Source of the DNA: Bacteroidales bacterium
GTDB lineage: Bacteria > Bacteroidota > Bacteroidia > Bacteroidales > WCHB1-69
Assembly (NCBI GenBank): GCA_017962275.1
Contig: JAGCVQ010000053.1
Location: 1 to 51,375, forward strand
DNA: 51,375 nucleotides
Direction of reading: 5' to 3'
The position numbers were made by a program, and so were the translations under genes. A model generated the notes under the pieces. That model searched no databases and was not told where the DNA came from. It saw only the letters and a list, made by a program, of their open reading frames with translations. This document shows, in pieces, positions 1-51,375 of the stretch (position 1 is its first letter; every line of letters starts with the position of its first letter).

Positions 1-67
1 CCTGGTTGTACAAAGGTTGGCCAGGGTTCTTTTCTTCAGTTTGTTTGATTAATTTTTGAAGATCCAT
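1..67 (-). CDS. N-terminal fragment of a leftward gene, possibly NADP-glutamate dehydrogenase
   Basis: An ATG at 67-65 opens a frame running off the left edge; the visible 22 residues begin MDLQKLIKQTEEKNPGQP. A perfect Bacteroidota -7 element (117-127, minus strand) lies about 50 bases upstream, which supports a real start. The helix plus the KNPGQP.Y.Q pattern resembles the N-terminus of hexameric NAD(P)-glutamate dehydrogenases (typically K/R-x-P-x-Q/E-x-E/F-x-QAV). That identification is inference from a very short stretch; only the presence of a gene start is reasonably secure. Confidence 0.45.
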   Translation of the reverse strand, partial: MDLQKLIKQTEEKNPGQPLYNQ

Positions 68-116
68 ACTATTTATTAATTTAAGTTTGGTGTTTTTTTG
101 AATTGGAAATTCGGGT

Positions 117-127
117 GCAAAAGTATA
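117..127 (-). promoter_or_regulatory. -7 promoter element for the left-edge gene
   Basis: The minus strand reads TATACTTTTGC, a full match to the Bacteroidota TAnnTTTGC -7 element, about 50 bases before the ATG at 67. Confidence 0.6.
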
Positions 128-177
128 AAATTTATATGACAATGGGACACGAGTTAAAAAATATTTTTTTAACGTTC

Positions 178-1860
178 CTATTGCTCCACAAGCTGCTTCA
201 CCGCCTTTTCCAGGTCGGCGCCGCGCAAATCGCGTTGCACGATGCGGCCTTCCTTGTCAAGCAGGAACGTAGAAGGGATAGAACGCACACCGTAGATGGC
301 GGCGGCCTGCGACTGCCATTTCTTCAGGTCGCTCACATGGTTGGGCCATACCAACTTGTCGGCTTCGATGGCGCGTTTCCACGAGGCTGCATCACTGTCC
401 AACGAAACGCTGAAGACCTCAAATCCCTTGTCGTGGTATTTGCTGTAGATATTCGTCACGTTGGGGTTCTCACGACGACAAGGACCGCACCAGGAGGCCC
501 AAAAGTCCAACAGCACCACCTTGCCGCGCAGGTCGGAAAGCTTGCGCATCTTGCCGTCGGGATCGGGGAACTCCAAATCCGGGGCGATAGCGCCGACGGC
601 CACCTTGGCGGCGGGAGACTGCATGTAGTTCCAGCGGTCTTTCACAATCAGATGATCCGGATATTTGTTGTGCAGTGCGGTAATCACTTCGTTGTGCAAA
701 GCGGCATTCTGTTCCCGCGGGAAAATGTCGAGGAACATCAGCACGGCGATATCATCCTTGTGCTGCTTGATCGCATCTTTCAGACGGGCGGTCAGATAGG
801 CATCCTGCTCGTTGTAGGCTTGCTGGTATTTGGCCACCACCTTGCTGACATTCGCCTGTGACTGCGCCACCAGGTAATCCGCATTCTGCTTGTCGTTCAC
901 CATCAAATTCCGGTAAGCGGTCTCCTGATCCTTCACGCCCGACAATGAGGGGTAAAGCTCGGCGACGACACGGTTCACCCATTTCGTTTGGTTTCCTTTC
1001 TTTTCCCATAAGTTGTTGTAAGCCAAACTGTCACGCTCAGCCAACAAAGACTTCACCGTCGGCATGAGCGTACCGATGGTTTGAGCCGCAATCTGGTGAC
1101 GTGCCTGCAGATCCGACTGGTATTGATCGAAGATACGGTAGAAATCCGCAAAACCGTTCATCCGTTGTCCGGAAAAGTCGTAGTAGCGATCCACATTCTC
1201 CTGATAATTGGCGTATGGGTTATAGTTGATTTCCAGCTTCTTAAGTTTCCGGTTGGCCACATCGGCACATTCCTCAATCGCAGCGCCCTTCACCTTGCCG
1301 TTCACCATCGACTGCGTAAAGACATTATATATGGTATCGATATCACCGAAACCGTCCAGCAGATAGTTGTCCACATCGTCATTGGTCTGACGGTAGAGAT
1401 TGATCTTCTGCGCAAATTCACTCCAGTAGATTTTGTCCTTGTCCTTCTGCAGTTCCTCGTTGATGCTGTCCACGGCCTCTTTGCGGTGCATGGCGAGATA
1501 GGCCATCTCCTTCACGTAGCTCAAGCTCTCCGACCCTGTCACAGAGACAATCTGCTGCAGATTCTCGGCATCCAACGTCATATTGACCGTCTCGCCGGGC
1601 GTGATGACCACGAGCATGGTGGAGCCATTGCCGAAATCGAAACGGTAAATGTCATTCGGAACGGTAACCGTCATGGTAAACTGGTCGTTCTTGATGTCGG
1701 CCGAGGCGTAGCGGGTAATCGAATTGCCATACGCACTGGTGAGTTCCACCTGCTGGAAATGGTTGTTGAGCAGCTTCACCTGCAATTTCGTGGGTGCCTG
1801 AGCCATCAAAACGCCCATAGCAAGGCACATAGCCAGAAGTGTTAAAACGTGTTTTTTCAT
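178..1860 (-). CDS. Secreted TlpA-like thioredoxin-fold protein
   Basis: A 560-residue protein with an N-terminal signal peptide (residues 1-21, MKKHVLTLLAMCLAMGVLMA, followed by Q). A long middle region of mixed beta (DUF4369-like start) and helical character leads to a C-terminal TlpA/AhpC-type thioredoxin domain (about residues 420-560). The redox motif WCGPC sits near residue 456, in the context LDFWASWCGPCRRENP, and the cis-proline segment is RSIPSTFLLD. Such proteins are common periplasmic or outer-membrane-associated thiol-disulfide oxidoreductases in Bacteroidota. The substrate is unknown. The gene is monocistronic, with a probable -7 element just upstream. Confidence 0.88.
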   Translation of the reverse strand: MKKHVLTLLAMCLAMGVLMAQAPTKLQVKLLNNHFQQVELTSAYGNSITRYASADIKNDQFTMTVTVPNDIYRFDFGNGSTMLVVITPGETVNMTLDAENLQQIVSVTGSESLSYVKEMAYLAMHRKEAVDSINEELQKDKDKIYWSEFAQKINLYRQTNDDVDNYLLDGFGDIDTIYNVFTQSMVNGKVKGAAIEECADVANRKLKKLEINYNPYANYQENVDRYYDFSGQRMNGFADFYRIFDQYQSDLQARHQIAAQTIGTLMPTVKSLLAERDSLAYNNLWEKKGNQTKWVNRVVAELYPSLSGVKDQETAYRNLMVNDKQNADYLVAQSQANVSKVVAKYQQAYNEQDAYLTARLKDAIKQHKDDIAVLMFLDIFPREQNAALHNEVITALHNKYPDHLIVKDRWNYMQSPAAKVAVGAIAPDLEFPDPDGKMRKLSDLRGKVVLLDFWASWCGPCRRENPNVTNIYSKYHDKGFEVFSVSLDSDAASWKRAIEADKLVWPNHVSDLKKWQSQAAAIYGVRSIPSTFLLDKEGRIVQRDLRGADLEKAVKQLVEQ

Positions 1861-1877
1861 ATCTTTTAAAATGGGCC

Positions 1878-1886
1878 GCGAAGATA
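1878..1886 (-). promoter_or_regulatory. Probable -7 element for the TlpA-like gene
   Basis: The minus strand reads TATCTTCGC, one mismatch from the TAnnTTTGC consensus, 17 bases before the start codon. Confidence 0.4.
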
Positions 1887-1996
1887 CAATTTTTTGAGAT
1901 TGGTATGGTCATAAATTTCCGCTTCCAGTATTCACAAAAAAGAGGCGCAGCCGCACAGCCACACCTCTTCCTTTTGTACTTTTAATTCCGCATCGG

Positions 1997-3157
1997 TTAT
2001 TTGCGCTGACGGCGGACGGCATCCCCACCGCCTTGGACATTGGCGAGCGTCCTGATGAACTCCTTGGCACTACTCTGCATGTTGGCAAAATCGCTGCCCA
2101 GCGAAGTGGTGCAATCCAGAACAAGAACAACCAAAGCACTGGTTTTGTCTTCCGTCACCGTGGTCGAGCTGGCCGGATTGAACTCCGTCTCCTTGTCCCA
2201 AGCACCAGTACTGGTCTGTTTCCACAGCTTGATATTACCCAAAGCTGTTTGCGAGACAGGATTGCCGTCGAGATAGGCGAGACCCTGGAACAGGAACTGG
2301 TAATAGGCGCCCTGAGAGGAAGAAGAGGTTATCGTAGTCTGACCCGGGGCGAGACCATAATAGATGATATTGTCCAAAGCCCTGGTGCCGTTCGACGTGC
2401 GACGGTAAGTGGCTTCGATGAAGCAGGTTGACTGGGCTGCCGCCGTGACATTGTCAAATGTGAAGCGAAGTTTCTGGCCCTCATCATAACCGCCGGGCAC
2501 GTTCACGCCCAAATTCACGGAAGTGGAGATGGAATAGAGGCTGGAGGCAATCTCCGAGAAACGCGCCATGGCCTCATCCATGTTCGCAACCTGAAACACA
2601 TTGTTGTCGCTGCTGGCCAGTTTCCGCAATGTCTCCATGAACTGCGCCTCGTCGGTGACGTCACCACCCTTCAGGCCAATGGAATAGGCCGAAACGTTCA
2701 AGCCATGAATACGCTCGTTCATGATTTTGTCATGCAAGGCGTTGCGGTAAGCCGTTGTGCTGCCGTAGCCCTCGGGGTCGTATTGGTTGTTGGCGGTCGA
2801 GATGTTGTCAAGACCGTCGGTGAAGGTCACCAAGGCCACATTTTTCAACTTCTTGGGTTGGGGATATTCCCTCATCTTCTTCAACGCCGTGTAATCGGCA
2901 TAATAGAGCGCCGTGCCGTTGCCCGGGGTCAGATTATCGATGAAATTCATGAAATTCTGGTATGAGGAACTGTTCAGAAGCTTGATGTCCTTGATGTACA
3001 GTTGGTCGTTGAACCCGATCACCCCCAGATACATGCCCTCCGTGTTGGAAGGGTTATCGGGATTCGGCGTAGGCTCAACGGGATCCGGATTGCAGGCGGT
3101 ACCCAGAAACGCAAGCAGGACCGCAGTGCAGATGGCTGATACAAATCTTTTTTTCAT
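1997..3157 (-). CDS. Lipoprotein with an apparently circularly permuted VWA domain
   Basis: A 386-residue protein with a lipoprotein signal (MKKRFVSAICTAVLLAFLGTAC, lipobox LGTAC). It then enters a von Willebrand A-like fold in mid-domain: GVIGFNDQLYIKD, then NGTALYYADYTAL (the usual MIDAS threonine region), then ALVTFTDGLDN (the usual DG strand). The element that normally starts a VWA domain, a hydrophobic strand plus D-x-S/T-x-S, appears only at the C-terminus as VLVLDCTTSLG followed by a helix (about residues 340-375). A beta-rich insert (about 215-330) lies between. This order suggests circular permutation; see the finding. The cellular role is unknown; it probably acts at the outer membrane and binds metal. 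Confidence 0.75.
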   Translation of the reverse strand: MKKRFVSAICTAVLLAFLGTACNPDPVEPTPNPDNPSNTEGMYLGVIGFNDQLYIKDIKLLNSSSYQNFMNFIDNLTPGNGTALYYADYTALKKMREYPQPKKLKNVALVTFTDGLDNISTANNQYDPEGYGSTTAYRNALHDKIMNERIHGLNVSAYSIGLKGGDVTDEAQFMETLRKLASSDNNVFQVANMDEAMARFSEIASSLYSISTSVNLGVNVPGGYDEGQKLRFTFDNVTAAAQSTCFIEATYRRTSNGTRALDNIIYYGLAPGQTTITSSSSQGAYYQFLFQGLAYLDGNPVSQTALGNIKLWKQTSTGAWDKETEFNPASSTTVTEDKTSALVVLVLDCTTSLGSDFANMQSSAKEFIRTLANVQGGGDAVRRQRK

Positions 3158-3215
3158 ATCGGTAAGAATTTATATTTTGACCTTGAACAACGTGGAAATT
3201 GTTTTTTTATTTTTC

Positions 3216-3224
3216 GCAAAAATA
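3216..3224 (-). promoter_or_regulatory. -7 element for the VWA lipoprotein gene
   Basis: The minus strand reads TATTTTTGC, matching TAnnTTTGC, about 58 bases before the ATG. Confidence 0.55.
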
Positions 3225-3333
3225 CATTTTTCTTAACTTCTTCCAGGCCCTGTTTCTTTCTGTTTTCAACAAGAAGAGGTGAAAAAAAACAGGACGTTTT
3301 TCTTATCTGTTCCGGACGTATCCGCATTTTGTG

Positions 3334-3342
3334 TACTTTTGC
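3334..3342 (+). promoter_or_regulatory. -7 element for the PNGase F-like gene
   Basis: Reads TACTTTTGC, a perfect match, 28 bases before the ATG at 3371. Its position rules out the in-frame upstream start at 3329, which would lie upstream of the promoter element. Confidence 0.65.
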
Positions 3343-3370
3343 CGTTTCTTTCAAAAAACAACGAAGAGTT

Positions 3371-5077
3371 ATGATAAAGAGAACCTTACTCCTTATTATC
3401 GTAGCAACAGTGGCGGCATTCGCGGCAAACGCACAGTACCGCCTTCTTTACGAATCCTTTGCCGTGGGCAGCAACGGCGACACCAGCCGCACTTTAGTGA
3501 CAGTGGCAGGCGACCAACTGTGCATTGCTTCTGCCGATCCCGAGGAGGCCAACCCCATTCCCGGCATCGCGAAGCACTTCACCTACATCGACTATGCCCA
3601 TGACACCGCCTTCTATCAACTCTATTACACGAATAAGGAGCAGTATTTCACCGGCATTTCGCTCCATACGGGTAACGACTACCAATTTGAGAAAGTCGAG
3701 ACGGTCAATGGATACAGATGCAAAAAGTACACCACATCGCTATTCTCCAACCGTATGGAGATTTGGATGACGGAGGACTTCAAGTACCGTGCCACCCCGA
3801 CCACTACCTTCGCCGACCTGCCTGGCGTGTTGGTGCAGTACACACGCAACGGAAACGCCACCACGCGCCTTGTTTCCGAAAAAATCGAATCAAGCCATCG
3901 GAACATGAAAGGCTTGAGCCCCATCATCCCCGCCAACCTCGGCCAATACACCGACCGCCGCGCCATCGGCAACCTCGAAAAGGAGAAACTCGTCATCACC
4001 ATCCCCGTTTTCAAAGAATCGCAGATCTGCTTCAACCCGAAACTGGAGAAAGCCAGGACCATCCCTTACGACACCGTCCTCCCCTACTCCAACGGCACCA
4101 TCATTCTGAAACGAATGAACCTCAAGCAGTTGCCGCCCCACTACCAGATTTTCGCGGAACTCACGGAACAGTCCAACGGCGACGCCTACGACCGCACCGG
4201 CTCCGTCTTCGTGATTCCCGCCTCGCAGAAGGTCAGCTTCCTCAACGCGCTGATCGACAGCGTGGGCGTGCTGCCCGTCTTCACCGACAAGAACGGGGCG
4301 CAATATCAAGGCATCAAATTGGAAAAGGACTACACCCCATTGGTGGAACTGGTCCGTTTCTTCACCCCGTTCGGTGTGCATCACTTCAACCAGTACCGCT
4401 CGCTCCCCGACAAGGAATGGGAGGATGCGGCCTATTACAAGCAGGATGTCAGCGACTTGCGGCAGTATCTGCAGGGCGATGTCTATATCGGGGCGTTCAT
4501 CGGCAACTATGACGCCGGCGGCCACAAAATCACCCTCGACCTCAAAGCCTACCCCGAAAGCTACGAATGGACGGGCAACGCCGACGAGGGATACTGGACG
4601 TTGCCGCTCTTCAACACCTGCAACGTGATGGAGATGTCGGGACAGAACTACGGCACGCTTTTCGGAACGGACAGCCTGACGGTGACGTTCACCGTTCCCG
4701 AAGGGCTCACCTCCTTGCGTTTGCGCTACCTCAGCACGGGTCACGGCGGCTGGGACAACGGCGACGAGTTCGTGCCGAAGGAGAACGTCATCCTCATCGA
4801 CGGGCAGCCGCGCTTCCGCCACACGCCATGGCGCAGCGACTGCGGCACCTTCCGCGTCTATAACCCCGCCTCCGGCAACTTCTGGAACGGTCTCTCCTCC
4901 TCCGACTACTCCCGCTCCGGCTGGTGTCCCGGCACCGCCACGCAGCCGGTCTATTTCGACCTCACCGGTCTCGTCCCGGGCCAACACACCCTCACCGTCG
5001 CCATCCCGCAAGGCCAGCGCGAAGGCACCTATTTCAGCGCCTGGAACGTCTCCGGCATCCTTATTGGACGGAAATAA
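3371..5077 (+). CDS. Secreted GLPGLI + PNGase F-like protein
   Basis: A 568-residue protein with a signal peptide (MIKRTLLLIIVATVAAFAANA). The first part resembles the GLPGLI family: VNGYRCKKYTTSLFSNRMEIW, spanning about residues 105-130, then ADLPGVLVQYTRNG. The second half (about residues 320-568) resembles both beta-sandwich domains of peptide-N4-(N-acetyl-beta-glucosaminyl)asparagine amidase F, with YLSTGHGGWDNGDEF, RHTPWRSDCGTFRVYN and SRSGWCPGTATQPVYFDLT as family signatures. Family members remove N-glycans from glycoproteins. Activity on a host or dietary glycoprotein is inference. The start at 3371 is chosen because the promoter lies between it and the longer frame start. Confidence 0.82.
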   Translation: MIKRTLLLIIVATVAAFAANAQYRLLYESFAVGSNGDTSRTLVTVAGDQLCIASADPEEANPIPGIAKHFTYIDYAHDTAFYQLYYTNKEQYFTGISLHTGNDYQFEKVETVNGYRCKKYTTSLFSNRMEIWMTEDFKYRATPTTTFADLPGVLVQYTRNGNATTRLVSEKIESSHRNMKGLSPIIPANLGQYTDRRAIGNLEKEKLVITIPVFKESQICFNPKLEKARTIPYDTVLPYSNGTIILKRMNLKQLPPHYQIFAELTEQSNGDAYDRTGSVFVIPASQKVSFLNALIDSVGVLPVFTDKNGAQYQGIKLEKDYTPLVELVRFFTPFGVHHFNQYRSLPDKEWEDAAYYKQDVSDLRQYLQGDVYIGAFIGNYDAGGHKITLDLKAYPESYEWTGNADEGYWTLPLFNTCNVMEMSGQNYGTLFGTDSLTVTFTVPEGLTSLRLRYLSTGHGGWDNGDEFVPKENVILIDGQPRFRHTPWRSDCGTFRVYNPASGNFWNGLSSSDYSRSGWCPGTATQPVYFDLTGLVPGQHTLTVAIPQGQREGTYFSAWNVSGILIGRK

Positions 5078-5091
5078 TCCCCTTACAGGGT

Positions 5092-5150
5092 TGTCGCATT
5101 GCGGTAGGGCTGTCGCATTGCGGTAGGGCTGTCGCATTGCGGCAGCCCTA
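5092..5150. repeat. 19-bp direct repeat, about 3 copies
   Basis: Unit TGTCGCATTGCGGTAGGGC at 5092-5110 and 5111-5129, with a diverged third copy from 5130. The third copy ends in GGCAGCCCTAC, so it can pair with the TAGGGCTG of the preceding unit to form a hairpin. It lies 3' of the PNGase F-like gene. Confidence 0.85.
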
Positions 5151-5161
5151 CAACCCCACAT

Positions 5162-5209
5162 AACCGTGTAACCCTTTAACCCTTTAACCGTGTAACCCTT
5201 TAACCTTAA
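5162..5209. repeat. 8-bp tandem array (AACCNTNT family), 6 units
   Basis: Successive units AACCGTGT, AACCCTTT, AACCCTTT, AACCGTGT, AACCCTTT, AACCTTAA. It ends 4 bases before the ATG of the nucleosidase gene. The reverse complement is the same family as the GGTTACAC/GGTTAGAG arrays at 38737 and 45473. Confidence 0.9.
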
Positions 5210-5213
5210 AAGA

Positions 5214-5801
5214 ATGAACATCGCCTTATTCGCAGCCGTTGAGGAAGAAGTCCTCAACATCAAAGAGAAAGTGCACCTTTGCGGCATCGGCCGCGAGAAC
5301 GCCACGAACGCCATGCTGCAGTTCATGCAGCAGCATCAGAACGAAGATTTCACCATCATGAACATCGGCACCGCCGGCGCGCACAGCGTCCCCGTGGGGT
5401 CGTTGATCCGCGTCAACGAAATCGTTTCCGGCGGCAGAGCCTTCCTTGACCACCCGATGCTCCTCGACCGCCTGCCCATCGACACGCCCGATGCCGCCGA
5501 CGGCAAGCTCTTCTCCTCCGACTGTTTCGTCTCGCCGCACGTCTATTCCGCCGATTTCCTGCAAAGTCTGACGGAGAAGGCCGACTGCTTCGACATGGAG
5601 TCCTCCGCCCTCTACACCATCGCCAAGCACTTCGGCAAGCCCTACGTCTCCTTCAAGATCGTCTCCGACCACCTCGACGTCGATCTCGCCACCTGGCAGA
5701 CCCGCGTCCACGAGCTATCCCCGCGCCTTTGCGAGTTCGCGCTGAAGACGATCAAGGAGCTTGAAACGATTGAGCCTGTGACCATTATTAAGCAACCCTA
5801 A
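5214..5801 (+). CDS. MTA/SAH nucleosidase-like protein (compact)
   Basis: A 195-residue member of the purine nucleoside phosphorylase / MTA-SAH nucleosidase superfamily, which hydrolyses 5'-methylthioadenosine or S-adenosylhomocysteine to adenine plus a thioribose compound. Visible landmarks are the N-terminal AAVEEEV (the catalytic acid region, cf. Glu12 of E. coli MtnN), NIGTAGAHSVPVGSLIRV for the Gly-rich substrate strand, FDMESSALY (Met-Glu pair for ribose) and KIVSDHLD (catalytic Asp). It is shorter than the usual roughly 230 residues because the segment after the first strand is reduced. It sits 12 bases before agmatinase and is probably cotranscribed. Substrate preference is not certain. 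Confidence 0.75.
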   Translation: MNIALFAAVEEEVLNIKEKVHLCGIGRENATNAMLQFMQQHQNEDFTIMNIGTAGAHSVPVGSLIRVNEIVSGGRAFLDHPMLLDRLPIDTPDAADGKLFSSDCFVSPHVYSADFLQSLTEKADCFDMESSALYTIAKHFGKPYVSFKIVSDHLDVDLATWQTRVHELSPRLCEFALKTIKELETIEPVTIIKQP

Positions 5802-5813
5802 ACCCTTAACCCC

Positions 5814-6674
5814 ATGATTAAGACCATGCCCCACTTCCTCGATATGGACGACGAGCGTCTGTACGAATTGGATAACGCCAGATACGTCATCCTCGGCGTG
5901 CCCTACGACGGCACCAGCACCTTCGTGAAGGGTGCCGACAAAGGCCCGCAAGCCATCCTTGATGCCTCCGACAGTCTGGAACTATACGATATCCAGTACC
6001 AGTACGAGGCCTGGCGGGCCGGCATCCACACCGACCATCACGACTACGACCTCCGAACTCCCGAGTTGATGGTAAACTCGGTCTATCGGCGGATGCGCCA
6101 TTTCATGGACCTTGGCAAGCGCCCGATTCTCATCGGCGGCGAACATTCCGTCTCCGTGGGTGCGATCCAGGCGATGGCCGAAACCTATCCCAATCTCTCG
6201 GTGCTGCAGATCGACGCGCACGCCGACCTTCGCGACAGCTACCACGACTCGCCCTACAACCACGCCTGCGTGATGCGCCGGGCCCAAGAGATGACCCGCG
6301 TGGTGCAGGTCGGCATCCGGAATGTCTGTTCCGAAGAACTTCCCAACGTGGTGCCGGAGAACATCTTCTACGCGCATCTCATCCATAATCAGGAAGAATG
6401 GATGGAGAAAGCCCTAAACCGCCTCACCGACAACGTCTATATCACCGTCGATTTGGACGGCTTCGACCCGTCGATCCTGCCCGCCACCGGCACCCCGCTG
6501 CCCGGCGGTCTGCAATGGTACCCCACCCTCTCATTCTTGGAGAAGGTGTTCCGCAACAAAAACGTCACCGGCTTCGACGTGGTGGAACTTTGCCCGCAAG
6601 CGGACGACAAAGTTTCCGACGTGCTCGCCGCAACGTTGGTGTACAAAATGATAACGATGTGGGAGATGTGTTAA
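5814..6674 (+). CDS. speB: Agmatinase / ureohydrolase family enzyme
   Basis: A 286-residue arginase-superfamily protein. The manganese-ligand motifs are all present: GGEHSVSVG, QIDAHADLRDSY and VDLDGFDPSILPATGTP. Agmatinase converts agmatine to putrescine plus urea. Length and motif spacing fit SpeB better than arginase. The upstream nucleosidase, which handles methylthioadenosine from polyamine synthesis, gives a loosely consistent polyamine/SAM-recycling context, though the pairing is only suggestive. An arginine decarboxylase gene is not in view. Confidence 0.88.
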   Translation: MIKTMPHFLDMDDERLYELDNARYVILGVPYDGTSTFVKGADKGPQAILDASDSLELYDIQYQYEAWRAGIHTDHHDYDLRTPELMVNSVYRRMRHFMDLGKRPILIGGEHSVSVGAIQAMAETYPNLSVLQIDAHADLRDSYHDSPYNHACVMRRAQEMTRVVQVGIRNVCSEELPNVVPENIFYAHLIHNQEEWMEKALNRLTDNVYITVDLDGFDPSILPATGTPLPGGLQWYPTLSFLEKVFRNKNVTGFDVVELCPQADDKVSDVLAATLVYKMITMWEMC

Positions 6675-6709
6675 GGGAAAAGGGGAAAGGAAAAAGGCAA
6701 AAGGCAACA
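6675..6709. repeat. 7-bp tandem array (GGCAAAA family), 5 units
   Basis: GGGAAAA, GGGGAAA, GGAAAAA, GGCAAAA, GGCAACA in exact 7-bp phase, beginning at the very next base after the speB stop codon. Confidence 0.85.
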
Positions 6710-6734
6710 GAGAAGTCACCTCAATATTAAAAAT

Positions 6735-6816
6735 ATTCCCTGAGCAGTCCCGAAGGGACAAGACGCACGAAGTGCTAATAACCCCACACGAGCGACGGAG
6801 GAGCGCAGTGTGGGGG
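6735..6816. repeat. Modular dispersed element, copy 1
   Basis: The left module ATTCCCTGAGCAGTCCCG-AAGGGACAAGACGCACGAA is followed by a hairpin CCCCACAC (6782-6789) / GTGTGGGG (6808-6815) with the loop GAGCGACGGAGGAGCGCA. The left module recurs near 16801, 28705 and 50774. The same hairpin recurs at 16849-16882. Confidence 0.8.
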
Positions 6817-6818
6817 CT

Positions 6819-6846
6819 GTAGCGATGCAAAATCATGCATCACTAC
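6819..6846. repeat. 28-bp GTAG...CTAC palindrome
   Basis: GTAGCGATGCA and TGCATCACTAC arms around AAATCA, with one mismatch. It has the same length and end sequence as the perfect palindrome at 17623-17650. Its right end contains the stop codon of the T9SS cargo gene (6845-6843). Confidence 0.75.
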
Positions 6847-8603
6847 AACACCGTGATGGTGCCGCGTTTCGTCACGGGTTTGCCCGTGGGAGGCGTGTAA
6901 TGCATCAGGTAATTGTACACGGCATTGGTCACTAATTTGCCCTTGCCGTTGGTGCCGTCCCACACGAAATTCACATCCGTGGTGGCGAAGATAATTTCAC
7001 CCCAACGATCGAAAATCATGATCTCAAACGCTTGTATCTCCGGTCTTACCGCCTCCGGAATGGACAGACAGTCGTTCACTCCGTCTGAACGGGTGGGCGT
7101 GATGACATTGGGCAGATAGACCATCAGCTCGCAGTTGTCGATGGTGAAATTCGCACGGCCGTCGCAGAACTTGTTGCTGCCCGTGACGGAATAGACACCC
7201 GGTTCCGTAACCTCGAGGAACGTGGTGGTGTCGCCTGTGCTCCAGTCGAAATGCTCGAAGTCGCTCTCTACCTCCAAAACGGTCTCGTGCGTGGCGCAGA
7301 AGTCCGGGTTGTGGGAGACAATCGCGATAGTAGGATTGATGATTTCAAGATGCAGCGTCACCGTGCTGTCGCAGCCGTCCTGCGCATTGAGATGCTGCTC
7401 ATAGTCGCCCGTGGTGGAATAGTTGTAGCCGTTCCACGAATACTGCACACAGGCCGTGTCACTAAACTCCGAGGTATATCCCTTCGAGATGAGAATCACG
7501 GCGGCCGTATCGCAACTGTTGGCACAACAAATACGATACAGAAGCGTGTCTTCCCCTACGAAATCGTTGCTGAACTGGAAGTTGAAGACCTCGTTGGCGA
7601 CTCCTGTGACAGAAACCTGCGCGTAGGTTGGATATTGCACGATTTCGGGCTCAATGGGGCCTTCGGCGGTGCAGAACGCGTCGATGGTGTCGTTGTCCAA
7701 GGGCAGCACCGTCTCGCTTGCTCCGATGCAGGCGACAATCGTGTCGGGAAACGCATACAGCGGGACAAGCACCTCCACGGTCACGGAGTCATCACAAGGA
7801 TACATCGGGCAGAAACTGATGTCGTCAAGGGCAAAGTCGTTGCCGCTGTTCACCGTGTTCTGATTCAAAATCCGGATGGTGGCGGAAGAGGAATTCCCAC
7901 TGTTCCAAATCTCGTAGAACTGTTGCCACTGCGCGGTAGCGGTGGGAGCGGTGAAGATATTGCCGATGGTAGCGCCGTTGATGCTGAACTGCAACCGGGC
8001 AAGCTCCGAAGACGACGAAGTTGTGTTCGGGGAAAGGGAAGCCACCCAAGTGATGAAAATATAGTCCGTGTGAGGCACAACCGGGATCACCTGCTGCCAA
8101 ACAGTGGTGTTGGCCGTACCTGCGCCGTTCACGTACATGCACTTCCCCGTGCCGTTGCCGGAAGTATGGTCAAGACATGGATAATTGCCGAAATTGTTGT
8201 GCACATTGGAAGAGTTCGTATTGATGGTGTACGTTCCCTCTTGTCCGATGATACCCCATGTATTGGAGTTTGTGGTGTAGTACGAGTAACCGCTGGTAAA
8301 TCCCGTGTTGCCGCTCTGGAAATCGCCATTGGTGACAATATTGCCGGAGATATATCGTCCGGTAATGTGGTACGTCGTCGTTTCCGTCGGGGAAACCGTC
8401 TGGTTGCTGTCATACGGGTTGACAAACGCCGTCTCCGGTTGCCACAGGTACTCGAACAGATTGTGCGAATGCAAGTTCACGGACTGACCCACGAAAATCG
8501 TAGTATCCTGTGAAATGAGCACGGAGTCACAATGATCCTGCGCCATCGCCGCGACAGACAACAGCAAACAAACAGGCCCTATCAATAAATTACGAAACAT
8601 CAT
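6843..8603 (-). CDS. T9SS cargo protein with gliding-motility-type C-terminal domain
   Basis: A 586-residue protein with a signal peptide (MFRNLLIGPVCLLLSVAAMA). Beta-rich repeats follow: about residues 75-270 contain a carbohydrate-binding-like sandwich (QFYEIWNSGNSSSATIRILN ... FALDDISF), and then come Ig/PKD-like strands (SDTACVQYSWNGYNY, DGCDSTVTLHLEI). The C-terminus is a CHU_C / T9SS type B sorting domain, with YLPNVITPTRSDGVNDCLSI, FEIMIFDRWGEIIF and WDGTNGKGKLVTNAVYNYLM. This predicts export by the type IX system and surface attachment or release. The ligand is unknown. PorX, encoded at 19243, supports a functional T9SS. Confidence 0.88.
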   Translation of the reverse strand: MMFRNLLIGPVCLLLSVAAMAQDHCDSVLISQDTTIFVGQSVNLHSHNLFEYLWQPETAFVNPYDSNQTVSPTETTTYHITGRYISGNIVTNGDFQSGNTGFTSGYSYYTTNSNTWGIIGQEGTYTINTNSSNVHNNFGNYPCLDHTSGNGTGKCMYVNGAGTANTTVWQQVIPVVPHTDYIFITWVASLSPNTTSSSSELARLQFSINGATIGNIFTAPTATAQWQQFYEIWNSGNSSSATIRILNQNTVNSGNDFALDDISFCPMYPCDDSVTVEVLVPLYAFPDTIVACIGASETVLPLDNDTIDAFCTAEGPIEPEIVQYPTYAQVSVTGVANEVFNFQFSNDFVGEDTLLYRICCANSCDTAAVILISKGYTSEFSDTACVQYSWNGYNYSTTGDYEQHLNAQDGCDSTVTLHLEIINPTIAIVSHNPDFCATHETVLEVESDFEHFDWSTGDTTTFLEVTEPGVYSVTGSNKFCDGRANFTIDNCELMVYLPNVITPTRSDGVNDCLSIPEAVRPEIQAFEIMIFDRWGEIIFATTDVNFVWDGTNGKGKLVTNAVYNYLMHYTPPTGKPVTKRGTITVL

Positions 8604-8662
8604 TATTCCTATTTACGTCAAATATTAGAAAAAGTAACGAAATTTCGCCCAAAATGTGGCAA

Positions 8663-8670
8663 CAAAATTA
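8663..8670 (-). promoter_or_regulatory. -7 element for the T9SS cargo gene
   Basis: The minus strand reads TAATTTTG, matching TAnnTTTG, about 60 bases before the ATG. Confidence 0.4.
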
Positions 8671-8754
8671 ACTTTATTTATAATCACCTTACATTCAAAC
8701 AATTACACAGTTCGAGGTTTACAAATTACAAAAAGTTTCAAGTTTCAGATCCCT

Positions 8755-8824
8755 CGTCTCACGTCCTACGTCCCACGTCTCACGTCTCACGTCTCACGTC
8801 CTACGTCTCACGTCACAGATCTCA
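8755..8824. repeat. 7-bp tandem array (CGTCTCA family), 10 units
   Basis: Ten successive heptamers such as CGTCTCA, CGTCCTA, CGTCCCA, CGTCACA and a final GATCTCA, with no phase break. The last unit contains the stop codon (8824-8822) of the leftward NagB/LmbE fusion gene. The reverse complement is the TGAGACG family found at 14567. Confidence 0.92.
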
Positions 8825-11131
8825 CCCGATCACCGACTTCTCCAACGCGCTGGCATGGGCAAGGAACTCGTCAGCGGTCATCTCCTTGAGGAAAACAAGG
8901 CCGTGGGTGGCGCGCAACACAGGACTGGGATTCTGGAAGAAGAACGGCTTACCGAGGAGCAACTGCACGGTTTTGAGCTGCTCAACCCAGATACTCTGCG
9001 CCAACGTGCTGAACTTGCCGTCCAACTTGTAACTCGGAAAAGAGGCGTCAACCTGACTGAGGTAGCAATTCGAAAAGGCCTCGTTGAAGGCGTTAATGTC
9101 GTTGAGCGAAACCGGCACAATATGGGAGACTTCCGACGGATGATACTTGTACCACACATTCCGATACCCCCAAATCTTGAGGTTGGAGGTGTCATGCTCG
9201 TCTCGCCAAAGACGCACTGCATCGGCAATGGCTTGCAACACCTTGTAGTGCGTGTCGGGACCGCTGCCCTCGGGGTCGAATGCCAGCGTGATGATGTCGG
9301 GATTGGTGGTGCGCAACTCCTCTAAAATGGGCATCACGTCGCGGTTGCGATCGGGGTTCTCAGTGAAGAGGTCGCCTTTGTAGAAACCGAGCCGCAGATG
9401 GTGGACGCGGTCTTCCATCAGCCCAAAATGACCCCACACCAACTCCTCTTCAAACTCGCGAATCATCCCTTTCAATTTCTGGATGTCGGCGGGCATCTTC
9501 TGACCGTCGTAGCAACCCTTCGTAAACTCGATAATCTTGACAATCCGGTTGTAAAGTGCCTGCACAGAATCCACCTGCCAAATCTCCACAATGTCGCGCA
9601 CCAAACGATGAGCGAAACCGCGCAGGAACTCGGGCCGCTGCTGCGAGGCAATCTTGATCAAGGAATGATAGACGTCCTTCTCCCGCTTGAATTTATACCC
9701 TTCGGTGAAGAAATTGTCATAGTTCACCATCTGAATCTGATCGTCGCGCAGGAGCTTGAGCGTGTTTTCGAGATGTTTGATGAGGAAACGGTTGGTGACG
9801 GCGTTGAAACCGGAGGTCATGATGGAAAAATGCAGCTCGTTAGACGGGTCGCTGGCGATGTGGTTGAGATAGGGCAACATACCGAGCAGAATGTCATCGT
9901 GGTGCGGCGCGGTGTTGTAGATAACCTTATTGCGCACAGGAGCCATTCCCCGCTCAATCTTCGCGGTGATAGAGTCGATACTCTGTTTGACAGAATCCAT
10001 GCCCAAATCGGGAATCATCGCGCAGAAAGTGTCGTTTTGCAAGTCCTCCAACGTAAGTTTGTCACTGAATTTGTCAATATTCTTGCATAAATCCACAATC
10101 GCACGGTCGGTTTTCTCCTGACTCCACCCATCGTTGGTATAATACTGATACACAGAATCTTTGAGCTTAGATGCCGCTCCCGTGGTCAGATAGAAACGGG
10201 CGTTGGGAAGATTGGTCAACGCAGAAGCGGGATAAAGATTGGATGGATTCTCCTCCAAGGCGAGCTTGACCACCTCCGCCTTGGCCTCACCTGCCGCATA
10301 GATGATGGCCACGGCATCGGGGTTATACGTGATGGTCTGCAGCCCGATGGTGATGACGGGGCGGAAACGCGACACCTCAATGCCACCGAGGTCGCTGGCC
10401 GTGTCGGCAGCCGTCTCGAAATTGGTGGCCGTCAGCCGCGTGGTGGAGTTGAAATCGCTGCCGCGCACGTTGAGCGCAATGTGCCCGTCGGGACCGATGC
10501 CACTGAGGAAAAAACCGATGCCGCCCAAGTCGCGGATCTTCTGTTCGTAAGCGCTGCACCAGTCATCAATCAGGAAAATCGACCGCTGCTGGTCCAATTC
10601 CGCCCGACTGCGATCCTCCCGGAACCGCAACGACAGGTCCACCTTATGATCAGGGAAAACATCCGTGAAATGCCGCCCGTCAACCAGCGGAATCTCGTCG
10701 CAATTGATGAAAAGCCCCTTGGCCGCATCCAGCCCGAAGCCCTCCACGAAGAACTTCTGCACATAGTTGTAAGAGCTGTTGTGCTGCGCCGGGCTGATGG
10801 GATAGAACTCCTCCATCTGCACGAACCGAAGCCCTGAAAGCACCGGTTTGCGCGTGAGCAGAAGCCCGTGACGTTCGCGGAAAGCTTTGCCCTCGGGCGT
10901 GTCCCATTCCTCCAAAATGCGCTTCACCCAGGTGATGAAAGCGGCAGAGGACTTTCCGGTCGGCAGACTGATGATTCCTTCCGGGTTCTCCCCCACCCAC
11001 TCCAAAAAACGCATGGCAATCAACAGCCCCATTTCCGGAGAGTTAGCCACGGCAAGGTAGGGCATATTCGTGGGATATTTACGAAAAGCATTCTGCATAA
11101 AACGTTGTTCCACTGATGTATAATTGACCAT
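8822..11131 (-). CDS. NagB-like / LmbE (PIG-L)-like fusion protein
   Basis: A 769-residue two-domain protein. Residues about 20-320 form a glucosamine-6-phosphate isomerase/deaminase (NagB-type) fold, with ISLPTGKSSAAF, VQMEEFYPIS and LSGIGPDGHIALNVRG. Residues about 395-640 form an LmbE/PIG-L type zinc N-deacetylase domain, with NTAPHHDDILLGM near residue 409 carrying the HxxDD-type metal motif. Similar fused 'glucosamine-6-phosphate deaminase-like' proteins are known in Bacteroides. The NagB part has E where NagB has catalytic Asp72 (MEEF against MDEY), and V where NagB has Glu148 (NVRG against NEPA), so ordinary deaminase activity is doubtful. A role in amino-sugar metabolism is inference. 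Confidence 0.82.
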   Translation of the reverse strand: MVNYTSVEQRFMQNAFRKYPTNMPYLAVANSPEMGLLIAMRFLEWVGENPEGIISLPTGKSSAAFITWVKRILEEWDTPEGKAFRERHGLLLTRKPVLSGLRFVQMEEFYPISPAQHNSSYNYVQKFFVEGFGLDAAKGLFINCDEIPLVDGRHFTDVFPDHKVDLSLRFREDRSRAELDQQRSIFLIDDWCSAYEQKIRDLGGIGFFLSGIGPDGHIALNVRGSDFNSTTRLTATNFETAADTASDLGGIEVSRFRPVITIGLQTITYNPDAVAIIYAAGEAKAEVVKLALEENPSNLYPASALTNLPNARFYLTTGAASKLKDSVYQYYTNDGWSQEKTDRAIVDLCKNIDKFSDKLTLEDLQNDTFCAMIPDLGMDSVKQSIDSITAKIERGMAPVRNKVIYNTAPHHDDILLGMLPYLNHIASDPSNELHFSIMTSGFNAVTNRFLIKHLENTLKLLRDDQIQMVNYDNFFTEGYKFKREKDVYHSLIKIASQQRPEFLRGFAHRLVRDIVEIWQVDSVQALYNRIVKIIEFTKGCYDGQKMPADIQKLKGMIREFEEELVWGHFGLMEDRVHHLRLGFYKGDLFTENPDRNRDVMPILEELRTTNPDIITLAFDPEGSGPDTHYKVLQAIADAVRLWRDEHDTSNLKIWGYRNVWYKYHPSEVSHIVPVSLNDINAFNEAFSNCYLSQVDASFPSYKLDGKFSTLAQSIWVEQLKTVQLLLGKPFFFQNPSPVLRATHGLVFLKEMTADEFLAHASALEKSVIG

Positions 11132-11164
11132 ATCTTAAACAGTTACCGATTATTTCGAACGGTC

Positions 11165-11173
11165 GCAAAAGTA
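11165..11173 (-). promoter_or_regulatory. -7 element for the NagB/LmbE fusion gene
   Basis: The minus strand reads TATACTTTTGC around here (TACTTTTGC at 11173-11165), 33 bases before the ATG. Confidence 0.6.
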
Positions 11174-11243
11174 TAAAAAATACAGTAGCCCGCCACTGCG
11201 ATGAAAAAATTTTACTTCTCGTAGTAATTTAGAAAAAAATTAT

Positions 11244-11252
11244 TATTTTTGC
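11244..11252 (+). promoter_or_regulatory. -7 element for the response-regulator gene
   Basis: Reads TATTTTTGC. It leaves an unusually long leader of about 150 bases before the ATG at 11405. The leader is AT-rich, and I see no clear hairpin or riboswitch in it. Confidence 0.55.
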
Positions 11253-11404
11253 GGCTGTATTTTCAAGCTGAATCTTTGGCGTTATAAAATACTTTTCTTA
11301 TTACAGACAAAGAGTTCTATACAAAAACGATTTTCAGCGGGAAGACGAAAACAATTATAAAAGAGTTATTTTTAACGGAATTTTATCAAGTAAAATCAGA
11401 TATT

Positions 11405-12181
11405 ATGAAACTCAAGAAAGAAAAAGTAATGTTAGTGGACAGCAGCGACAACCTGCGCCGCGTGATTAAGGATTACCTGGAAATGTCCGGATACGAGGTC
11501 ACCGACTTCCGTGACGGCACCGAAGCGGACGCCCAGTTCAACAAGGGTCTCTTCGACATCTGCATCATCGACGTGGCGTTGCGTCACTACGACGGTTTCA
11601 GACTGCTGAACAGTATGCGCAAGGTCGACAAGAACGTGCCCATCATCGTGCTCTCTTCCGCCTCTTCGAAGGAAGACCGCATCAAGGGGTTCAACATGGG
11701 ATGTGACGACTACGTGGCGAAGCCCTTCAGCATCGAGGAGCTCGGACTGCGTATGCAAGCCATCCTGCGCCGCTGCAAGGCCACGGCCCCGCGTGAGTAC
11801 ATCAGCGAGGACGAGACCATCAAGTTTGGCAACTTCATGCTCAACTACACCGAGATGCAGCTCATCCACCCGAAGGTCACCCGCACGCTCACCCGCAAGG
11901 AGTGCGAACTGCTCAAGCTGATGCTCGACCACAAGAACAAGCTCGTTCCCCGCGAGATCATCCTCCGCGAGGTATGGGGCGAGGACGACAACACCACCTC
12001 CCGCAGCATGGACGTGTTCATGACCAAACTGCGCGGCTACCTCATCATCGACAGCGAGGACAAGGTGCTGCCCAAAGACCCCGGCCAACGCAAGACCAAA
12101 TATGCCGACGGCTACCAGCCCCTCGTCGAAATCTGCAATATCCACGGTACCGGTTTCATGTTGCGAGTATTGGATAAATAA
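11405..12181 (+). CDS. OmpR/RprY-type response regulator
   Basis: A 258-residue two-domain regulator. The receiver domain spans residues 8-122, with VDSSD acidic pocket, CIIDVALRHYDG phosphoacceptor Asp, LSSASS (Ser/Thr) and VAKPFS (Lys). The winged-helix DNA-binding domain spans residues about 140-255, with LTRKECELLKLM, VPREIILREVWG, RSMDVFMTKLR and the final hairpin IHGTGFMLRV. No histidine kinase is adjacent. The segment between the recognition helix and the wing carries about 25 extra residues (roughly 215-240, DSEDKVLPKDPGQRKTK...) compared with typical family members. pyrF follows after 22 bases. Confidence 0.9.
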   Translation: MKLKKEKVMLVDSSDNLRRVIKDYLEMSGYEVTDFRDGTEADAQFNKGLFDICIIDVALRHYDGFRLLNSMRKVDKNVPIIVLSSASSKEDRIKGFNMGCDDYVAKPFSIEELGLRMQAILRRCKATAPREYISEDETIKFGNFMLNYTEMQLIHPKVTRTLTRKECELLKLMLDHKNKLVPREIILREVWGEDDNTTSRSMDVFMTKLRGYLIIDSEDKVLPKDPGQRKTKYADGYQPLVEICNIHGTGFMLRVLDK

Positions 12182-12203
12182 TTTATTTGCTTTTGTGATA
12201 AAC

Positions 12204-13067
12204 ATGTCAAATATCGATAAATTGTATGCAAACGTGGCCCAGAACGGTCACGTTTGTGTTGGTTTGGACACCGACGTGTCCTACCTCCCGGAACATCTGG
12301 CCCAGCAATTCCCGAACACTGAGGACGGGCTTTTCGCCTTCAACAAGGCCATCATCGACAGCACGCTGGACGTGAGCGCTTGCTACAAGGTGCAGATCGC
12401 CTATTACGAGGCATACGGCATGGCCGGCCTTCGCGCCTACGCCCGCACGCTCGCCTACCTGCGCGAGAAGAATGCCGTCATCATTGCCGACATCAAGCGC
12501 GGCGACATCGCCAAGACAGCTGAAATGTACGCCAAGGCGCACTTCACCGGCGAATTCGAGGCCGATTTCATCACCCTCAGCCCGTACATGGGATTAGACA
12601 GCCTCTCCCCGTATCTTCCTTACATCAAGGAGAACGGCAAAGGCGTGTTCGTGCTCATCCGCACCTCCAACGAGGGCGCGAAGGACATCGAGTATCTGCC
12701 CACGGAGAACGGCAAGCGCGTCTATCACGTGGTCGGCGAGAAACTGCAGCAACTCGGCAAGGACTTCATCGGCGAATGCGGTTACTCAGCCATCGGCGGC
12801 GTGATGGGATGCACCCATCCGGACGAGGCCGCCGAGATCCGCAGCATGCTGAACACCACCTTCTTCCTGATTCCGGGTTACGGTGCCCAAGGCGGCAAGG
12901 CGGAAGACATCGCCAAGTACCTGCACAACGGCAACGGCGGCGTGGTGAACTCCTCCCGCGGCATCCTCCTCGCCTACCGCAAGCAGGAGAACGGCGCCGC
13001 AAACTTCGCCGACTGTGCCCGCGCCGAAGCCATCCGCATGCGCGATGATATCCTCAAATGGTTATAG
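12204..13067 (+). CDS. pyrF: Orotidine 5'-phosphate decarboxylase
   Basis: A 287-residue enzyme of the type 2 OMP decarboxylase group, catalysing the last step of UMP synthesis. Key parts are VCVGLDTD near the start, the catalytic IADIKRGDIAKTA (D-x-K-x-x-D signature), DFITLSPYMGLDSL, and the phosphate-binding end FLIPGYGAQGGKAED. The start at ATG 12204 is preferred to the longer frame, which would overlap the regulator gene by 80 bases. The last two codons and the stop fall inside a GGTTATT heptamer array (13060-13087), so the C-terminal Trp-Leu is encoded by repeat DNA. Confidence 0.93.
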   Translation: MSNIDKLYANVAQNGHVCVGLDTDVSYLPEHLAQQFPNTEDGLFAFNKAIIDSTLDVSACYKVQIAYYEAYGMAGLRAYARTLAYLREKNAVIIADIKRGDIAKTAEMYAKAHFTGEFEADFITLSPYMGLDSLSPYLPYIKENGKGVFVLIRTSNEGAKDIEYLPTENGKRVYHVVGEKLQQLGKDFIGECGYSAIGGVMGCTHPDEAAEIRSMLNTTFFLIPGYGAQGGKAEDIAKYLHNGNGGVVNSSRGILLAYRKQENGAANFADCARAEAIRMRDDILKWL

Positions 13068-13087
13068 GTTATTGGTTATTGGTTATT
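13060..13087. repeat. 7-bp tandem array (GGTTATT family), 4 units
   Basis: GGTTATA, then GGTTATT three times. The first unit supplies the end of pyrF, including part of its stop codon. Confidence 0.85.
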
Positions 13088-13136
13088 GAAGCTGACAATT
13101 CAAGGAGCAGAAACAACGTCAGAGTTAATTGTCACT

Positions 13137-13171
13137 CATAATTCTTAATTCTACATTCATAATTCTTAATT
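13137..13171. repeat. 7-bp tandem array (CATAATT/CTTAATT), 5 units
   Basis: CATAATT, CTTAATT, CTACATT, CATAATT, CTTAATT in phase, ending 5 bases before the rseP ATG. Confidence 0.8.
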
Positions 13172-13176
13172 GAAAA

Positions 13177-14565
13177 ATGGGTATTTCCATGCAAATCCTC
13201 GGCCTTCTGGCCAGTTTGACATTCCTGGTCGTGACGCACGAACTCGGACATTTCGGCTTCGCGAAGCTGTTCAAGACCCGCGTGGACCAGTTCTATGTCT
13301 TTTTCAACCCGTGGTTCTCGCTGGTTCGTATGAAACGTTACGACGGCAAGTTCCACTTCAGTTTCCTGTCGAGCAAGGCGCCCGAAGAGTGGGCCGAACA
13401 TCCTGAATGCACCGAATGGGGGCTCGGGTGGCTGCCCCTCGGCGGCTACTGTTCCATCAACGGCATGGTGGATGAGACCACCAAGGCATCCGATCTGAGT
13501 AGTGAAGTGCATCCGTGGGAGTTCCGTGCGAAACCCGCGTGGCAACGTTTCTTCATCATCATCGGCGGCGTGCTGGTCAACTTCCTCACGGCTATCGTCA
13601 TATATATATTGATGTGCTTCACGTGGGGCAGCGACTACATCCCGCTCAGCAGCGCCAAATATGGTCTGGAATTCTCGCAAGAGATGCAAGACGCAGGCTT
13701 CCGAAACGGCGACAAGGTGCTGATGGTCGATACCATGCACCCTGAAACCCTTGGCGACTTTGCCAACACAGTGTTACTCGACAACGTGAAGACCGTCACG
13801 GTGGAACGCGATGGTGAGCAGGTGGTTATCAACATCCCGAAAGACCTGCCCCGCAAGGTGGTGGGTGCGGGTTCGTCATCCCTCTTCTGCAACTACCGCA
13901 TCCCGTTCGTCATTGACAGCGTGCTCGCTGGCACCCCTGCCGACAAAGCCGGTCTCCAGAAAGGCGACTCGCTTGTGGGCATTAACGATTCCGCGATGTT
14001 CTGCTTCTTCGACTTCAAGAAGGTCTTCAACGAGAACAAGAGCAACGAGCTGCAGATCGACTACATGCGCGGCGACAGCCTCTGTCACGCCATGGTGACC
14101 CTCGACTCCATCGGCAACATCGGGGTGGCCTACCGTCAACCCGCCGATTTCTTCGAGGTGGTACATGTCGATTACAACTTTTGGCAGTCCATACCGAAAG
14201 GTATCTCACTCGGATTCAGCACCTTGGGCAACTACGTCAAACAGTTCAAGATCGTCTTCACGAAAGAGGGCGCCACGCAGTTGGGCAGCTTCCTCACCAT
14301 CGGCAGCATTTTCCCGAAAGTGTGGGATTGGTACCGTTTCTGGAGCATGACCGCGCTGTTGGGCATCATCCTCGCCTTCATGAACATCATCCCGATCCCA
14401 GGCCTTGACGGCGGCTACATCCTCTTCATCCTCGTGGAGATGATCACCGGCAAGAAGCCCAGCGACAAGTTCCTGAGCGTCGCCAACACCATCGGCTTCG
14501 CCCTGCTCATCGTCCTCATGGTCTATGCGCTGGGGCTGGATTTCCGAAGGTTCATCTTCAAATGA
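13177..14565 (+). CDS. rseP: RseP-type site-2 membrane metalloprotease
   Basis: A 462-residue intramembrane zinc protease. The first transmembrane helix carries the HExxH motif in VVTHELGHFGFAKLF (about residues 22-36). A further membrane segment is FFIIIGGVLVNFLTAIVIYI. A PDZ-like domain lies around residues 235-300 (DSVLAGTPADKAGLQKGDSLVGI). The C-terminal membrane part has MNIIPIPGLDGGYILF, with the third zinc ligand Asp of the family. In other bacteria RseP cleaves anti-sigma factors or remnant signal peptides. An ECF sigma factor is encoded at 32306, but a link is speculative. Confidence 0.92.
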   Translation: MGISMQILGLLASLTFLVVTHELGHFGFAKLFKTRVDQFYVFFNPWFSLVRMKRYDGKFHFSFLSSKAPEEWAEHPECTEWGLGWLPLGGYCSINGMVDETTKASDLSSEVHPWEFRAKPAWQRFFIIIGGVLVNFLTAIVIYILMCFTWGSDYIPLSSAKYGLEFSQEMQDAGFRNGDKVLMVDTMHPETLGDFANTVLLDNVKTVTVERDGEQVVINIPKDLPRKVVGAGSSSLFCNYRIPFVIDSVLAGTPADKAGLQKGDSLVGINDSAMFCFFDFKKVFNENKSNELQIDYMRGDSLCHAMVTLDSIGNIGVAYRQPADFFEVVHVDYNFWQSIPKGISLGFSTLGNYVKQFKIVFTKEGATQLGSFLTIGSIFPKVWDWYRFWSMTALLGIILAFMNIIPIPGLDGGYILFILVEMITGKKPSDKFLSVANTIGFALLIVLMVYALGLDFRRFIFK

Positions 14566-14566
14566 T

Positions 14567-14673
14567 GACGTGAGACGTGAGACGTAAGACGTAAGACGTA
14601 AGATATCACTCGTCTCACATCATACGTCTCACATCATACGTCTCACGTCATACGTCTCACATCATACGTCATT
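14567..14673. repeat. 7-bp tandem arrays in inverted arms (GACGTGA / CGTCTCA)
   Basis: The left arm (14567-14608) has six units GACGTGA, GACGTGA, GACGTAA x3, GATATCA, starting 1 base after the rseP stop. After two bases (CT) the right arm (14611-14673) has nine units CGTCTCA, CATCATA and variants. The arms are largely reverse complements and could fold into a long imperfect hairpin before nadA. Confidence 0.92.
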
Positions 14674-14685
14674 CCAAATTAAAAT

Positions 14686-15606
14686 ATGAATAACACCGAA
14701 CTCAAACAGCAAATACTCCGTCTAAAAGAGGAGAAAAACGCCATCATCCTGGCACATTACTACACCCTGCCGGAAGTGCAGGAAGTAGCTGATTTCGTGG
14801 GCGACAGCCTCGGTCTGGCCCGCAAGGCCGCCGAAACCGAAGCCGACATCATCCTCTTCGCGGGGGTACATTTCATGGCCGAGACCGCCAAAATCCTCAA
14901 CCCCACCCGCAAGGTGCTCGTGCCCGACATGAGCGCAGGATGTTCGTTAGCGGACAGCTGCCAGGCGGAGAAATTGGCCGCCTTCAAGGCGAAATACCCC
15001 GACCACAAGGTGCTGGCCTACGTCAACTGCAGCGCGGCGGTGAAGGCCCTCTGCGACCTGATCGTCACCTCCGGCAACGCATTGAAGCTCGTCAACCAAT
15101 TGCCCGAAGACGAGAAAATCATCTTCGTGCCCGACGGCAACTTGGGTGATTATATCAACCAAATGACGGGCCGCGACATGATTCTGTGGGACGGTGCCTG
15201 CTGCGTGCACGACCACTACGGGGTGGAGGATTTGGAAAAGGCGAAAGCCGAGCATCCCGATGCCTTGGTGGTGGCGCATCCCGAATGCCGTCGTGAGCTG
15301 CTGGAGAAGGTCGATTTCATCGGTTCCACTGCCGCGATGCTCAACTTCATCGGCGAAAGCGAGGCCAAGGAGTTCATCGTCGTCACCGAGAGCGGCATCA
15401 TCTACGAGATGCAGAAGCGCAATCCCGACAAGCAGCTCTACACGCTGTACAACGGCGCCCCCGAGCACGACTGTCTCAACATGAAGAAGAACAACCTGCA
15501 GAACATCTACGACGCCCTCCTGAACGAAGAGCCGGAACTCATCATGGACGAGGAGCTGCGGCAGAAGGCGCTGCTGCCGATACAGCGGATGCTGGAGATG
15601 AGTTAG
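14686..15606 (+). CDS. nadA: Quinolinate synthase
   Basis: A 306-residue [4Fe-4S] enzyme condensing iminoaspartate with dihydroxyacetone phosphate in NAD synthesis. It has the NadA repeats: ILAHYYTLPEVQEVADFVGDS, spanning about residues 24-44, then FAGVHFMAETAKIL. The three cluster-ligand cysteine regions are MSAGCSLADSC, WDGACCVHDHYG and PEHDCLNMKKN. Length is typical. No nadB or nadC is in view. It ends 3 bases before a CATAACC-type heptamer array. Confidence 0.95.
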   Translation: MNNTELKQQILRLKEEKNAIILAHYYTLPEVQEVADFVGDSLGLARKAAETEADIILFAGVHFMAETAKILNPTRKVLVPDMSAGCSLADSCQAEKLAAFKAKYPDHKVLAYVNCSAAVKALCDLIVTSGNALKLVNQLPEDEKIIFVPDGNLGDYINQMTGRDMILWDGACCVHDHYGVEDLEKAKAEHPDALVVAHPECRRELLEKVDFIGSTAAMLNFIGESEAKEFIVVTESGIIYEMQKRNPDKQLYTLYNGAPEHDCLNMKKNNLQNIYDALLNEEPELIMDEELRQKALLPIQRMLEMS

Positions 15607-15609
15607 CCC

Positions 15610-15637
15610 CCTAACCCATAAACCATAACCCATACAC
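15610..15637. repeat. 7-bp tandem array (CATAACC family), 4 units
   Basis: CCTAACC, CATAAAC, CATAACC, CATACAC, located between nadA and the phosphofructokinase gene (3 bases after the nadA stop, 8 before the ATG). Confidence 0.75.
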
Positions 15638-15645
15638 CCACGAAT

Positions 15646-16755
15646 ATGGCCCATAAAATATTGATAGCGACGGTCGGCGGCGACTGTCCCGGACTGAACG
15701 CGGTGATCCGCGGCATCGTGAAACGCGCTCATTTAGAAGAGGATGAATGGCAGATCTACGGCTGCATCGAATCGTTCAACGGCATCCTCAAGGACAATGT
15801 GGAGATTGTGGAGCTTACCGAAAGCATGGTCTCCGGCCTGCATGTGAAAGGCGGCACCATCATCAAGACCACCAACAAGGGAGGCCCCTTCCACTTCCCC
15901 GTGCGGCAACCCGACGGTTCATGGAAGGTGGAGGACCGCTCCCAGCTCATGAAGAAACGTTTCGAGAACATGGGCTTCGACGCCATCATCAACATTGGCG
16001 GCGACGGGTCGCAACGGATCTCCTTAGACCTCCTCAAACTCGGCATTCCCGTGGTGGGCGTGCCGAAAACCATTGACAACGACCTGTCGAGCACGGACTT
16101 CACCTTCGGTTTCCAGACGGCGGTGCAGATCGCCACGGAGGCCATCGACAAGTTGGTGACGACCGCCGAGAGCCACAACCGCGTCTTCATCATGGAGGTG
16201 ATGGGTCGCGACGCGGGCTGGATTGCCCTCCACACGGCCATTGCCGGCGGTGCGGATGTCTGCATCATCCCGGAAATCCCCTACCGTCCCGAAGCCATCG
16301 CCAAGAAAATCGAGGCCCGCTATAAGAACGGCATGGGCTTCTGCAACATCGTCATCGCCGAGGGCGCGAAACGCGTCGGCGGGACAGTCACCGGACACGC
16401 CCCCACGGCGATCGGCGACCAGCACATCAAACTCGGCGGCGTGGGTGACGTGCTGAAACAGGAGCTCGTTGACCTCGGCGTGGAGCACGACATCCGCGTG
16501 ACGGTGCTCGGACACCTGCAAAGAGGCGGCACCCCCGTGGCCTACGACCGCATCCTCGCCACTGAGTTCGGCGTGAAAGCCTTCGAGCTCGTGAAGGAGA
16601 AAAAGTACGGCAACCTCGTGGTCTATCGCCACCCGAACATCTCGTATGTGCCCCTCGAAGAGGCCGTCAAGGAACCGCATCTCGTGAAACCGGACGATTT
16701 CCTCGTGAAAACGGCAAGAGGGGTCGGGGTCGTTTTCGGAGACGAAAACAATTAG
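15646..16755 (+). CDS. pfkA: 6-phosphofructokinase, mixed-substrate (group III) type
   Basis: A 369-residue glycolytic kinase making fructose 1,6-bisphosphate. Motifs: ATVGGDCPGLNAVIRG at the N-terminus, NIGGDGSQR near residue 118, VGVPKTIDNDLSSTDFTFGF near 137, EVMGRDAGWIAL and HLQRGGTP. The diagnostic pair is Gly in GGDGS, as in ATP-dependent enzymes, with Lys in PKTIDND, as in PPi-type and group III enzymes. By family knowledge this fits the group III clade, where GGDG usually goes with ATP use. Donor choice is not provable from sequence. The stop codon lies in a GTTAGTA heptamer array. Confidence 0.92.
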   Translation: MAHKILIATVGGDCPGLNAVIRGIVKRAHLEEDEWQIYGCIESFNGILKDNVEIVELTESMVSGLHVKGGTIIKTTNKGGPFHFPVRQPDGSWKVEDRSQLMKKRFENMGFDAIINIGGDGSQRISLDLLKLGIPVVGVPKTIDNDLSSTDFTFGFQTAVQIATEAIDKLVTTAESHNRVFIMEVMGRDAGWIALHTAIAGGADVCIIPEIPYRPEAIAKKIEARYKNGMGFCNIVIAEGAKRVGGTVTGHAPTAIGDQHIKLGGVGDVLKQELVDLGVEHDIRVTVLGHLQRGGTPVAYDRILATEFGVKAFELVKEKKYGNLVVYRHPNISYVPLEEAVKEPHLVKPDDFLVKTARGVGVVFGDENN

Positions 16756-16778
16756 CAGTTAGTAGTTAGTAGTTACGG
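16751..16778. repeat. 7-bp tandem array (GTTAGCA family), 4 units
   Basis: ATTAGCA, GTTAGTA, GTTAGTA, GTTACGG. The first unit contains the pfkA stop codon. It runs into ACGGGCGACCCCAAT, which also follows the related array at 50659. Confidence 0.85.
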
Positions 16779-16800
16779 GCGACCCCAATATATTAAAACA

Positions 16801-16883
16801 GCTTCCTTGAGCAATCCCGGAGGGACAAGAGCTCGGTAGAGCAATTAACCCCACACAAGCGACGGAGGAGCGCAGTGTGGGGC
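16801..16883. repeat. Modular dispersed element, copy 2
   Basis: The left module GCTTCCTTGAGCAATCCCGG-AGGGACAAGAGCTCGGTAGA is followed by the CCCCACAC (16849-16856) / GTGTGGGG (16875-16882) hairpin with nearly the same loop as copy 1. It ends about 30 bases before the sirtuin start. Confidence 0.85.
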
Positions 16884-16914
16884 GATACAGATACATAAAC
16901 AAAAAACAAGAAGT

Positions 16915-17595
16915 ATGAAAAAAATCGTGATATTATCCGGTGCGGGTATCAGCGCAGAGAGCGGCATCAGCACCTTCCGCGACAGCGACGGGCTGTGGGA
17001 AAACCACAACGTGGAGGATGTGGCCAGCATCGACGGCTGGTACCGCAACCCCAAACTCATCATCGACTTCTACAACGAGCGGCGATCCCAGCTGGAGCAC
17101 TGTCAGCCCAACGACGCGCACAAGTTAGTGGCGAAGTTGGAAGAACAGTACGACGTGACGGTGGTCACGCAGAATGTCGATAACCTGCACGAGCGTGGCG
17201 GTTCCTCGAAAATCATCCACCTGCACGGCGAGCTCACGAAAGCCTGCAACGAGCGCAAGACGGAGGTCTTCGACATCGGATACGCCCCCATGAAGTACGG
17301 CGAGCGCGCCAAGGACGGCTCCCTGCTGCGTCCGTTCATCGTCTGGTTCGGAGAGGCCGTGCCGTTGCTGGATGCCGCCGCCCGCGAAGTGGAACAAGCT
17401 GACATCCTGATCATTATCGGAACGTCGTTGGCGGTCTATCCCGCCGCGGGACTACTCTACTATGCTCCGGCCAACGCCGAAATCTACGTCATCGACCCGA
17501 AACAGCCGGGATCCATCTCCCGCCGCGTGACCTATATCACTGAAAAGGCGACGGTAGGGATGAAGCAACTGTACGACCAATTGATGAAACGGTAA
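16915..17595 (+). CDS. cobB: Sirtuin (NAD-dependent protein deacylase) lacking zinc cysteines
   Basis: A 226-residue Sir2-family enzyme. NAD-binding motifs are intact: LSGAGISAESGISTFRD, VVTQNVDNLHERGG and IHLHGELTKA with the catalytic His; the C-terminal IIIGTSLAVYPAAGL completes the Rossmann part. IDFYNERR matches the YxxR pocket of class III sirtuins (YNARR in E. coli CobB), suggesting that acidic acyl groups such as succinyl or malonyl can be removed. The zinc-ribbon region (KACNERKTEVFDIGYAPMKY) has a single Cys instead of four, as in other Bacteroidota homologues I recall. Deacylase activity is inferred. Confidence 0.88.
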   Translation: MKKIVILSGAGISAESGISTFRDSDGLWENHNVEDVASIDGWYRNPKLIIDFYNERRSQLEHCQPNDAHKLVAKLEEQYDVTVVTQNVDNLHERGGSSKIIHLHGELTKACNERKTEVFDIGYAPMKYGERAKDGSLLRPFIVWFGEAVPLLDAAAREVEQADILIIIGTSLAVYPAAGLLYYAPANAEIYVIDPKQPGSISRRVTYITEKATVGMKQLYDQLMKR

Positions 17596-17622
17596 AAAAA
17601 GGTAATAACATTTACGACGAAT

Positions 17623-17650
17623 GTAGAGACGCAAAATTTTGCGTCTCTAC
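17623..17650. repeat. Perfect 28-bp palindrome GTAGAGACGCAAAA/TTTTGCGTCTCTAC
   Basis: Each half is the exact reverse complement of the other (17623-17636 and 17637-17650). It lies between the sirtuin and lipoprotein genes. It may act as a transcript hairpin; its size and ends match the palindromes at 6819 and 29859. Confidence 0.9.
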
Positions 17651-17671
17651 GACGGTCAATAACCAATCCTT

Positions 17672-18124
17672 ATGAAAAAAAAATTGCAAATAATCATCGT
17701 AGCCGTAATGGCCGCCATCGCGTTCTCCTCGTGCGAGAACTACCCGGAAGGTGTCCCCAGTTTCTATTCGAGCGAATACCGGATTGTGGGTTCGTGGCAG
17801 GTGGCGCACACCTATCTCAACGGCGTGGAAATCGACTCCACCGAATATATCGGCTACGCCCCCACGACGTTCTACTATATGTACGCCGACCATGTGATGT
17901 CGCTGACGGGCATTTACAACGGACAGCTTCGTCAGTCATCGTTCGCCACCTACATTCTGGACCCCAAGGCGAAGACCATCAAGTTCGACTACACCTTCTT
18001 CGGGAAGCACTACGATTTCACCGCCGACATCAGGCGGCTGTCGCGCAAGGAGTTCTTCATCGAATTTGACGACGAGTACGGCGACCACTGGCGGTTGGAG
18101 ATGTTTTCGCGGTCTGACTACTAA
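17672..18124 (+). CDS. Small lipoprotein, lipocalin-like
   Basis: A 150-residue predicted lipoprotein with signal MKKKLQIIIVAVMAAIAFSSC and lipobox FSSC. The mature part begins with a 'GSWQV' strand and shows alternating beta strands (TTFYYMYADHVMSLTGIYNG, ATYILDPKAKTIKFDYTF, FFIEFDDEYGDHWRLEMF). This resembles the small lipocalin-like lipoproteins common in Bacteroidota. The specific function is unknown. It is followed after 1 base by the next gene, so the two are probably cotranscribed. Confidence 0.7.
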   Translation: MKKKLQIIIVAVMAAIAFSSCENYPEGVPSFYSSEYRIVGSWQVAHTYLNGVEIDSTEYIGYAPTTFYYMYADHVMSLTGIYNGQLRQSSFATYILDPKAKTIKFDYTFFGKHYDFTADIRRLSRKEFFIEFDDEYGDHWRLEMFSRSDY

Positions 18125-18125
18125 A

Positions 18126-18653
18126 ATGGACCGCGACCATTCCAAGGCGGGCACGTCTCCGTTCCGAAACAGCGTTAAGCAGGCAATCTCAAGCCCGACA
18201 TTATGGGCTGTCTTGCTTATTGCAGGCAGTCTGATTGCCGCAACGCTGCTGCTTTGGCGCGATGACAAACTGGACAGCGAAAATGATACCGACCGCGCCT
18301 TCGCGGAAATTTTCAGCAAGATCCCGTCCGATTCCCTGTGGTTGCAGTTCGGACCGGAGGACATATCCGTCACCCACAAATGGTCGCTTCTCGCAGGCAC
18401 ACACCCAGCGGTGACCTTCCACTGTCATTTCACACCCCCGAACCACGGTCGCTGGCGGGCAGTTCTCTGCTACAAGCCATTGAACTCCGCTATCTGGATG
18501 ACCGAAGAGGCCCGGATCCGCCGCGACAACACCTCCACCGCCCACCTCACTCTCCGCGACCTACACCGCAATTCCACATACGAGTGTTTTTTCATTCTCT
18601 ACGGCAAGGAACTTATGGTAAAAAGTCCAGTGGTGGCCTTTTCAACTCAATAG
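18126..18653 (+). CDS. Hypothetical single-pass membrane protein
   Basis: A 175-residue protein of unknown function. The start at ATG 18126 is 1 base after the preceding stop; the longer frame would overlap that gene by 59 bases. One transmembrane helix (residues about 24-44, LWAVLLIAGSLIAATLLLW) follows a short cytoplasmic tail. The outer part ends in a pattern like a fibronectin type III sandwich (HLTLRDLHRNSTYECFFILYG). It is probably an envelope accessory protein; no family is recognised. Confidence 0.65.
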   Translation: MDRDHSKAGTSPFRNSVKQAISSPTLWAVLLIAGSLIAATLLLWRDDKLDSENDTDRAFAEIFSKIPSDSLWLQFGPEDISVTHKWSLLAGTHPAVTFHCHFTPPNHGRWRAVLCYKPLNSAIWMTEEARIRRDNTSTAHLTLRDLHRNSTYECFFILYGKELMVKSPVVAFSTQ

Positions 18654-18671
18654 TGTTCAATCGTTTATATC

Positions 18672-19220
18672 ATGAAAATCGTCATCACACACAGACGAAC
18701 CCGGCGATTGTCGATGCGGGTGGTGAGCAACGGCGACTTGCACATCAGCGCGCCCTACGGGGTGCCGAAGGGCGAGATCGACCGGTTCATCCAAAGCAAC
18801 GAGACATGGATCCAGAAGGCATTGCAGAAGCAGCTCGCAGCGAACCGTCAGCGATCCAACTTCTACAGTCAACTGCCACTGGAGACCCGCGAACAGGTGC
18901 GCGAAGCCGTGCAACGACTTGACGCGCTTGTTCAACCTATGTTATTGAAATATACTGCCTTGATGGGTGTCAAGCCGACGCGGATCACCTATAAGCCCAC
19001 GATTTCGCGCTGGGGCGCTTGCAACAAGAAGACCGGCGCCATTTGCTTCAGCACCTACTTGCTGCTGCTTCCCGAATGGTGTGTGGAACACGTGGTGGTG
19101 CATGAGCTCGCCCACCTTATCGAAGCCAACCACGGCCCGAAATTCCATGCCCTGATGGACCAATACTTTCCGCGCTGGAAAGAGGCGCGGAAAGCAATCC
19201 GGGAGACAGTCAGAGGTTAA
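18672..19220 (+). CDS. YgjP-like (DUF45) zinc metallopeptidase
   Basis: A 182-residue protein with the DUF45/WLM-like layout. The N-terminal beta region RRTRRLSMRVVSNGDLHISA and SRWGACNKKTGAICFS are typical. The active-site helix is VVHELAHLIEANHGPKFHALM, spanning about residues 138-158, with H-E-x-x-H and the downstream N-H ligand pair. It is presumably cytoplasmic. The physiological substrate of this family is not established. Confidence 0.85.
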   Translation: MKIVITHRRTRRLSMRVVSNGDLHISAPYGVPKGEIDRFIQSNETWIQKALQKQLAANRQRSNFYSQLPLETREQVREAVQRLDALVQPMLLKYTALMGVKPTRITYKPTISRWGACNKKTGAICFSTYLLLLPEWCVEHVVVHELAHLIEANHGPKFHALMDQYFPRWKEARKAIRETVRG

Positions 19221-19242
19221 TGTGGACAGCAGTCCTTGAACA

Positions 19243-20802
19243 TTACAGATTTTTAGGAGCCAGCGTCACGAACGGAATCATCATCTCTTCCATCGAGATG
19301 CCGCCGTGCTGGAAGGTATTCTTGTAGAGATTCACGTACTGGTTGAAGTTGTTCTGGTAGGCGAAGAAGTCGGTGCGCATGGCGAAAATGAAACGCTGCG
19401 TCATGTTCTCCTTCGGCAGGAAAGCATCGTCGGGATTCTTGATTTCGAAGACCTCCTTGGCGGGATAATCCATGCTGCTGCGGCCCACCTTATAGCGCAG
19501 GTTCGTATTCAAGTCGCGCTCGCCCACCATTTTCAATGCCCGATCCACCTTGATGGTACCGTGGTCGGTCGTTATCATCACCGGGATCTTCCTTTCTGCC
19601 AACCATTTAATCATGTCGAACAGCACCGAGTTTTCGAACCAGGAGGCCGTGACGCTGCGGTAAGACTTCTCGTCGTCGGCCAGCTCACGCACCACGTTCA
19701 CGTCCGTGCCCGCGTGCGAAAGCATATCCACAAAGTTGAACACGATGACATTCAGCGGATTGTTCACCATCTGATGGAAGTTGTCGAAAACCTTCTTGCC
19801 GTAGTCGGCGTTGAGGATTTTGTGATACGAATACTTGATGTTCTTGCCATAACGTTTCAGATATTCGCCCAACAGCTGCTCCTCGAACTGGTTTTTGCTG
19901 CCGGCATCGTTCTCGTTGAGCCAGTATGCGGGATATTTCTTGGCAATCACCGACGGCATCAGTCCGGAGAACAGGGCGTTACGGGCGTAATGCGTGGCCG
20001 TGGGCAAGATGCTGTAGCAGAGACTCTCGTCCTGGATGTAATAGTAGTCGTGAACCATCGGGTAGATGCTGCGCCATTGGTCGTAACGCAGGTTGTCGAT
20101 GACGAACAGGAAGGTGCTCTTCTGGTCGCTGAGTTTCGGGAAGAGTTTCTCTTTCAACACGGTATGCGATTGGAGAGGTTTGTCATCAGTGCGACCGTTC
20201 ACCCAGTCGAGATAGTTGCGCTGCACAAACTTGGCAAACTGGATGTTGGCCTCCTCCTTCTGCGCCGCCAACATCTCGGTGACACTTTCGTCCTCGATTT
20301 TTTCGATTTGCAATTCCCAGCGTACCAGTTCTTTATAAAGTTCCTCCCACTCTGACACGCTCAAACGGTCGGAAATGCGCATGGAGAGTTCGCGGAACGA
20401 CTGCTGGTAGTTGCTGGTCACCTTCTCGCTCACCAACTTCTTGTTGTCGATGTTCTTCTTCAGACAGAGCAATATCTGGTTGGGGTTCACCGGTTTGATG
20501 AGGTAGTCGGCAATATTGGAACCGATAGCGTCCTCCATGATGTGTTCCTCCTCGCTCTTGGTAATCATCACGATGGGGATATGCGGATAGTCTTTTTTGA
20601 GTCGCTGGAGGGTTTCCAAACCGCTCAAACCCGGCATGTTTTCATCCAAAAAGATGATATTCACAAACTCGTTCTTCAGGATTTCGAGCGCTTCCATGCC
20701 GCTCATGGCGGGAATCACGTCGTAACCTTTCGATTTCAGAAAAAGGATATGCGGCTTCAACAAATCAATCTCATCGTCCGCCCATAAAATCTTCGTATTC
20801 AT
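19243..20802 (-). CDS. porX: T9SS two-component regulator PorX (receiver + PglZ phosphatase)
   Basis: A 519-residue protein; P. gingivalis PorX has 518. The receiver domain spans residues 1-125, with WADDE acidic pocket, phosphoacceptor Asp53 in IIFLDENMPG, VMITKS and LIKPVN. A helical linker follows, then an alkaline-phosphatase-superfamily PglZ domain: FLFVIDNLRYDQW, the nucleophile segment ILPTATHYARNALFSG with Thr near residue 270, NFVDMLSHAGTD and MITTDHGTIKVD. PorX works with the kinase PorY and the ECF sigma factor SigP to control T9SS genes. The start at 20802 (MNTKILWADDE) is chosen over the 13-residue-longer frame because the receiver fold begins there. Confidence 0.94.
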   Translation of the reverse strand: MNTKILWADDEIDLLKPHILFLKSKGYDVIPAMSGMEALEILKNEFVNIIFLDENMPGLSGLETLQRLKKDYPHIPIVMITKSEEEHIMEDAIGSNIADYLIKPVNPNQILLCLKKNIDNKKLVSEKVTSNYQQSFRELSMRISDRLSVSEWEELYKELVRWELQIEKIEDESVTEMLAAQKEEANIQFAKFVQRNYLDWVNGRTDDKPLQSHTVLKEKLFPKLSDQKSTFLFVIDNLRYDQWRSIYPMVHDYYYIQDESLCYSILPTATHYARNALFSGLMPSVIAKKYPAYWLNENDAGSKNQFEEQLLGEYLKRYGKNIKYSYHKILNADYGKKVFDNFHQMVNNPLNVIVFNFVDMLSHAGTDVNVVRELADDEKSYRSVTASWFENSVLFDMIKWLAERKIPVMITTDHGTIKVDRALKMVGERDLNTNLRYKVGRSSMDYPAKEVFEIKNPDDAFLPKENMTQRFIFAMRTDFFAYQNNFNQYVNLYKNTFQHGGISMEEMMIPFVTLAPKNL

Positions 20803-20873
20803 CTGCTTCAATTTATTAAACGGGTTATTTAACGGCGACAATGGGAAATTATTATAATTTGAGAGAGAAAAAA

Positions 20874-20943
20874 GTTCCAGGTTCCAGGTTCAAAGTTCCA
20901 GGTTCCAGGTTCAAAGACTTGGAACTTGGAACTTTGAACTTGG
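20874..20943. repeat. 7-bp tandem arrays in inverted arms (GTTCCAG/GTTCAAA and AACTTGG)
   Basis: The left arm has GTTCCAG x2, GTTCAAA, GTTCCAG x2, GTTCAAA (20874-20915). The right arm has GACTTGG, AACTTGG, AACTTTG, AACTTGG (20916-20943). The arms are reverse complements and can form a hairpin between the divergent porX and GLPGLI/DUF4412-like genes. Confidence 0.92.
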
Positions 20944-20985
20944 AACTAATATTTCTCATCCATTTAAACCATTTGATAAAAAATG

Positions 20986-20994
20986 TATCTTTGC
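20986..20994 (+). promoter_or_regulatory. -7 element for the GLPGLI/DUF4412-like gene
   Basis: Reads TATCTTTGC, a perfect match, 45 bases before the ATG. Confidence 0.65.
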
Positions 20995-21039
20995 CGTCTG
21001 AAATAAGTTGAGATTATTAACAACAAATACCTTTAAAAA

Positions 21040-21750
21040 ATGAAAAAACAAACACGTTTATTTCTGATCGTCGCCATGATGATCTGCACTGTCGGTGCCT
21101 TCGCCCAAAAGCCTTTCGCCGGCAAAATCACTTTCGAGTTGTCTGCTGAAGGCATCACGGATCCCAACGTTGCCGCTGAGTTGGCCGAACAGACCATGGA
21201 GTACACCGTCATGGGCAACAATTACCGCATGGACATGAATGTTGGCATTGACATGTCCACCATCGCCAACGGCAACAACAAGACCTACACCATCGTTTTC
21301 GGCATCCCCGGCTACGGCAAATACTACATCCAGCAGACCGAGGAAGACCTGAAGAAAAAACAAAACACTGTAAAATACGACTATAAATACAGTGACGAGA
21401 CCAAGACCATATGCGGTTACAACTGCAAGAAAGTGACCATGACCGTCACCGACCTTGAGACCGACGAAGAGATTTCCACCGTCATGTGGGTGACCAACGA
21501 GCTGGGACTCGGCGACAACATCAACTTTTACGACCACCCCGATCTGAAAGGTTATCCGCTCTGCACGGAAACCAAGACAGAGATCAACGGTGAGAGCGTG
21601 ACCGTCATCACCACCGCCACGAAAATCACCCCCGACAAGAAGGTGAAACCCACTAACTTCCTGCTCCCCTCTGACGCAAAAGACATCAAGGATGCGCCCG
21701 AAGAGCTGAAACAGATGCTCGGCGGTCTCGGAGAAGATGACGAGGAATAA
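21040..21750 (+). CDS. Exported GLPGLI/DUF4412-like protein
   Basis: A 236-residue protein with a signal peptide (MKKQTRLFLIVAMMICTVGAFA, then Q). The pattern of an opening beta strand (GKITFELSA), an internal 'CGYNCKKVTMTV' strand and a 'VMWVTNELGLG' segment matches GLPGLI/DUF4412-type envelope proteins of Bacteroidota, in which a modified 'cGy.Ckk' motif is typical. The tail is acidic (LGEDDEE). The function of the family is unknown; it is probably periplasmic or surface-exposed. Confidence 0.72.
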   Translation: MKKQTRLFLIVAMMICTVGAFAQKPFAGKITFELSAEGITDPNVAAELAEQTMEYTVMGNNYRMDMNVGIDMSTIANGNNKTYTIVFGIPGYGKYYIQQTEEDLKKKQNTVKYDYKYSDETKTICGYNCKKVTMTVTDLETDEEISTVMWVTNELGLGDNINFYDHPDLKGYPLCTETKTEINGESVTVITTATKITPDKKVKPTNFLLPSDAKDIKDAPEELKQMLGGLGEDDEE

Positions 21751-21792
21751 CCCCAAATATCAGCATTTGGCAATGGAGAGTTAAATAGAATT

Positions 21793-21827
21793 GCCAAAAG
21801 CCAATAGCTAACAGCCAAAGGCCAAAA
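21793..21827. repeat. 7-bp tandem array (GCCAAAA family), 5 units
   Basis: GCCAAAA, GCCAATA, GCTAACA, GCCAAAG, GCCAAAA in phase, ending 4 bases before the nitroreductase ATG. Confidence 0.8.
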
Positions 21828-21831
21828 TCAA

Positions 21832-22470
21832 ATGGCAGACAATTATTTAGAAAATAAATTTGACGACTATCGTCAGAAAAAGAGTGCCCCGGTTTCCAAA
21901 TCAGGGCACTCTTTGGTTTCGCTCCTGAAGAAGAACCGGAGCTACCGCGGCTACGACCCGGCGTATAAAGTGTCGGCTGCCGCATTGGAACAAATCGTGG
22001 CAGTGAACGCGCTGCTTCCGTCGGCCAAAAACCAGCAGGCACTGCGGTTCAAGCTGGTGACCGAGGACACCGGTGCGGACAAAGTGCTGGAAAACATCAA
22101 GTTGGGCGGGATGCTGCCCGAACTGCACCTGCCGTTCCCCGGCACCGAGCCGAAAGCCTTCATCATCGTATGCGCCACCGTCCCCGAAAGCAAAATGCTG
22201 CACGTGGATATGGGCATCGCGGCGCAAAGCATGCTGCTCAAAGCCGTCGATATGGGCTATAACGGATTGATTATCGGTGCGTTCAACGCGAAAAAAATCG
22301 AAGAGGCGTTCGCACTCCCCTACCCGCCCGTGCTGATTCTCGCCATCGGCAAAGGGAACGAGAAAATCGAGCTGAAGGAGATTTCAGCGGAGGACAGCCA
22401 CGCGTACTGGCGGGAGAACGGTGTGCATTATGTACCGAAGGTGCGCTGGGAGGAACTGATTATTCGCTGA
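21832..22470 (+). CDS. Nitroreductase-family flavoprotein
   Basis: A 212-residue protein with the nitroreductase layout: KKNRSYRGYDPAYKVS (FMN phosphate region), LLPSAKNQQALRFKLV (S/P-x-x-x-N-x-Q pattern), DMGIAAQSMLLKAVDMGYNG (dimer helix) and LPYPPVLILAIGKGNE. Members reduce nitro compounds, quinones or flavins with NAD(P)H. The N-terminal 30 residues are an extension. The substrate is unknown. Confidence 0.82.
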   Translation: MADNYLENKFDDYRQKKSAPVSKSGHSLVSLLKKNRSYRGYDPAYKVSAAALEQIVAVNALLPSAKNQQALRFKLVTEDTGADKVLENIKLGGMLPELHLPFPGTEPKAFIIVCATVPESKMLHVDMGIAAQSMLLKAVDMGYNGLIIGAFNAKKIEEAFALPYPPVLILAIGKGNEKIELKEISAEDSHAYWRENGVHYVPKVRWEELIIR

Positions 22471-22490
22471 ATCCAGATTTTGGATTCAGC
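22466..22490. terminator. Hairpin at the nitroreductase stop codon
   Basis: Perfect 10-bp arms GCTGAATCCA (22466-22475) and TGGATTCAGC (22481-22490) around GATTT, overlapping the stop codon. There is no strong U-tract, so intrinsic termination is only possible. Alternatively it is one more palindromic repeat. Confidence 0.5.
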
Positions 22491-22499
22491 CTGTCCTCG

Positions 22500-22559
22500 T
22501 CGCGGGCTTGACCCGCGATCCCAAACAATTACGGTGGGAATGCCAGCTCAAGGCCGGCA
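22500..22559. repeat. Two short palindromic repeats
   Basis: TCGCGGG-CTTGA-CCCGCGA (22500-22518) and TGCCAGC/GCCGGCA (22541-22559, one mismatch). They fill the gap between the convergent nitroreductase and 2-hydroxyacid dehydrogenase genes. They resemble dispersed REP-like palindromes seen in many genomes. Confidence 0.6.
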
Positions 22560-22572
22560 TGAGGCGTTTTCT

Positions 22573-23487
22573 TTACAAATTCCCCAGAATAATATCAATG
22601 CGGATGTCAAATGCCTCGCGGGTGGCGTAGCCCACGTGGGGGACGAGCACGCAATTGGGAGCCGACAACAGCGGATGATTCTCCGCGAGCGGCGGCTCTT
22701 TTTCATATACGTCGATGCCCGCGCCGGCAATGCGGCCTTCGCGCAGACATTCTGCCAATGCGTCCATATCCACCACGTTTCCTCTCGCCGTGTTGATGAG
22801 AATGGCCGTGGGCTTGCACAAAGCCAACATCTCTTTGCTGATCAGATGTTTGGTTTCGGCGGTCAGCGGGACATGCAGCGAGATGATGTCGCTGTCACGC
22901 ATCAGCCCCTCCAATGTGACGTATGCTGCGCCAAGGTTCATCACCTCAGGCTTGTGGGTTCTGCTCCACGCAATCACCCGGCAGCCGAACGCCCTGAACA
23001 ACTCCGCCGTGCGGGTGCCGATGGCACCGGTCCCGACGATACCGACAGTCTTGCCGCGCAGTTCCCGTCCGAGGAACGCCCCGCGCACTCCGCCCTGACG
23101 GATGGTTCCGTCAAGGAAAGTGATCTTGCGGTAAACGTCAATAGCCAATCCGACAGCGAGTTCCGCCACCGCTTCCGTGGCATAACCGGAAGCATTCTTC
23201 ACCAAGATATTATGTTCCTGGCAATAGGCCAAATCGATGTGGTCCAATCCCGTGAAAGCCACGTTCAAGAACTGCAGCTTCGGGCATTGTGACAACACTT
23301 CGGCCGGCAGCGGGATGTTCGAAATGATGACCACCTCGGCATCTTTCATCCGTTCCACCAGCGTGGCGGCATCCTCTTTGCGGTCCGGAAACCAGACAAA
23401 TTCGTGACCCTTGGCGGCCAAATCCTGTTTGATCGCTTCCGCTCTCTCGGCGGAAATCCCTATCGGTTCTACAGCGACTATTTTCAT
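22573..23487 (-). CDS. D-2-hydroxyacid dehydrogenase
   Basis: A 304-residue NAD-dependent dehydrogenase. The Rossmann motif GIVGTGAIGTRTAELF (about residues 145-160) lies in GKTVGIVGTGAIG. The catalytic residues are visible as Arg in LINTARGNVVDMDAL, Glu in GIDVYEKEPP and His in PHVGYAT. Such enzymes interconvert 2-keto acids and D-2-hydroxy acids; the C-terminal sequence does not distinguish glycerate/hydroxypyruvate from lactate use. Followed on its 5' side by a long heptamer array. Confidence 0.88.
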   Translation of the reverse strand: MKIVAVEPIGISAERAEAIKQDLAAKGHEFVWFPDRKEDAATLVERMKDAEVVIISNIPLPAEVLSQCPKLQFLNVAFTGLDHIDLAYCQEHNILVKNASGYATEAVAELAVGLAIDVYRKITFLDGTIRQGGVRGAFLGRELRGKTVGIVGTGAIGTRTAELFRAFGCRVIAWSRTHKPEVMNLGAAYVTLEGLMRDSDIISLHVPLTAETKHLISKEMLALCKPTAILINTARGNVVDMDALAECLREGRIAGAGIDVYEKEPPLAENHPLLSAPNCVLVPHVGYATREAFDIRIDIILGNL

Positions 23488-23520
23488 ATAATACTCTGAA
23501 TTGACTTTGATATTGCTTTA

Positions 23521-23604
23521 CCTTTTCCCTATTCCCTTTTGCCTCTTCCCAATTGCCTATTGCCTTTTGCCTTTTGCCTATTGCCTTTTGCCTTTTCCCT
23601 ACTC
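23521..23604. repeat. 7-bp tandem array (CCTTTTG family), 12 units
   Basis: Twelve successive heptamers such as CCTTTTC, CCTATTC, CCTTTTG, CCTCTTC, CCAATTG, ending in CCTACTC, with no phase break. The last unit contains the Omp28 stop codon (23601-23599). The reverse complement is the GGCAAAA family of 6675 and 49963. Confidence 0.95.
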
Positions 23605-24459
23605 CCCAACCACTTTCGCTGTCTCCACTTGCAGCACGTCTTCGCTGAGGGCATCGTAAAGGAAGGCCACCACAGAACAGTTCTCCGGCACCCAGTCGGT
23701 GTTGGAGAGGTCTATCGAGACGGCGTATGTATCGGTATCGCCGGCATGCCAATCACCGACACTGCCGCGAAGCGGATATCCAAACGGGTCGGTCAACGCG
23801 GCGCGGAGCACGTGGTTGTGCGTGTAGTCGAGAATATCCTCGCTGCCGTCCTTCTGGGGTTTCACGATGCCGTCCTCCAGCACGTAAACCACAATCCGCA
23901 GGGTGTTCGCATAGTCCTTCAGCATCGTCAACTTCACGTTGGCCTTCAACGTCTTACTGCCTGCATTGTACTCGTTGATGAGCTGCAGGGCGACAGGCAC
24001 TTGCGTGCGGTCGATGTCGCGGAGAACGTTTGCCCACTGTTCACGTGGCCATCCGCCCTGTTTGTCGTTACGGTTCACAATAGCCGCCGGGATGGCCTCG
24101 ATGCTGAAGGCATCACCAATACGGGTGCCAGCCTCGGTACGGAAGTCGTAGCTGAACGTACTTCCGACAGGCTTGGCAAGCGTTCCGTAGTGGATGCCCA
24201 CCGCCACCAACGTGTCGCCGTACTGCTGATGCAGGTTGTCGAGAATCTGGTGCCCGGCCGGACAGTTGGTGCAACGGTGTCCCGTGAACTCCTCGATCAG
24301 CATCTTGCGGTAAACCGTGGAGGGATCGATGTCGGGAAAATTCACCGAAACATCCTCATTGGTCAAGACCTCATAATAGGGGCCTTCTACTTTGTCACAC
24401 CCGAAAAACAATGAACACCCAAAAAGCAGGGCGCAAACGATTGTCGATATTCTTTTCAT
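23599..24459 (-). CDS. Omp28-like outer-membrane lipoprotein
   Basis: A 286-residue predicted lipoprotein (signal MKRISTIVCALLFGCSLFFGC, lipobox FFGC) of the Omp28 family, first described in Porphyromonas. A thioredoxin-like start follows, EEFTGHRCTNCPAGHQIL, with the C-x-x-C pair near residues 58-61. Then come IEAIPAAIVNRND and a C-terminal beta domain (residues about 150-286). Start 24459 is chosen because it gives the lipoprotein signal; the longer frame adds 25 residues without one. The -7 element at 24597 is upstream. The role of the family is not well defined. Confidence 0.82.
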   Translation of the reverse strand: MKRISTIVCALLFGCSLFFGCDKVEGPYYEVLTNEDVSVNFPDIDPSTVYRKMLIEEFTGHRCTNCPAGHQILDNLHQQYGDTLVAVGIHYGTLAKPVGSTFSYDFRTEAGTRIGDAFSIEAIPAAIVNRNDKQGGWPREQWANVLRDIDRTQVPVALQLINEYNAGSKTLKANVKLTMLKDYANTLRIVVYVLEDGIVKPQKDGSEDILDYTHNHVLRAALTDPFGYPLRGSVGDWHAGDTDTYAVSIDLSNTDWVPENCSVVAFLYDALSEDVLQVETAKVVGE

Positions 24460-24521
24460 ATTTCTGATATTCACTGATAAAACTACATTATTCATAAAAG
24501 GTGAGATAAGATCTCTTGTTG

Positions 24522-24577
24522 GTTCCAAGTTCAAAGTTCAAAGTTCAAAGTTCCAGGTTCAAAGTTCAAAGTTCAAA
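24522..24577. repeat. 7-bp tandem array (GTTCAAA family), 8 units
   Basis: GTTCCAA, GTTCAAA x3, GTTCCAG, GTTCAAA x3. It lies in the leader between the -7 element at 24597 and the Omp28 start, so it should be transcribed as the 5' leader. Confidence 0.92.
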
Positions 24578-24596
24578 GCGTCACTTCTAAGAAGCC

Positions 24597-24605
24597 GCAA
24601 AAGTA
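24597..24605 (-). promoter_or_regulatory. -7 element for the Omp28-like gene
   Basis: The minus strand reads TACTTTTGC. The leader of about 135 bases contains the heptamer array at 24522-24577. Confidence 0.6.
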
Positions 24606-24616
24606 CAAAAAATAGT

Positions 24617-25378
24617 TCATACGCTCTCCATGATCATGTCGGACACCATGCGGTACAACTCCCGCAGACGCTCGTCTTCCAATTCGGCCAGCTGAGCCCG
24701 CATCACATTCGTGTCTCGACGCACAGCAGGTCCGGTCTGGGCTTCTGCAGGGGTCATCGTGGAGACTTTTTCCACCGTCTGGCGCAATAACGGAAGCAGT
24801 ATCTCGAACGGCAAACCTTTCTCTTCCAACAACTTATACGCAATCTGATACATAGCGTTGCTAAAATTGCAGGCGAAGACCGCCGCCACATGCATCCGCG
24901 CCCGCTGCGCTTCCGACACCTCATAGCAACTCGGCGACAGTTCCCGCGCCAACTTCCACATCAAGTCCTTGTTATCGCCCACAAAGTCGGATTCCAAACA
25001 CAATGGAACTTCCAACGTCCTCATATCCTGTGACTTGGTAAACGTCTGCAGCGGATAGATCACTCCAAAGCGATCGGCATACTCTCGCAGGCACTGGCAA
25101 GATACCGTGCCGGAGGTCGTAAAAGCCATCGGCAAACGGAAAGGAAGCCGCGGCAGGACTGTTTCGTATGCATTATCCGCCAAAGCGAAGATATAGATTT
25201 GATTGTCAGGACTTAATTGGCGAATATCGTCTATTGCCTCTGCATCCGATAGTTCCGCCAGCCGACGGGCATTCTCCAGCTTGCGGCTAAAAACCTGCGT
25301 CACGGGAAAACGCGACGAACTTTGCAGCCGCTGCGCCATCCACGTGGCCACATTTCCGGAACCGATCAGGGTAATCAT
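24617..25378 (-). CDS. Rossmann-fold + DUF2520 protein
   Basis: A 253-residue protein with an N-terminal NAD(P)-binding start MITLIGSGNVATWMAQRLQ, as in F420-NADP oxidoreductase/ketopantoate-reductase-like folds, and a C-terminal all-helical DUF2520 region (about 125-250, e.g. RARMHVAAVFACNFSNAMY). The gene starts on the last base of the upstream kinase stop codon (overlap TGATG), so it is translationally coupled to the kinase. The enzyme activity of this family is not established; redox function is inference. Confidence 0.8.
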   Translation of the reverse strand: MITLIGSGNVATWMAQRLQSSSRFPVTQVFSRKLENARRLAELSDAEAIDDIRQLSPDNQIYIFALADNAYETVLPRLPFRLPMAFTTSGTVSCQCLREYADRFGVIYPLQTFTKSQDMRTLEVPLCLESDFVGDNKDLMWKLARELSPSCYEVSEAQRARMHVAAVFACNFSNAMYQIAYKLLEEKGLPFEILLPLLRQTVEKVSTMTPAEAQTGPAVRRDTNVMRAQLAELEDERLRELYRMVSDMIMESV

Positions 25379-27072
25379 CAGAGGACAAAGGAGCTTCCGC
25401 CCACAAACTCGCGCAGAATCGAGGTTCCCGGCAACGAGTTGACAGGGATGGTTTTGAAGAATGAGAGCAACTTGATCAGACGCTGCGCCTCGGCATACTC
25501 AGGGACCGTTTCCGGCACGCCGTAGAGAATCGGCATTGCGTAAGGTTTGAGCACCGAGAGCTCGAATACCAGCGAAGTGTTGATCATCACGTCGGCATTT
25601 TCCTGGAACGGGAAGATGTTCTGCTCTTCGCCGCGACGCACGCTTGGCCACCGGCGAATCGTATCCACGGCCGAATAGCCACGGTAGTTGTAGTCGCGCA
25701 CAATCCTGCGTATCAGCCGGTTATCAGAAGTCGGAATCGGGTTCTGGCGGTCCAAGGAGAGGGAAGTCAGGGCGGAAACGAAAATTTTGAACTTCACCTC
25801 GTCAGGCACCTGCGCCGTGAGCTCGGGGTTCAGACAGTGAATACCTTCGATGACGAGGATGGAATTCTCGCGCAGCTGCAGCGTGTTCCCCTTCCACACT
25901 TTCTTGCCCTGGGCGAAGTCGAAGGTGGGAATCTCCACTTTTTCGCCCGCCAGCAACCTGCTCAACGTGCTGTTAAAGAGGGGCAGATCAATGGCGTGCA
26001 AGGACTCGAAATCATACTCGCCATTTTCATCTTTCGGGGTCTCTTCGCGTTCCACAAAGAAGTCATCGACGGAAATCGGCACGGGATGGTAACCCAGCAC
26101 AGCCAACTGCACCGACAGGCGACGACAACTGGTGGTCTTTCCCGAACTGGAAGGGCCGCTGATCAGCACCATCTTCACATTGCTGTTCTGATGAATCGTG
26201 TCGGCCACGCGTGCCAGATGTTTCTCCTGATAAGACTCCGCCACCAGGACCCCATATTGCATCTGCCGGCTGTCACTGTATTTGTTAAGATCATACACGT
26301 GCGGCACGCCCATTGACGCCACCCACTGCTTGTCCATCTTATAGACAGAGAACAGCTTGGGCAACTGTCGGGTTTTGGCCATCGTCTTGATGTTCTTTTT
26401 GGAAGGCAGCTTCAGCAGCAGCCCCTCCTCGTATTTCTCCAGCCCGAACGTGGTCAGGTAGCCGGTAGAGGGCACCAAAAAGCCGTAATAGTAGTTAATG
26501 CTGTCGTCAAGATGATAGACGGAGGTGTAGATGCGATCCCGGTCCTTGAAGAACTCGTATTTGTCCTCCAAACCGCGGTCCTGGAATGCCTTGATGGCAT
26601 CGTCCGTCAGCATTTCCTCGCGGATGAAGGGAAAATTGCGATGTACGGTATCTTTCATGTGAAGATAGAGTTTCGTCACGAGTGCATCCGTGATCGGGCC
26701 GTCGAGATTCTCCAACGTGCAGTAACGCCCGCCGGAAATGGAGTGCTTGATGTGGAGTTTCACCTTCGCGGGAAGGAGTTTATCCACCGAATGGAACAGC
26801 AGGAAGAAGAGCGAACGCATGTAGCCGTTGCGCCCGTAGGTGCTGTAGTAGGTGAAAAAATGCACCTGGGCGGGTTTGGTGATGCGGAACGACATGTCGC
26901 GCACCTTGTTGTTCACCAGCGCCCCGAGGAAGGGGGCTTCTTTATCCTGTTCCACGCCGGAAATGTCCACTAAATCCAGCAACTTGACGCCGCAGGGCAC
27001 TTGCACATGCGCGTCGTTGTTCATGCAATATACGGGTACCGTATTCCTTACGTCAACTACTATTTTTTTCAT
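25378..27072 (-). CDS. TGS-like/ThrRS-N plus uridine-kinase-type nucleoside kinase
   Basis: A 564-residue fusion. Residues 1-60 look like a TGS domain (KKIVVDVRNTVPVYC... FLGALVNNKVRDMSF). A threonyl-tRNA-synthetase-like second domain spans about 60-210 (LFFLLFHSVDKLLPAKVKLHIKHSISGG). The C-terminal domain is a P-loop kinase of the uridine kinase/phosphoribulokinase group, with Walker A LISGPSSSGKTT near residue 305, VDDFFVERE and EGIHCLNPEL. Such 'nucleoside kinase' fusions are typical of Bacteroidota and Firmicutes; the exact substrate is unknown. The start at 27072 is only 3 bases downstream of a -7 element, so the mRNA may be leaderless. Confidence 0.85.
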   Translation of the reverse strand: MKKIVVDVRNTVPVYCMNNDAHVQVPCGVKLLDLVDISGVEQDKEAPFLGALVNNKVRDMSFRITKPAQVHFFTYYSTYGRNGYMRSLFFLLFHSVDKLLPAKVKLHIKHSISGGRYCTLENLDGPITDALVTKLYLHMKDTVHRNFPFIREEMLTDDAIKAFQDRGLEDKYEFFKDRDRIYTSVYHLDDSINYYYGFLVPSTGYLTTFGLEKYEEGLLLKLPSKKNIKTMAKTRQLPKLFSVYKMDKQWVASMGVPHVYDLNKYSDSRQMQYGVLVAESYQEKHLARVADTIHQNSNVKMVLISGPSSSGKTTSCRRLSVQLAVLGYHPVPISVDDFFVEREETPKDENGEYDFESLHAIDLPLFNSTLSRLLAGEKVEIPTFDFAQGKKVWKGNTLQLRENSILVIEGIHCLNPELTAQVPDEVKFKIFVSALTSLSLDRQNPIPTSDNRLIRRIVRDYNYRGYSAVDTIRRWPSVRRGEEQNIFPFQENADVMINTSLVFELSVLKPYAMPILYGVPETVPEYAEAQRLIKLLSFFKTIPVNSLPGTSILREFVGGSSFVL

Positions 27073-27075
27073 GGT

Positions 27076-27084
27076 GCAAAAATA
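27076..27084 (-). promoter_or_regulatory. -7 element of the nucleoside kinase gene, abutting the start codon
   Basis: The minus strand reads TATTTTTGC with its last base at 27076; the ATG begins at 27072. Transcription would begin at or near the A of the ATG, if the usual spacing holds. Confidence 0.65.
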
Positions 27085-27092
27085 CAATTTTA

Positions 27093-27113
27093 ATTGATAA
27101 TGGATAATGGATA
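27093..27113. repeat. 7-bp tandem array (ATGGATA family), 3 units
   Basis: ATTGATA, ATGGATA, ATGGATA in the divergent gap between the kinase and malic enzyme genes. It faces a second array at 27149. Confidence 0.7.
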
Positions 27114-27148
27114 ATTTCGCCTGGGGAGTCGCTACCTAAATCTTCAAA

Positions 27149-27169
27149 TCAATTTTCAATTATCAATTC
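27149..27169. repeat. 7-bp tandem array (TCAATTA family), 3 units
   Basis: TCAATTT, TCAATTA, TCAATTC. It partly complements the ATTGATA side at 27093, giving an inverted pair 35 bases apart. It lies just upstream of the malic enzyme -7 element. Confidence 0.7.
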
Positions 27170-27178
27170 CAAAAATCG

Positions 27179-27187
27179 TATCTTTGC
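27179..27187 (+). promoter_or_regulatory. -7 element for the malic enzyme gene
   Basis: Reads TATCTTTGC, 20 bases before the ATG at 27208. Confidence 0.65.
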
Positions 27188-27207
27188 CGCTCAAATCAAA
27201 AGCTATT

Positions 27208-28653
27208 ATGAATAGTATTGAACATCTCGACGACCTTTTCCCGAAGTCCTTTGACGAGGCGCAGAAAGCGAAAGCAAAAACACTGTTCTACAAGCAGTTG
27301 TCACTTTTTGCGCACGAATATTACCGCGGCAAGATGGGCACGCTGCCCAAAGTGCCGATCGAGAGTCTGAACTGGTTCAACGCTTGGTACACGCCGGGCG
27401 TTTCCGCCATTTCCACCACTATCCGCGACGACAACAACCGCTCCTTCCAGCTCAGCAACCGATCGAACATGGTGGCAGTGGTCAGCGACAGCACCCGCGT
27501 TTTGGGCGATGGCGACTGCACGCCTCCCGGCGGTCTCGGCGTGATGGAAGGCAAGGCGCTCATCATGAAATACCTGGGCGGCATCGACGCCACCGCGCTC
27601 TGCATCGACAGCCGCGACGAGAAAGGCGAGCACCAGCCCGACAAGATCATCGACTTCGTGAAGATGGTGCAGCCCAGTTTCGGGGCCATCAACCTCGAAG
27701 ACATCTCGCAGCCCAACTGCTTCCGCGTGCTCGACGTGCTGCGTGAGGCATGCGACATCCCCGTCTGGCACGACGACGCGCAAGGCACCGCCTGCGTGAC
27801 GCTCGCGGGTGTACTGAACGCCCTCAAGATCGTGGGCAAACGCCTTGACAACGTGCGGATCGTGCTCTACGGCGCAGGTGCCGCCAACAGCAGCATCGCC
27901 CGCCTGATGATCCAAGACGGCGCGAAACCCGAAAACATCATCATGTTCGACAAAGACGGCACTCTCCATAGAAACCGTGCCGATTACGAAAAAGATACGC
28001 GATTCTATCCGCAGTGGCGACTCTGCCAGATTACCAACCCGCAATGCGTTACCACTCCCGAAGAGGCTTTCAAAGGGGCGGACGTTCTGGTGGCCCTCTC
28101 CCACCCCGGTCCCGACACCATCAAGCCCGAATGGATTTCGCTGATGGCGGAGAAGGCTATCGTGTTCGCCTGCGCCAACCCCGTGCCGGAAATCTACCCG
28201 CACGCCGCCAAGGCCGCCGGCGCCTACATCGTGGCCACTGGTCGCGGCGACTTCCCCAACCAAGTCAACAACTCCGTCTGCTTCCCCTCCATCCTGAAAG
28301 GCACACTGCTGGTCGCGGCGCGCAAGATCACCGACGAGATGGCCGTCTGCGCCGCGCACGCCATCGCCGACTTTGCCGAGCGGCAGGGCATCAGCCCCGA
28401 CCGCATCATGCCCACGATGATGGACAGCGAGCTCTTCCCCGAAGTGGCCGCCGCCGTGGGCGAATGTGCCGTCAAGGCAGGTCTCGCCCGCAACCCGCTC
28501 ACCCGCGACGAAATCTACAAACTTGCCAAACGCGACATCGATGAAACCCATCGCGTGATGGATCTGCTTGTCGAACAAGGCATTATCGAGAAATTCCCGG
28601 AAGCGGAAGTGAAGCGGATACTGGACGAGGTGGTGAGAACAATTAGTAATTAG
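27208..28653 (+). CDS. NAD(P)-dependent malic enzyme
   Basis: A 481-residue malic enzyme, which decarboxylates malate to pyruvate and reduces NAD(P). Visible signatures: AWYTPGVSAIST, VMEGKALIMKYLGGIDA, VWHDDAQGTACVTLAGVLNAL (metal/catalytic region), the nucleotide-binding VLYGAGAANSSIARLM and ATGRGDFPNQVNNSVCFP. It lacks the phosphotransacetylase-like C-terminal domain of the long Bacteroides form. The start at ATG 27208 follows the promoter; the 8-residue-longer frame overlaps the -7 element. The last three codons and the stop (28642-28653) are made of GTTAGCA-type heptamers. Confidence 0.88.
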   Translation: MNSIEHLDDLFPKSFDEAQKAKAKTLFYKQLSLFAHEYYRGKMGTLPKVPIESLNWFNAWYTPGVSAISTTIRDDNNRSFQLSNRSNMVAVVSDSTRVLGDGDCTPPGGLGVMEGKALIMKYLGGIDATALCIDSRDEKGEHQPDKIIDFVKMVQPSFGAINLEDISQPNCFRVLDVLREACDIPVWHDDAQGTACVTLAGVLNALKIVGKRLDNVRIVLYGAGAANSSIARLMIQDGAKPENIIMFDKDGTLHRNRADYEKDTRFYPQWRLCQITNPQCVTTPEEAFKGADVLVALSHPGPDTIKPEWISLMAEKAIVFACANPVPEIYPHAAKAAGAYIVATGRGDFPNQVNNSVCFPSILKGTLLVAARKITDEMAVCAAHAIADFAERQGISPDRIMPTMMDSELFPEVAAAVGECAVKAGLARNPLTRDEIYKLAKRDIDETHRVMDLLVEQGIIEKFPEAEVKRILDEVVRTISN

Positions 28654-28676
28654 CAGTTAGCAGTTAGCAGTTGTAA
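28642..28676. repeat. 7-bp tandem array (GTTAGCA family), 5 units
   Basis: ATTAGTA, ATTAGCA, GTTAGCA, GTTAGCA, GTTGTAA. The first twelve bases are the end of the malic enzyme reading frame. Confidence 0.88.
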
Positions 28677-28704
28677 CGAAAAGCCCTTGCATAATTTTTA
28701 TACT

Positions 28705-28809
28705 ATTTCCTTAAGCAGTCCCGCAGGGACAAAAGCTTGGTAGCAAGGGGTAAGGCGCGAGGTACGAGCGCCGCCACCCCTGGAATTCCGCAGGGACAAG
28801 ACGCACGAA
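28705..28809. repeat. Modular dispersed element, copy 3
   Basis: The left module ATTTCCTTAAGCAGTCCCG-CAGGGACAAAAGCTTGGTAG is followed by a variable hairpin with arms AGGGGT (28746-28751) and ACCCCT. It then ends in CAGGGACAAGACGCACGAA, the same end as in copy 1. It stops 11 bases before the acyl-CoA reductase start. Confidence 0.8.
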
Positions 28810-28820
28810 TAAAAGAATAT

Positions 28821-29846
28821 ATGTTTGCAGACAACATCCAATCCTTCAGACAATTAGGCCGACATCTCGCGGATCCGCAGTGGGTGGAGGAGACCTTCGG
28901 GGAGACCATTGAACGGCAGTACCGCGAGAACAGCTGGTTCACGCCGGAGTTCTGCCGGCATGCACTTGACGCCATTGCGCTGATGCTCGCGCCCGAGGCG
29001 TTGGACGCATATTTCGCAAAGTATCAAGATATTGCGCCCGCCGAGGACCCGCGCCGCACCGTGGCCGTGATTTCCGCCGGGAACATCCCCGTGGCCGCTT
29101 TCCACGATTTCTTCTGCATCCTCGTGAGCGGCAACGACTACCAAGGGAAACTCTCCTCGCAAGACAAACGGCTGCTGCCCGTGCTCGCTCAGGAACTCAT
29201 CCGCATCGAGCCGCGCTTCGGGGAGCGAATCTCGTTCGTGGAAAAGGTTTCGGATTTCGATGCGGTTATCGCGACGGGGAGCAACAATTCCGCCCGCTAC
29301 TTCGACTACTACTTCAGCAAATACCCGCACATCCTGCGCAAAAACCGCAACAGCGTGGCCGTGCTCAACGGCACGGAAACTGAGGAGGAACTTCGCGCCC
29401 TCGCTGACGACATCTACCTCTATTTCGGTCTCGGCTGCCGCTCCGTGTCGAAACTATTCGTCCCTAAGGATTACGACTTCGTCCCTTTTTTACGAATTTT
29501 AACACAACAAAGCCAGCCCATCGCCCAGCACCACCAGTTCAACAACAATCTGGAATACCAAAAGGCCGTGCATCTGATGAACAAGCTTTTCTACATGGAT
29601 GCCGGCACCTTCTTGTTGACTGAGAATCAGAATTATGCATCACCCATCGGGATGGTTTACTACGAATATTACGACGACATCGAAAAGGTGAACCGTCGTT
29701 TGGAAGATGATTCCGAACTGCTCCAATGCATCGTGAGCCGCGACCCGCGCATCACGCACGCGGAGCCTTTCGGCAGTGCGCAATCCCCCACCCTCTCGGA
29801 CTATCCGGACGGCATCGACACATTGCGGTTCATACTGTCGTTGTGA
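28821..29846 (+). CDS. LuxC-like acyl-CoA reductase
   Basis: A 341-residue aldehyde-dehydrogenase-superfamily protein of the LuxC/acyl-CoA reductase group: SAGNIPVAAFHDFFCILVSGN, spanning about residues 80-100, then IATGSNNSARYFDYYF (cofactor loop) and LYFGLGCRSVSKLFVP with the candidate catalytic Cys near residue 206. Members make fatty aldehydes from acyl-CoA or acyl-ACP. The start at ATG 28821 is chosen; the longer frame (from 28737) is translated out of the dispersed element upstream. The substrate is uncertain. Confidence 0.8.
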   Translation: MFADNIQSFRQLGRHLADPQWVEETFGETIERQYRENSWFTPEFCRHALDAIALMLAPEALDAYFAKYQDIAPAEDPRRTVAVISAGNIPVAAFHDFFCILVSGNDYQGKLSSQDKRLLPVLAQELIRIEPRFGERISFVEKVSDFDAVIATGSNNSARYFDYYFSKYPHILRKNRNSVAVLNGTETEEELRALADDIYLYFGLGCRSVSKLFVPKDYDFVPFLRILTQQSQPIAQHHQFNNNLEYQKAVHLMNKLFYMDAGTFLLTENQNYASPIGMVYYEYYDDIEKVNRRLEDDSELLQCIVSRDPRITHAEPFGSAQSPTLSDYPDGIDTLRFILSL

Positions 29847-29858
29847 CATTATTATACA

Positions 29859-29908
29859 TGTAGGGGCGAATAATTATTCGCCCCTACAGATAATTATTCG
29901 CCCCTACA
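29859..29908. repeat. 30-bp GTAGGGGCGAAT palindrome plus extra half
   Basis: A perfect palindrome TGTAGGGGCGAATAA / TTATTCGCCCCTACA (29859-29888), followed by a further right half GATAATTATTCGCCCCTACA. It shares GTAG...CTAC ends and length with the palindromes at 6819 and 17623. It lies between the convergent acyl-CoA reductase and tgt genes. Confidence 0.9.
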
Positions 29909-29932
29909 ATATCAAAGATTTTGCAATTATCG

Positions 29933-31066
29933 CTACAACCTACGCGAAACCTTTGGTAGCACCTCGTCCTTCCAGGTGGAATAGGTGCCGTCGAGGATTT
30001 TCTGGCGGGCAGTGGTCACCAAATCGAGGTAGAAGTGCAGATTGTGGATGCTGCCGATCATGGGACCGAGAATTTCGTCCGACACATAGAGGTGACGCAG
30101 GTAGGCACGAGTGTATTCGCGGTCGGCGAAGAGGTCGCTCTTCGCATCGATCGGCGTGAAGTCGTTCTTCCACTTCTCATTGCGCATGTTCATCATTCCC
30201 TCCCACGTGAAGATCATGCCGTTGCGGCCGTTGCGCGTGGGCATCACACAGTCGAACATATCCACACCCAACGCAATGTCTTCCAGAATGTTAGCGGGTG
30301 TACCTACTCCCATCAGGTAGCGCGGTTTGTCTTTCGGCAAAATCTGGCAGCAGATGTCTGTCATCTCGTACATCAGCTCAGTGGGTTCGCCTACAGAAAC
30401 GCCCCCGATCGCATTGCCGTCGCAATTCTTGGAGGCCACAAATTCGGCGGATTTCACCCGCAAGTCGCGGTAAGTACTGCCTTGCACAATCGGGAACAGC
30501 GTCTGCTCATATCCGTAATACGGTTCCGTTTCGTCCAGACGGGCGATGCAGCGGTCAAGCCATTGGCAGGTGGTCTCCATCGACTTCTTGGCATACTGGT
30601 AATCAGCGGGATAGGGCGTGCATTCATCGAAAGCCATGATGATGTCGGCCCCGATTGTGCGCTCAATGTCCATCACCTTCTCCGGACTGAAAAGATGTCG
30701 TGATCCATCGATGTGCGACTGGAACCAGACCCCTTCCTGCGGGTTGATTTTGCGACGATGGCTGAGCGAGAAGACCTGGAAGCCGCCGCTGTCGGTGAGG
30801 ATCGGACGGTCCCAACCGTTGAATTTGTGCAGACCGCCAGCCTCGCGCAGCACATCCATGCCCGGACGCAGATAAAGATGGTAGGTGTTGCCCAAAATGA
30901 TCTGCGCCTTCACATCGTTTTTCAAATCCCTGATATGCAGCGATTTGACAGCACCCAATGTTCCAACAGGCATAAAAATCGGGGTCTGAATCTGGCCATG
31001 GGCGGTCTCAATAAGACCGGCGCGGGCGCGACTTTTGGGGTCTTCTTTCTGGAGCGTAAACTTCAT
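29933..31066 (-). CDS. tgt: Queuine/preQ1 tRNA-ribosyltransferase
   Basis: A 377-residue TGT enzyme that exchanges the guanine-34 base of GUN tRNAs for preQ1. Motifs: TPIFMPVGTLGAVKSL, ILTDSGGFQVFSLS (general base Asp), IVQGSTYRDLRVKSA and MGVGTPANILEDIALGVDMFDCVMPTRNGRNG (nucleophile Asp). The C-terminal segment that in most bacteria carries the zinc site (C-x-C-x-x-C plus His) reads SDLFADREYTRAYLRHL here, with no cysteines; the same was noted for other Bacteroidota. The -7 element at 31101 drives it divergently from the glycosyltransferase. Confidence 0.92.
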   Translation of the reverse strand: MKFTLQKEDPKSRARAGLIETAHGQIQTPIFMPVGTLGAVKSLHIRDLKNDVKAQIILGNTYHLYLRPGMDVLREAGGLHKFNGWDRPILTDSGGFQVFSLSHRRKINPQEGVWFQSHIDGSRHLFSPEKVMDIERTIGADIIMAFDECTPYPADYQYAKKSMETTCQWLDRCIARLDETEPYYGYEQTLFPIVQGSTYRDLRVKSAEFVASKNCDGNAIGGVSVGEPTELMYEMTDICCQILPKDKPRYLMGVGTPANILEDIALGVDMFDCVMPTRNGRNGMIFTWEGMMNMRNEKWKNDFTPIDAKSDLFADREYTRAYLRHLYVSDEILGPMIGSIHNLHFYLDLVTTARQKILDGTYSTWKDEVLPKVSRRL

Positions 31067-31100
31067 CGTATTGTTCGTAAGTTTGTTTATAATTTTGTGC

Positions 31101-31109
31101 GCAAAGATA
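31101..31109 (-). promoter_or_regulatory. -7 element for tgt
   Basis: The minus strand reads TATCTTTGC, 34 bases before the ATG. Confidence 0.65.
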
Positions 31110-31131
31110 CATCTTTTAACGAAATAAAACT

Positions 31132-31140
31132 TACTTTTGC
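31132..31140 (+). promoter_or_regulatory. -7 element for the glycosyltransferase-sigma operon
   Basis: Reads TACTTTTGC, 32 bases before the ATG at 31173. It is divergent from the tgt promoter, with 22 bases between the two elements. Confidence 0.65.
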
Positions 31141-31172
31141 GGCCAAACTATTAACCTAAACCGTTTCATAAA

Positions 31173-32309
31173 ATGCAAATTAGCGAAGTAGCACTGGCTA
31201 TTTTAATTCTATTTGGCGTTATAACTCTCTTACAATTAGTCTATTACTACGTCATCTACGGCCGTTTCGCATTCCATCGGAAGAAAAATGCGCTGGGGTT
31301 TCGTGACATACCCGTGTCGGTGGTAATCGTGGTGCGCGACGACGCAGCCCTGGCCGTGCAGAACCTTCCTGCTCTTTTGGAGCAACAGTATTCGTTCTTC
31401 GAGATCGTCGTTGTGAACGACCGTTCCCGCGATGAGAACTCGCTGCAGGCCATCCGCGAATACAAGGACCGATACCCCAACATCAAGATTGTGGATTTGA
31501 GCACCGCCGTTTCCACAAGCCGGGGCAAGAAAATGGCCATCTCAATGGGGGTCAAGTGCGCCACCTACGACCACATCCTGCTCACCACCCCGAACTGCCG
31601 GCCTGCCTCCAACCAATGGCTCGCCTCCATGGCCCAGAACTTCCAGTTCCAACGCCGCATCGTGTTGGGATACAGCACTTTCGAAAAGAAAAAAGGGATT
31701 TACAGCCACTTCCTGCACTACGACAACCTCGTGGGTGCGGTGCAATATTTCGCCCACGCGCTGATGCACAGCACCTACCGCGGCGACATCAACAACGTGG
31801 CGTTCATGCGGCCGCTCTTCTACAAGCAGAACGGTTTCATCTCCTACAGCCATCTGCTTTACGGCGAGGAGGACATTTTCATCCACCGCGCCGCCACCCC
31901 GAACAACGTTGCTGTGGAGTTCGCCCCCGAAGCCGCCACCGTGCAGCAGCACAGTCCAAGTTACGGTTACTGGCGTCTGCACAAGGTCAGCCTCTTCTTC
32001 ACCCGGAAATACAACTCCCTGAAAAACAGAATCCTGCTGAGTGGTTACGAACTGACAAACCTCCTGTTCTACATCTTCCTCGCCCTGACCATCGTCGCCG
32101 CCCTGCACCAGCCGTTAGCCCTCTATATCGCCGGCGGCATCGCCCTGTTGCGCATCGCCAGCATGTACGTCGTGATGGGCATCTCCGCCGCAAAACTCCA
32201 CGAGAAGCAGATCATCCCGCAGCTTCTGTTTTACGACATCCTGTTCGCTATATTGAATCCGTTGCACTGGCTGTCAGCCAAGTTTCACCATAAAAAAATC
32301 GCGCAATGA
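31173..32309 (+). CDS. Membrane glycosyltransferase, GT2 family, atypical DxD site
   Basis: A 378-residue protein. An N-terminal transmembrane helix (residues 7-29) precedes a GT-A domain: VSVVIVVRDDAALAVQNLP, EIVVVNDRSRDEN and later YGEEDIFIHRA. Two or three membrane helices close the protein (residues 292-345). At the position of the metal-binding DxD (usually DADC in relatives) this protein has HILLTTPNCRPASNQW, i.e. T-P-N. Loss of both acidic residues argues for changed catalysis or a noncatalytic role. Its stop overlaps the sigma factor start (ATGA). Confidence 0.8.
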   Translation: MQISEVALAILILFGVITLLQLVYYYVIYGRFAFHRKKNALGFRDIPVSVVIVVRDDAALAVQNLPALLEQQYSFFEIVVVNDRSRDENSLQAIREYKDRYPNIKIVDLSTAVSTSRGKKMAISMGVKCATYDHILLTTPNCRPASNQWLASMAQNFQFQRRIVLGYSTFEKKKGIYSHFLHYDNLVGAVQYFAHALMHSTYRGDINNVAFMRPLFYKQNGFISYSHLLYGEEDIFIHRAATPNNVAVEFAPEAATVQQHSPSYGYWRLHKVSLFFTRKYNSLKNRILLSGYELTNLLFYIFLALTIVAALHQPLALYIAGGIALLRIASMYVVMGISAAKLHEKQIIPQLLFYDILFAILNPLHWLSAKFHHKKIAQ

Positions 32310-32917
32310 CCACTACCACCTGTCAGACAGAGAAAGCGAAACGCGACTACGTGCTGCTGCGCAAGGCACTGGATCACAACGACCAGCAGGCCTACGCGGA
32401 ACTGATGTCCCTCTACCGCGACAGCATCTACTACATGCTGGTGCGCATGGTGAAGAACAAGGACGACGCCGAGGACCTCACCCTGATGACCTTCGGCAAG
32501 GCGTTCCGCTACCTCGACAAATACACGCCCAAATACGCCTTCTCCACTTGGCTCTACCGCATCGCGTTGAACAACAGCATCGACTTCCTGCGGCTGAAGA
32601 ACAACATGCCGCAGTACTTCGAGGAGGACCTCTACACCTCCAGCACCACCTCCATCATCGACCAGAGCGAGGACAACCTGCAGCGCACCCCCGAGGAGGA
32701 GGTCATCGACAAGCAGCGGCTGCAATTGCTCCGTGCCGCCGTGTCGGAACTGCCTGACAAATACCGGAAAGTCATCGAGTTACGGTACTACGAGGACCTC
32801 GCCTACGAGGAAATCGCCGAACGGCTCGGCCTCTCCCTTTCGAACGTGAAAATCCAAATCATGCGCGCCAAGCAGATGCTATCGCAGCTGATGCAGCCGA
32901 TGCGGAACGCGATGTGA
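32306..32917 (+). CDS. ECF-type RNA polymerase sigma factor
   Basis: A 203-residue sigma-70 family factor. Region 2 (about residues 25-95): AYAELMSLYRDSIYYMLVRM, DDAEDLTLMTFGKAF, FSTWLYRIALNNSIDFLR. An acidic linker follows, and region 4 (about 140-200): LPDKYRKVIELRYYEDLAYE, EIAERLGLSLSNVKIQIMRA. No anti-sigma gene follows. It is coupled to the glycosyltransferase by a 4-base overlap (ATGA). In T9SS bacteria an ECF factor (SigP) works with PorX, encoded in this window, but whether this is SigP cannot be decided from sequence alone. Confidence 0.9.
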   Translation: MTTTTCQTEKAKRDYVLLRKALDHNDQQAYAELMSLYRDSIYYMLVRMVKNKDDAEDLTLMTFGKAFRYLDKYTPKYAFSTWLYRIALNNSIDFLRLKNNMPQYFEEDLYTSSTTSIIDQSEDNLQRTPEEEVIDKQRLQLLRAAVSELPDKYRKVIELRYYEDLAYEEIAERLGLSLSNVKIQIMRAKQMLSQLMQPMRNAM

Positions 32918-33026
32918 TAAAGAAAGTTATTTTCTTTCTTTTAAACAACAACAACACATCTCCTCATATTTGTCCACAATTCTGACAAACGTCGTTCCTT
33001 ACCGACGCGCATTACTTGCGCCGTAG

Positions 33027-33138
33027 TTGGCAAGGGGTTGGCAAGTATATGACAAGGGGTTGGCAAGTATATGGCAAGCAAAAGGACTTGCCTACCCTTG
33101 CCAACCCCTTGCCTAACCCTTGCCAAACCCTTGCCAAA
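33027..33138. repeat. 11-bp tandem arrays in inverted arms (GGTTGGCAAGG / CCTTGCCAACC)
   Basis: The left arm (from 33027) has TTGGCAAGGGG- and TTGGCAAGTATAT-type units. The right arm (to 33138) has CCTTGCCAACC, CCTTGCCTAAC, CCTTGCCAAAC in an 11-bp period. The arms are reverse complements, and this occupies most of the gap between the sigma factor and tlyA. It differs from the other arrays in period. Confidence 0.85.
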
Positions 33139-33193
33139 TGCTTTCCAGCTTCTGCCGGTAGCCGGCTCATACAGAATTGAGTTAGGGTGACTC

Positions 33194-33991
33194 TCAGCGC
33201 AACTCCTTTTTCACCGCCTTGACTTCCTGGAACAGAGCGGGATAGTCCGGCTCGTAACGGCTCGGCACGCGGCTGAAAAGCGCAAGGAATTCCACGTTCT
33301 TCTGCTTCTCGAACAGCGTGGACATCGCCAGCTTCTGCAAGTAATAGCGATGGTTCAGGGCGCAGCTCACCACCTTCTGGATAGCCGTTTTGTACCCCTT
33401 CTCGTCCGTCACGATGCCGCTCTTGTTCAGGAAAGATTGCCCCGCCTCGAATTGGGGCTTGATCAGGAACATCATCTGACCTTCGGGCTTCAAGAACGAG
33501 TCTATATAAGGGATAATGTAGGTCAACGAAATGAAAGAGACATCGGAAACGATGAAATCAAACTGCCGGTTCTGAACGTCTTCCGGGGTCAATTCCCGAA
33601 AGTCTTTGTTTTCGATGGAGTGTACACGCGGGTCTTGGCGCAACGTCTCGACCAACTGGTCCGTGCCCACATCCACCGCCGTCACCGAAGCGGCTCCGAA
33701 TTGCAATGCGCAGTCGGTAAAGCCTCCCGTGGACGATCCGATGTCCAGCACCGACTTCCCTCCGAAATCCAACCCGAAATCCTTCACGGCCTTCTCCAAC
33801 TTCAGCCCGCCCATGCTCACGTACTTGTTGAAAAGGTCGATGACTTCTACGCGCATCGTCTCCGTGATGTCCATGGAAGCCTTGGTCACAATCTTACCAT
33901 CCACCATCACAGTCTCATGCTTGATGGCGGTCTGCGCCTTCTCCCGGGAGGGGAAGAATTGGTTGTCGGTGAGGTATTTGTCTAATCGCAT
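33194..33991 (-). CDS. tlyA: TlyA-family rRNA methyltransferase (S4 + FtsJ fold)
   Basis: A 265-residue protein. An S4 RNA-binding domain (residues 1-60, MRLDKYLTDNQFFPSREKAQ) precedes an SAM-dependent methyltransferase domain with motif I SVLDIGSSTGGFTDC near residue 85, VTAVDVGTDQL, FDFIVSDVSFISLTYI and MFLIKPQFEAG. The family methylates 2'-O positions of 16S/23S rRNA; older annotations call it hemolysin A. Its -7 element lies 6 bases before the ATG, suggesting a leaderless or nearly leaderless mRNA. Confidence 0.9.
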   Translation of the reverse strand: MRLDKYLTDNQFFPSREKAQTAIKHETVMVDGKIVTKASMDITETMRVEVIDLFNKYVSMGGLKLEKAVKDFGLDFGGKSVLDIGSSTGGFTDCALQFGAASVTAVDVGTDQLVETLRQDPRVHSIENKDFRELTPEDVQNRQFDFIVSDVSFISLTYIIPYIDSFLKPEGQMMFLIKPQFEAGQSFLNKSGIVTDEKGYKTAIQKVVSCALNHRYYLQKLAMSTLFEKQKNVEFLALFSRVPSRYEPDYPALFQEVKAVKKELR

Positions 33992-33996
33992 AATAA

Positions 33997-34004
33997 CAAA
34001 GTTA
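33997..34004 (-). promoter_or_regulatory. -7 element of tlyA next to the start codon
   Basis: The minus strand reads TAACTTTG. Its first four bases are formed by the first unit of the GTTAGCA array (34001 on), and it ends 5 bases before the ATG. Confidence 0.45.
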
Positions 34005-34077
34005 GCAGTTAGCAGTTAGCAGTTAGTAGTTGCGGTTAACAGCCAACTGCTAACTACTAACTGCTAACTACTAACTA
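34001..34077. repeat. 7-bp tandem arrays in inverted arms (GTTAGCA / CTAACTA)
   Basis: The left arm has GTTAGCA x3, GTTAGTA, GTTGCGG (34001-34035). The right arm has TTAACAG, CCAACTG, CTAACTA, CTAACTG, CTAACTA x2 (34036-34077). The arms are reverse complements. The array ends 1 base before the ftsK stop codon (34081-34079). Confidence 0.95.
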
Positions 34078-34078
34078 A

Positions 34079-36691
34079 TTACAGTAGTTGCAAATCGGCC
34101 AAATGTTGTCTTAACTCCGCCTCCGTTTTGATGAGCACCTGGCGGGGTTTGCTGCCGCTGCCGGGACCCACGATCTTGAGGTCTTCGAGCTGGTCCATGA
34201 TGCGGCCGGCACGGTTGTATCCCAAACTCAGTTTCCGCTGGATCGAGGAGGTAGAGCCCTGCTGGGTCTGCACAATCAGCGTGGCGGCCTCGATCAGCAT
34301 GGGATCCAGCTCGTTGGGGTTTACCGACTCTTCACCACGACCACTACCCTCTTCACCCGGTTCGGGCACGTCAGGCAGCTCATACGGCTCTCGCAAAGGA
34401 CGCTCGATGGCCTGTTTCTCGATGAATTCCGCTATCTGTTCCACCTCCGGCGTATCGACAAACGCGCACTGGAGACGGACCACATCGCTGCCGGTGGAAA
34501 TCAGCATGTCGCCCTTGCCGATGAGCTGGTTGGCCCCCGTGGCATCCAGAATCGTCTTGGAATCGACACCCGATTGCACACGGAAAGCGATACGCGCCGG
34601 GAAGTTGGCCTTGATGCTGCCGGTGATGATGTTCACGGAAGGACGCTGCGTGGCGATGACCAAATGGATACCGATGGCGCGGGCCAACTGTGCCAAACGG
34701 GCCAGAGGTTGCTCCACCTCGCGTCCGGCGGTCATAATCAGATCGCCAAACTCATCGATAACCACCACGATATAAGGCATATAGCGGTGTCCGAAAGCCG
34801 GCGACAGCTCGCGGGCGCAGAATTTGGCATTGTATTCCTTGATGTTGCGCATCTTGGCCTGTTTCAGCAGGTCGTAGCGGTTGTCCATCTCCACGCAAAG
34901 GGAATTGAGCGTGCGCACCACCTTCTTCGTGTCGGTGATGATGGCGTCGCCATTGTCGGGCAGCGTGGCGAGATAGTAGTTCTCGATGGCCGAATAGAGC
35001 GTGAACTCCACCTTTTTCGGATCCACCAGCACGAATTTCATCTCGCAAGGATGCTTCGTGTAGAGCAGCGAGGTGATGATCGCATTCAGACCGACAGACT
35101 TACCCTGACCGGTAGCGCCCGCCACCAACAGGTGCGGCATCTTCGCCAAATCCACCACAAACGCCTCATTGTTGATGGTTTTACCCAAACCGATAGGCAG
35201 CGCGTAGTTGTTTTTCTTGAACTTTTCGGAATTGATGATCTCGCGCATGGAGACGATGTTCGGGTTCTTGTTCGGCACCTCGATACCGATAGTGCCGCGA
35301 CCCGGTATCGGCGCGATGATACGGATGCCCAACGCCGCCAAACTCAGCGCGATGTCATCCTCCAAGTTCTTGATCTTGCTGATGCGCACGCCCTCCTTCG
35401 GGACAATTTCGTACAATGTCACCGTCGGGCCGACCACGGCGGAGATGCTCTTGATGGCGATACCGAAGCTGAGCAGCGTTTTCTCGATACTCATCTTGTT
35501 CTCCATCAGCTCTTTTCTGATCAGTTCCTCGGTGGAGGCGGTGTAGGGATAATCTTTCAACAGTTCCACAGGCGGGAACTCGAAGTGGGAAAGCTCCTTT
35601 GTGGGGTCGTAAGGCTCAAGGTCGCGCACCTCCTCGGGGGTAAGAGCACGATGCGGCTGTTCCTCCTCTCCATCTGGAAAATCGATGTCACTATCGTCCG
35701 TGTCCGTCTCCTCATCCATGGCGGAAGAGGACAGCGGACTCTCTTGCGTGTTCACAATGTTGAACGGAATGTCATCGGTCGTGGAAACCGGTTCATCATC
35801 GGGGAAGATATCGTCCGGCGTGAAGATATCCTCGTGGCCAACTTCCTTATCGTCAGGCTCTTTGTTATCAACAAGATCGTATCTTTTCGGGGCGTACTCC
35901 TCGCTGAGTTCGCCTTGGTTGGAGGTGTACATATCGGGGAGATCCTCGCGTTGGAAACGAGGTGCCCCGACCGTCTGCATAACTTCATCACGCTGTTGCT
36001 GAGCCTTTTTCTCCTTTCTGTCAACAGCCCATTGTTGAATTCTGCCAAAGAGTCCGGAAAAGGAAACATCATAGCAGAAGAAGAGGATGAGGAAAAAGAG
36101 GGCGATATCCACCAGAATGGTGAAAGCCAGTCCGACATGGTCAATCAGATACTGACAAATGAAGTTGCCGAAATTGCCTGCAAGAAAGGAATTATCTGTG
36201 TTATAACCAATTAGCCCGAACGTTATGGAAAGCCAGGCCATGGTCATGAAAACGGCGAAGGTGGTTTTCCCCAACGGCAAAAGCGATCGTTTTGAGACCA
36301 ATCTTATACCATATAATAATATAAGGAACGGAAAACCGATGGAAGCCACGCCGAAGAAAAACTGGATGAAGAAATAGGAAAGGGACGCACCGACGCCCTT
36401 GGCCAAGTTCGGGGCTTCCTGCACATGGTCGCCCACTACAAAGGAGACGTTCTCGTGAGCGTTGAAGTAGAACGAAATGATGGAAATAAAGAGCAGAATC
36501 GAGAACAAAATGAGCATCACGCCGTAAAAAACGATCATTTTCTCCCCAGAGAGAAATCCCCAGAGGGAGAAGGAGGACGTTTTAGACGCGGACTTCTTGC
36601 TGGAGGCAGACTTGCGGGAAGACTTCTTCGACGAGCCGTTCTGCGAATCAGCGAACTTCTTCATATTAGATGTATTCGATTTATTGGCCAT
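34079..36691 (-). CDS. ftsK: FtsK/SpoIIIE DNA translocase
   Basis: An 870-residue membrane-anchored motor that moves chromosome ends during division. A basic Ser/Lys-rich start (residues 1-45) precedes four transmembrane segments (about 52-210). An acidic linker (about 230-360) leads to the alpha/beta motor domain: Walker A LLVAGATGQGKSVGLN near residue 527 and Walker B VVVIDEFGDLIM near 642, then RLAQLARAIGIHLVIATQRP. The C-terminal winged-helix gamma domain recognises orienting sequences (SSIQRKLSLGYNRAGRIMDQ). Length is typical. Confidence 0.95.
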   Translation of the reverse strand: MANKSNTSNMKKFADSQNGSSKKSSRKSASSKKSASKTSSFSLWGFLSGEKMIVFYGVMLILFSILLFISIISFYFNAHENVSFVVGDHVQEAPNLAKGVGASLSYFFIQFFFGVASIGFPFLILLYGIRLVSKRSLLPLGKTTFAVFMTMAWLSITFGLIGYNTDNSFLAGNFGNFICQYLIDHVGLAFTILVDIALFFLILFFCYDVSFSGLFGRIQQWAVDRKEKKAQQQRDEVMQTVGAPRFQREDLPDMYTSNQGELSEEYAPKRYDLVDNKEPDDKEVGHEDIFTPDDIFPDDEPVSTTDDIPFNIVNTQESPLSSSAMDEETDTDDSDIDFPDGEEEQPHRALTPEEVRDLEPYDPTKELSHFEFPPVELLKDYPYTASTEELIRKELMENKMSIEKTLLSFGIAIKSISAVVGPTVTLYEIVPKEGVRISKIKNLEDDIALSLAALGIRIIAPIPGRGTIGIEVPNKNPNIVSMREIINSEKFKKNNYALPIGLGKTINNEAFVVDLAKMPHLLVAGATGQGKSVGLNAIITSLLYTKHPCEMKFVLVDPKKVEFTLYSAIENYYLATLPDNGDAIITDTKKVVRTLNSLCVEMDNRYDLLKQAKMRNIKEYNAKFCARELSPAFGHRYMPYIVVVIDEFGDLIMTAGREVEQPLARLAQLARAIGIHLVIATQRPSVNIITGSIKANFPARIAFRVQSGVDSKTILDATGANQLIGKGDMLISTGSDVVRLQCAFVDTPEVEQIAEFIEKQAIERPLREPYELPDVPEPGEEGSGRGEESVNPNELDPMLIEAATLIVQTQQGSTSSIQRKLSLGYNRAGRIMDQLEDLKIVGPGSGSKPRQVLIKTEAELRQHLADLQLL

Positions 36692-36750
36692 TAACTATTT
36701 AACTTTGAACTATGGACTTGGTTGACTAAATTGCCTGAAAAAGCGACGAA

Positions 36751-36758
36751 CAAAAATA
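36751..36758 (-). promoter_or_regulatory. -7 element for ftsK
   Basis: The minus strand reads TATTTTTG, 59 bases before the ATG. Confidence 0.45.
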
Positions 36759-36859
36759 CAATATTTACAAAAAAGGAACGTTATCTCCCCTGTTTTATAT
36801 AAACATCTTAATGTTAGAAAAAAATAGTCGAGGGACAAAAAAATAAGCAAATAAGAAAG

Positions 36860-36868
36860 TATTTTTGC
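36860..36868 (+). promoter_or_regulatory. -7 element for the exbB-exbD-tonB operon
   Basis: Reads TATTTTTGC, 17 bases before the ATG at 36886. Confidence 0.65.
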
Positions 36869-36885
36869 CTAAAAATTTTTTGGAT

Positions 36886-37587
36886 ATGAATTTGATGACA
36901 GTTTTATTGGCGGCAGTGAATGATTCCATGGCGGTGACCAACGCTGTGGAGCCGCATATTGAGGAAACCTCCTATTTCAAATTGGTGTTCGCGGTGAACA
37001 GCTTATGGATCATCATCCCGCTGATTCTGATGCTGGCCTTCTCCATCTATTTCTTTGTGAAAAAGCTTTTGGTGGTGAACCGCGCATCGCAGGAGGAGGG
37101 CAACTTCATGAACAACATCCGCGACTTTATCCACGACGGAAAATTGGACTCTGCCGTCGCGTTGTGCCGCAGCAACAACAACCCCACGGCACGCATGATC
37201 GACAAAGGTCTCAGCCGTCTCGGCCGCCCGTTGGAAGATATCCGCACAGCCATCGAGAATGAGGGCAACCTGGAAGTCTCCCGTCTGGAGAAAGGCGTCT
37301 CCGCGCTGGCCACCATCGCCGCCATCGCCCCGATGTTAGGTTTCTTGGGAACCGTCGTCGGTATGGTGGGTGCGTTCCACAATATGGCCGCTGACCCCAA
37401 CAACTTCAACATCGGCACCCTGTCGTCCGGCATCTACACCGCCATGATTACCACCGTGGGCGGTTTGGTCGTCGGCATCATTGCCCTGGCGTTCCACAAC
37501 ATCCTGATCTCCAGGATTTCCAACGTCGTCTATATGTTGGAGGTGCGCACCACCGAGTTTATGGATCTGCTTCACGAAAACGCTTAA
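36886..37587 (+). CDS. exbB: MotA/TolQ/ExbB proton channel protein
   Basis: A 233-residue inner-membrane protein. An early membrane segment (about residues 30-60) precedes a cytoplasmic loop with the ExbB-type helices (SRLGRPLEDIRTAIENEGNL). The signature two-helix core is VSALATIAAIAPMLGFLGTVVGMVGAFHNM and GIYTAMITTVGGLVVGIIALAFHN. It uses the proton gradient to drive TonB, with ExbD as partner. Start: ATG 36886, because the longer frame begins with TTG inside the promoter. ExbD follows after 12 bases. Confidence 0.93.
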   Translation: MNLMTVLLAAVNDSMAVTNAVEPHIEETSYFKLVFAVNSLWIIIPLILMLAFSIYFFVKKLLVVNRASQEEGNFMNNIRDFIHDGKLDSAVALCRSNNNPTARMIDKGLSRLGRPLEDIRTAIENEGNLEVSRLEKGVSALATIAAIAPMLGFLGTVVGMVGAFHNMAADPNNFNIGTLSSGIYTAMITTVGGLVVGIIALAFHNILISRISNVVYMLEVRTTEFMDLLHENA

Positions 37588-37599
37588 GCTCCCGCTGCC

Positions 37600-38040
37600 A
37601 TGGCTATCAAGATGCATAACCGCATTGACCCGACGTTCAGCGCGACATCCATGTCCGACTTGGTGTTCCTGCTGCTGATCTTCTTCATGCTGACCTCGAC
37701 GATGATTTCGCCGAACGCCATCAATCTCGTGCTGCCGAAAAGCACCGCCGAGAAACAGCTGTCGAACAGGCAGTTGGAAGTCTATATCGACGCCGACCTG
37801 AACTACTATGTGAATCCCGAAGGTTCTTCTGCGCAGCCCACGGCCTACGAGGATCTGCTGCCCGTGCTGATGGGCGCCGTGGAACAGGATGCTTCCGCCC
37901 AGAAGAACATCATCCTACGTGCCGACAAGAGCGTCCCGATCGAGAACGTGGTCGCGCTGATGGACGTGCTCAACGAATTGAACGAGAACTTCCCCGAGGA
38001 AGAGAGATATAAAATGGTACTTGCCACAGAAGCCAAATGA
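37600..38040 (+). CDS. exbD: ExbD/TolR biopolymer transport protein
   Basis: A 146-residue protein with one N-terminal transmembrane helix containing the channel Asp (ATSMSDLVFLLLIFFMLTST, Asp near residue 20) and a periplasmic domain (EVYIDADLNYYVN ... IILRADKSVPIENVVALMDVL). It partners ExbB. Its stop overlaps the start of the TonB-like gene (ATGA at 38037), so the three genes are an operon. Confidence 0.93.
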   Translation: MAIKMHNRIDPTFSATSMSDLVFLLLIFFMLTSTMISPNAINLVLPKSTAEKQLSNRQLEVYIDADLNYYVNPEGSSAQPTAYEDLLPVLMGAVEQDASAQKNIILRADKSVPIENVVALMDVLNELNENFPEEERYKMVLATEAK

Positions 38041-38732
38041 TCAAAACTAACGAGAATAGGAAAGACAACGTGATTGCGTGGTGCACGACGGTTGGCACCA
38101 TGGCATTGCTGTTGATTTTGCTTCTGGCATGCAGTCTGAAGACGCAAATCCCCCCGCCGCCGCCCAAGCAGATGGTCTATGTGGACATCGAACCCGCTGG
38201 CGGTGGCGGAGGTGGCGGTACCCCTGACGTGGCCTCCAACCCGAAACCAACCTCCGGGCAGAACTACGCCACGCAGAATGCGCAAGATGCCCCTGCGGTA
38301 ACACACTCCAACCGTACCTCCACGAATGCCCAAACGCAGGCTCCCTCCACCCCGAAACCGGATCAGTCATCTATGTACCACGGTCGTGGCGGCTCGGGCA
38401 GTGGCGGTGGATCGGGTTCAGGTATCGGTACCGGCACGGGCTCCGGCCTCGGTCCCGGCGAAGGTGCAGGTAGTGGCGGCGGTATCGGCTACGGCACCGG
38501 CCACCGTGGCATGATCAACAACATCGACGCCACCGTCAACGAGGAAGGTCAAGTCTGTGTGGAAGTCCACATCGCCGCCGACGGTCATGTCATCGATGCG
38601 CGTGTGATCAACAACTCCAAGCACAAAACGACCATCACCAACCGCAACATCCAGCAACAGTGCGTGGCCCGCGCCAAACAGGCCCTCTACAAACCCGGGA
38701 AGGAAGAACTGCGAATTATCGTGTTCTCTTAA
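38037..38732 (+). CDS. TonB-like energy transducer with glycine-rich linker
   Basis: A 231-residue protein: a short cytoplasmic tail, one transmembrane helix (about 18-33, MALLLILLLA), a PPPPP segment, a Gly/Ser-rich linker (about 115-160: GSGSGGGSGSGIGTGTGSG), and a C-terminal TonB/TolA-like domain (about 165-231, VNEEGQVCVEVHIAADGHVI, spanning residues 171-190, then ARAKQALYKP). Together with ExbB and ExbD it energises outer-membrane receptors. The C-terminal domain is short, so it could instead resemble TolA; TonB-like is preferred. It is followed by an octamer array. Confidence 0.78.
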   Translation: MIKTNENRKDNVIAWCTTVGTMALLLILLLACSLKTQIPPPPPKQMVYVDIEPAGGGGGGGTPDVASNPKPTSGQNYATQNAQDAPAVTHSNRTSTNAQTQAPSTPKPDQSSMYHGRGGSGSGGGSGSGIGTGTGSGLGPGEGAGSGGGIGYGTGHRGMINNIDATVNEEGQVCVEVHIAADGHVIDARVINNSKHKTTITNRNIQQQCVARAKQALYKPGKEELRIIVFS

Positions 38733-38736
38733 AAAA

Positions 38737-38768
38737 GGTTACACGGTTAGAGGGTTACACGGTTAGAG
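38737..38768. repeat. 8-bp tandem array (GGTTACAC/GGTTAGAG), 4 units
   Basis: GGTTACAC, GGTTAGAG, GGTTACAC, GGTTAGAG, starting 4 bases after the TonB-like stop codon. Confidence 0.9.
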
Positions 38769-38810
38769 GTATATGGTTGTGGGGCCTTCGGTTAATTGTC
38801 AAAACTATTT

Positions 38811-40136
38811 ATGGAAACATACCAACAAATTCTGGAAAACATCTTTTCCGCCTACCCGATGTACCATAAAGTCGGGTCTTCGGCGTATAAAGAGGGACTT
38901 GAAAATATCGAAGCGCTGCTCGACATCATCGGGAACCCGCAGCGGAAACTGCGCTGCGTGCATGTGGCCGGCACCAACGGAAAAGGCTCCGTGTCGTCGT
39001 TCCTTTCGTCTTATTTTCAAGAACTTGGCTACAAAACCGGACTCTTCACCTCGCCGCATCTCGTCGATTTCCGCGAGCGGATCCGCATCAACGGGGAGAT
39101 GATTCCCGTGCAGGATGTGCTGGATTTCTTCGAGAAATATCAGGAGAAGTTCGCGCATTTGGAGCCCTCGTTCTTTGAAATCACCACCGCGTTGGCCTTC
39201 CACTATTTCGCGGAACAGAAAGTCGATTTCGCCGTCATCGAGGTTGGTCTCGGCGGTCGTCTGGATTCCACCAACGTCATCACTCCCCTGCTCTCGGTCA
39301 TCACCAACATCTCCCTGGAACACACACAGTTACTCGGGGACACCATTGCGAAAATCGCCTACGAGAAGGCCGGCATCATCAAGGACCGAGTGCCCGTGGT
39401 CATCGGCGAATATCACCCCGAAAGCTTCCCCGTATTTGAAGATGTGGCGCACCAACATGACGCGCCGCTCTTCCCGGCAAATGTCAATTACGAATATTTC
39501 AACAACTGCGGCACTTTGAACATCTGCGACAAGGAGACGCACGAGAAGGTCTATTCGCTCTTCACCCCGTTCAAGGCCCACTATCAGGACAAGAACATCC
39601 TCACCTTCTACCAGGCCGCGAAAGTGCTGGAGTTCGTCCTCAACATCCAAGAGGATAAAATCGGGGCTGCCGTGCTGAACATGCAGGAAAACACCGGACT
39701 AACCGGTCGTTGGCAGCTGCTGTCCGAAAAGCCTCGCATTCTTTGTGATGTGGGCCACAACTACGCCTGCCTCAAACACTCCATGTTCAACATCTATGAG
39801 GAACGCCCCTCCTACGACAGCAAAATACACGTGGTGTTCGGCATGGTGAGCGACAAGGACATCGACCACATCCTGCCGCTGCTGCGCAAGGAGTTCACCT
39901 ATTACGTCTGCCGCGCCCATATCGAGCGGGCGATGGACCAGGAAAAACTCGCCGCGAAGATGAGGGAACAAGGGCTTACATGCGAAACTTATCCATCTGT
40001 GAAAGAAGCCGTTGAGGCGGCAAAGGCGGCGGCCAATCCCGAAGACCTTATCTTTATTACCGGGAGCTGCTTCGTGGTGGGAGAGGTATTAAGTGACAGC
40101 GCACTCTGGCGAGACGGAGATTCCGTTGCCTCCTAA
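38811..40136 (+). CDS. folC: Folylpolyglutamate / dihydrofolate synthase
   Basis: A 441-residue Mur-ligase-family enzyme that adds glutamate to folates. ATP-binding motif HVAGTNGKGSVSSFL (about residues 50-64), FTSPHLVDFRERIRING, the metal/substrate part EVGLGGRLDSTNVI, SLEHTQLLGDTIAKIAYEKAGIIK and the C-terminal DVGHNYACLKHSMF. Start at ATG 38811; the longer frame starts with TTG. It is separated from the TonB operon by an octamer array. Confidence 0.93.
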   Translation: METYQQILENIFSAYPMYHKVGSSAYKEGLENIEALLDIIGNPQRKLRCVHVAGTNGKGSVSSFLSSYFQELGYKTGLFTSPHLVDFRERIRINGEMIPVQDVLDFFEKYQEKFAHLEPSFFEITTALAFHYFAEQKVDFAVIEVGLGGRLDSTNVITPLLSVITNISLEHTQLLGDTIAKIAYEKAGIIKDRVPVVIGEYHPESFPVFEDVAHQHDAPLFPANVNYEYFNNCGTLNICDKETHEKVYSLFTPFKAHYQDKNILTFYQAAKVLEFVLNIQEDKIGAAVLNMQENTGLTGRWQLLSEKPRILCDVGHNYACLKHSMFNIYEERPSYDSKIHVVFGMVSDKDIDHILPLLRKEFTYYVCRAHIERAMDQEKLAAKMREQGLTCETYPSVKEAVEAAKAAANPEDLIFITGSCFVVGEVLSDSALWRDGDSVAS

Positions 40137-40169
40137 CGTCGGCAACAGAATGGTGGTGCACTAACGATA

Positions 40170-41678
40170 ATGACTACAAAACGAATAATACCAATCGTTA
40201 TTTTCCTGCTAATCACGGTTTTCGTGTTTGGACAGTCCCCTTTGGTTGTTTTCAACGAAAGCGATGTCGAGTTGCTGCGCGATGCGAAAGTCATCGGGCG
40301 GAAAAGCCAGACCTTGACATTGGATAACTATACAGAATCGGCGGAGAAAATCGTGCAATATCTTGAAAATCACGGGTATCCTTTCGCGTCCGTGAGCCTC
40401 GTCACCGAATGGGAAAATGACAGCACACCCCTCTACCGGATGAATATCGACCGCGGACGCTACACCCAAATCGACTCCATCGTGTTGAAAGGGAACCTCA
40501 AGTTGAGCCAGAGATACCTTTGGCCGTATTTGGGGCTGCGGCGGAAGGCACCCTATTCCGAGGAAACGGTGCGGGCGATTGCCGACAAACTCGCCGCCCT
40601 GCATTTCGCAAACGTCGTACAGGCACCGGGCGTCTCATTTGGGGAGGACAAGACCGTGCTGTACGTCTATTTGGACAAAAAGCAGGTCAACCGCTTCGAC
40701 GGCTATATCGGGTTCCAGCCCGTGAGCGAACTAACTGGCAAACTGGCTATTAACGGCGAGCTATCGCTGGATTTGCAGAACATCTTCCACATCGGGGAAG
40801 AGCTCTCTCTGAGGTGGCGCAGCAGCGAGCGGCACTCGCAATATCTGAACGTGGATGCGCAGTTCCCCTACCTCTTCCGCACCCGCTTCGGCCTTGACGG
40901 GCACTTCCGCCTCGACAAGCAGGACACCACCTACCTCACGCTGAACTACCATATCGGCATCCCGTACCATTTCTGGCCCGACAGCTACATCCGCCCCTAC
41001 ATCGACATCACGCAGTCGCAATTACTGAACAAAAGCAGCATGGCATCCACGCTCGACACCGCCTACATGGACTACCGCAACGTCCTCTACGGGCTGTCGT
41101 TCGTGCTCTCCAACATGGTCTTGAACCCACAATCGAAGTTCGGCTACTACCTTGCCGCCGATGCCGCGGCCGGACGCAGAACGCTGCTTCCGAGCCATAA
41201 CACCGATGAGTTCAGCGGGAGTAATCTGGTGAAAACCACCTACAGGATCTCGGGAGAGGCGATGGGCGTGATTCCACTGTACAATCACAGGTTCTATCTG
41301 ATACTGAAAACAAACACCGGCAGTCTGTTAGGCGGACCGCACTACCTGAACGAGATGTTCAAGATCGGCGGCGAAGGCCAGATCCGCGGCTTCACGGAGA
41401 ACGAACTTTTGGCGAGCACCTACCTGCTCTACTCAGCGGAATTGCGTTACCAGTTCGGGCGCAACAACGACGTACACCTCTTCTTTGACGGGGGAACATA
41501 CGAGCAACAGGGATACAACAGCTACATGTTCGACACGCCGTTCGGGTTCGGCGCGGGCGTCAACATCGGCGTGCGCAGCGGCACCTTCTACTTCGACTAT
41601 GCCCTGCCGAGACAAATGGGAAACAAAATCTCATTCAAGACCGGCAAAATACACTTCGGGGTACGCGTGAAGTTCTAA
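40170..41678 (+). CDS. Omp85-superfamily outer-membrane protein (BamA/TamA-like)
   Basis: A 502-residue protein with a signal peptide (MTTKRIIPIVIFLLITVFVFG, then Q). About residues 25-165 hold POTRA-like repeats (DNYTESAEKIVQYLENHGYP, RYTQIDSIVLKGNLKLSQ, YSEETVRAIADKLAAL). The C-terminal part is a beta-barrel with the L6 motif GGEGQIRGF and terminal strands ending in FGVRVKF. Members fold or export outer-membrane proteins. It is shorter than BamA (few POTRA repeats) and closer to TamA/accessory types. Its stop overlaps the convergent elongation factor gene. Confidence 0.85.
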   Translation: MTTKRIIPIVIFLLITVFVFGQSPLVVFNESDVELLRDAKVIGRKSQTLTLDNYTESAEKIVQYLENHGYPFASVSLVTEWENDSTPLYRMNIDRGRYTQIDSIVLKGNLKLSQRYLWPYLGLRRKAPYSEETVRAIADKLAALHFANVVQAPGVSFGEDKTVLYVYLDKKQVNRFDGYIGFQPVSELTGKLAINGELSLDLQNIFHIGEELSLRWRSSERHSQYLNVDAQFPYLFRTRFGLDGHFRLDKQDTTYLTLNYHIGIPYHFWPDSYIRPYIDITQSQLLNKSSMASTLDTAYMDYRNVLYGLSFVLSNMVLNPQSKFGYYLAADAAAGRRTLLPSHNTDEFSGSNLVKTTYRISGEAMGVIPLYNHRFYLILKTNTGSLLGGPHYLNEMFKIGGEGQIRGFTENELLASTYLLYSAELRYQFGRNNDVHLFFDGGTYEQQGYNSYMFDTPFGFGAGVNIGVRSGTFYFDYALPRQMGNKISFKTGKIHFGVRVKF

Positions 41679-42172
41679 AAGATTTCCAATATCTCCATAC
41701 CGACTTCGCCGGCGGGGGTTTTGAACGTAACGGTTTCTCCCACTTTCTTGTTCATCAGCACTTTACTCAGCGGCGAGAGAAACGAAATCTTGCCTTGCAT
41801 GATGTTGGCCTCATCCACGCCGACAATCTGATAAGAAGCAATCTGGTTGGTTTTCAGATTCTTGTATTTGATAGTGGCTCCGAAAGCCACATCGTTCTGC
41901 CGTTGCGGGTCATAATCAAGGACGCGGGCGGAATGGATACGCTCTTCCAGCAGGCGAAGTTTGCCTGTCAGGTAGTTGTTGTTGACGCGGGCATCGTTGT
42001 TGTCAACGCCCTCATACTGTTTGCGTTCGCTCAGAATCTCCTCGCGTTCAGCCTTCAGCGCCTCTAATCCGGCCGTAGTGACGAAATTCTCGACCCCAGC
42101 GGGCAGATAGGCGCGCGGCGTCAACATCGGGACCTCTTCCTGGTCGCCCTCTTTGACAAATCCTCTACTCAT
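41675..42172 (-). CDS. GreA/GreB-type transcription elongation factor
   Basis: A 165-residue protein: an N-terminal helical coiled-coil region (VTTAGLEALKAEREEILSER ... LTGKLRLLEERIHSA) and the C-terminal domain (VAFGATIKYKNLKTNQIASY, spanning residues 97-116, then FLSPLSKVLMNKKVGETVTF). Members rescue backtracked RNA polymerase. The N-terminal 30 residues are extra compared with GreA. It is convergent with the Omp85 gene, and the two stop codons overlap (41675-41678). The -7 element is at 42193-42201. Confidence 0.88.
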   Translation of the reverse strand: MSRGFVKEGDQEEVPMLTPRAYLPAGVENFVTTAGLEALKAEREEILSERKQYEGVDNNDARVNNNYLTGKLRLLEERIHSARVLDYDPQRQNDVAFGATIKYKNLKTNQIASYQIVGVDEANIMQGKISFLSPLSKVLMNKKVGETVTFKTPAGEVGMEILEIF

Positions 42173-42192
42173 AATCAGCGGTTTTTAAGGAT

Positions 42193-42201
42193 GCAAAGGT
42201 A
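42193..42201 (-). promoter_or_regulatory. -7 element for the Gre-like gene
   Basis: The minus strand reads TACCTTTGC, 20 bases before the ATG. Confidence 0.6.
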
Positions 42202-42233
42202 CATTTTTTTCTTTTATCTATTCGTAATTTATG

Positions 42234-42242
42234 TACTTTTGC
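42234..42242 (+). promoter_or_regulatory. -7 element for the repeat-tailed envelope gene
   Basis: Reads TACTTTTGC, 14 bases before ATG 42257. It is divergent from the Gre-like promoter. Confidence 0.65.
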
Positions 42243-42256
42243 CGCCGAATCACCAA

Positions 42257-43828
42257 ATGACGACGTTTATGACGAAACATATGAACATGAAGGATTTGAG
42301 CCTCATCCTGACGATGACGGCAGCTATATTGATTGGCGGTATCGGCGGGGCTTTTGCCCAAAAAGGGAAAAAAGCCAATCAGGTGCCGTACTACAAGACC
42401 ATCCCCTCGGCATCCTTCCTGACCATCAATGCCGAATACCTCGGCGGCTACCGGCCCGACCCATACTTCAGCTCGCAGGTACCCGCCTTCGGTTTCAAGG
42501 CCGGCACCATGCGCAATGTGGGCTGGTTCGTGGGCGCCATGAGCAATTTCAACTTCAAGGGCACGTTTGTGACCTGCGATCCGAGCGAGATCTGCGAGGA
42601 TGTCACCAGCAGTTCTTACTTCGAGGCCCTTGTCGGCATCACCCTGCGCTACTGGCACCCGCTGTCATTCCATTTCGGACTCGGCTATAATTACCGTTCT
42701 TTCAACAACCAGACCATTTACGGACAGTGGGCGCACATACCCAACCACACTGCACAGGGGCCCATGGCCACCGCTGGCTTCATGTTCCACCTCGGAGGAT
42801 TCGTTGTCTCGGCGGAAGCGATGACCGGCTACAATGTGCAAGGCTTACGTAACGCCCAATACAAGGTGGACAAGACTCGACTCAACTTCGGCGGGAAAGT
42901 GGGTCTCGGTGTCTGTATCCCTTACAAATATCGCAGCGATTTCACCCCGCGCAACCAGCGGGCGGATGTCACCCCGGTGCCTTACGCGGCTCCCGCTCCG
43001 ACAACAGCCCCTGTAACCGTTCCGGTCTCCGTGGAACAACCTGTCCAACCCGTGACCTCCAAAGTTAAGACAACGCAAACCGTTCCCGTTCAGGCAACGA
43101 CTGTCATGGCAGAGCCGGCTCCTGTTGTTGAAAAAGCTGCCGTTCTGACCGTCACTACCCTTCCCGTCACCCAGCTCAATCCCGGTTGGATCACCGTCAG
43201 TGGCGAGGCGACCGGCGACGGTATCGAACCTGTGATTGAACGTGGTATCTGTTGGGGTACCACCCCCTACCCGACCCTGACGGGCGCACACACTTCCGAT
43301 GGCTACGGCGACGGTTTCTTCACCACGGTCATTCCCGACCTGCAACCCGGCACCCTCTATTACTTCCGCGCCTACGCAGGCACCCGCGCAGGGGTACGCT
43401 ACGGGAACACGGTCTCCGTCACCGTCCCCAACCTTCCGAAACAGTCTGCCACGTCTCAACCGCCCGTGACCCCGCCCGCACCGATGGTTCCGCAACCCCA
43501 GATGGCTCCGCAGCCTCAGACGACCCCTCAACCCCAGCCGGTTCCGCAACCTCAGATGGTTCCGCAGCCTCAGACGACCCCTCAACCCCAGGTGGCTCCG
43601 CAGCCCCAGATGGCTCCGCAACCCCAGACGACCCCTCAACCTCAGATGGCTCCGCAGCCTCAGCCGGTTCAGCAACCCCAGATGGATCAGCAACCCCAGA
43701 TGGATCAGCAACCCCAGATGGATCAACAACCCCAGATGGATCAGCAGCCCCAGGTGGTTCCGCAACTCCAGATGGATCAGCAGCCCCAAATTGAACCAGA
43801 ATCGAACACGACCGACGGACAACAATAG
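42257..43828 (+). CDS. Envelope protein with FN3-like domain and Pro/Gln repeat tail
   Basis: A 523-residue protein of unknown function. The start at 42257 follows the promoter; a signal peptide begins at the Met at 42287 (MKDLSLILTMTAAILIGGIG). The first 210 residues look like an outer-membrane-protein-type beta domain (AEYLGGYRPDPYFSSQVPAF, LGYNYRSF). About residues 310-400 hold a fibronectin-like segment (IERGICWGTTPYPTL ... GTLYYFRAYAGTRAGVRYGN). About 43480-43797 encodes imperfect six-residue repeats (P-Q-M-A-P-Q, P-Q-M-D-Q-Q and similar). The role is unknown; the repeats may span the peptidoglycan or act as a sticky linker. Confidence 0.72.
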   Translation: MTTFMTKHMNMKDLSLILTMTAAILIGGIGGAFAQKGKKANQVPYYKTIPSASFLTINAEYLGGYRPDPYFSSQVPAFGFKAGTMRNVGWFVGAMSNFNFKGTFVTCDPSEICEDVTSSSYFEALVGITLRYWHPLSFHFGLGYNYRSFNNQTIYGQWAHIPNHTAQGPMATAGFMFHLGGFVVSAEAMTGYNVQGLRNAQYKVDKTRLNFGGKVGLGVCIPYKYRSDFTPRNQRADVTPVPYAAPAPTTAPVTVPVSVEQPVQPVTSKVKTTQTVPVQATTVMAEPAPVVEKAAVLTVTTLPVTQLNPGWITVSGEATGDGIEPVIERGICWGTTPYPTLTGAHTSDGYGDGFFTTVIPDLQPGTLYYFRAYAGTRAGVRYGNTVSVTVPNLPKQSATSQPPVTPPAPMVPQPQMAPQPQTTPQPQPVPQPQMVPQPQTTPQPQVAPQPQMAPQPQTTPQPQMAPQPQPVQQPQMDQQPQMDQQPQMDQQPQMDQQPQVVPQLQMDQQPQIEPESNTTDGQQ

Positions 43829-43861
43829 TCCGATGTTCACAAATACTTGACATTTCATAAA

Positions 43862-45472
43862 ATGACGAAGCACTTATTTGCTCATTATAACGAGATTTTC
43901 CCGAAATTCTGGGACGAACCCGCGCTGACCGACTACAACGGCACCGACAGTTACACGTTCCGGGAAGTCGCGGAAGAGGTAGCCCGATTACGAAACTATT
44001 TTCAGGATATGGGCATCCGGCAGGGCGACAAAATCGCGCTTTGCGGCCGCAACTGCGCCAAATGGGCCATCTCCTATTTGGCCATTGCCTCCTACGGCGC
44101 TGTCATTGTCTCCGTGCTGCACGAATTTTCCGGAGAGGACATCGAGGCGCTGATCAACCATTCCGAGGCGCGCATGCTCATCGTGGGTCCTTACGTCTGG
44201 AAGAACATGACCGCCGAACACATGCCCGGATTGGAGGCTATCGTATCGCTCACCGACTTCTCCCTCATCGCCACGAAGCGCGAGGGCGTGGAAATCTCCC
44301 GCGAGCCCATAACCGTTCCGAGAAACAACCACATCTTCACGGTGCGAGACATCGATGACCTGTTGCTCATCAATTATACATCCGGTTCCACGGGCGACCC
44401 GAAAGGGGTGATGCTGTCTTACAGAAGTCTCTCCTCCAACATCGAAACGGGTCTGCAATTCCTGCCCCCGGGAGGGCGTCAGAACGTGGTCTCCATGCTG
44501 CCGTTGGCGCACATGTACGGACAGTTGGCCGAATTTCTCTATCCGTTGGCCGATGGTTGCCACATCCATTTTCTGACTAAATCGCCCACCCCGACCCTGC
44601 TGATGAAGGCTTTCGCGGATGTGAAACCCTACATTATCGTCACCGTGCCACTCGTGATTGAAAAAATCTGCAAGCGCGCCGTGATGCCTGCGCTCGAAAA
44701 GCCCGCTGTGCAACGGTTGCTCAAATACCCTGTACTGCGCAAGTTCGTGGTCAACACCATCCACAAAAAACTGATGAAAGCCTTCGGCGGACAACTCAAA
44801 TACTTTATCGTGGGCGGTGCGGCCATAAATCCTGATGTGGAGAAGCTGCTGCTGGAGGTCAAATTCCCGCTCATTGTAGGTTACGGCATGACGGAATGCG
44901 GTCCGCTCATCGGCGGCTGCTACGTCCACGAGTTCGTGCCCCGTTCCGCCGGACACATCCTCCCTCGCAACGAGATCCGCATCGATTCCAAAGACCCCTA
45001 CAATGAGGTCGGCGAAATCCTCGTGCGCGGCGAACACGTCATGTTGGGCTACTACAAAAACGACGAGGCCACCCGCGCCACCTTCACCGACGACGGCTGG
45101 ATGCGCACCGGCGACCTCGGCCTCATCGACAAAAAAAACAACATCTTCATCAAAGGCCGCAACAAGACCATGATTCTCGGCGCATCCGGACAGAACATCT
45201 ACCCCGAGGAGATCGAAGGCAAGCTCAACGACATGGAAGGCGTGGTGGAATCTGTGGTGGTGGAACGCGAGGGCAAGCTCATCGCGCTCGTCTTCCCCGA
45301 CTACGAAGGCGAACTCCGTTTCCGCCAGACCATTCCCGAACTGATGAAGGAAAACCTCCGCAAACTCAATGAGAAGCTTCCCAAATACGCCCAAATCTTC
45401 AATATCGAGCTGAAAGAAGACGAGTTCGAGAAGACTCCGAAAAGGTCGATCAAGCGGTTCCTGTATAAGTAG
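43862..45472 (+). CDS. AMP-forming acyl-CoA ligase
   Basis: A 536-residue adenylate-forming enzyme. Adenylation core motifs: INYTSGSTGDPKGVMLSYRS (P-loop, spanning about residues 170-189), GYGMTECGPLIGG, MLGYYKND and the hinge region WMRTGDLGLIDKKNNIFIKG. The C-terminal Lys region is EFEKTPKRSIKRFLYK. Members activate fatty or aromatic acids with ATP and CoA. The substrate is not deducible. Start at ATG 43862 (the longer frame uses TTG). An octamer array starts at the base after the stop. Confidence 0.88.
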   Translation: MTKHLFAHYNEIFPKFWDEPALTDYNGTDSYTFREVAEEVARLRNYFQDMGIRQGDKIALCGRNCAKWAISYLAIASYGAVIVSVLHEFSGEDIEALINHSEARMLIVGPYVWKNMTAEHMPGLEAIVSLTDFSLIATKREGVEISREPITVPRNNHIFTVRDIDDLLLINYTSGSTGDPKGVMLSYRSLSSNIETGLQFLPPGGRQNVVSMLPLAHMYGQLAEFLYPLADGCHIHFLTKSPTPTLLMKAFADVKPYIIVTVPLVIEKICKRAVMPALEKPAVQRLLKYPVLRKFVVNTIHKKLMKAFGGQLKYFIVGGAAINPDVEKLLLEVKFPLIVGYGMTECGPLIGGCYVHEFVPRSAGHILPRNEIRIDSKDPYNEVGEILVRGEHVMLGYYKNDEATRATFTDDGWMRTGDLGLIDKKNNIFIKGRNKTMILGASGQNIYPEEIEGKLNDMEGVVESVVVEREGKLIALVFPDYEGELRFRQTIPELMKENLRKLNEKLPKYAQIFNIELKEDEFEKTPKRSIKRFLYK

Positions 45473-45520
45473 GGTTAGAGGGTTACACGGTTACACGGTT
45501 ATAGGGTTACACGGTTATAA
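45473..45520. repeat. 8-bp tandem array (GGTTACAC family), 6 units
   Basis: GGTTAGAG, GGTTACAC, GGTTACAC, GGTTATAG, GGTTACAC, GGTTATAA, beginning at the base directly after the ligase stop codon and ending 7 bases before the next ATG. Confidence 0.93.
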
Positions 45521-45527
45521 GATTACT

Positions 45528-45977
45528 ATGAACAAGACAGAACAATACGAATCCCTCCTCCCGCAAGTGAAAGCGGTGATGGACAGCAGTGTGGATGTCA
45601 TCGCGAACATGGCGAACATGGCTGCGATGTTGCACGAAACTTTCGGATTCTGGTGGACCGGTTTCTACAGAGTCATCGGCAACGAACTGGTTCTCGGTCC
45701 CTTCCAAGGTCCGCTCGCGTGCACGCGCATCGCCTACGGGCGCGGGGTTTGCGGCACCGCATGGAAGGAACGCCGCACCGTGGTGGTACCAGACGTGGAG
45801 GAATTCCCCGGACACATCGCCTGCTCCTCCGCCTCCCGCAGCGAAATCGTCGTACCCGTCTTCCAAAACGGCGAAATCACCGCCGTACTCGACATCGACA
45901 GCGACAAAACAGGGACATTCGATGCTACCGATGCCACCCACCTTGAACAGTTAGTGCGGATGCTGTATGATTTTTGA
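45528..45977 (+). CDS. msrC: Free methionine-(R)-sulfoxide reductase (GAF domain)
   Basis: A 149-residue single GAF-domain protein reducing free methionine-R-sulfoxide. The fold-defining stretches are FWWTGFYRVIGNELVLGPFQ, ACTRIAYGRGVCGTAWKE and PGHIACSSASRSEIVVPVFQ, with three Cys matching the catalytic and resolving residues of the family. A conserved end, AVLDIDSDKTGTFD, closes the GAF domain. The stop codon sits at the start of a GACGTGT heptamer array. Confidence 0.9.
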   Translation: MNKTEQYESLLPQVKAVMDSSVDVIANMANMAAMLHETFGFWWTGFYRVIGNELVLGPFQGPLACTRIAYGRGVCGTAWKERRTVVVPDVEEFPGHIACSSASRSEIVVPVFQNGEITAVLDIDSDKTGTFDATDATHLEQLVRMLYDF

Positions 45978-46045
45978 CGTGTGACGTGTGATGTATGATG
46001 TATGACGTGTGACGTGTGATTTATGACTTATGACTTTTGATTTAT
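45976..46045. repeat. 7-bp tandem array (GACGTGT/GATTTAT), 10 units
   Basis: GACGTGT x2, GATGTAT x2, GACGTGT x2, GATTTAT, GACTTAT, GACTTTT, GATTTAT in unbroken phase. Its first two bases are the last two of the msrC stop codon. Same GACGTNN family as the left arm at 14567. Confidence 0.93.
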
Positions 46046-46062
46046 TGTATCTTGTGCTTTTC

Positions 46063-46090
46063 ACAAATCACAAATCACAAATCACAAAAT
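46063..46090. repeat. 7-bp tandem array (ACAAATC), 4 units
   Basis: ACAAATC x3, ACAAAAT. It complements the GATTTAT-type units at 46018-46045, so the two arrays form an inverted pair. It ends 24 bases before the rplY -7 element. Confidence 0.85.
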
Positions 46091-46114
46091 CGCCGAGTCT
46101 GTCAAAAAATTTTG

Positions 46115-46123
46115 TACTTTTGC
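46115..46123 (+). promoter_or_regulatory. -7 element for rplY
   Basis: Reads TACTTTTGC, 38 bases before the ATG at 46162. Confidence 0.7.
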
Positions 46124-46161
46124 CGCCGATTTTAAAAACACCTAATTAATTAAATAACAGT

Positions 46162-46749
46162 ATGAAATCAGTATCTATTAGCGGTTCTCTGAGAGAGAAC
46201 GTAGGGAAAAAAGATGCAAAAGCCCAACGCAATCAGGGCATGATTCCGTGCGTGATTTACGGCGGAAAGGATCAGAAAATGTTCGTGGTTGACGAGCGTC
46301 AATTCAAAGACCTGCTCTACTCACCCGAGGTGAGATATGCAGAAGTGAACATCAACGGCGACGTCCGTAAGGCCATCGTTCAAGAGACTCAGTTCCACGC
46401 CATCACCGACAGACTGCTGCATGTCGATTTCCTGGAAGTCGTGGACGGCAAGCCCATCACCATCGAAATCCCCTTCAAAGTGAAAGGCACCTCCCCCGGC
46501 GTCCTGAAGGGCGGTCTGCTCAAAAAGCGCGTGCGTAAGATCAAAGTCCGCGGCCTTCTGGAGAACATTCCCGAGGAAATCACCGCCGACATCTCCAACC
46601 TCGAAATCAACGACGTGACCAAGATCAGCGACATCCACCTCGACAGCCTCGAGATTGTGGACAACCCCAACAAGGTGGTCATCGCCGTCGTCCCGACCCG
46701 TGGTTCCGCTGCTGCCGCCACCGAGGAAACCACCGAGGAAGAGGCATAA
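46162..46749 (+). CDS. rplY: 50S ribosomal protein L25 (general stress protein Ctc type)
   Basis: A 195-residue long-form L25, binding 5S rRNA. The N-terminal L25 domain has SVSISGSLRENVGKKDAKAQ and GMIPCVIYGGKDQKMFVV, then ETQFHAITDRLLHVDFLEV. The C-terminal TL5 domain (about residues 95-180) has LLENIPEEITADISNLEIND. The acidic tail (ATEETTEEEA) is normal for this phylum. It is followed by a strong terminator. Confidence 0.95.
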   Translation: MKSVSISGSLRENVGKKDAKAQRNQGMIPCVIYGGKDQKMFVVDERQFKDLLYSPEVRYAEVNINGDVRKAIVQETQFHAITDRLLHVDFLEVVDGKPITIEIPFKVKGTSPGVLKGGLLKKRVRKIKVRGLLENIPEEITADISNLEINDVTKISDIHLDSLEIVDNPNKVVIAVVPTRGSAAAATEETTEEEA

Positions 46750-46771
46750 TAGAGAATCATTTCCAAAACAT

Positions 46772-46803
46772 AAAAATCCGGCCCGTTTCGAGCCGGATTT
46801 TTT
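46772..46803 (+). terminator. Rho-independent terminator of rplY
   Basis: Stem AAATCCGGC (46774-46782) / GCCGGATTT (46792-46800), loop CCGTTTCGA, followed by a T run; an A run on the left makes it potentially bidirectional. Confidence 0.88.
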
Positions 46804-46810
46804 GTTAACG

Positions 46811-46839
46811 GAAAGAGGCCTCGCAAAGAGGCCTCTTTC
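46811..46839. terminator. Second hairpin between convergent genes
   Basis: Perfect 12-bp arms GAAAGAGGCCTC (46811-46822) and GAGGCCTCTTTC (46828-46839) around GCAAA. It could back up termination of rplY or terminate the leftward ligase gene. Confidence 0.6.
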
Positions 46840-46913
46840 TCACATAACACAACACATGAAAAAAAACAGATCTTGTCTTGGGGAAAGACTCAAACGACCT
46901 GTTTGTCGTACGG

Positions 46914-48692
46914 CTAATTGTGCTCAAACATCGCTTGAATCACATCAGCATATTTTTTTGCGATTTTGCTCCGTTTCACCTTGAGTGTCGGGGTGAGCAG
47001 ACCGTTATCCTGGGTCCACTCGTCGGCGAGAATCTCAAACCTCATCACATTTTCCGACTTGCTCAGTTCTTTGTTGTACTTGTCGATCTCGCTCTTAATC
47101 AGATTCTTGACATTCAGATTCTCCACCATCTCCTTCGGGTGGGAATAGACAATCTTCTGCTCCTCGCACCACTCCTTGATGGCGGCGAAATCGGGGATGA
47201 TCAATGCGGCCACGAACTTCTGGTTCTCTCCAACCGCAATAATCTGGTCAATATACTTGGACTGCGTCATCTTCTCCTCAATCACCTGGGGGTTGACATA
47301 CTTGCCCATGGAGGTCTTGAAGATATTCTTGAGACGGCCGGTGATGACCAGCTGACCGCGATCGGTGAAACGACCCATGTCGCCGGTGTGCAGCCAACCG
47401 CTCTCGTCAATGATCTCGCGGGTGAGCTCTTCGCTCTTGTAATAACCCATCATGATGTTATGGCCCCGACAGATGATTTCGCCCTCCTTGTTGATGGCCA
47501 CATCAACACCACCGAGCGGGAACCCTACCGTGTTGGCTTCTCGACCGTACTTCTCACGGCACGAAACCGCAATCACAGGGGAAGTCTCCGTCATGCCATA
47601 ACCTTCGAACACCGGCATGCCGATGGCGGAGAAGAAAGAACAGAGTTCCGGTTTCAGCGAGGCAGCTCCAGAAACGAGAATATCGAATTTGTCGGCACCC
47701 AAGCCGCTACGTATCTTGCTATAAACCAGCTTGTCAGCCAGTTTATGTTGCAGGTTGTAGGCCGCAGATCTGTCTTCGTCTTCAATATTGTATTTCAGCG
47801 CGACCTTCACTGCCCATTCGAAAATGGAGCGGGCGGCACCTGTCTTCGCCTTGCCGGAAGCCTCGATCTTTTCGTAGAATTTTTCCAGCACACGCGGCAC
47901 GGCCGTCATCATCGTCGGGTGAACCTCACGCATCGCCTCGGCAATCGTCGCCAGGTTGGAAACGTAATAGACTGTCATGCCGAGATATTGATACAGCAAC
48001 ACGATCATGTTCTCGTAGGCGTGGCAGAGCGGCAGGAAACTCAAACCTTTCTTCGACCACTTTGACGGAATATGTTTCAGATTCTCAATCTGCGACATAA
48101 TATTATAATGCGACAGCATCACACCTTTCGGTGTCCCGGTCGTACCTGAGGTATAGATGATCATGGCGCACTCTTTCGCATCATTGGCGGCACGTGCGTC
48201 CACCAACTTGCCCTCGTCGTAATTCTCTCTTCCCAAGGCAATCAACTGATCCCAATAAGGATAATCCTTACGATCGACGAACGTGTAGATGTCCTTCAGT
48301 GCAGGAAGGTTGGATGCCACAGACTGCACCTTGCGCATCACGATCTCGCCCTCCAGAATGACCAACTTGGCCTCACAATGATTCAGGATGTATTGGTAGT
48401 CCTCCGCTGTGATGGTCGGGTAAATGGGCACCAGCACCGCACCGATCTGCGTGACCGCCATCTGGGTGATGGTCCACTCGGGACGGTTGGTGGAGATCAC
48501 CGCCACCTTGTCGCCTTTTTGGATTCCCTTGGCCAAGAGGGCGCAACTCAGCTCGTTGGCTGTCTTTCTATAATGTTGCGGGGTGTACTCGTTCCACTTG
48601 TTCTTGCCGATTTTGCCGGAGAGGGCAATTTTCTGTTCGGGATAACGCTCCTCGTAATGGAGCATAATGTCATAAATGCGTTTCAATTCCAT
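46914..48692 (-). CDS. Long-chain acyl-CoA ligase-type AMP-forming enzyme
   Basis: A 592-residue adenylate-forming enzyme of the long-chain fatty-acid type. Motifs: AMIIYTSGTTGTPKGVMLSH (spanning about residues 184-203), EGYGMTETSPVIAV, MMGYYKSEELTREIID, GWLHTGDMGRFTDRG and ITGRLKNIFKTSMGKYVNP. It activates fatty acids for lipid synthesis or breakdown. Start at ATG 48692 (MELKRIYDIMLHYEERYP); the longer frame reaches into the promoter region. A weaker -7-like TGTCTTTTTGCC lies upstream. Confidence 0.92.
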   Translation of the reverse strand: MELKRIYDIMLHYEERYPEQKIALSGKIGKNKWNEYTPQHYRKTANELSCALLAKGIQKGDKVAVISTNRPEWTITQMAVTQIGAVLVPIYPTITAEDYQYILNHCEAKLVILEGEIVMRKVQSVASNLPALKDIYTFVDRKDYPYWDQLIALGRENYDEGKLVDARAANDAKECAMIIYTSGTTGTPKGVMLSHYNIMSQIENLKHIPSKWSKKGLSFLPLCHAYENMIVLLYQYLGMTVYYVSNLATIAEAMREVHPTMMTAVPRVLEKFYEKIEASGKAKTGAARSIFEWAVKVALKYNIEDEDRSAAYNLQHKLADKLVYSKIRSGLGADKFDILVSGAASLKPELCSFFSAIGMPVFEGYGMTETSPVIAVSCREKYGREANTVGFPLGGVDVAINKEGEIICRGHNIMMGYYKSEELTREIIDESGWLHTGDMGRFTDRGQLVITGRLKNIFKTSMGKYVNPQVIEEKMTQSKYIDQIIAVGENQKFVAALIIPDFAAIKEWCEEQKIVYSHPKEMVENLNVKNLIKSEIDKYNKELSKSENVMRFEILADEWTQDNGLLTPTLKVKRSKIAKKYADVIQAMFEHN

Positions 48693-48906
48693 TTGGTATG
48701 GTTTTAATTTCAGGCGGCAAAAAGACAACTTTTTTCTTAAAAAATCTTAAAAATGTGATATTAAGCATGTTCGGGTGGACAAAAACATTCATTCGGGGAC
48801 GAAATGCGACATGAAGGGACAAAATTTCCAGGCAGAAGTAAGGATGCATTTCATCCCCGCACCGTATTGATTGTCGTTCGCTTAAAGAGAGAATCAAAAA
48901 AATATG

Positions 48907-48915
48907 TACTTTTGC
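48907..48915 (+). promoter_or_regulatory. -7 element for the LytTR regulator gene
   Basis: Reads TACTTTTGC. It overlaps the upstream in-frame ATG at 48904 and therefore fixes the start at 48934. Confidence 0.65.
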
Positions 48916-48933
48916 CGACCAAATCTCAATTTG

Positions 48934-49956
48934 ATGTTGAACAAGATCATACCGGACTATTACACCAACAAGGACAATATCATCTTCTATTTGATATTCG
49001 TCTTCTTTTTCTCGTTAGGATTCGTCAACCTGTTCACTCCATTCCAAGGGGCGTGGTACAACATACAACATTACACACGGGCGCAACTCTTTACGGACAC
49101 GCTGATCATGGTCGCGGGCGGCACACTCATTCTCGCCATCAGCCGCATCATCCTGTACTATGCCCATAAGAAAAAGCCAATCAACTATTTGCAATATTTT
49201 TCCTGGATGGTGGTTGAAGTATTCTTCATCGCCCTGATGTATGCCATCATCGTGCGATATGTGGTAGACGACGCCCGCGATTTCTCCGAAATCTTCACCC
49301 GCGCCGTCATCTTCGTGCCTACCATCATTGTCATCCCGACCGTCATCTCGCACCTCTACATCAGCTCACGCTACAAGGACGAGAGAATCGAGGAATTGGA
49401 ATCCCAACAGGAACAGGCGAAACCTGTCACAACCCCGCCCCAAGACGAGGAATTCTCCATTTCGGAGGAGTTCTCCGGCGACGAATTCATCCTCGACAAC
49501 CACCTGACCTCCTCGGTCGAAAACCAACCCGTTGAAAAACAGTCCATTGAAGAGCACAAGCCAGAGTCTTCCCCCGAACCGTCGGCACCTCCCGCCAGCA
49601 AAATCATCAACTTTTTCGACGAGAAGGATGAACTGCAACTCTCCCTGCGCCTCGACCATATCTACTTTATCGAGTCTGCGGAGAATTATGTCAATGTATA
49701 TTACAGGAACAAGGAGAACACGGAGCGGTTCACCCTGCGCAGTTCGTTGAAGAAACAGCAGGAAAAGCTCGGAAAATACGGATTCATCCGCTGCCACCGA
49801 AGCTACCTAGTCAACTTCGACAATATCTTATTGTTACGGAAAGACAAAAACGGTCCCTACCTCGACTTCGGGGCGCCGAACCTGCCGCAGATTCCGGTCT
49901 CGAAGACCTACTTGGACTCCGTCACGGCATATTTCATCAGCAACAGCGACGATTGA
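48934..49956 (+). CDS. Membrane-anchored LytTR transcription factor
   Basis: A 340-residue protein with four predicted membrane helices (about 17-155: IIFYLIFVFFFSLGFVNLF, LIMVAGGTLILAISRIILYY, FSWMVVEVFFIALMYAII, AVIFVPTIIVIPTVISHLYI). A charged linker (about 160-235) leads to a C-terminal LytTR DNA-binding domain (about 240-340; IYFIESAENYVNVYYRNKEN, FIRCHRSYLVNFDNILLLRK). It would read a signal in the membrane and act directly on DNA. The signal and target genes are unknown. No kinase is adjacent. Confidence 0.88.
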   Translation: MLNKIIPDYYTNKDNIIFYLIFVFFFSLGFVNLFTPFQGAWYNIQHYTRAQLFTDTLIMVAGGTLILAISRIILYYAHKKKPINYLQYFSWMVVEVFFIALMYAIIVRYVVDDARDFSEIFTRAVIFVPTIIVIPTVISHLYISSRYKDERIEELESQQEQAKPVTTPPQDEEFSISEEFSGDEFILDNHLTSSVENQPVEKQSIEEHKPESSPEPSAPPASKIINFFDEKDELQLSLRLDHIYFIESAENYVNVYYRNKENTERFTLRSSLKKQQEKLGKYGFIRCHRSYLVNFDNILLLRKDKNGPYLDFGAPNLPQIPVSKTYLDSVTAYFISNSDD

Positions 49957-49962
49957 TTTTAA

Positions 49963-50011
49963 GGCAAAAGGCAAGAGGCAAAAGGCAAGAGGCATAAGAC
50001 AATAGGAAATA
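49963..50011. repeat. 7-bp tandem array (GGCAAAA family), 7 units
   Basis: GGCAAAA, GGCAAGA, GGCAAAA, GGCAAGA, GGCATAA, GACAATA, GGAAATA in phase, starting 6 bases after the LytTR gene stop. Same family as 6675 and the reverse complement of 23521. Confidence 0.9.
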
Positions 50012-50028
50012 AAGGAACACATAAGTCA

Positions 50029-50670
50029 ATGGCAAGAAAATCAGATAAATACAAGTTCATTGTCGATTATTTTTCGGAAGCACAGCCCGATGTGGAATCC
50101 GAACTGAACTATAACAGTCCCTACGAGCTGTTGGTGGCCACGATGCTCGCCGCGCAGTGCACCGACAAACGCGTCAACATGGTGACACCCGCGCTTTTTG
50201 CCGCCTACCCTACCGTTTCCGACTTGGCGAAAGCCACCGAAGAAGAGGTTCTATCGTACATCAAATCAGTATCTTACCCGAACAGCAAGGCAAAACATTT
50301 AGTGCAGATGGCGCAGATGGCCGACAGCGATTTCGGTGGGGAGATTCCCTGCACGATGGAGGAGCTGACGAAGTTGCCGGGTGTAGGCCGCAAGACCGCC
50401 AACGTGGTGTTAGCCTTCGCCTTCGGGGAGGCCGCCATGCCCGTCGACACGCACGTCTTCCGCGTCTCGCACCGTCTTGGGCTCGTCCCCGACAGTGCCA
50501 AAACCCCGGATGCCGTCGAGAAAGAGCTGGTCAAGCACTTCCCGAAAGAGTACATCTCCCGCGCCCACCACTGGCTCCTGCTCCACGGCCGCTACGTCTG
50601 CACCGCCCGCAAGCCGCACTGCGAAGGGTGTGCCCTGGCGGGGATCTGCGAGGAGGGAGTTAGCAGTTAG
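50029..50670 (+). CDS. nth: Endonuclease III
   Basis: A 213-residue HhH-GPD DNA glycosylase/AP lyase for oxidised pyrimidines. Helix-hairpin-helix LPGVGRKTANVVLAFAF carries the catalytic Lys, and VDTHVFRVSHRLGL the catalytic Asp. The [4Fe-4S] cluster cysteines are in VCTARKPHCEGCALAGIC. The last four codons and stop (50659-50670, VSS then stop) come from the GTTAGCA array, so the terminal residues are encoded by repeat DNA. Confidence 0.95.
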   Translation: MARKSDKYKFIVDYFSEAQPDVESELNYNSPYELLVATMLAAQCTDKRVNMVTPALFAAYPTVSDLAKATEEEVLSYIKSVSYPNSKAKHLVQMAQMADSDFGGEIPCTMEELTKLPGVGRKTANVVLAFAFGEAAMPVDTHVFRVSHRLGLVPDSAKTPDAVEKELVKHFPKEYISRAHHWLLLHGRYVCTARKPHCEGCALAGICEEGVSS

Positions 50671-50707
50671 CAGTTAGCAGTTAGTAATTAGTAGTTGGGA
50701 GTTAGGA
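50659..50707. repeat. 7-bp tandem array (GTTAGCA family), 7 units
   Basis: GTTAGCA x3, GTTAGTA, ATTAGTA, GTTGGGA, GTTAGGA. It encodes the nth C-terminus and stop, and is followed by ACGGGCGACCCCAAT as at 16775. Confidence 0.92.
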
Positions 50708-50720
50708 ACGGGCGACCCCA

Positions 50721-50762
50721 ATTCCCCTTCTCTTAGAAGGGGTGCCCGAAGGGCGGGGTAGT
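50721..50762. repeat. CCCCTTCT/AGAAGGGG hairpin-type repeat
   Basis: CCCCTTCTCTTAGAAGGGG (50724-50742), then GTGCCCGAAGGGCGGGGTAG. Stacked short inverted repeats of a kind frequent in Bacteroidota intergenic DNA. Confidence 0.65.
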
Positions 50763-50773
50763 AATATAAAAAT

Positions 50774-50844
50774 GCTTCCTTGAGCAGCCCCGTTAGGGGC
50801 AAGAGCTTGGTAGCCAGGGGTGAGCGAAGCGCAACCCTTGGGCA
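50774..50844. repeat. Modular dispersed element, copy 4
   Basis: GCTTCCTTGAGCAGCCCCG-TTAGGGGCAAGAGCTTGGTAG, followed by a hairpin with arms CCAGGGGT / AACCCTTGG around GAGCGAAGCGC. Left module as in copies 1-3, right hairpin different. Confidence 0.8.
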
Positions 50845-50874
50845 ATTAGGAACAAGCCACCCAATCGATACATT

Positions 50875-51315
50875 ATGGAATTAAACGACGAATATTTCAT
50901 GCGCATCGCCTTGAACGAGGCAGAAGACGCCTACACGGAGGGCGAGATCCCCGTGGGGGCGGTAGTGGTGCTGGACGATAAAGTTATCGCAAAAGGGCAC
51001 AACCTGACGGAGACACTGCACGACGTGACGGCCCACGCGGAGATGATGGCCATCACGGGAGCCGCCAACTCCTTAGGTGCCAAATACCTGCAAGACTGTA
51101 CCTTATACGTCACATTGGAGCCATGCCTCATGTGCGCCGGCGCCATCGCCCATGCGCAGGTGAAGACCCTCGTGTTCGGTGCCTCCGACCCCAAACGCGG
51201 CTACAGCGTCTATACCGACGGCAAATTCCCATCCAAAGCAGAGGTCCGGAAAGGCGTGCTGGAAGACGAATGTGCAGAACTTTTGAGAAAATTTTTCGCG
51301 GAACGTAGGAAGTAA
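50875..51315 (+). CDS. tadA: tRNA-specific adenosine deaminase TadA
   Basis: A 146-residue zinc deaminase of the cytidine deaminase fold, converting A34 of tRNA-Arg(ACG) to inosine. Zinc motif TAHAEMMAI (His and catalytic Glu) and EPCLMCAGAIAHAQ (two Cys); PVGAVVV and FGASDPKRGYSV are typical. An alternative is another cytosine/guanine deaminase of the same fold, but length and motif neighbours favour TadA. Confidence 0.9.
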   Translation: MELNDEYFMRIALNEAEDAYTEGEIPVGAVVVLDDKVIAKGHNLTETLHDVTAHAEMMAITGAANSLGAKYLQDCTLYVTLEPCLMCAGAIAHAQVKTLVFGASDPKRGYSVYTDGKFPSKAEVRKGVLEDECAELLRKFFAERRK

Positions 51316-51330
51316 CAGAAAAATATTTCC

Positions 51331-51339
51331 TATCTTTGC
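51331..51339 (+). promoter_or_regulatory. -7 element for a gene beyond the right edge
   Basis: Reads TATCTTTGC, 16 bases after the tadA stop, pointing out of the window. Confidence 0.55.
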
Positions 51340-51350
51340 CGCTTGTTTTT

Positions 51351-51375
51351 GAACTTTGAACTTTGAACTTTGAAC
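51351..51375. repeat. 7-bp tandem array (GAACTTT family), running off the edge
   Basis: GAACTTT x3 and GAAC, cut by the window end. It is the reverse complement of the GTTCAAA family (AAAGTTC phase) of 24522 and 20874, and again sits in a predicted 5' leader behind a -7 element. Confidence 0.85.

What the first reader, a model, noticed from the sequence alone, without database searches (positions are those of the whole stretch)
5162..51375. Intergenic short tandem arrays with an almost fixed 7-bp period but changing sequence
I count about two dozen arrays in 51 kb: 5162 (8-bp), 6675, 8755, 13060, 13137, 14567, 15610, 16751, 20874, 21793, 23521, 24522, 27093, 27149, 28642, 33027 (11-bp), 34001, 38737 (8-bp), 45473 (8-bp), 45976, 46063, 49963, 50659, 51351. 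In each the unit keeps exact phase through up to 12 copies, yet the unit differs between loci. A fixed length with free sequence is unlike a spreading transposon or a normal SSR, and suggests either a 7-nt step in the generating mechanism or a length-sensitive function. Heptanucleotide STRR repeats of cyanobacteria are the nearest known analogue; I know of no described counterpart with this gene-end bias.
Basis: seen in the sequence. Interest (0 to 1): 0.88.

Follow-up and report, generated by a model that had tools for sequence, protein, structure and literature searches.

The report
Heptamer arrays from S23/IVP elements
Seven-letter DNA repeats scattered between this bacterium's genes look like the paired ends, or leftover ends, of small elements carrying a gene for an enigmatic four-helix-bundle protein, which would link several unexplained repeat families in different bacteria.

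Summary
TRF finds 23 of 24 listed arrays. In 437 kb of the genome, 130 intergenic arrays have period 7, none in ten shuffles. The unit is not free: 155 arrays use 51 unit classes, 45 in one one-mismatch network.

New: a partner gene. PF05635 genes (S23/IVP four-helix-bundle protein; in all 24 same-genus genomes searched) sit between inverted arrays of such units: 102 of 103 testable non-core copies, against 30 of 481 control genes. Both arms carry the same word. The word follows IVP lineage (Mantel p=0.0002), and genomes with an IVP of a word hold more of that word. Arm periods are mostly 7/14, some 8, like the window. At two window gaps relatives carry an IVP element. Nostoc IVPs show the same design, three with the published TAACTGA word.

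Best reading: window arrays are IVP-less arms of S23/IVP elements. Word binding, RNase III trimming and the way of spreading are inferred. The nearest paper found reports heptamers beside one S23p ORF in Coxiella rRNA.

The parts
5161..5205 (.). 8-bp array TAACCCTT/TAACCGTG
   Evidence: TRF; one mismatch from the 8-bp arm word AAAAGGTT of IVPs L193/L199
6673..6704 (.). 7-bp array AAGGGAA, overlaps the stop of 5814-6674
   Evidence: TRF; equals an arm word of IVP L145
8755..8825 (.). 7-bp array CGTCTCA, 10 copies
   Evidence: TRF; one mismatch from arms of the IVP lineage YSFENLEVWKKSREL
13059..13088 (.). 7-bp array TGGTTAT at the stop of 12102-13067
   Evidence: TRF; equals arm word of IVPs L205/L207; unit replaced in several congeners
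13139..13171 (.). 7-bp array TAATTCT before the start of 13177-14565
   Evidence: TRF; one mismatch from IVP arm words
14567..14603 (.). 7-bp array GACGTAA/GACGTGA, left arm of an inverted pair
   Evidence: TRF; equals arm word of IVP L167
14611..14672 (.). array CGTCTCACATCATA (7/14), right arm of the inverted pair
   Evidence: TRF; inverted partner; RNA hairpin z -8.4 for 14560-14690
15608..15640 (.). 7-bp array CCCATAA
   Evidence: TRF; equals arm word of IVPs L205/L215
16752..16775 (.). 7-bp array TTAGTAG at the stop of 15646-16755; this gap holds an IVP element with AGTTAGT/AATTAGT-type arms in congeners G002 and G020
   Evidence: TRF; orthologous gap
20871..20916 (.). 7-bp array GTTCCAG/GTTCAAA, left arm
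   Evidence: TRF; word family of the own-genome IVP L179 arms; RNA hairpin z -9.5 for 20860-20960
20917..20947 (.). 7-bp array ACTTGGA/ACTTTGA, right arm (inverted)
   Evidence: TRF; equals an arm word of IVP L179
21793..21825 (.). degenerate 7-bp run GCCAATAGCTAACAGCC
   Evidence: read by eye, not reported by TRF; by eye resembles the TTGGCTATTAGCT arms of IVP lineage MRNFRNY
23517..23600 (.). 7-bp array TTTGCCT/TATTGCC, 12 copies
   Evidence: TRF; equals arm word of IVPs L141/L143/L144
24522..24578 (.). 7-bp array GTTCAAA, 8 copies
   Evidence: TRF; the GTTCAAA 2.5-mer occurs 52 times in the own genome; one mismatch from the TRF units of own IVP L179, whose arms also contain GTTCAAA
27091..27115 (.). 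7-bp array TAATGGA, left arm
   Evidence: TRF; one mismatch from IVP L187 arm units
27148..27168 (.). 7-bp array ATCAATT, right arm by eye
   Evidence: TRF; hairpin not better than chance, z -1.1
28650..28672 (.). 7-bp array TTAGCAG overlapping the stop of 27184-28653
   Evidence: TRF; equals arm word of IVPs L181 (own genome) and L234
34000..34042 (.). 7-bp array AGTTAGC, left arm
   Evidence: TRF; equals arm word of own-genome IVP L181
34045..34077 (.). 7-bp array AACTACT/AACTGCT, right arm (inverted)
   Evidence: TRF; RNA hairpin z -6.6 for 33990-34090
38737..38769 (.). 8-bp array GGTTACAC/GGTTAGAG
   Evidence: TRF; two mismatches from the 8-bp arms of IVPs L193/L199
45473..45526 (.). 8-bp array GGTTACAC at the stop of 43847-45472
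   Evidence: TRF; two mismatches from the same 8-bp IVP word
45975..46045 (.). 7-bp arrays TGACGTG/TATGACT at the stop of 45528-45977; the orthologous gap holds an IVP element with 8-bp GGTTAGAA arms in congeners G002 and G009
   Evidence: TRF; orthologous gap
46061..46088 (.). 7-bp array TCACAAA
   Evidence: TRF; equals arm word of IVPs L154/L168/L170; 45960-46100 does not fold better than chance (z +0.9)
49961..50006 (.). 7-bp array AAGGCAA after the stop of 48904-49956
   Evidence: TRF; equals arm word of IVPs L141/L143/L144
50658..50705 (.). 7-bp array AGTTAGC overlapping the stop of 50029-50670
   Evidence: TRF; equals arm word of own-genome IVP L181
51348..51375 (.). 7-bp array TTTGAAC at which the contig ends
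   Evidence: TRF; GTTCAAA word

Best explanation
The arrays are arms of S23/IVP elements, mostly IVP-less ('solo') arms. A complete element is a gene of about 120 codons for a four-helix-bundle protein (PF05635, the protein known from 23S rRNA intervening sequences and related to the Avd protein of diversity-generating retroelements). It is flanked by two inverted arrays of one short word, usually 7 bp and in some lineages 8. Shown: the inverted arms, the same word on both sides, the word following the protein lineage, genomes with an IVP of a word holding more of that word, presence or absence of elements at orthologous gene gaps, and strong RNA hairpins from some paired solo arrays. Inferred: the pentameric IVP ring recognises repeated copies of its own word in the hairpin stem, so a fixed word length and matching arms are kept while the word drifts. 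The array lengthens and shortens by slippage, and the hairpin lets the element sit between co-transcribed genes (RNase III trimming, as published for an rRNA intervening sequence). Elements and arms are lost and regained at gene ends, leaving solo arrays. How new copies are made is not known.
For: Inverted arms at 102 of 103 testable non-core IVP genes from 24 genomes against 30 of 481 control genes at score >=25, and 69 of 103 against 6 of 481 at >=42. Arms match within a locus (median 42) better than across loci (median 18; 95th percentile 48, because loci of one lineage share words). Two core PF05635 paralogs tested lack array arms, and the one armless copy, L284, lies about 0.5 kb from a reverse-transcriptase match. 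Word against protein distance: Mantel r=0.30, p=0.0002 on 49 cluster representatives. Word counts are higher in genomes with a fetched IVP of that word for all four words tried: p=0.0005, 0.0005, 0.014, 0.013 (counts). Own-genome IVPs L181 and L179 carry AGTTAGC and GTTCAAA/GTTCCAG arms; of five word families grouped by hand these two are the commonest in the whole sample (24 and 33 of 148), in stretches free of the GTTCAAA 2.5-mer (8 and 7 of 56) and in the window (5 and 4 of 22). 80 of 155 own arrays have exactly a word found at IVPs of other genomes, against mean 20.6 and maximum 45 in 100 letter shuffles. Arm periods in 99 genus IVPs: 7 in 67, 14 in 15, 8 in 9. Element present or absent at orthologous gaps, two of them in the window. 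45 of 123 orthologous IVP pairs have replaced words with arms still matching within each locus. Nostoc: 25 of 28 scored IVP loci above the 95th control percentile, period 7 in 22. RNA hairpins z -6.6 to -9.5 at three of five heptamer sites tested in the window.
Against: No IVP gene lies in the window contig. Some words are abundant where no IVP of that word was found: AGGCAAW in the own genome (50 hits) and G013 (24), AGTTAGY in G009 (106); this needs loss or missed genes. IVP word assignment used the fetched loci, not every listed match. The genomes are related, so the rank tests are not phylogenetically corrected. The rank correlation of word with protein distance is weak (0.13 over all pairs, 0.10 without near-identical pairs), because beyond moderate distance words are simply unrelated, and linked descent alone could give it. 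At one mismatch the vocabulary test does not discriminate (147 of 155 observed; shuffles mean 127.6, maximum 147). Within-locus arm match exceeds same-arm match between species in only 72 of 123 orthologous pairs, and arm substrings were chosen for matching. In a phylum-wide sample 17 of 30 IVP loci exceed the 95th control percentile and arms are degenerate. Of 42 adjacent solo array pairs 13 are inverted, 4 direct and 25 unrelated or ambiguous. Two of five heptamer sites do not fold well. The 11-bp arrays have no counterpart among IVP arms. No target-site duplication was established. The Coxiella paper concludes that S23p is probably not made in vivo there.
Confidence: 0.74

Rival explanations
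1. Arrays come first: gene-end hairpins (terminator-like or neutral) made of heptamer arrays are the resident structure, and IVP genes are passengers or homing inserts that enter arrays of a matching word.
For: Solo arrays far outnumber IVP genes (148 period-7 arrays in a 16% sample; 5 PF05635 matches in the own genome). Some paired arrays fold strongly. At the gap orthologous to window 16755-16915 an AGTTAG-type word is present with IVP (G002, G020) and without it (own genome, G017).
Against: Nearly every non-core IVP has arms (102 of 103), arms can be replaced together, and word follows protein lineage, so arms and gene seem to evolve as a unit. The other empty sites looked at hold other words.
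Confidence: 0.15
2. Plain polymerase slippage with an intrinsic preference for 7-nt units (the idea of Mrazek and co-workers 2007, known here only through PMC4679880 and PMC4692102), with no partner gene.
For: Heptanucleotides are reported as the commonest long simple repeats in most genomes. Some arm length differences between orthologues are 7, 14, 21 or 35 nt, though other gaps in the same alignments are not multiples of 7.
Against: Small shared vocabulary, inverted partner arms, tie to one gene family, and density differing from 0 to 5 per 10 kb among congeners.
Confidence: 0.07
3. REP/RAYT transposases (Y1_Tnp) spread the arrays together with the palindromic repeats seen beside them.
For: Y1_Tnp found in 23 of 24 genomes; palindromic repeats often lie next to arrays.
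Against: Arrays are tandem words without the REP palindrome; Y1_Tnp matches number 0 to 4 whatever the array density (compare, by eye); arrays flank IVP genes specifically. Flanks of Y1_Tnp genes were not scored.
Confidence: 0.03

Closest known systems
TAACTGA direct repeats of Beggiatoaceae, Cyanobacteria and five Bacteroidetes (MacGregor 2015, PMC4679880; abstract, introduction and the section on distribution in Cyanobacteria and Bacteroidetes read)
   Same: Intergenic tandem heptamers, strain-specific, indels mostly in 7-nt steps, also in Bacteroidetes. Three Nostoc IVP loci here carry tandem TAACTGA in their flanks.
   Different: That paper treats one word, stresses start-codon-proximal sites, proposes translational regulation, and in the parts read names no IVP gene. 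The window holds no TAACTGA tandem.
Nostoc and Xanthomonas heptamer arrays, and cyanobacterial STRR (PMC4692102; passages and sections 10 and 16 read; STRR papers not read)
   Same: Xanthomonas GGGAATC arrays are 89-93% intergenic, often inverted pairs (70 and 75 cases), with length differing between species. The solved IVP structure 2GSC is also from Xanthomonas campestris.
   Different: Studied as G-quadruplex candidates; the parts read make no link to an IVP gene. Xanthomonas IVP flanks were not examined here.
23S rRNA intervening sequence with S23p ORF of Coxiella burnetii (PMC4990558; passages read)
   Same: A PF05635-type ORF in an element called selfish, with three tandem heptamers (GACAGAT) upstream of the ORF in some strains, and RNase III excision.
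   Different: Lies inside 23S rRNA, with a decaying ORF. The elements here are intergenic, several per genome, with inverted arrays and many words.
Avd protein of diversity-generating retroelements (PMC10053308; passages read)
   Same: PF05635 resembles Avd in sequence and fold.
   Different: Avd works with a reverse transcriptase; PF00078 was found in only 7 of 24 genomes and not in the own genome.

Membership tests
S23/IVP intervening-sequence element | PF05635 ORF between complementary ends | tested here: met
   Met for 102 of 103 testable non-core copies in the genus; not met inside the window contig, which has no PF05635 match, so window arrays are at most arms
S23/IVP intervening-sequence element | Insertion inside 23S rRNA | tested here: not met
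   Window arrays lie between predicted protein genes and the IVP loci looked at in detail also do; 23S genes themselves were not searched
S23/IVP intervening-sequence element | RNase III excision of the hairpin | not testable with these tools
   Only folding was computed: three of five heptamer sites with z of -6.6 or lower
Heptanucleotide STRR | Tandem 7-nt units, intergenic, several words per genome | tested here: met
   130 intergenic period-7 arrays in 437 kb, 51 unit classes; the family definition is recalled
TAACTGA repeats | Word TAACTGA | tested here: not met
   No TAACTGA tandem in the window; present in Nostoc IVP loci L344, L345, L351 and absent from 237 kb of cyanobacterial control loci
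REP/RAYT system | Short palindromic repeat with a Y1 transposase | tested here: not met
   Arrays are tandem words; Y1_Tnp exists in the genome but the palindromes are separate repeats
MITE / insertion-sequence derivative | Terminal inverted repeats plus target-site duplication and a transposase | tested here: inconclusive
   Inverted arrays present; no target-site duplication recognised by eye in the occupied/empty comparisons; that PF05635 is not a known transposase is recalled
Diversity-generating retroelement | Reverse transcriptase with Avd | tested here: not met
   PF00078 in 7 of 24 genomes, none in the own genome

The most novel reading that the evidence does not exclude
S23/IVP four-helix-bundle genes with inverted word-array arms are a widespread class of selfish nucleic-acid element in Bacteroidota and Cyanobacteria. 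Each protein lineage reads its own 7- or 8-nt word, and the solo heptamer arrays of many genomes (STRR, TAACTGA, probably the Xanthomonas and Coxiella heptamers) are their non-autonomous progeny or relics.
Probability: 0.5. Interest if true: 0.93.

Novelty: new variant of a known kind. Interest (0 to 1): 0.85.

Why it matters
Heptamer repeats have been reported piecemeal in cyanobacteria, Beggiatoaceae, Bacteroidetes and Xanthomonas without an accepted explanation for the 7-nt unit, and the S23/IVP protein family is described as having no known function. Tying the two together gives each the missing half: a candidate ligand for an orphan protein family and a candidate protein for an orphan repeat. 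It predicts a testable protein-word code, explains a major 7 and a minor 8 within one framework, and would add a small selfish element to the known repertoire of bacterial genome architecture.

Tried and rejected
Free sequence / independent birth of each array: rejected because units are shared and networked.

RAYT/REP as the spreading agent: Y1_Tnp is present but its copy number does not follow array density (by eye).

Reverse transcriptase in trans as a general agent: PF00078 in only 7 of 24 genomes, so not required.

A purely vertical, static repeat: rejected, since units are replaced at orthologous gaps and elements are present or absent. Many IVP loci themselves are nonetheless old: 22 orthologous groups across species.

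Density of arrays against IVP copy number: compared only by eye; loosely positive, with exceptions such as G016 (11 IVP matches, 0.5 arrays per 10 kb) and G013 (5 matches, 4.2 per 10 kb). Not used as evidence.

11-bp arrays: no IVP arms of that unit; left unexplained.

First IVP flank print took all loci as + strand and so showed wrong ORFs for the minus-strand ones; corrected.

Rows dropped: one search scored 105 of 107 loci (L180 and L228 lack an upstream flank), and two core paralogs were set apart, leaving 103. Most of the low-scoring PF05635 matches (partial matches in ORFs of about 250 aa, and the long core paralogs beyond L182 and L198) were not fetched, and one search lists only part of its matches. 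One search used 77 elements with score >=25. In one search, L244 is the same place as L142 of the genus set (G040 and G005 look like one genome), and L260 and L268 are counted again. One search scored 28 of the matches listed (L347 fell out for want of flank). For the plasmids I took 10 of 38 records with a match.

Literature: all ten paper searches used, three of which listed only their best 20. Among listed papers the nearest link is PMC4990558 (heptamers beside one S23p ORF); none listed joins S23/IVP genes to inverted tandem arrays or to solo arrays, as far as titles, abstract starts and the passages read show. The library lacks most subscription journals. Mrazek 2007 was not read itself.


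Full report
Observation. TRF on the window finds arrays of period 7, 8 or 11 at 23 of the 24 listed positions. The window is contig C4 of a 2.77-Mb, 105-contig genome. A type IX secretion CHU_C domain among ten proteins scanned and the best nadA matches among rumen Bacteroidetes/Bacteroidales MAGs place it in the Bacteroidota. In 437 kb of this genome the period histogram has a sharp peak at 7 (148 of 247 arrays), with 18 each at 8 and 11. 130 period-7 arrays are intergenic, in 46 kb of intergenic DNA, and shuffles give none. The stretches were taken on contigs known to hold GTTCAAA matches, so that word is over-counted; the peak stays without that word family (115 arrays) and in 160 kb free of the GTTCAAA 2.5-mer (56 of 91 arrays).

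Vocabulary. The units are not free. 155 period-7 arrays (score >=36) fall in 51 classes, 45 of which join in one one-mismatch network; letter-shuffled units give networks of mean 17 and maximum 30. GTTCAAAGTTCAAAGTTC occurs 52 times in the own genome and 0 to 10 times in each of the other 39 genomes searched.

Turnover at one site. At the orthologous gap between window genes 12102-13067 and 13177-14565, congeners carry different units (GGTTATT/TAATTCT, GACTTAA, GGTTTCA/AATTACT, GACGTAA, TAACCAA) in the same place, mostly with the same period; G009 keeps the own units. The gap at 14565-14686 behaves alike. In several gaps a word follows the upstream stop and its reverse complement precedes the next start. 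Of 42 adjacent array pairs in the sample, 13 are inverted, 4 direct and 25 unrelated or ambiguous. Arrays at stops are purine-rich (median 0.58, n=43) and those at starts purine-poor (0.43, n=21), p=5e-5. Three of five heptamer sites tested in the window fold as RNA hairpins with z between -6.6 and -9.5; two do not, and the 11-bp site does (z -8.9).

The partner gene. In two congeners an inverted array pair at the gap orthologous to window 16755-16915 encloses a small four-helix-bundle gene. PF05635 matches are present in all 24 genus genomes searched, 2 to 18 per genome (the count includes core paralogs and partial matches), and in 0 of 14 control genomes. I scored the best local alignment of the upstream flank with the reverse complement of the downstream flank. 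First set: 30 loci, 29 above the 95th percentile of 482 control genes. Full set: 103 testable non-core IVP genes from 24 genomes, 102 at score 25 or more against 30 of 481 controls, and 69 at 42 or more against 6 of 481. The one exception, L284, lies about 0.5 kb from a reverse-transcriptase match, so it may be a retroelement Avd. Two core paralogs have no array arms (L182 scores 25 without array sequence, L198 18).

Word and protein. Arms match within a locus (median 42) better than across loci (median 18; 95th percentile 48, as loci of one lineage share words). Word similarity falls with protein distance: Mantel r=0.45 on 77 elements, and 0.30 with p=0.0002 on 49 cluster representatives; the rank correlation is weak (0.13, and 0.10 without near-identical pairs) because distant lineages simply have unrelated words. 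Many IVP loci are orthologous across species (22 groups). In 45 of 123 orthologous pairs the same arm differs strongly between species while arms still match within each locus (mean 0.62 of the maximum); over all pairs the within-locus match is the higher in 72 of 123. The arm substrings were chosen for matching, which favours the within-locus score. Examples in one group of nine: GACTTAG, GAACTATGACTAT, TTGGCTATTAGCT.

Arms and solo arrays share words. 80 of 155 own-genome arrays have exactly a word found in IVP arms of other genomes, against mean 20.6 and maximum 45 in 100 letter shuffles; at one mismatch the test does not discriminate (147 observed; shuffles mean 127.6, maximum 147). The own genome's IVPs L181 and L179 carry AGTTAGC and GTTCAAA/GTTCCAG arms. 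Of five word families grouped by hand these two are the commonest in the whole sample, in the GTTCAAA-free stretches (8 and 7 of 56) and in the window (5 and 4 of 22). Across 24 genomes, those with a fetched IVP of a word hold more of that word: AGTTAGY 32-357 against at most 106 (p=0.0005), GACTTRA 38-268 against at most 30 (p=0.0005), AGGCAAW 12-31 against at most 50 (p=0.014), GTTCAAA 52 and 3 against at most 10 (p=0.013) (counts; hits inside IVP arms were not taken out). Against this, the own genome has 50 AGGCAAW hits and G009 has 106 AGTTAGY hits with no IVP of that word found. The tests are not corrected for relatedness.

Why 7, and a minor 8. Of 99 genus IVP arm pairs with a clear period, 67 are best at 7, 15 at 14 and 9 at 8. 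Two IVPs with 8-bp arms (L193, L199: GGTTAGAA) are of one type, and the window's 8-bp words are one or two mismatches from theirs. The 11-bp arrays have no such partner.

Presence and absence. Window gap 45977-46162 corresponds to an IVP element with 8-bp arms in G002 and G009; window gap 16755-16915 to an IVP element in G002 and G020; two further own-genome gaps lack the IVP that G020 has. The empty gaps hold arrays, in three of the four cases of other words. No target-site duplication could be named.

Beyond the genus. Of 30 IVP loci from genomes of named Bacteroidota and cyanobacteria, 25 exceed the 95th and 22 the 99th percentile of 737 control genes (one locus, L244, repeats L142 of the genus). 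In 148 genomes of the phylum 116 have PF05635; of 30 best-scoring loci 17 exceed the 95th percentile and 14 the 99th, with degenerate arms. On cyanobacterial plasmids 9 of the 10 IVP loci taken show inverted short-word arms (no separate control in that call). In the genus of Nostoc FACHB-280, 11 of 11 genomes have PF05635 and 25 of 28 scored loci exceed the 95th percentile of 165 control genes, 22 with period 7. Three of them, which look like one orthologous group, carry tandem TAACTGA, absent from 237 kb of cyanobacterial control loci: the very word described by MacGregor.

Mechanism. The IVP relative 2GSC is a pentamer of four-helix bundles (sequence match; quaternary structure from passages of PMC4990558). 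Known for an rRNA intervening sequence: excision by RNase III, and heptamers beside the S23p ORF, whose product the authors think is not made in vivo. From these I infer that the IVP ring reads repeated words in the hairpin stem and that trimming makes insertion between genes tolerable. Binding, trimming and the copying step are not shown here.

Novelty. Heptamer arrays and S23/IVP elements are each known, and heptamers beside one S23p ORF have been noted in Coxiella. I found no listed paper that joins the repeat families to IVP genes in ten searches of an open-access library. I therefore rate the finding as a new variant of a known kind, with a plausible bolder reading given in the section on the most novel reading.

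Noticed in passing
window 6730-6815, 16790-16885, 28690-28760, 50760-50830: A dispersed palindromic repeat (CCCCACAC...GTGTGGGG with CTTGAGCAGTCCC..GGGACAAGAGCTCGGTAG) often lies next to the heptamer arrays; many copies in the genus. Y1_Tnp genes are present.
   Followed up: partly
window 33026-33137: 11-bp arrays GTTGGCAAGGG / CTTGCCAACCC in inverted arrangement with a very stable hairpin (z -8.9); period 11 is a second minor peak in the genome and has no counterpart among IVP arms.
   Followed up: partly
window 51348-51375: The contig ends inside a TTTGAAC array, so the assembly probably broke at the repeat.
   Followed up: no
window 43483-43788: In-frame coding repeat of 18/54 bp (GATGGCTCCGCAACCCCA) at the end of ORF 42191-43828.
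   Followed up: no
L294 and L297 (cyanobacterial plasmids): IVP genes lie inside CRISPR operons, between cas6 and cas4 and between cas10 and a Cmr3-family gene.
   Followed up: no
L284 (G023:C41): The only armless non-core IVP of the genus set lies about 0.5 kb from a reverse-transcriptase match, so it may be the Avd of a retroelement.
   Followed up: partly
L344, L345, L351 upstream flanks: The gene before these TAACTGA-armed Nostoc IVPs ends in what looks like a GFRVV-type variable-protein end of a diversity-generating retroelement (motif recalled, not tested).
   Followed up: no
G000:C78:27259-27573 (L182) and counterparts in other genomes: A longer, weaker PF05635 paralog seems to occur about once per genome; the two tested have no array arms.
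   Followed up: partly
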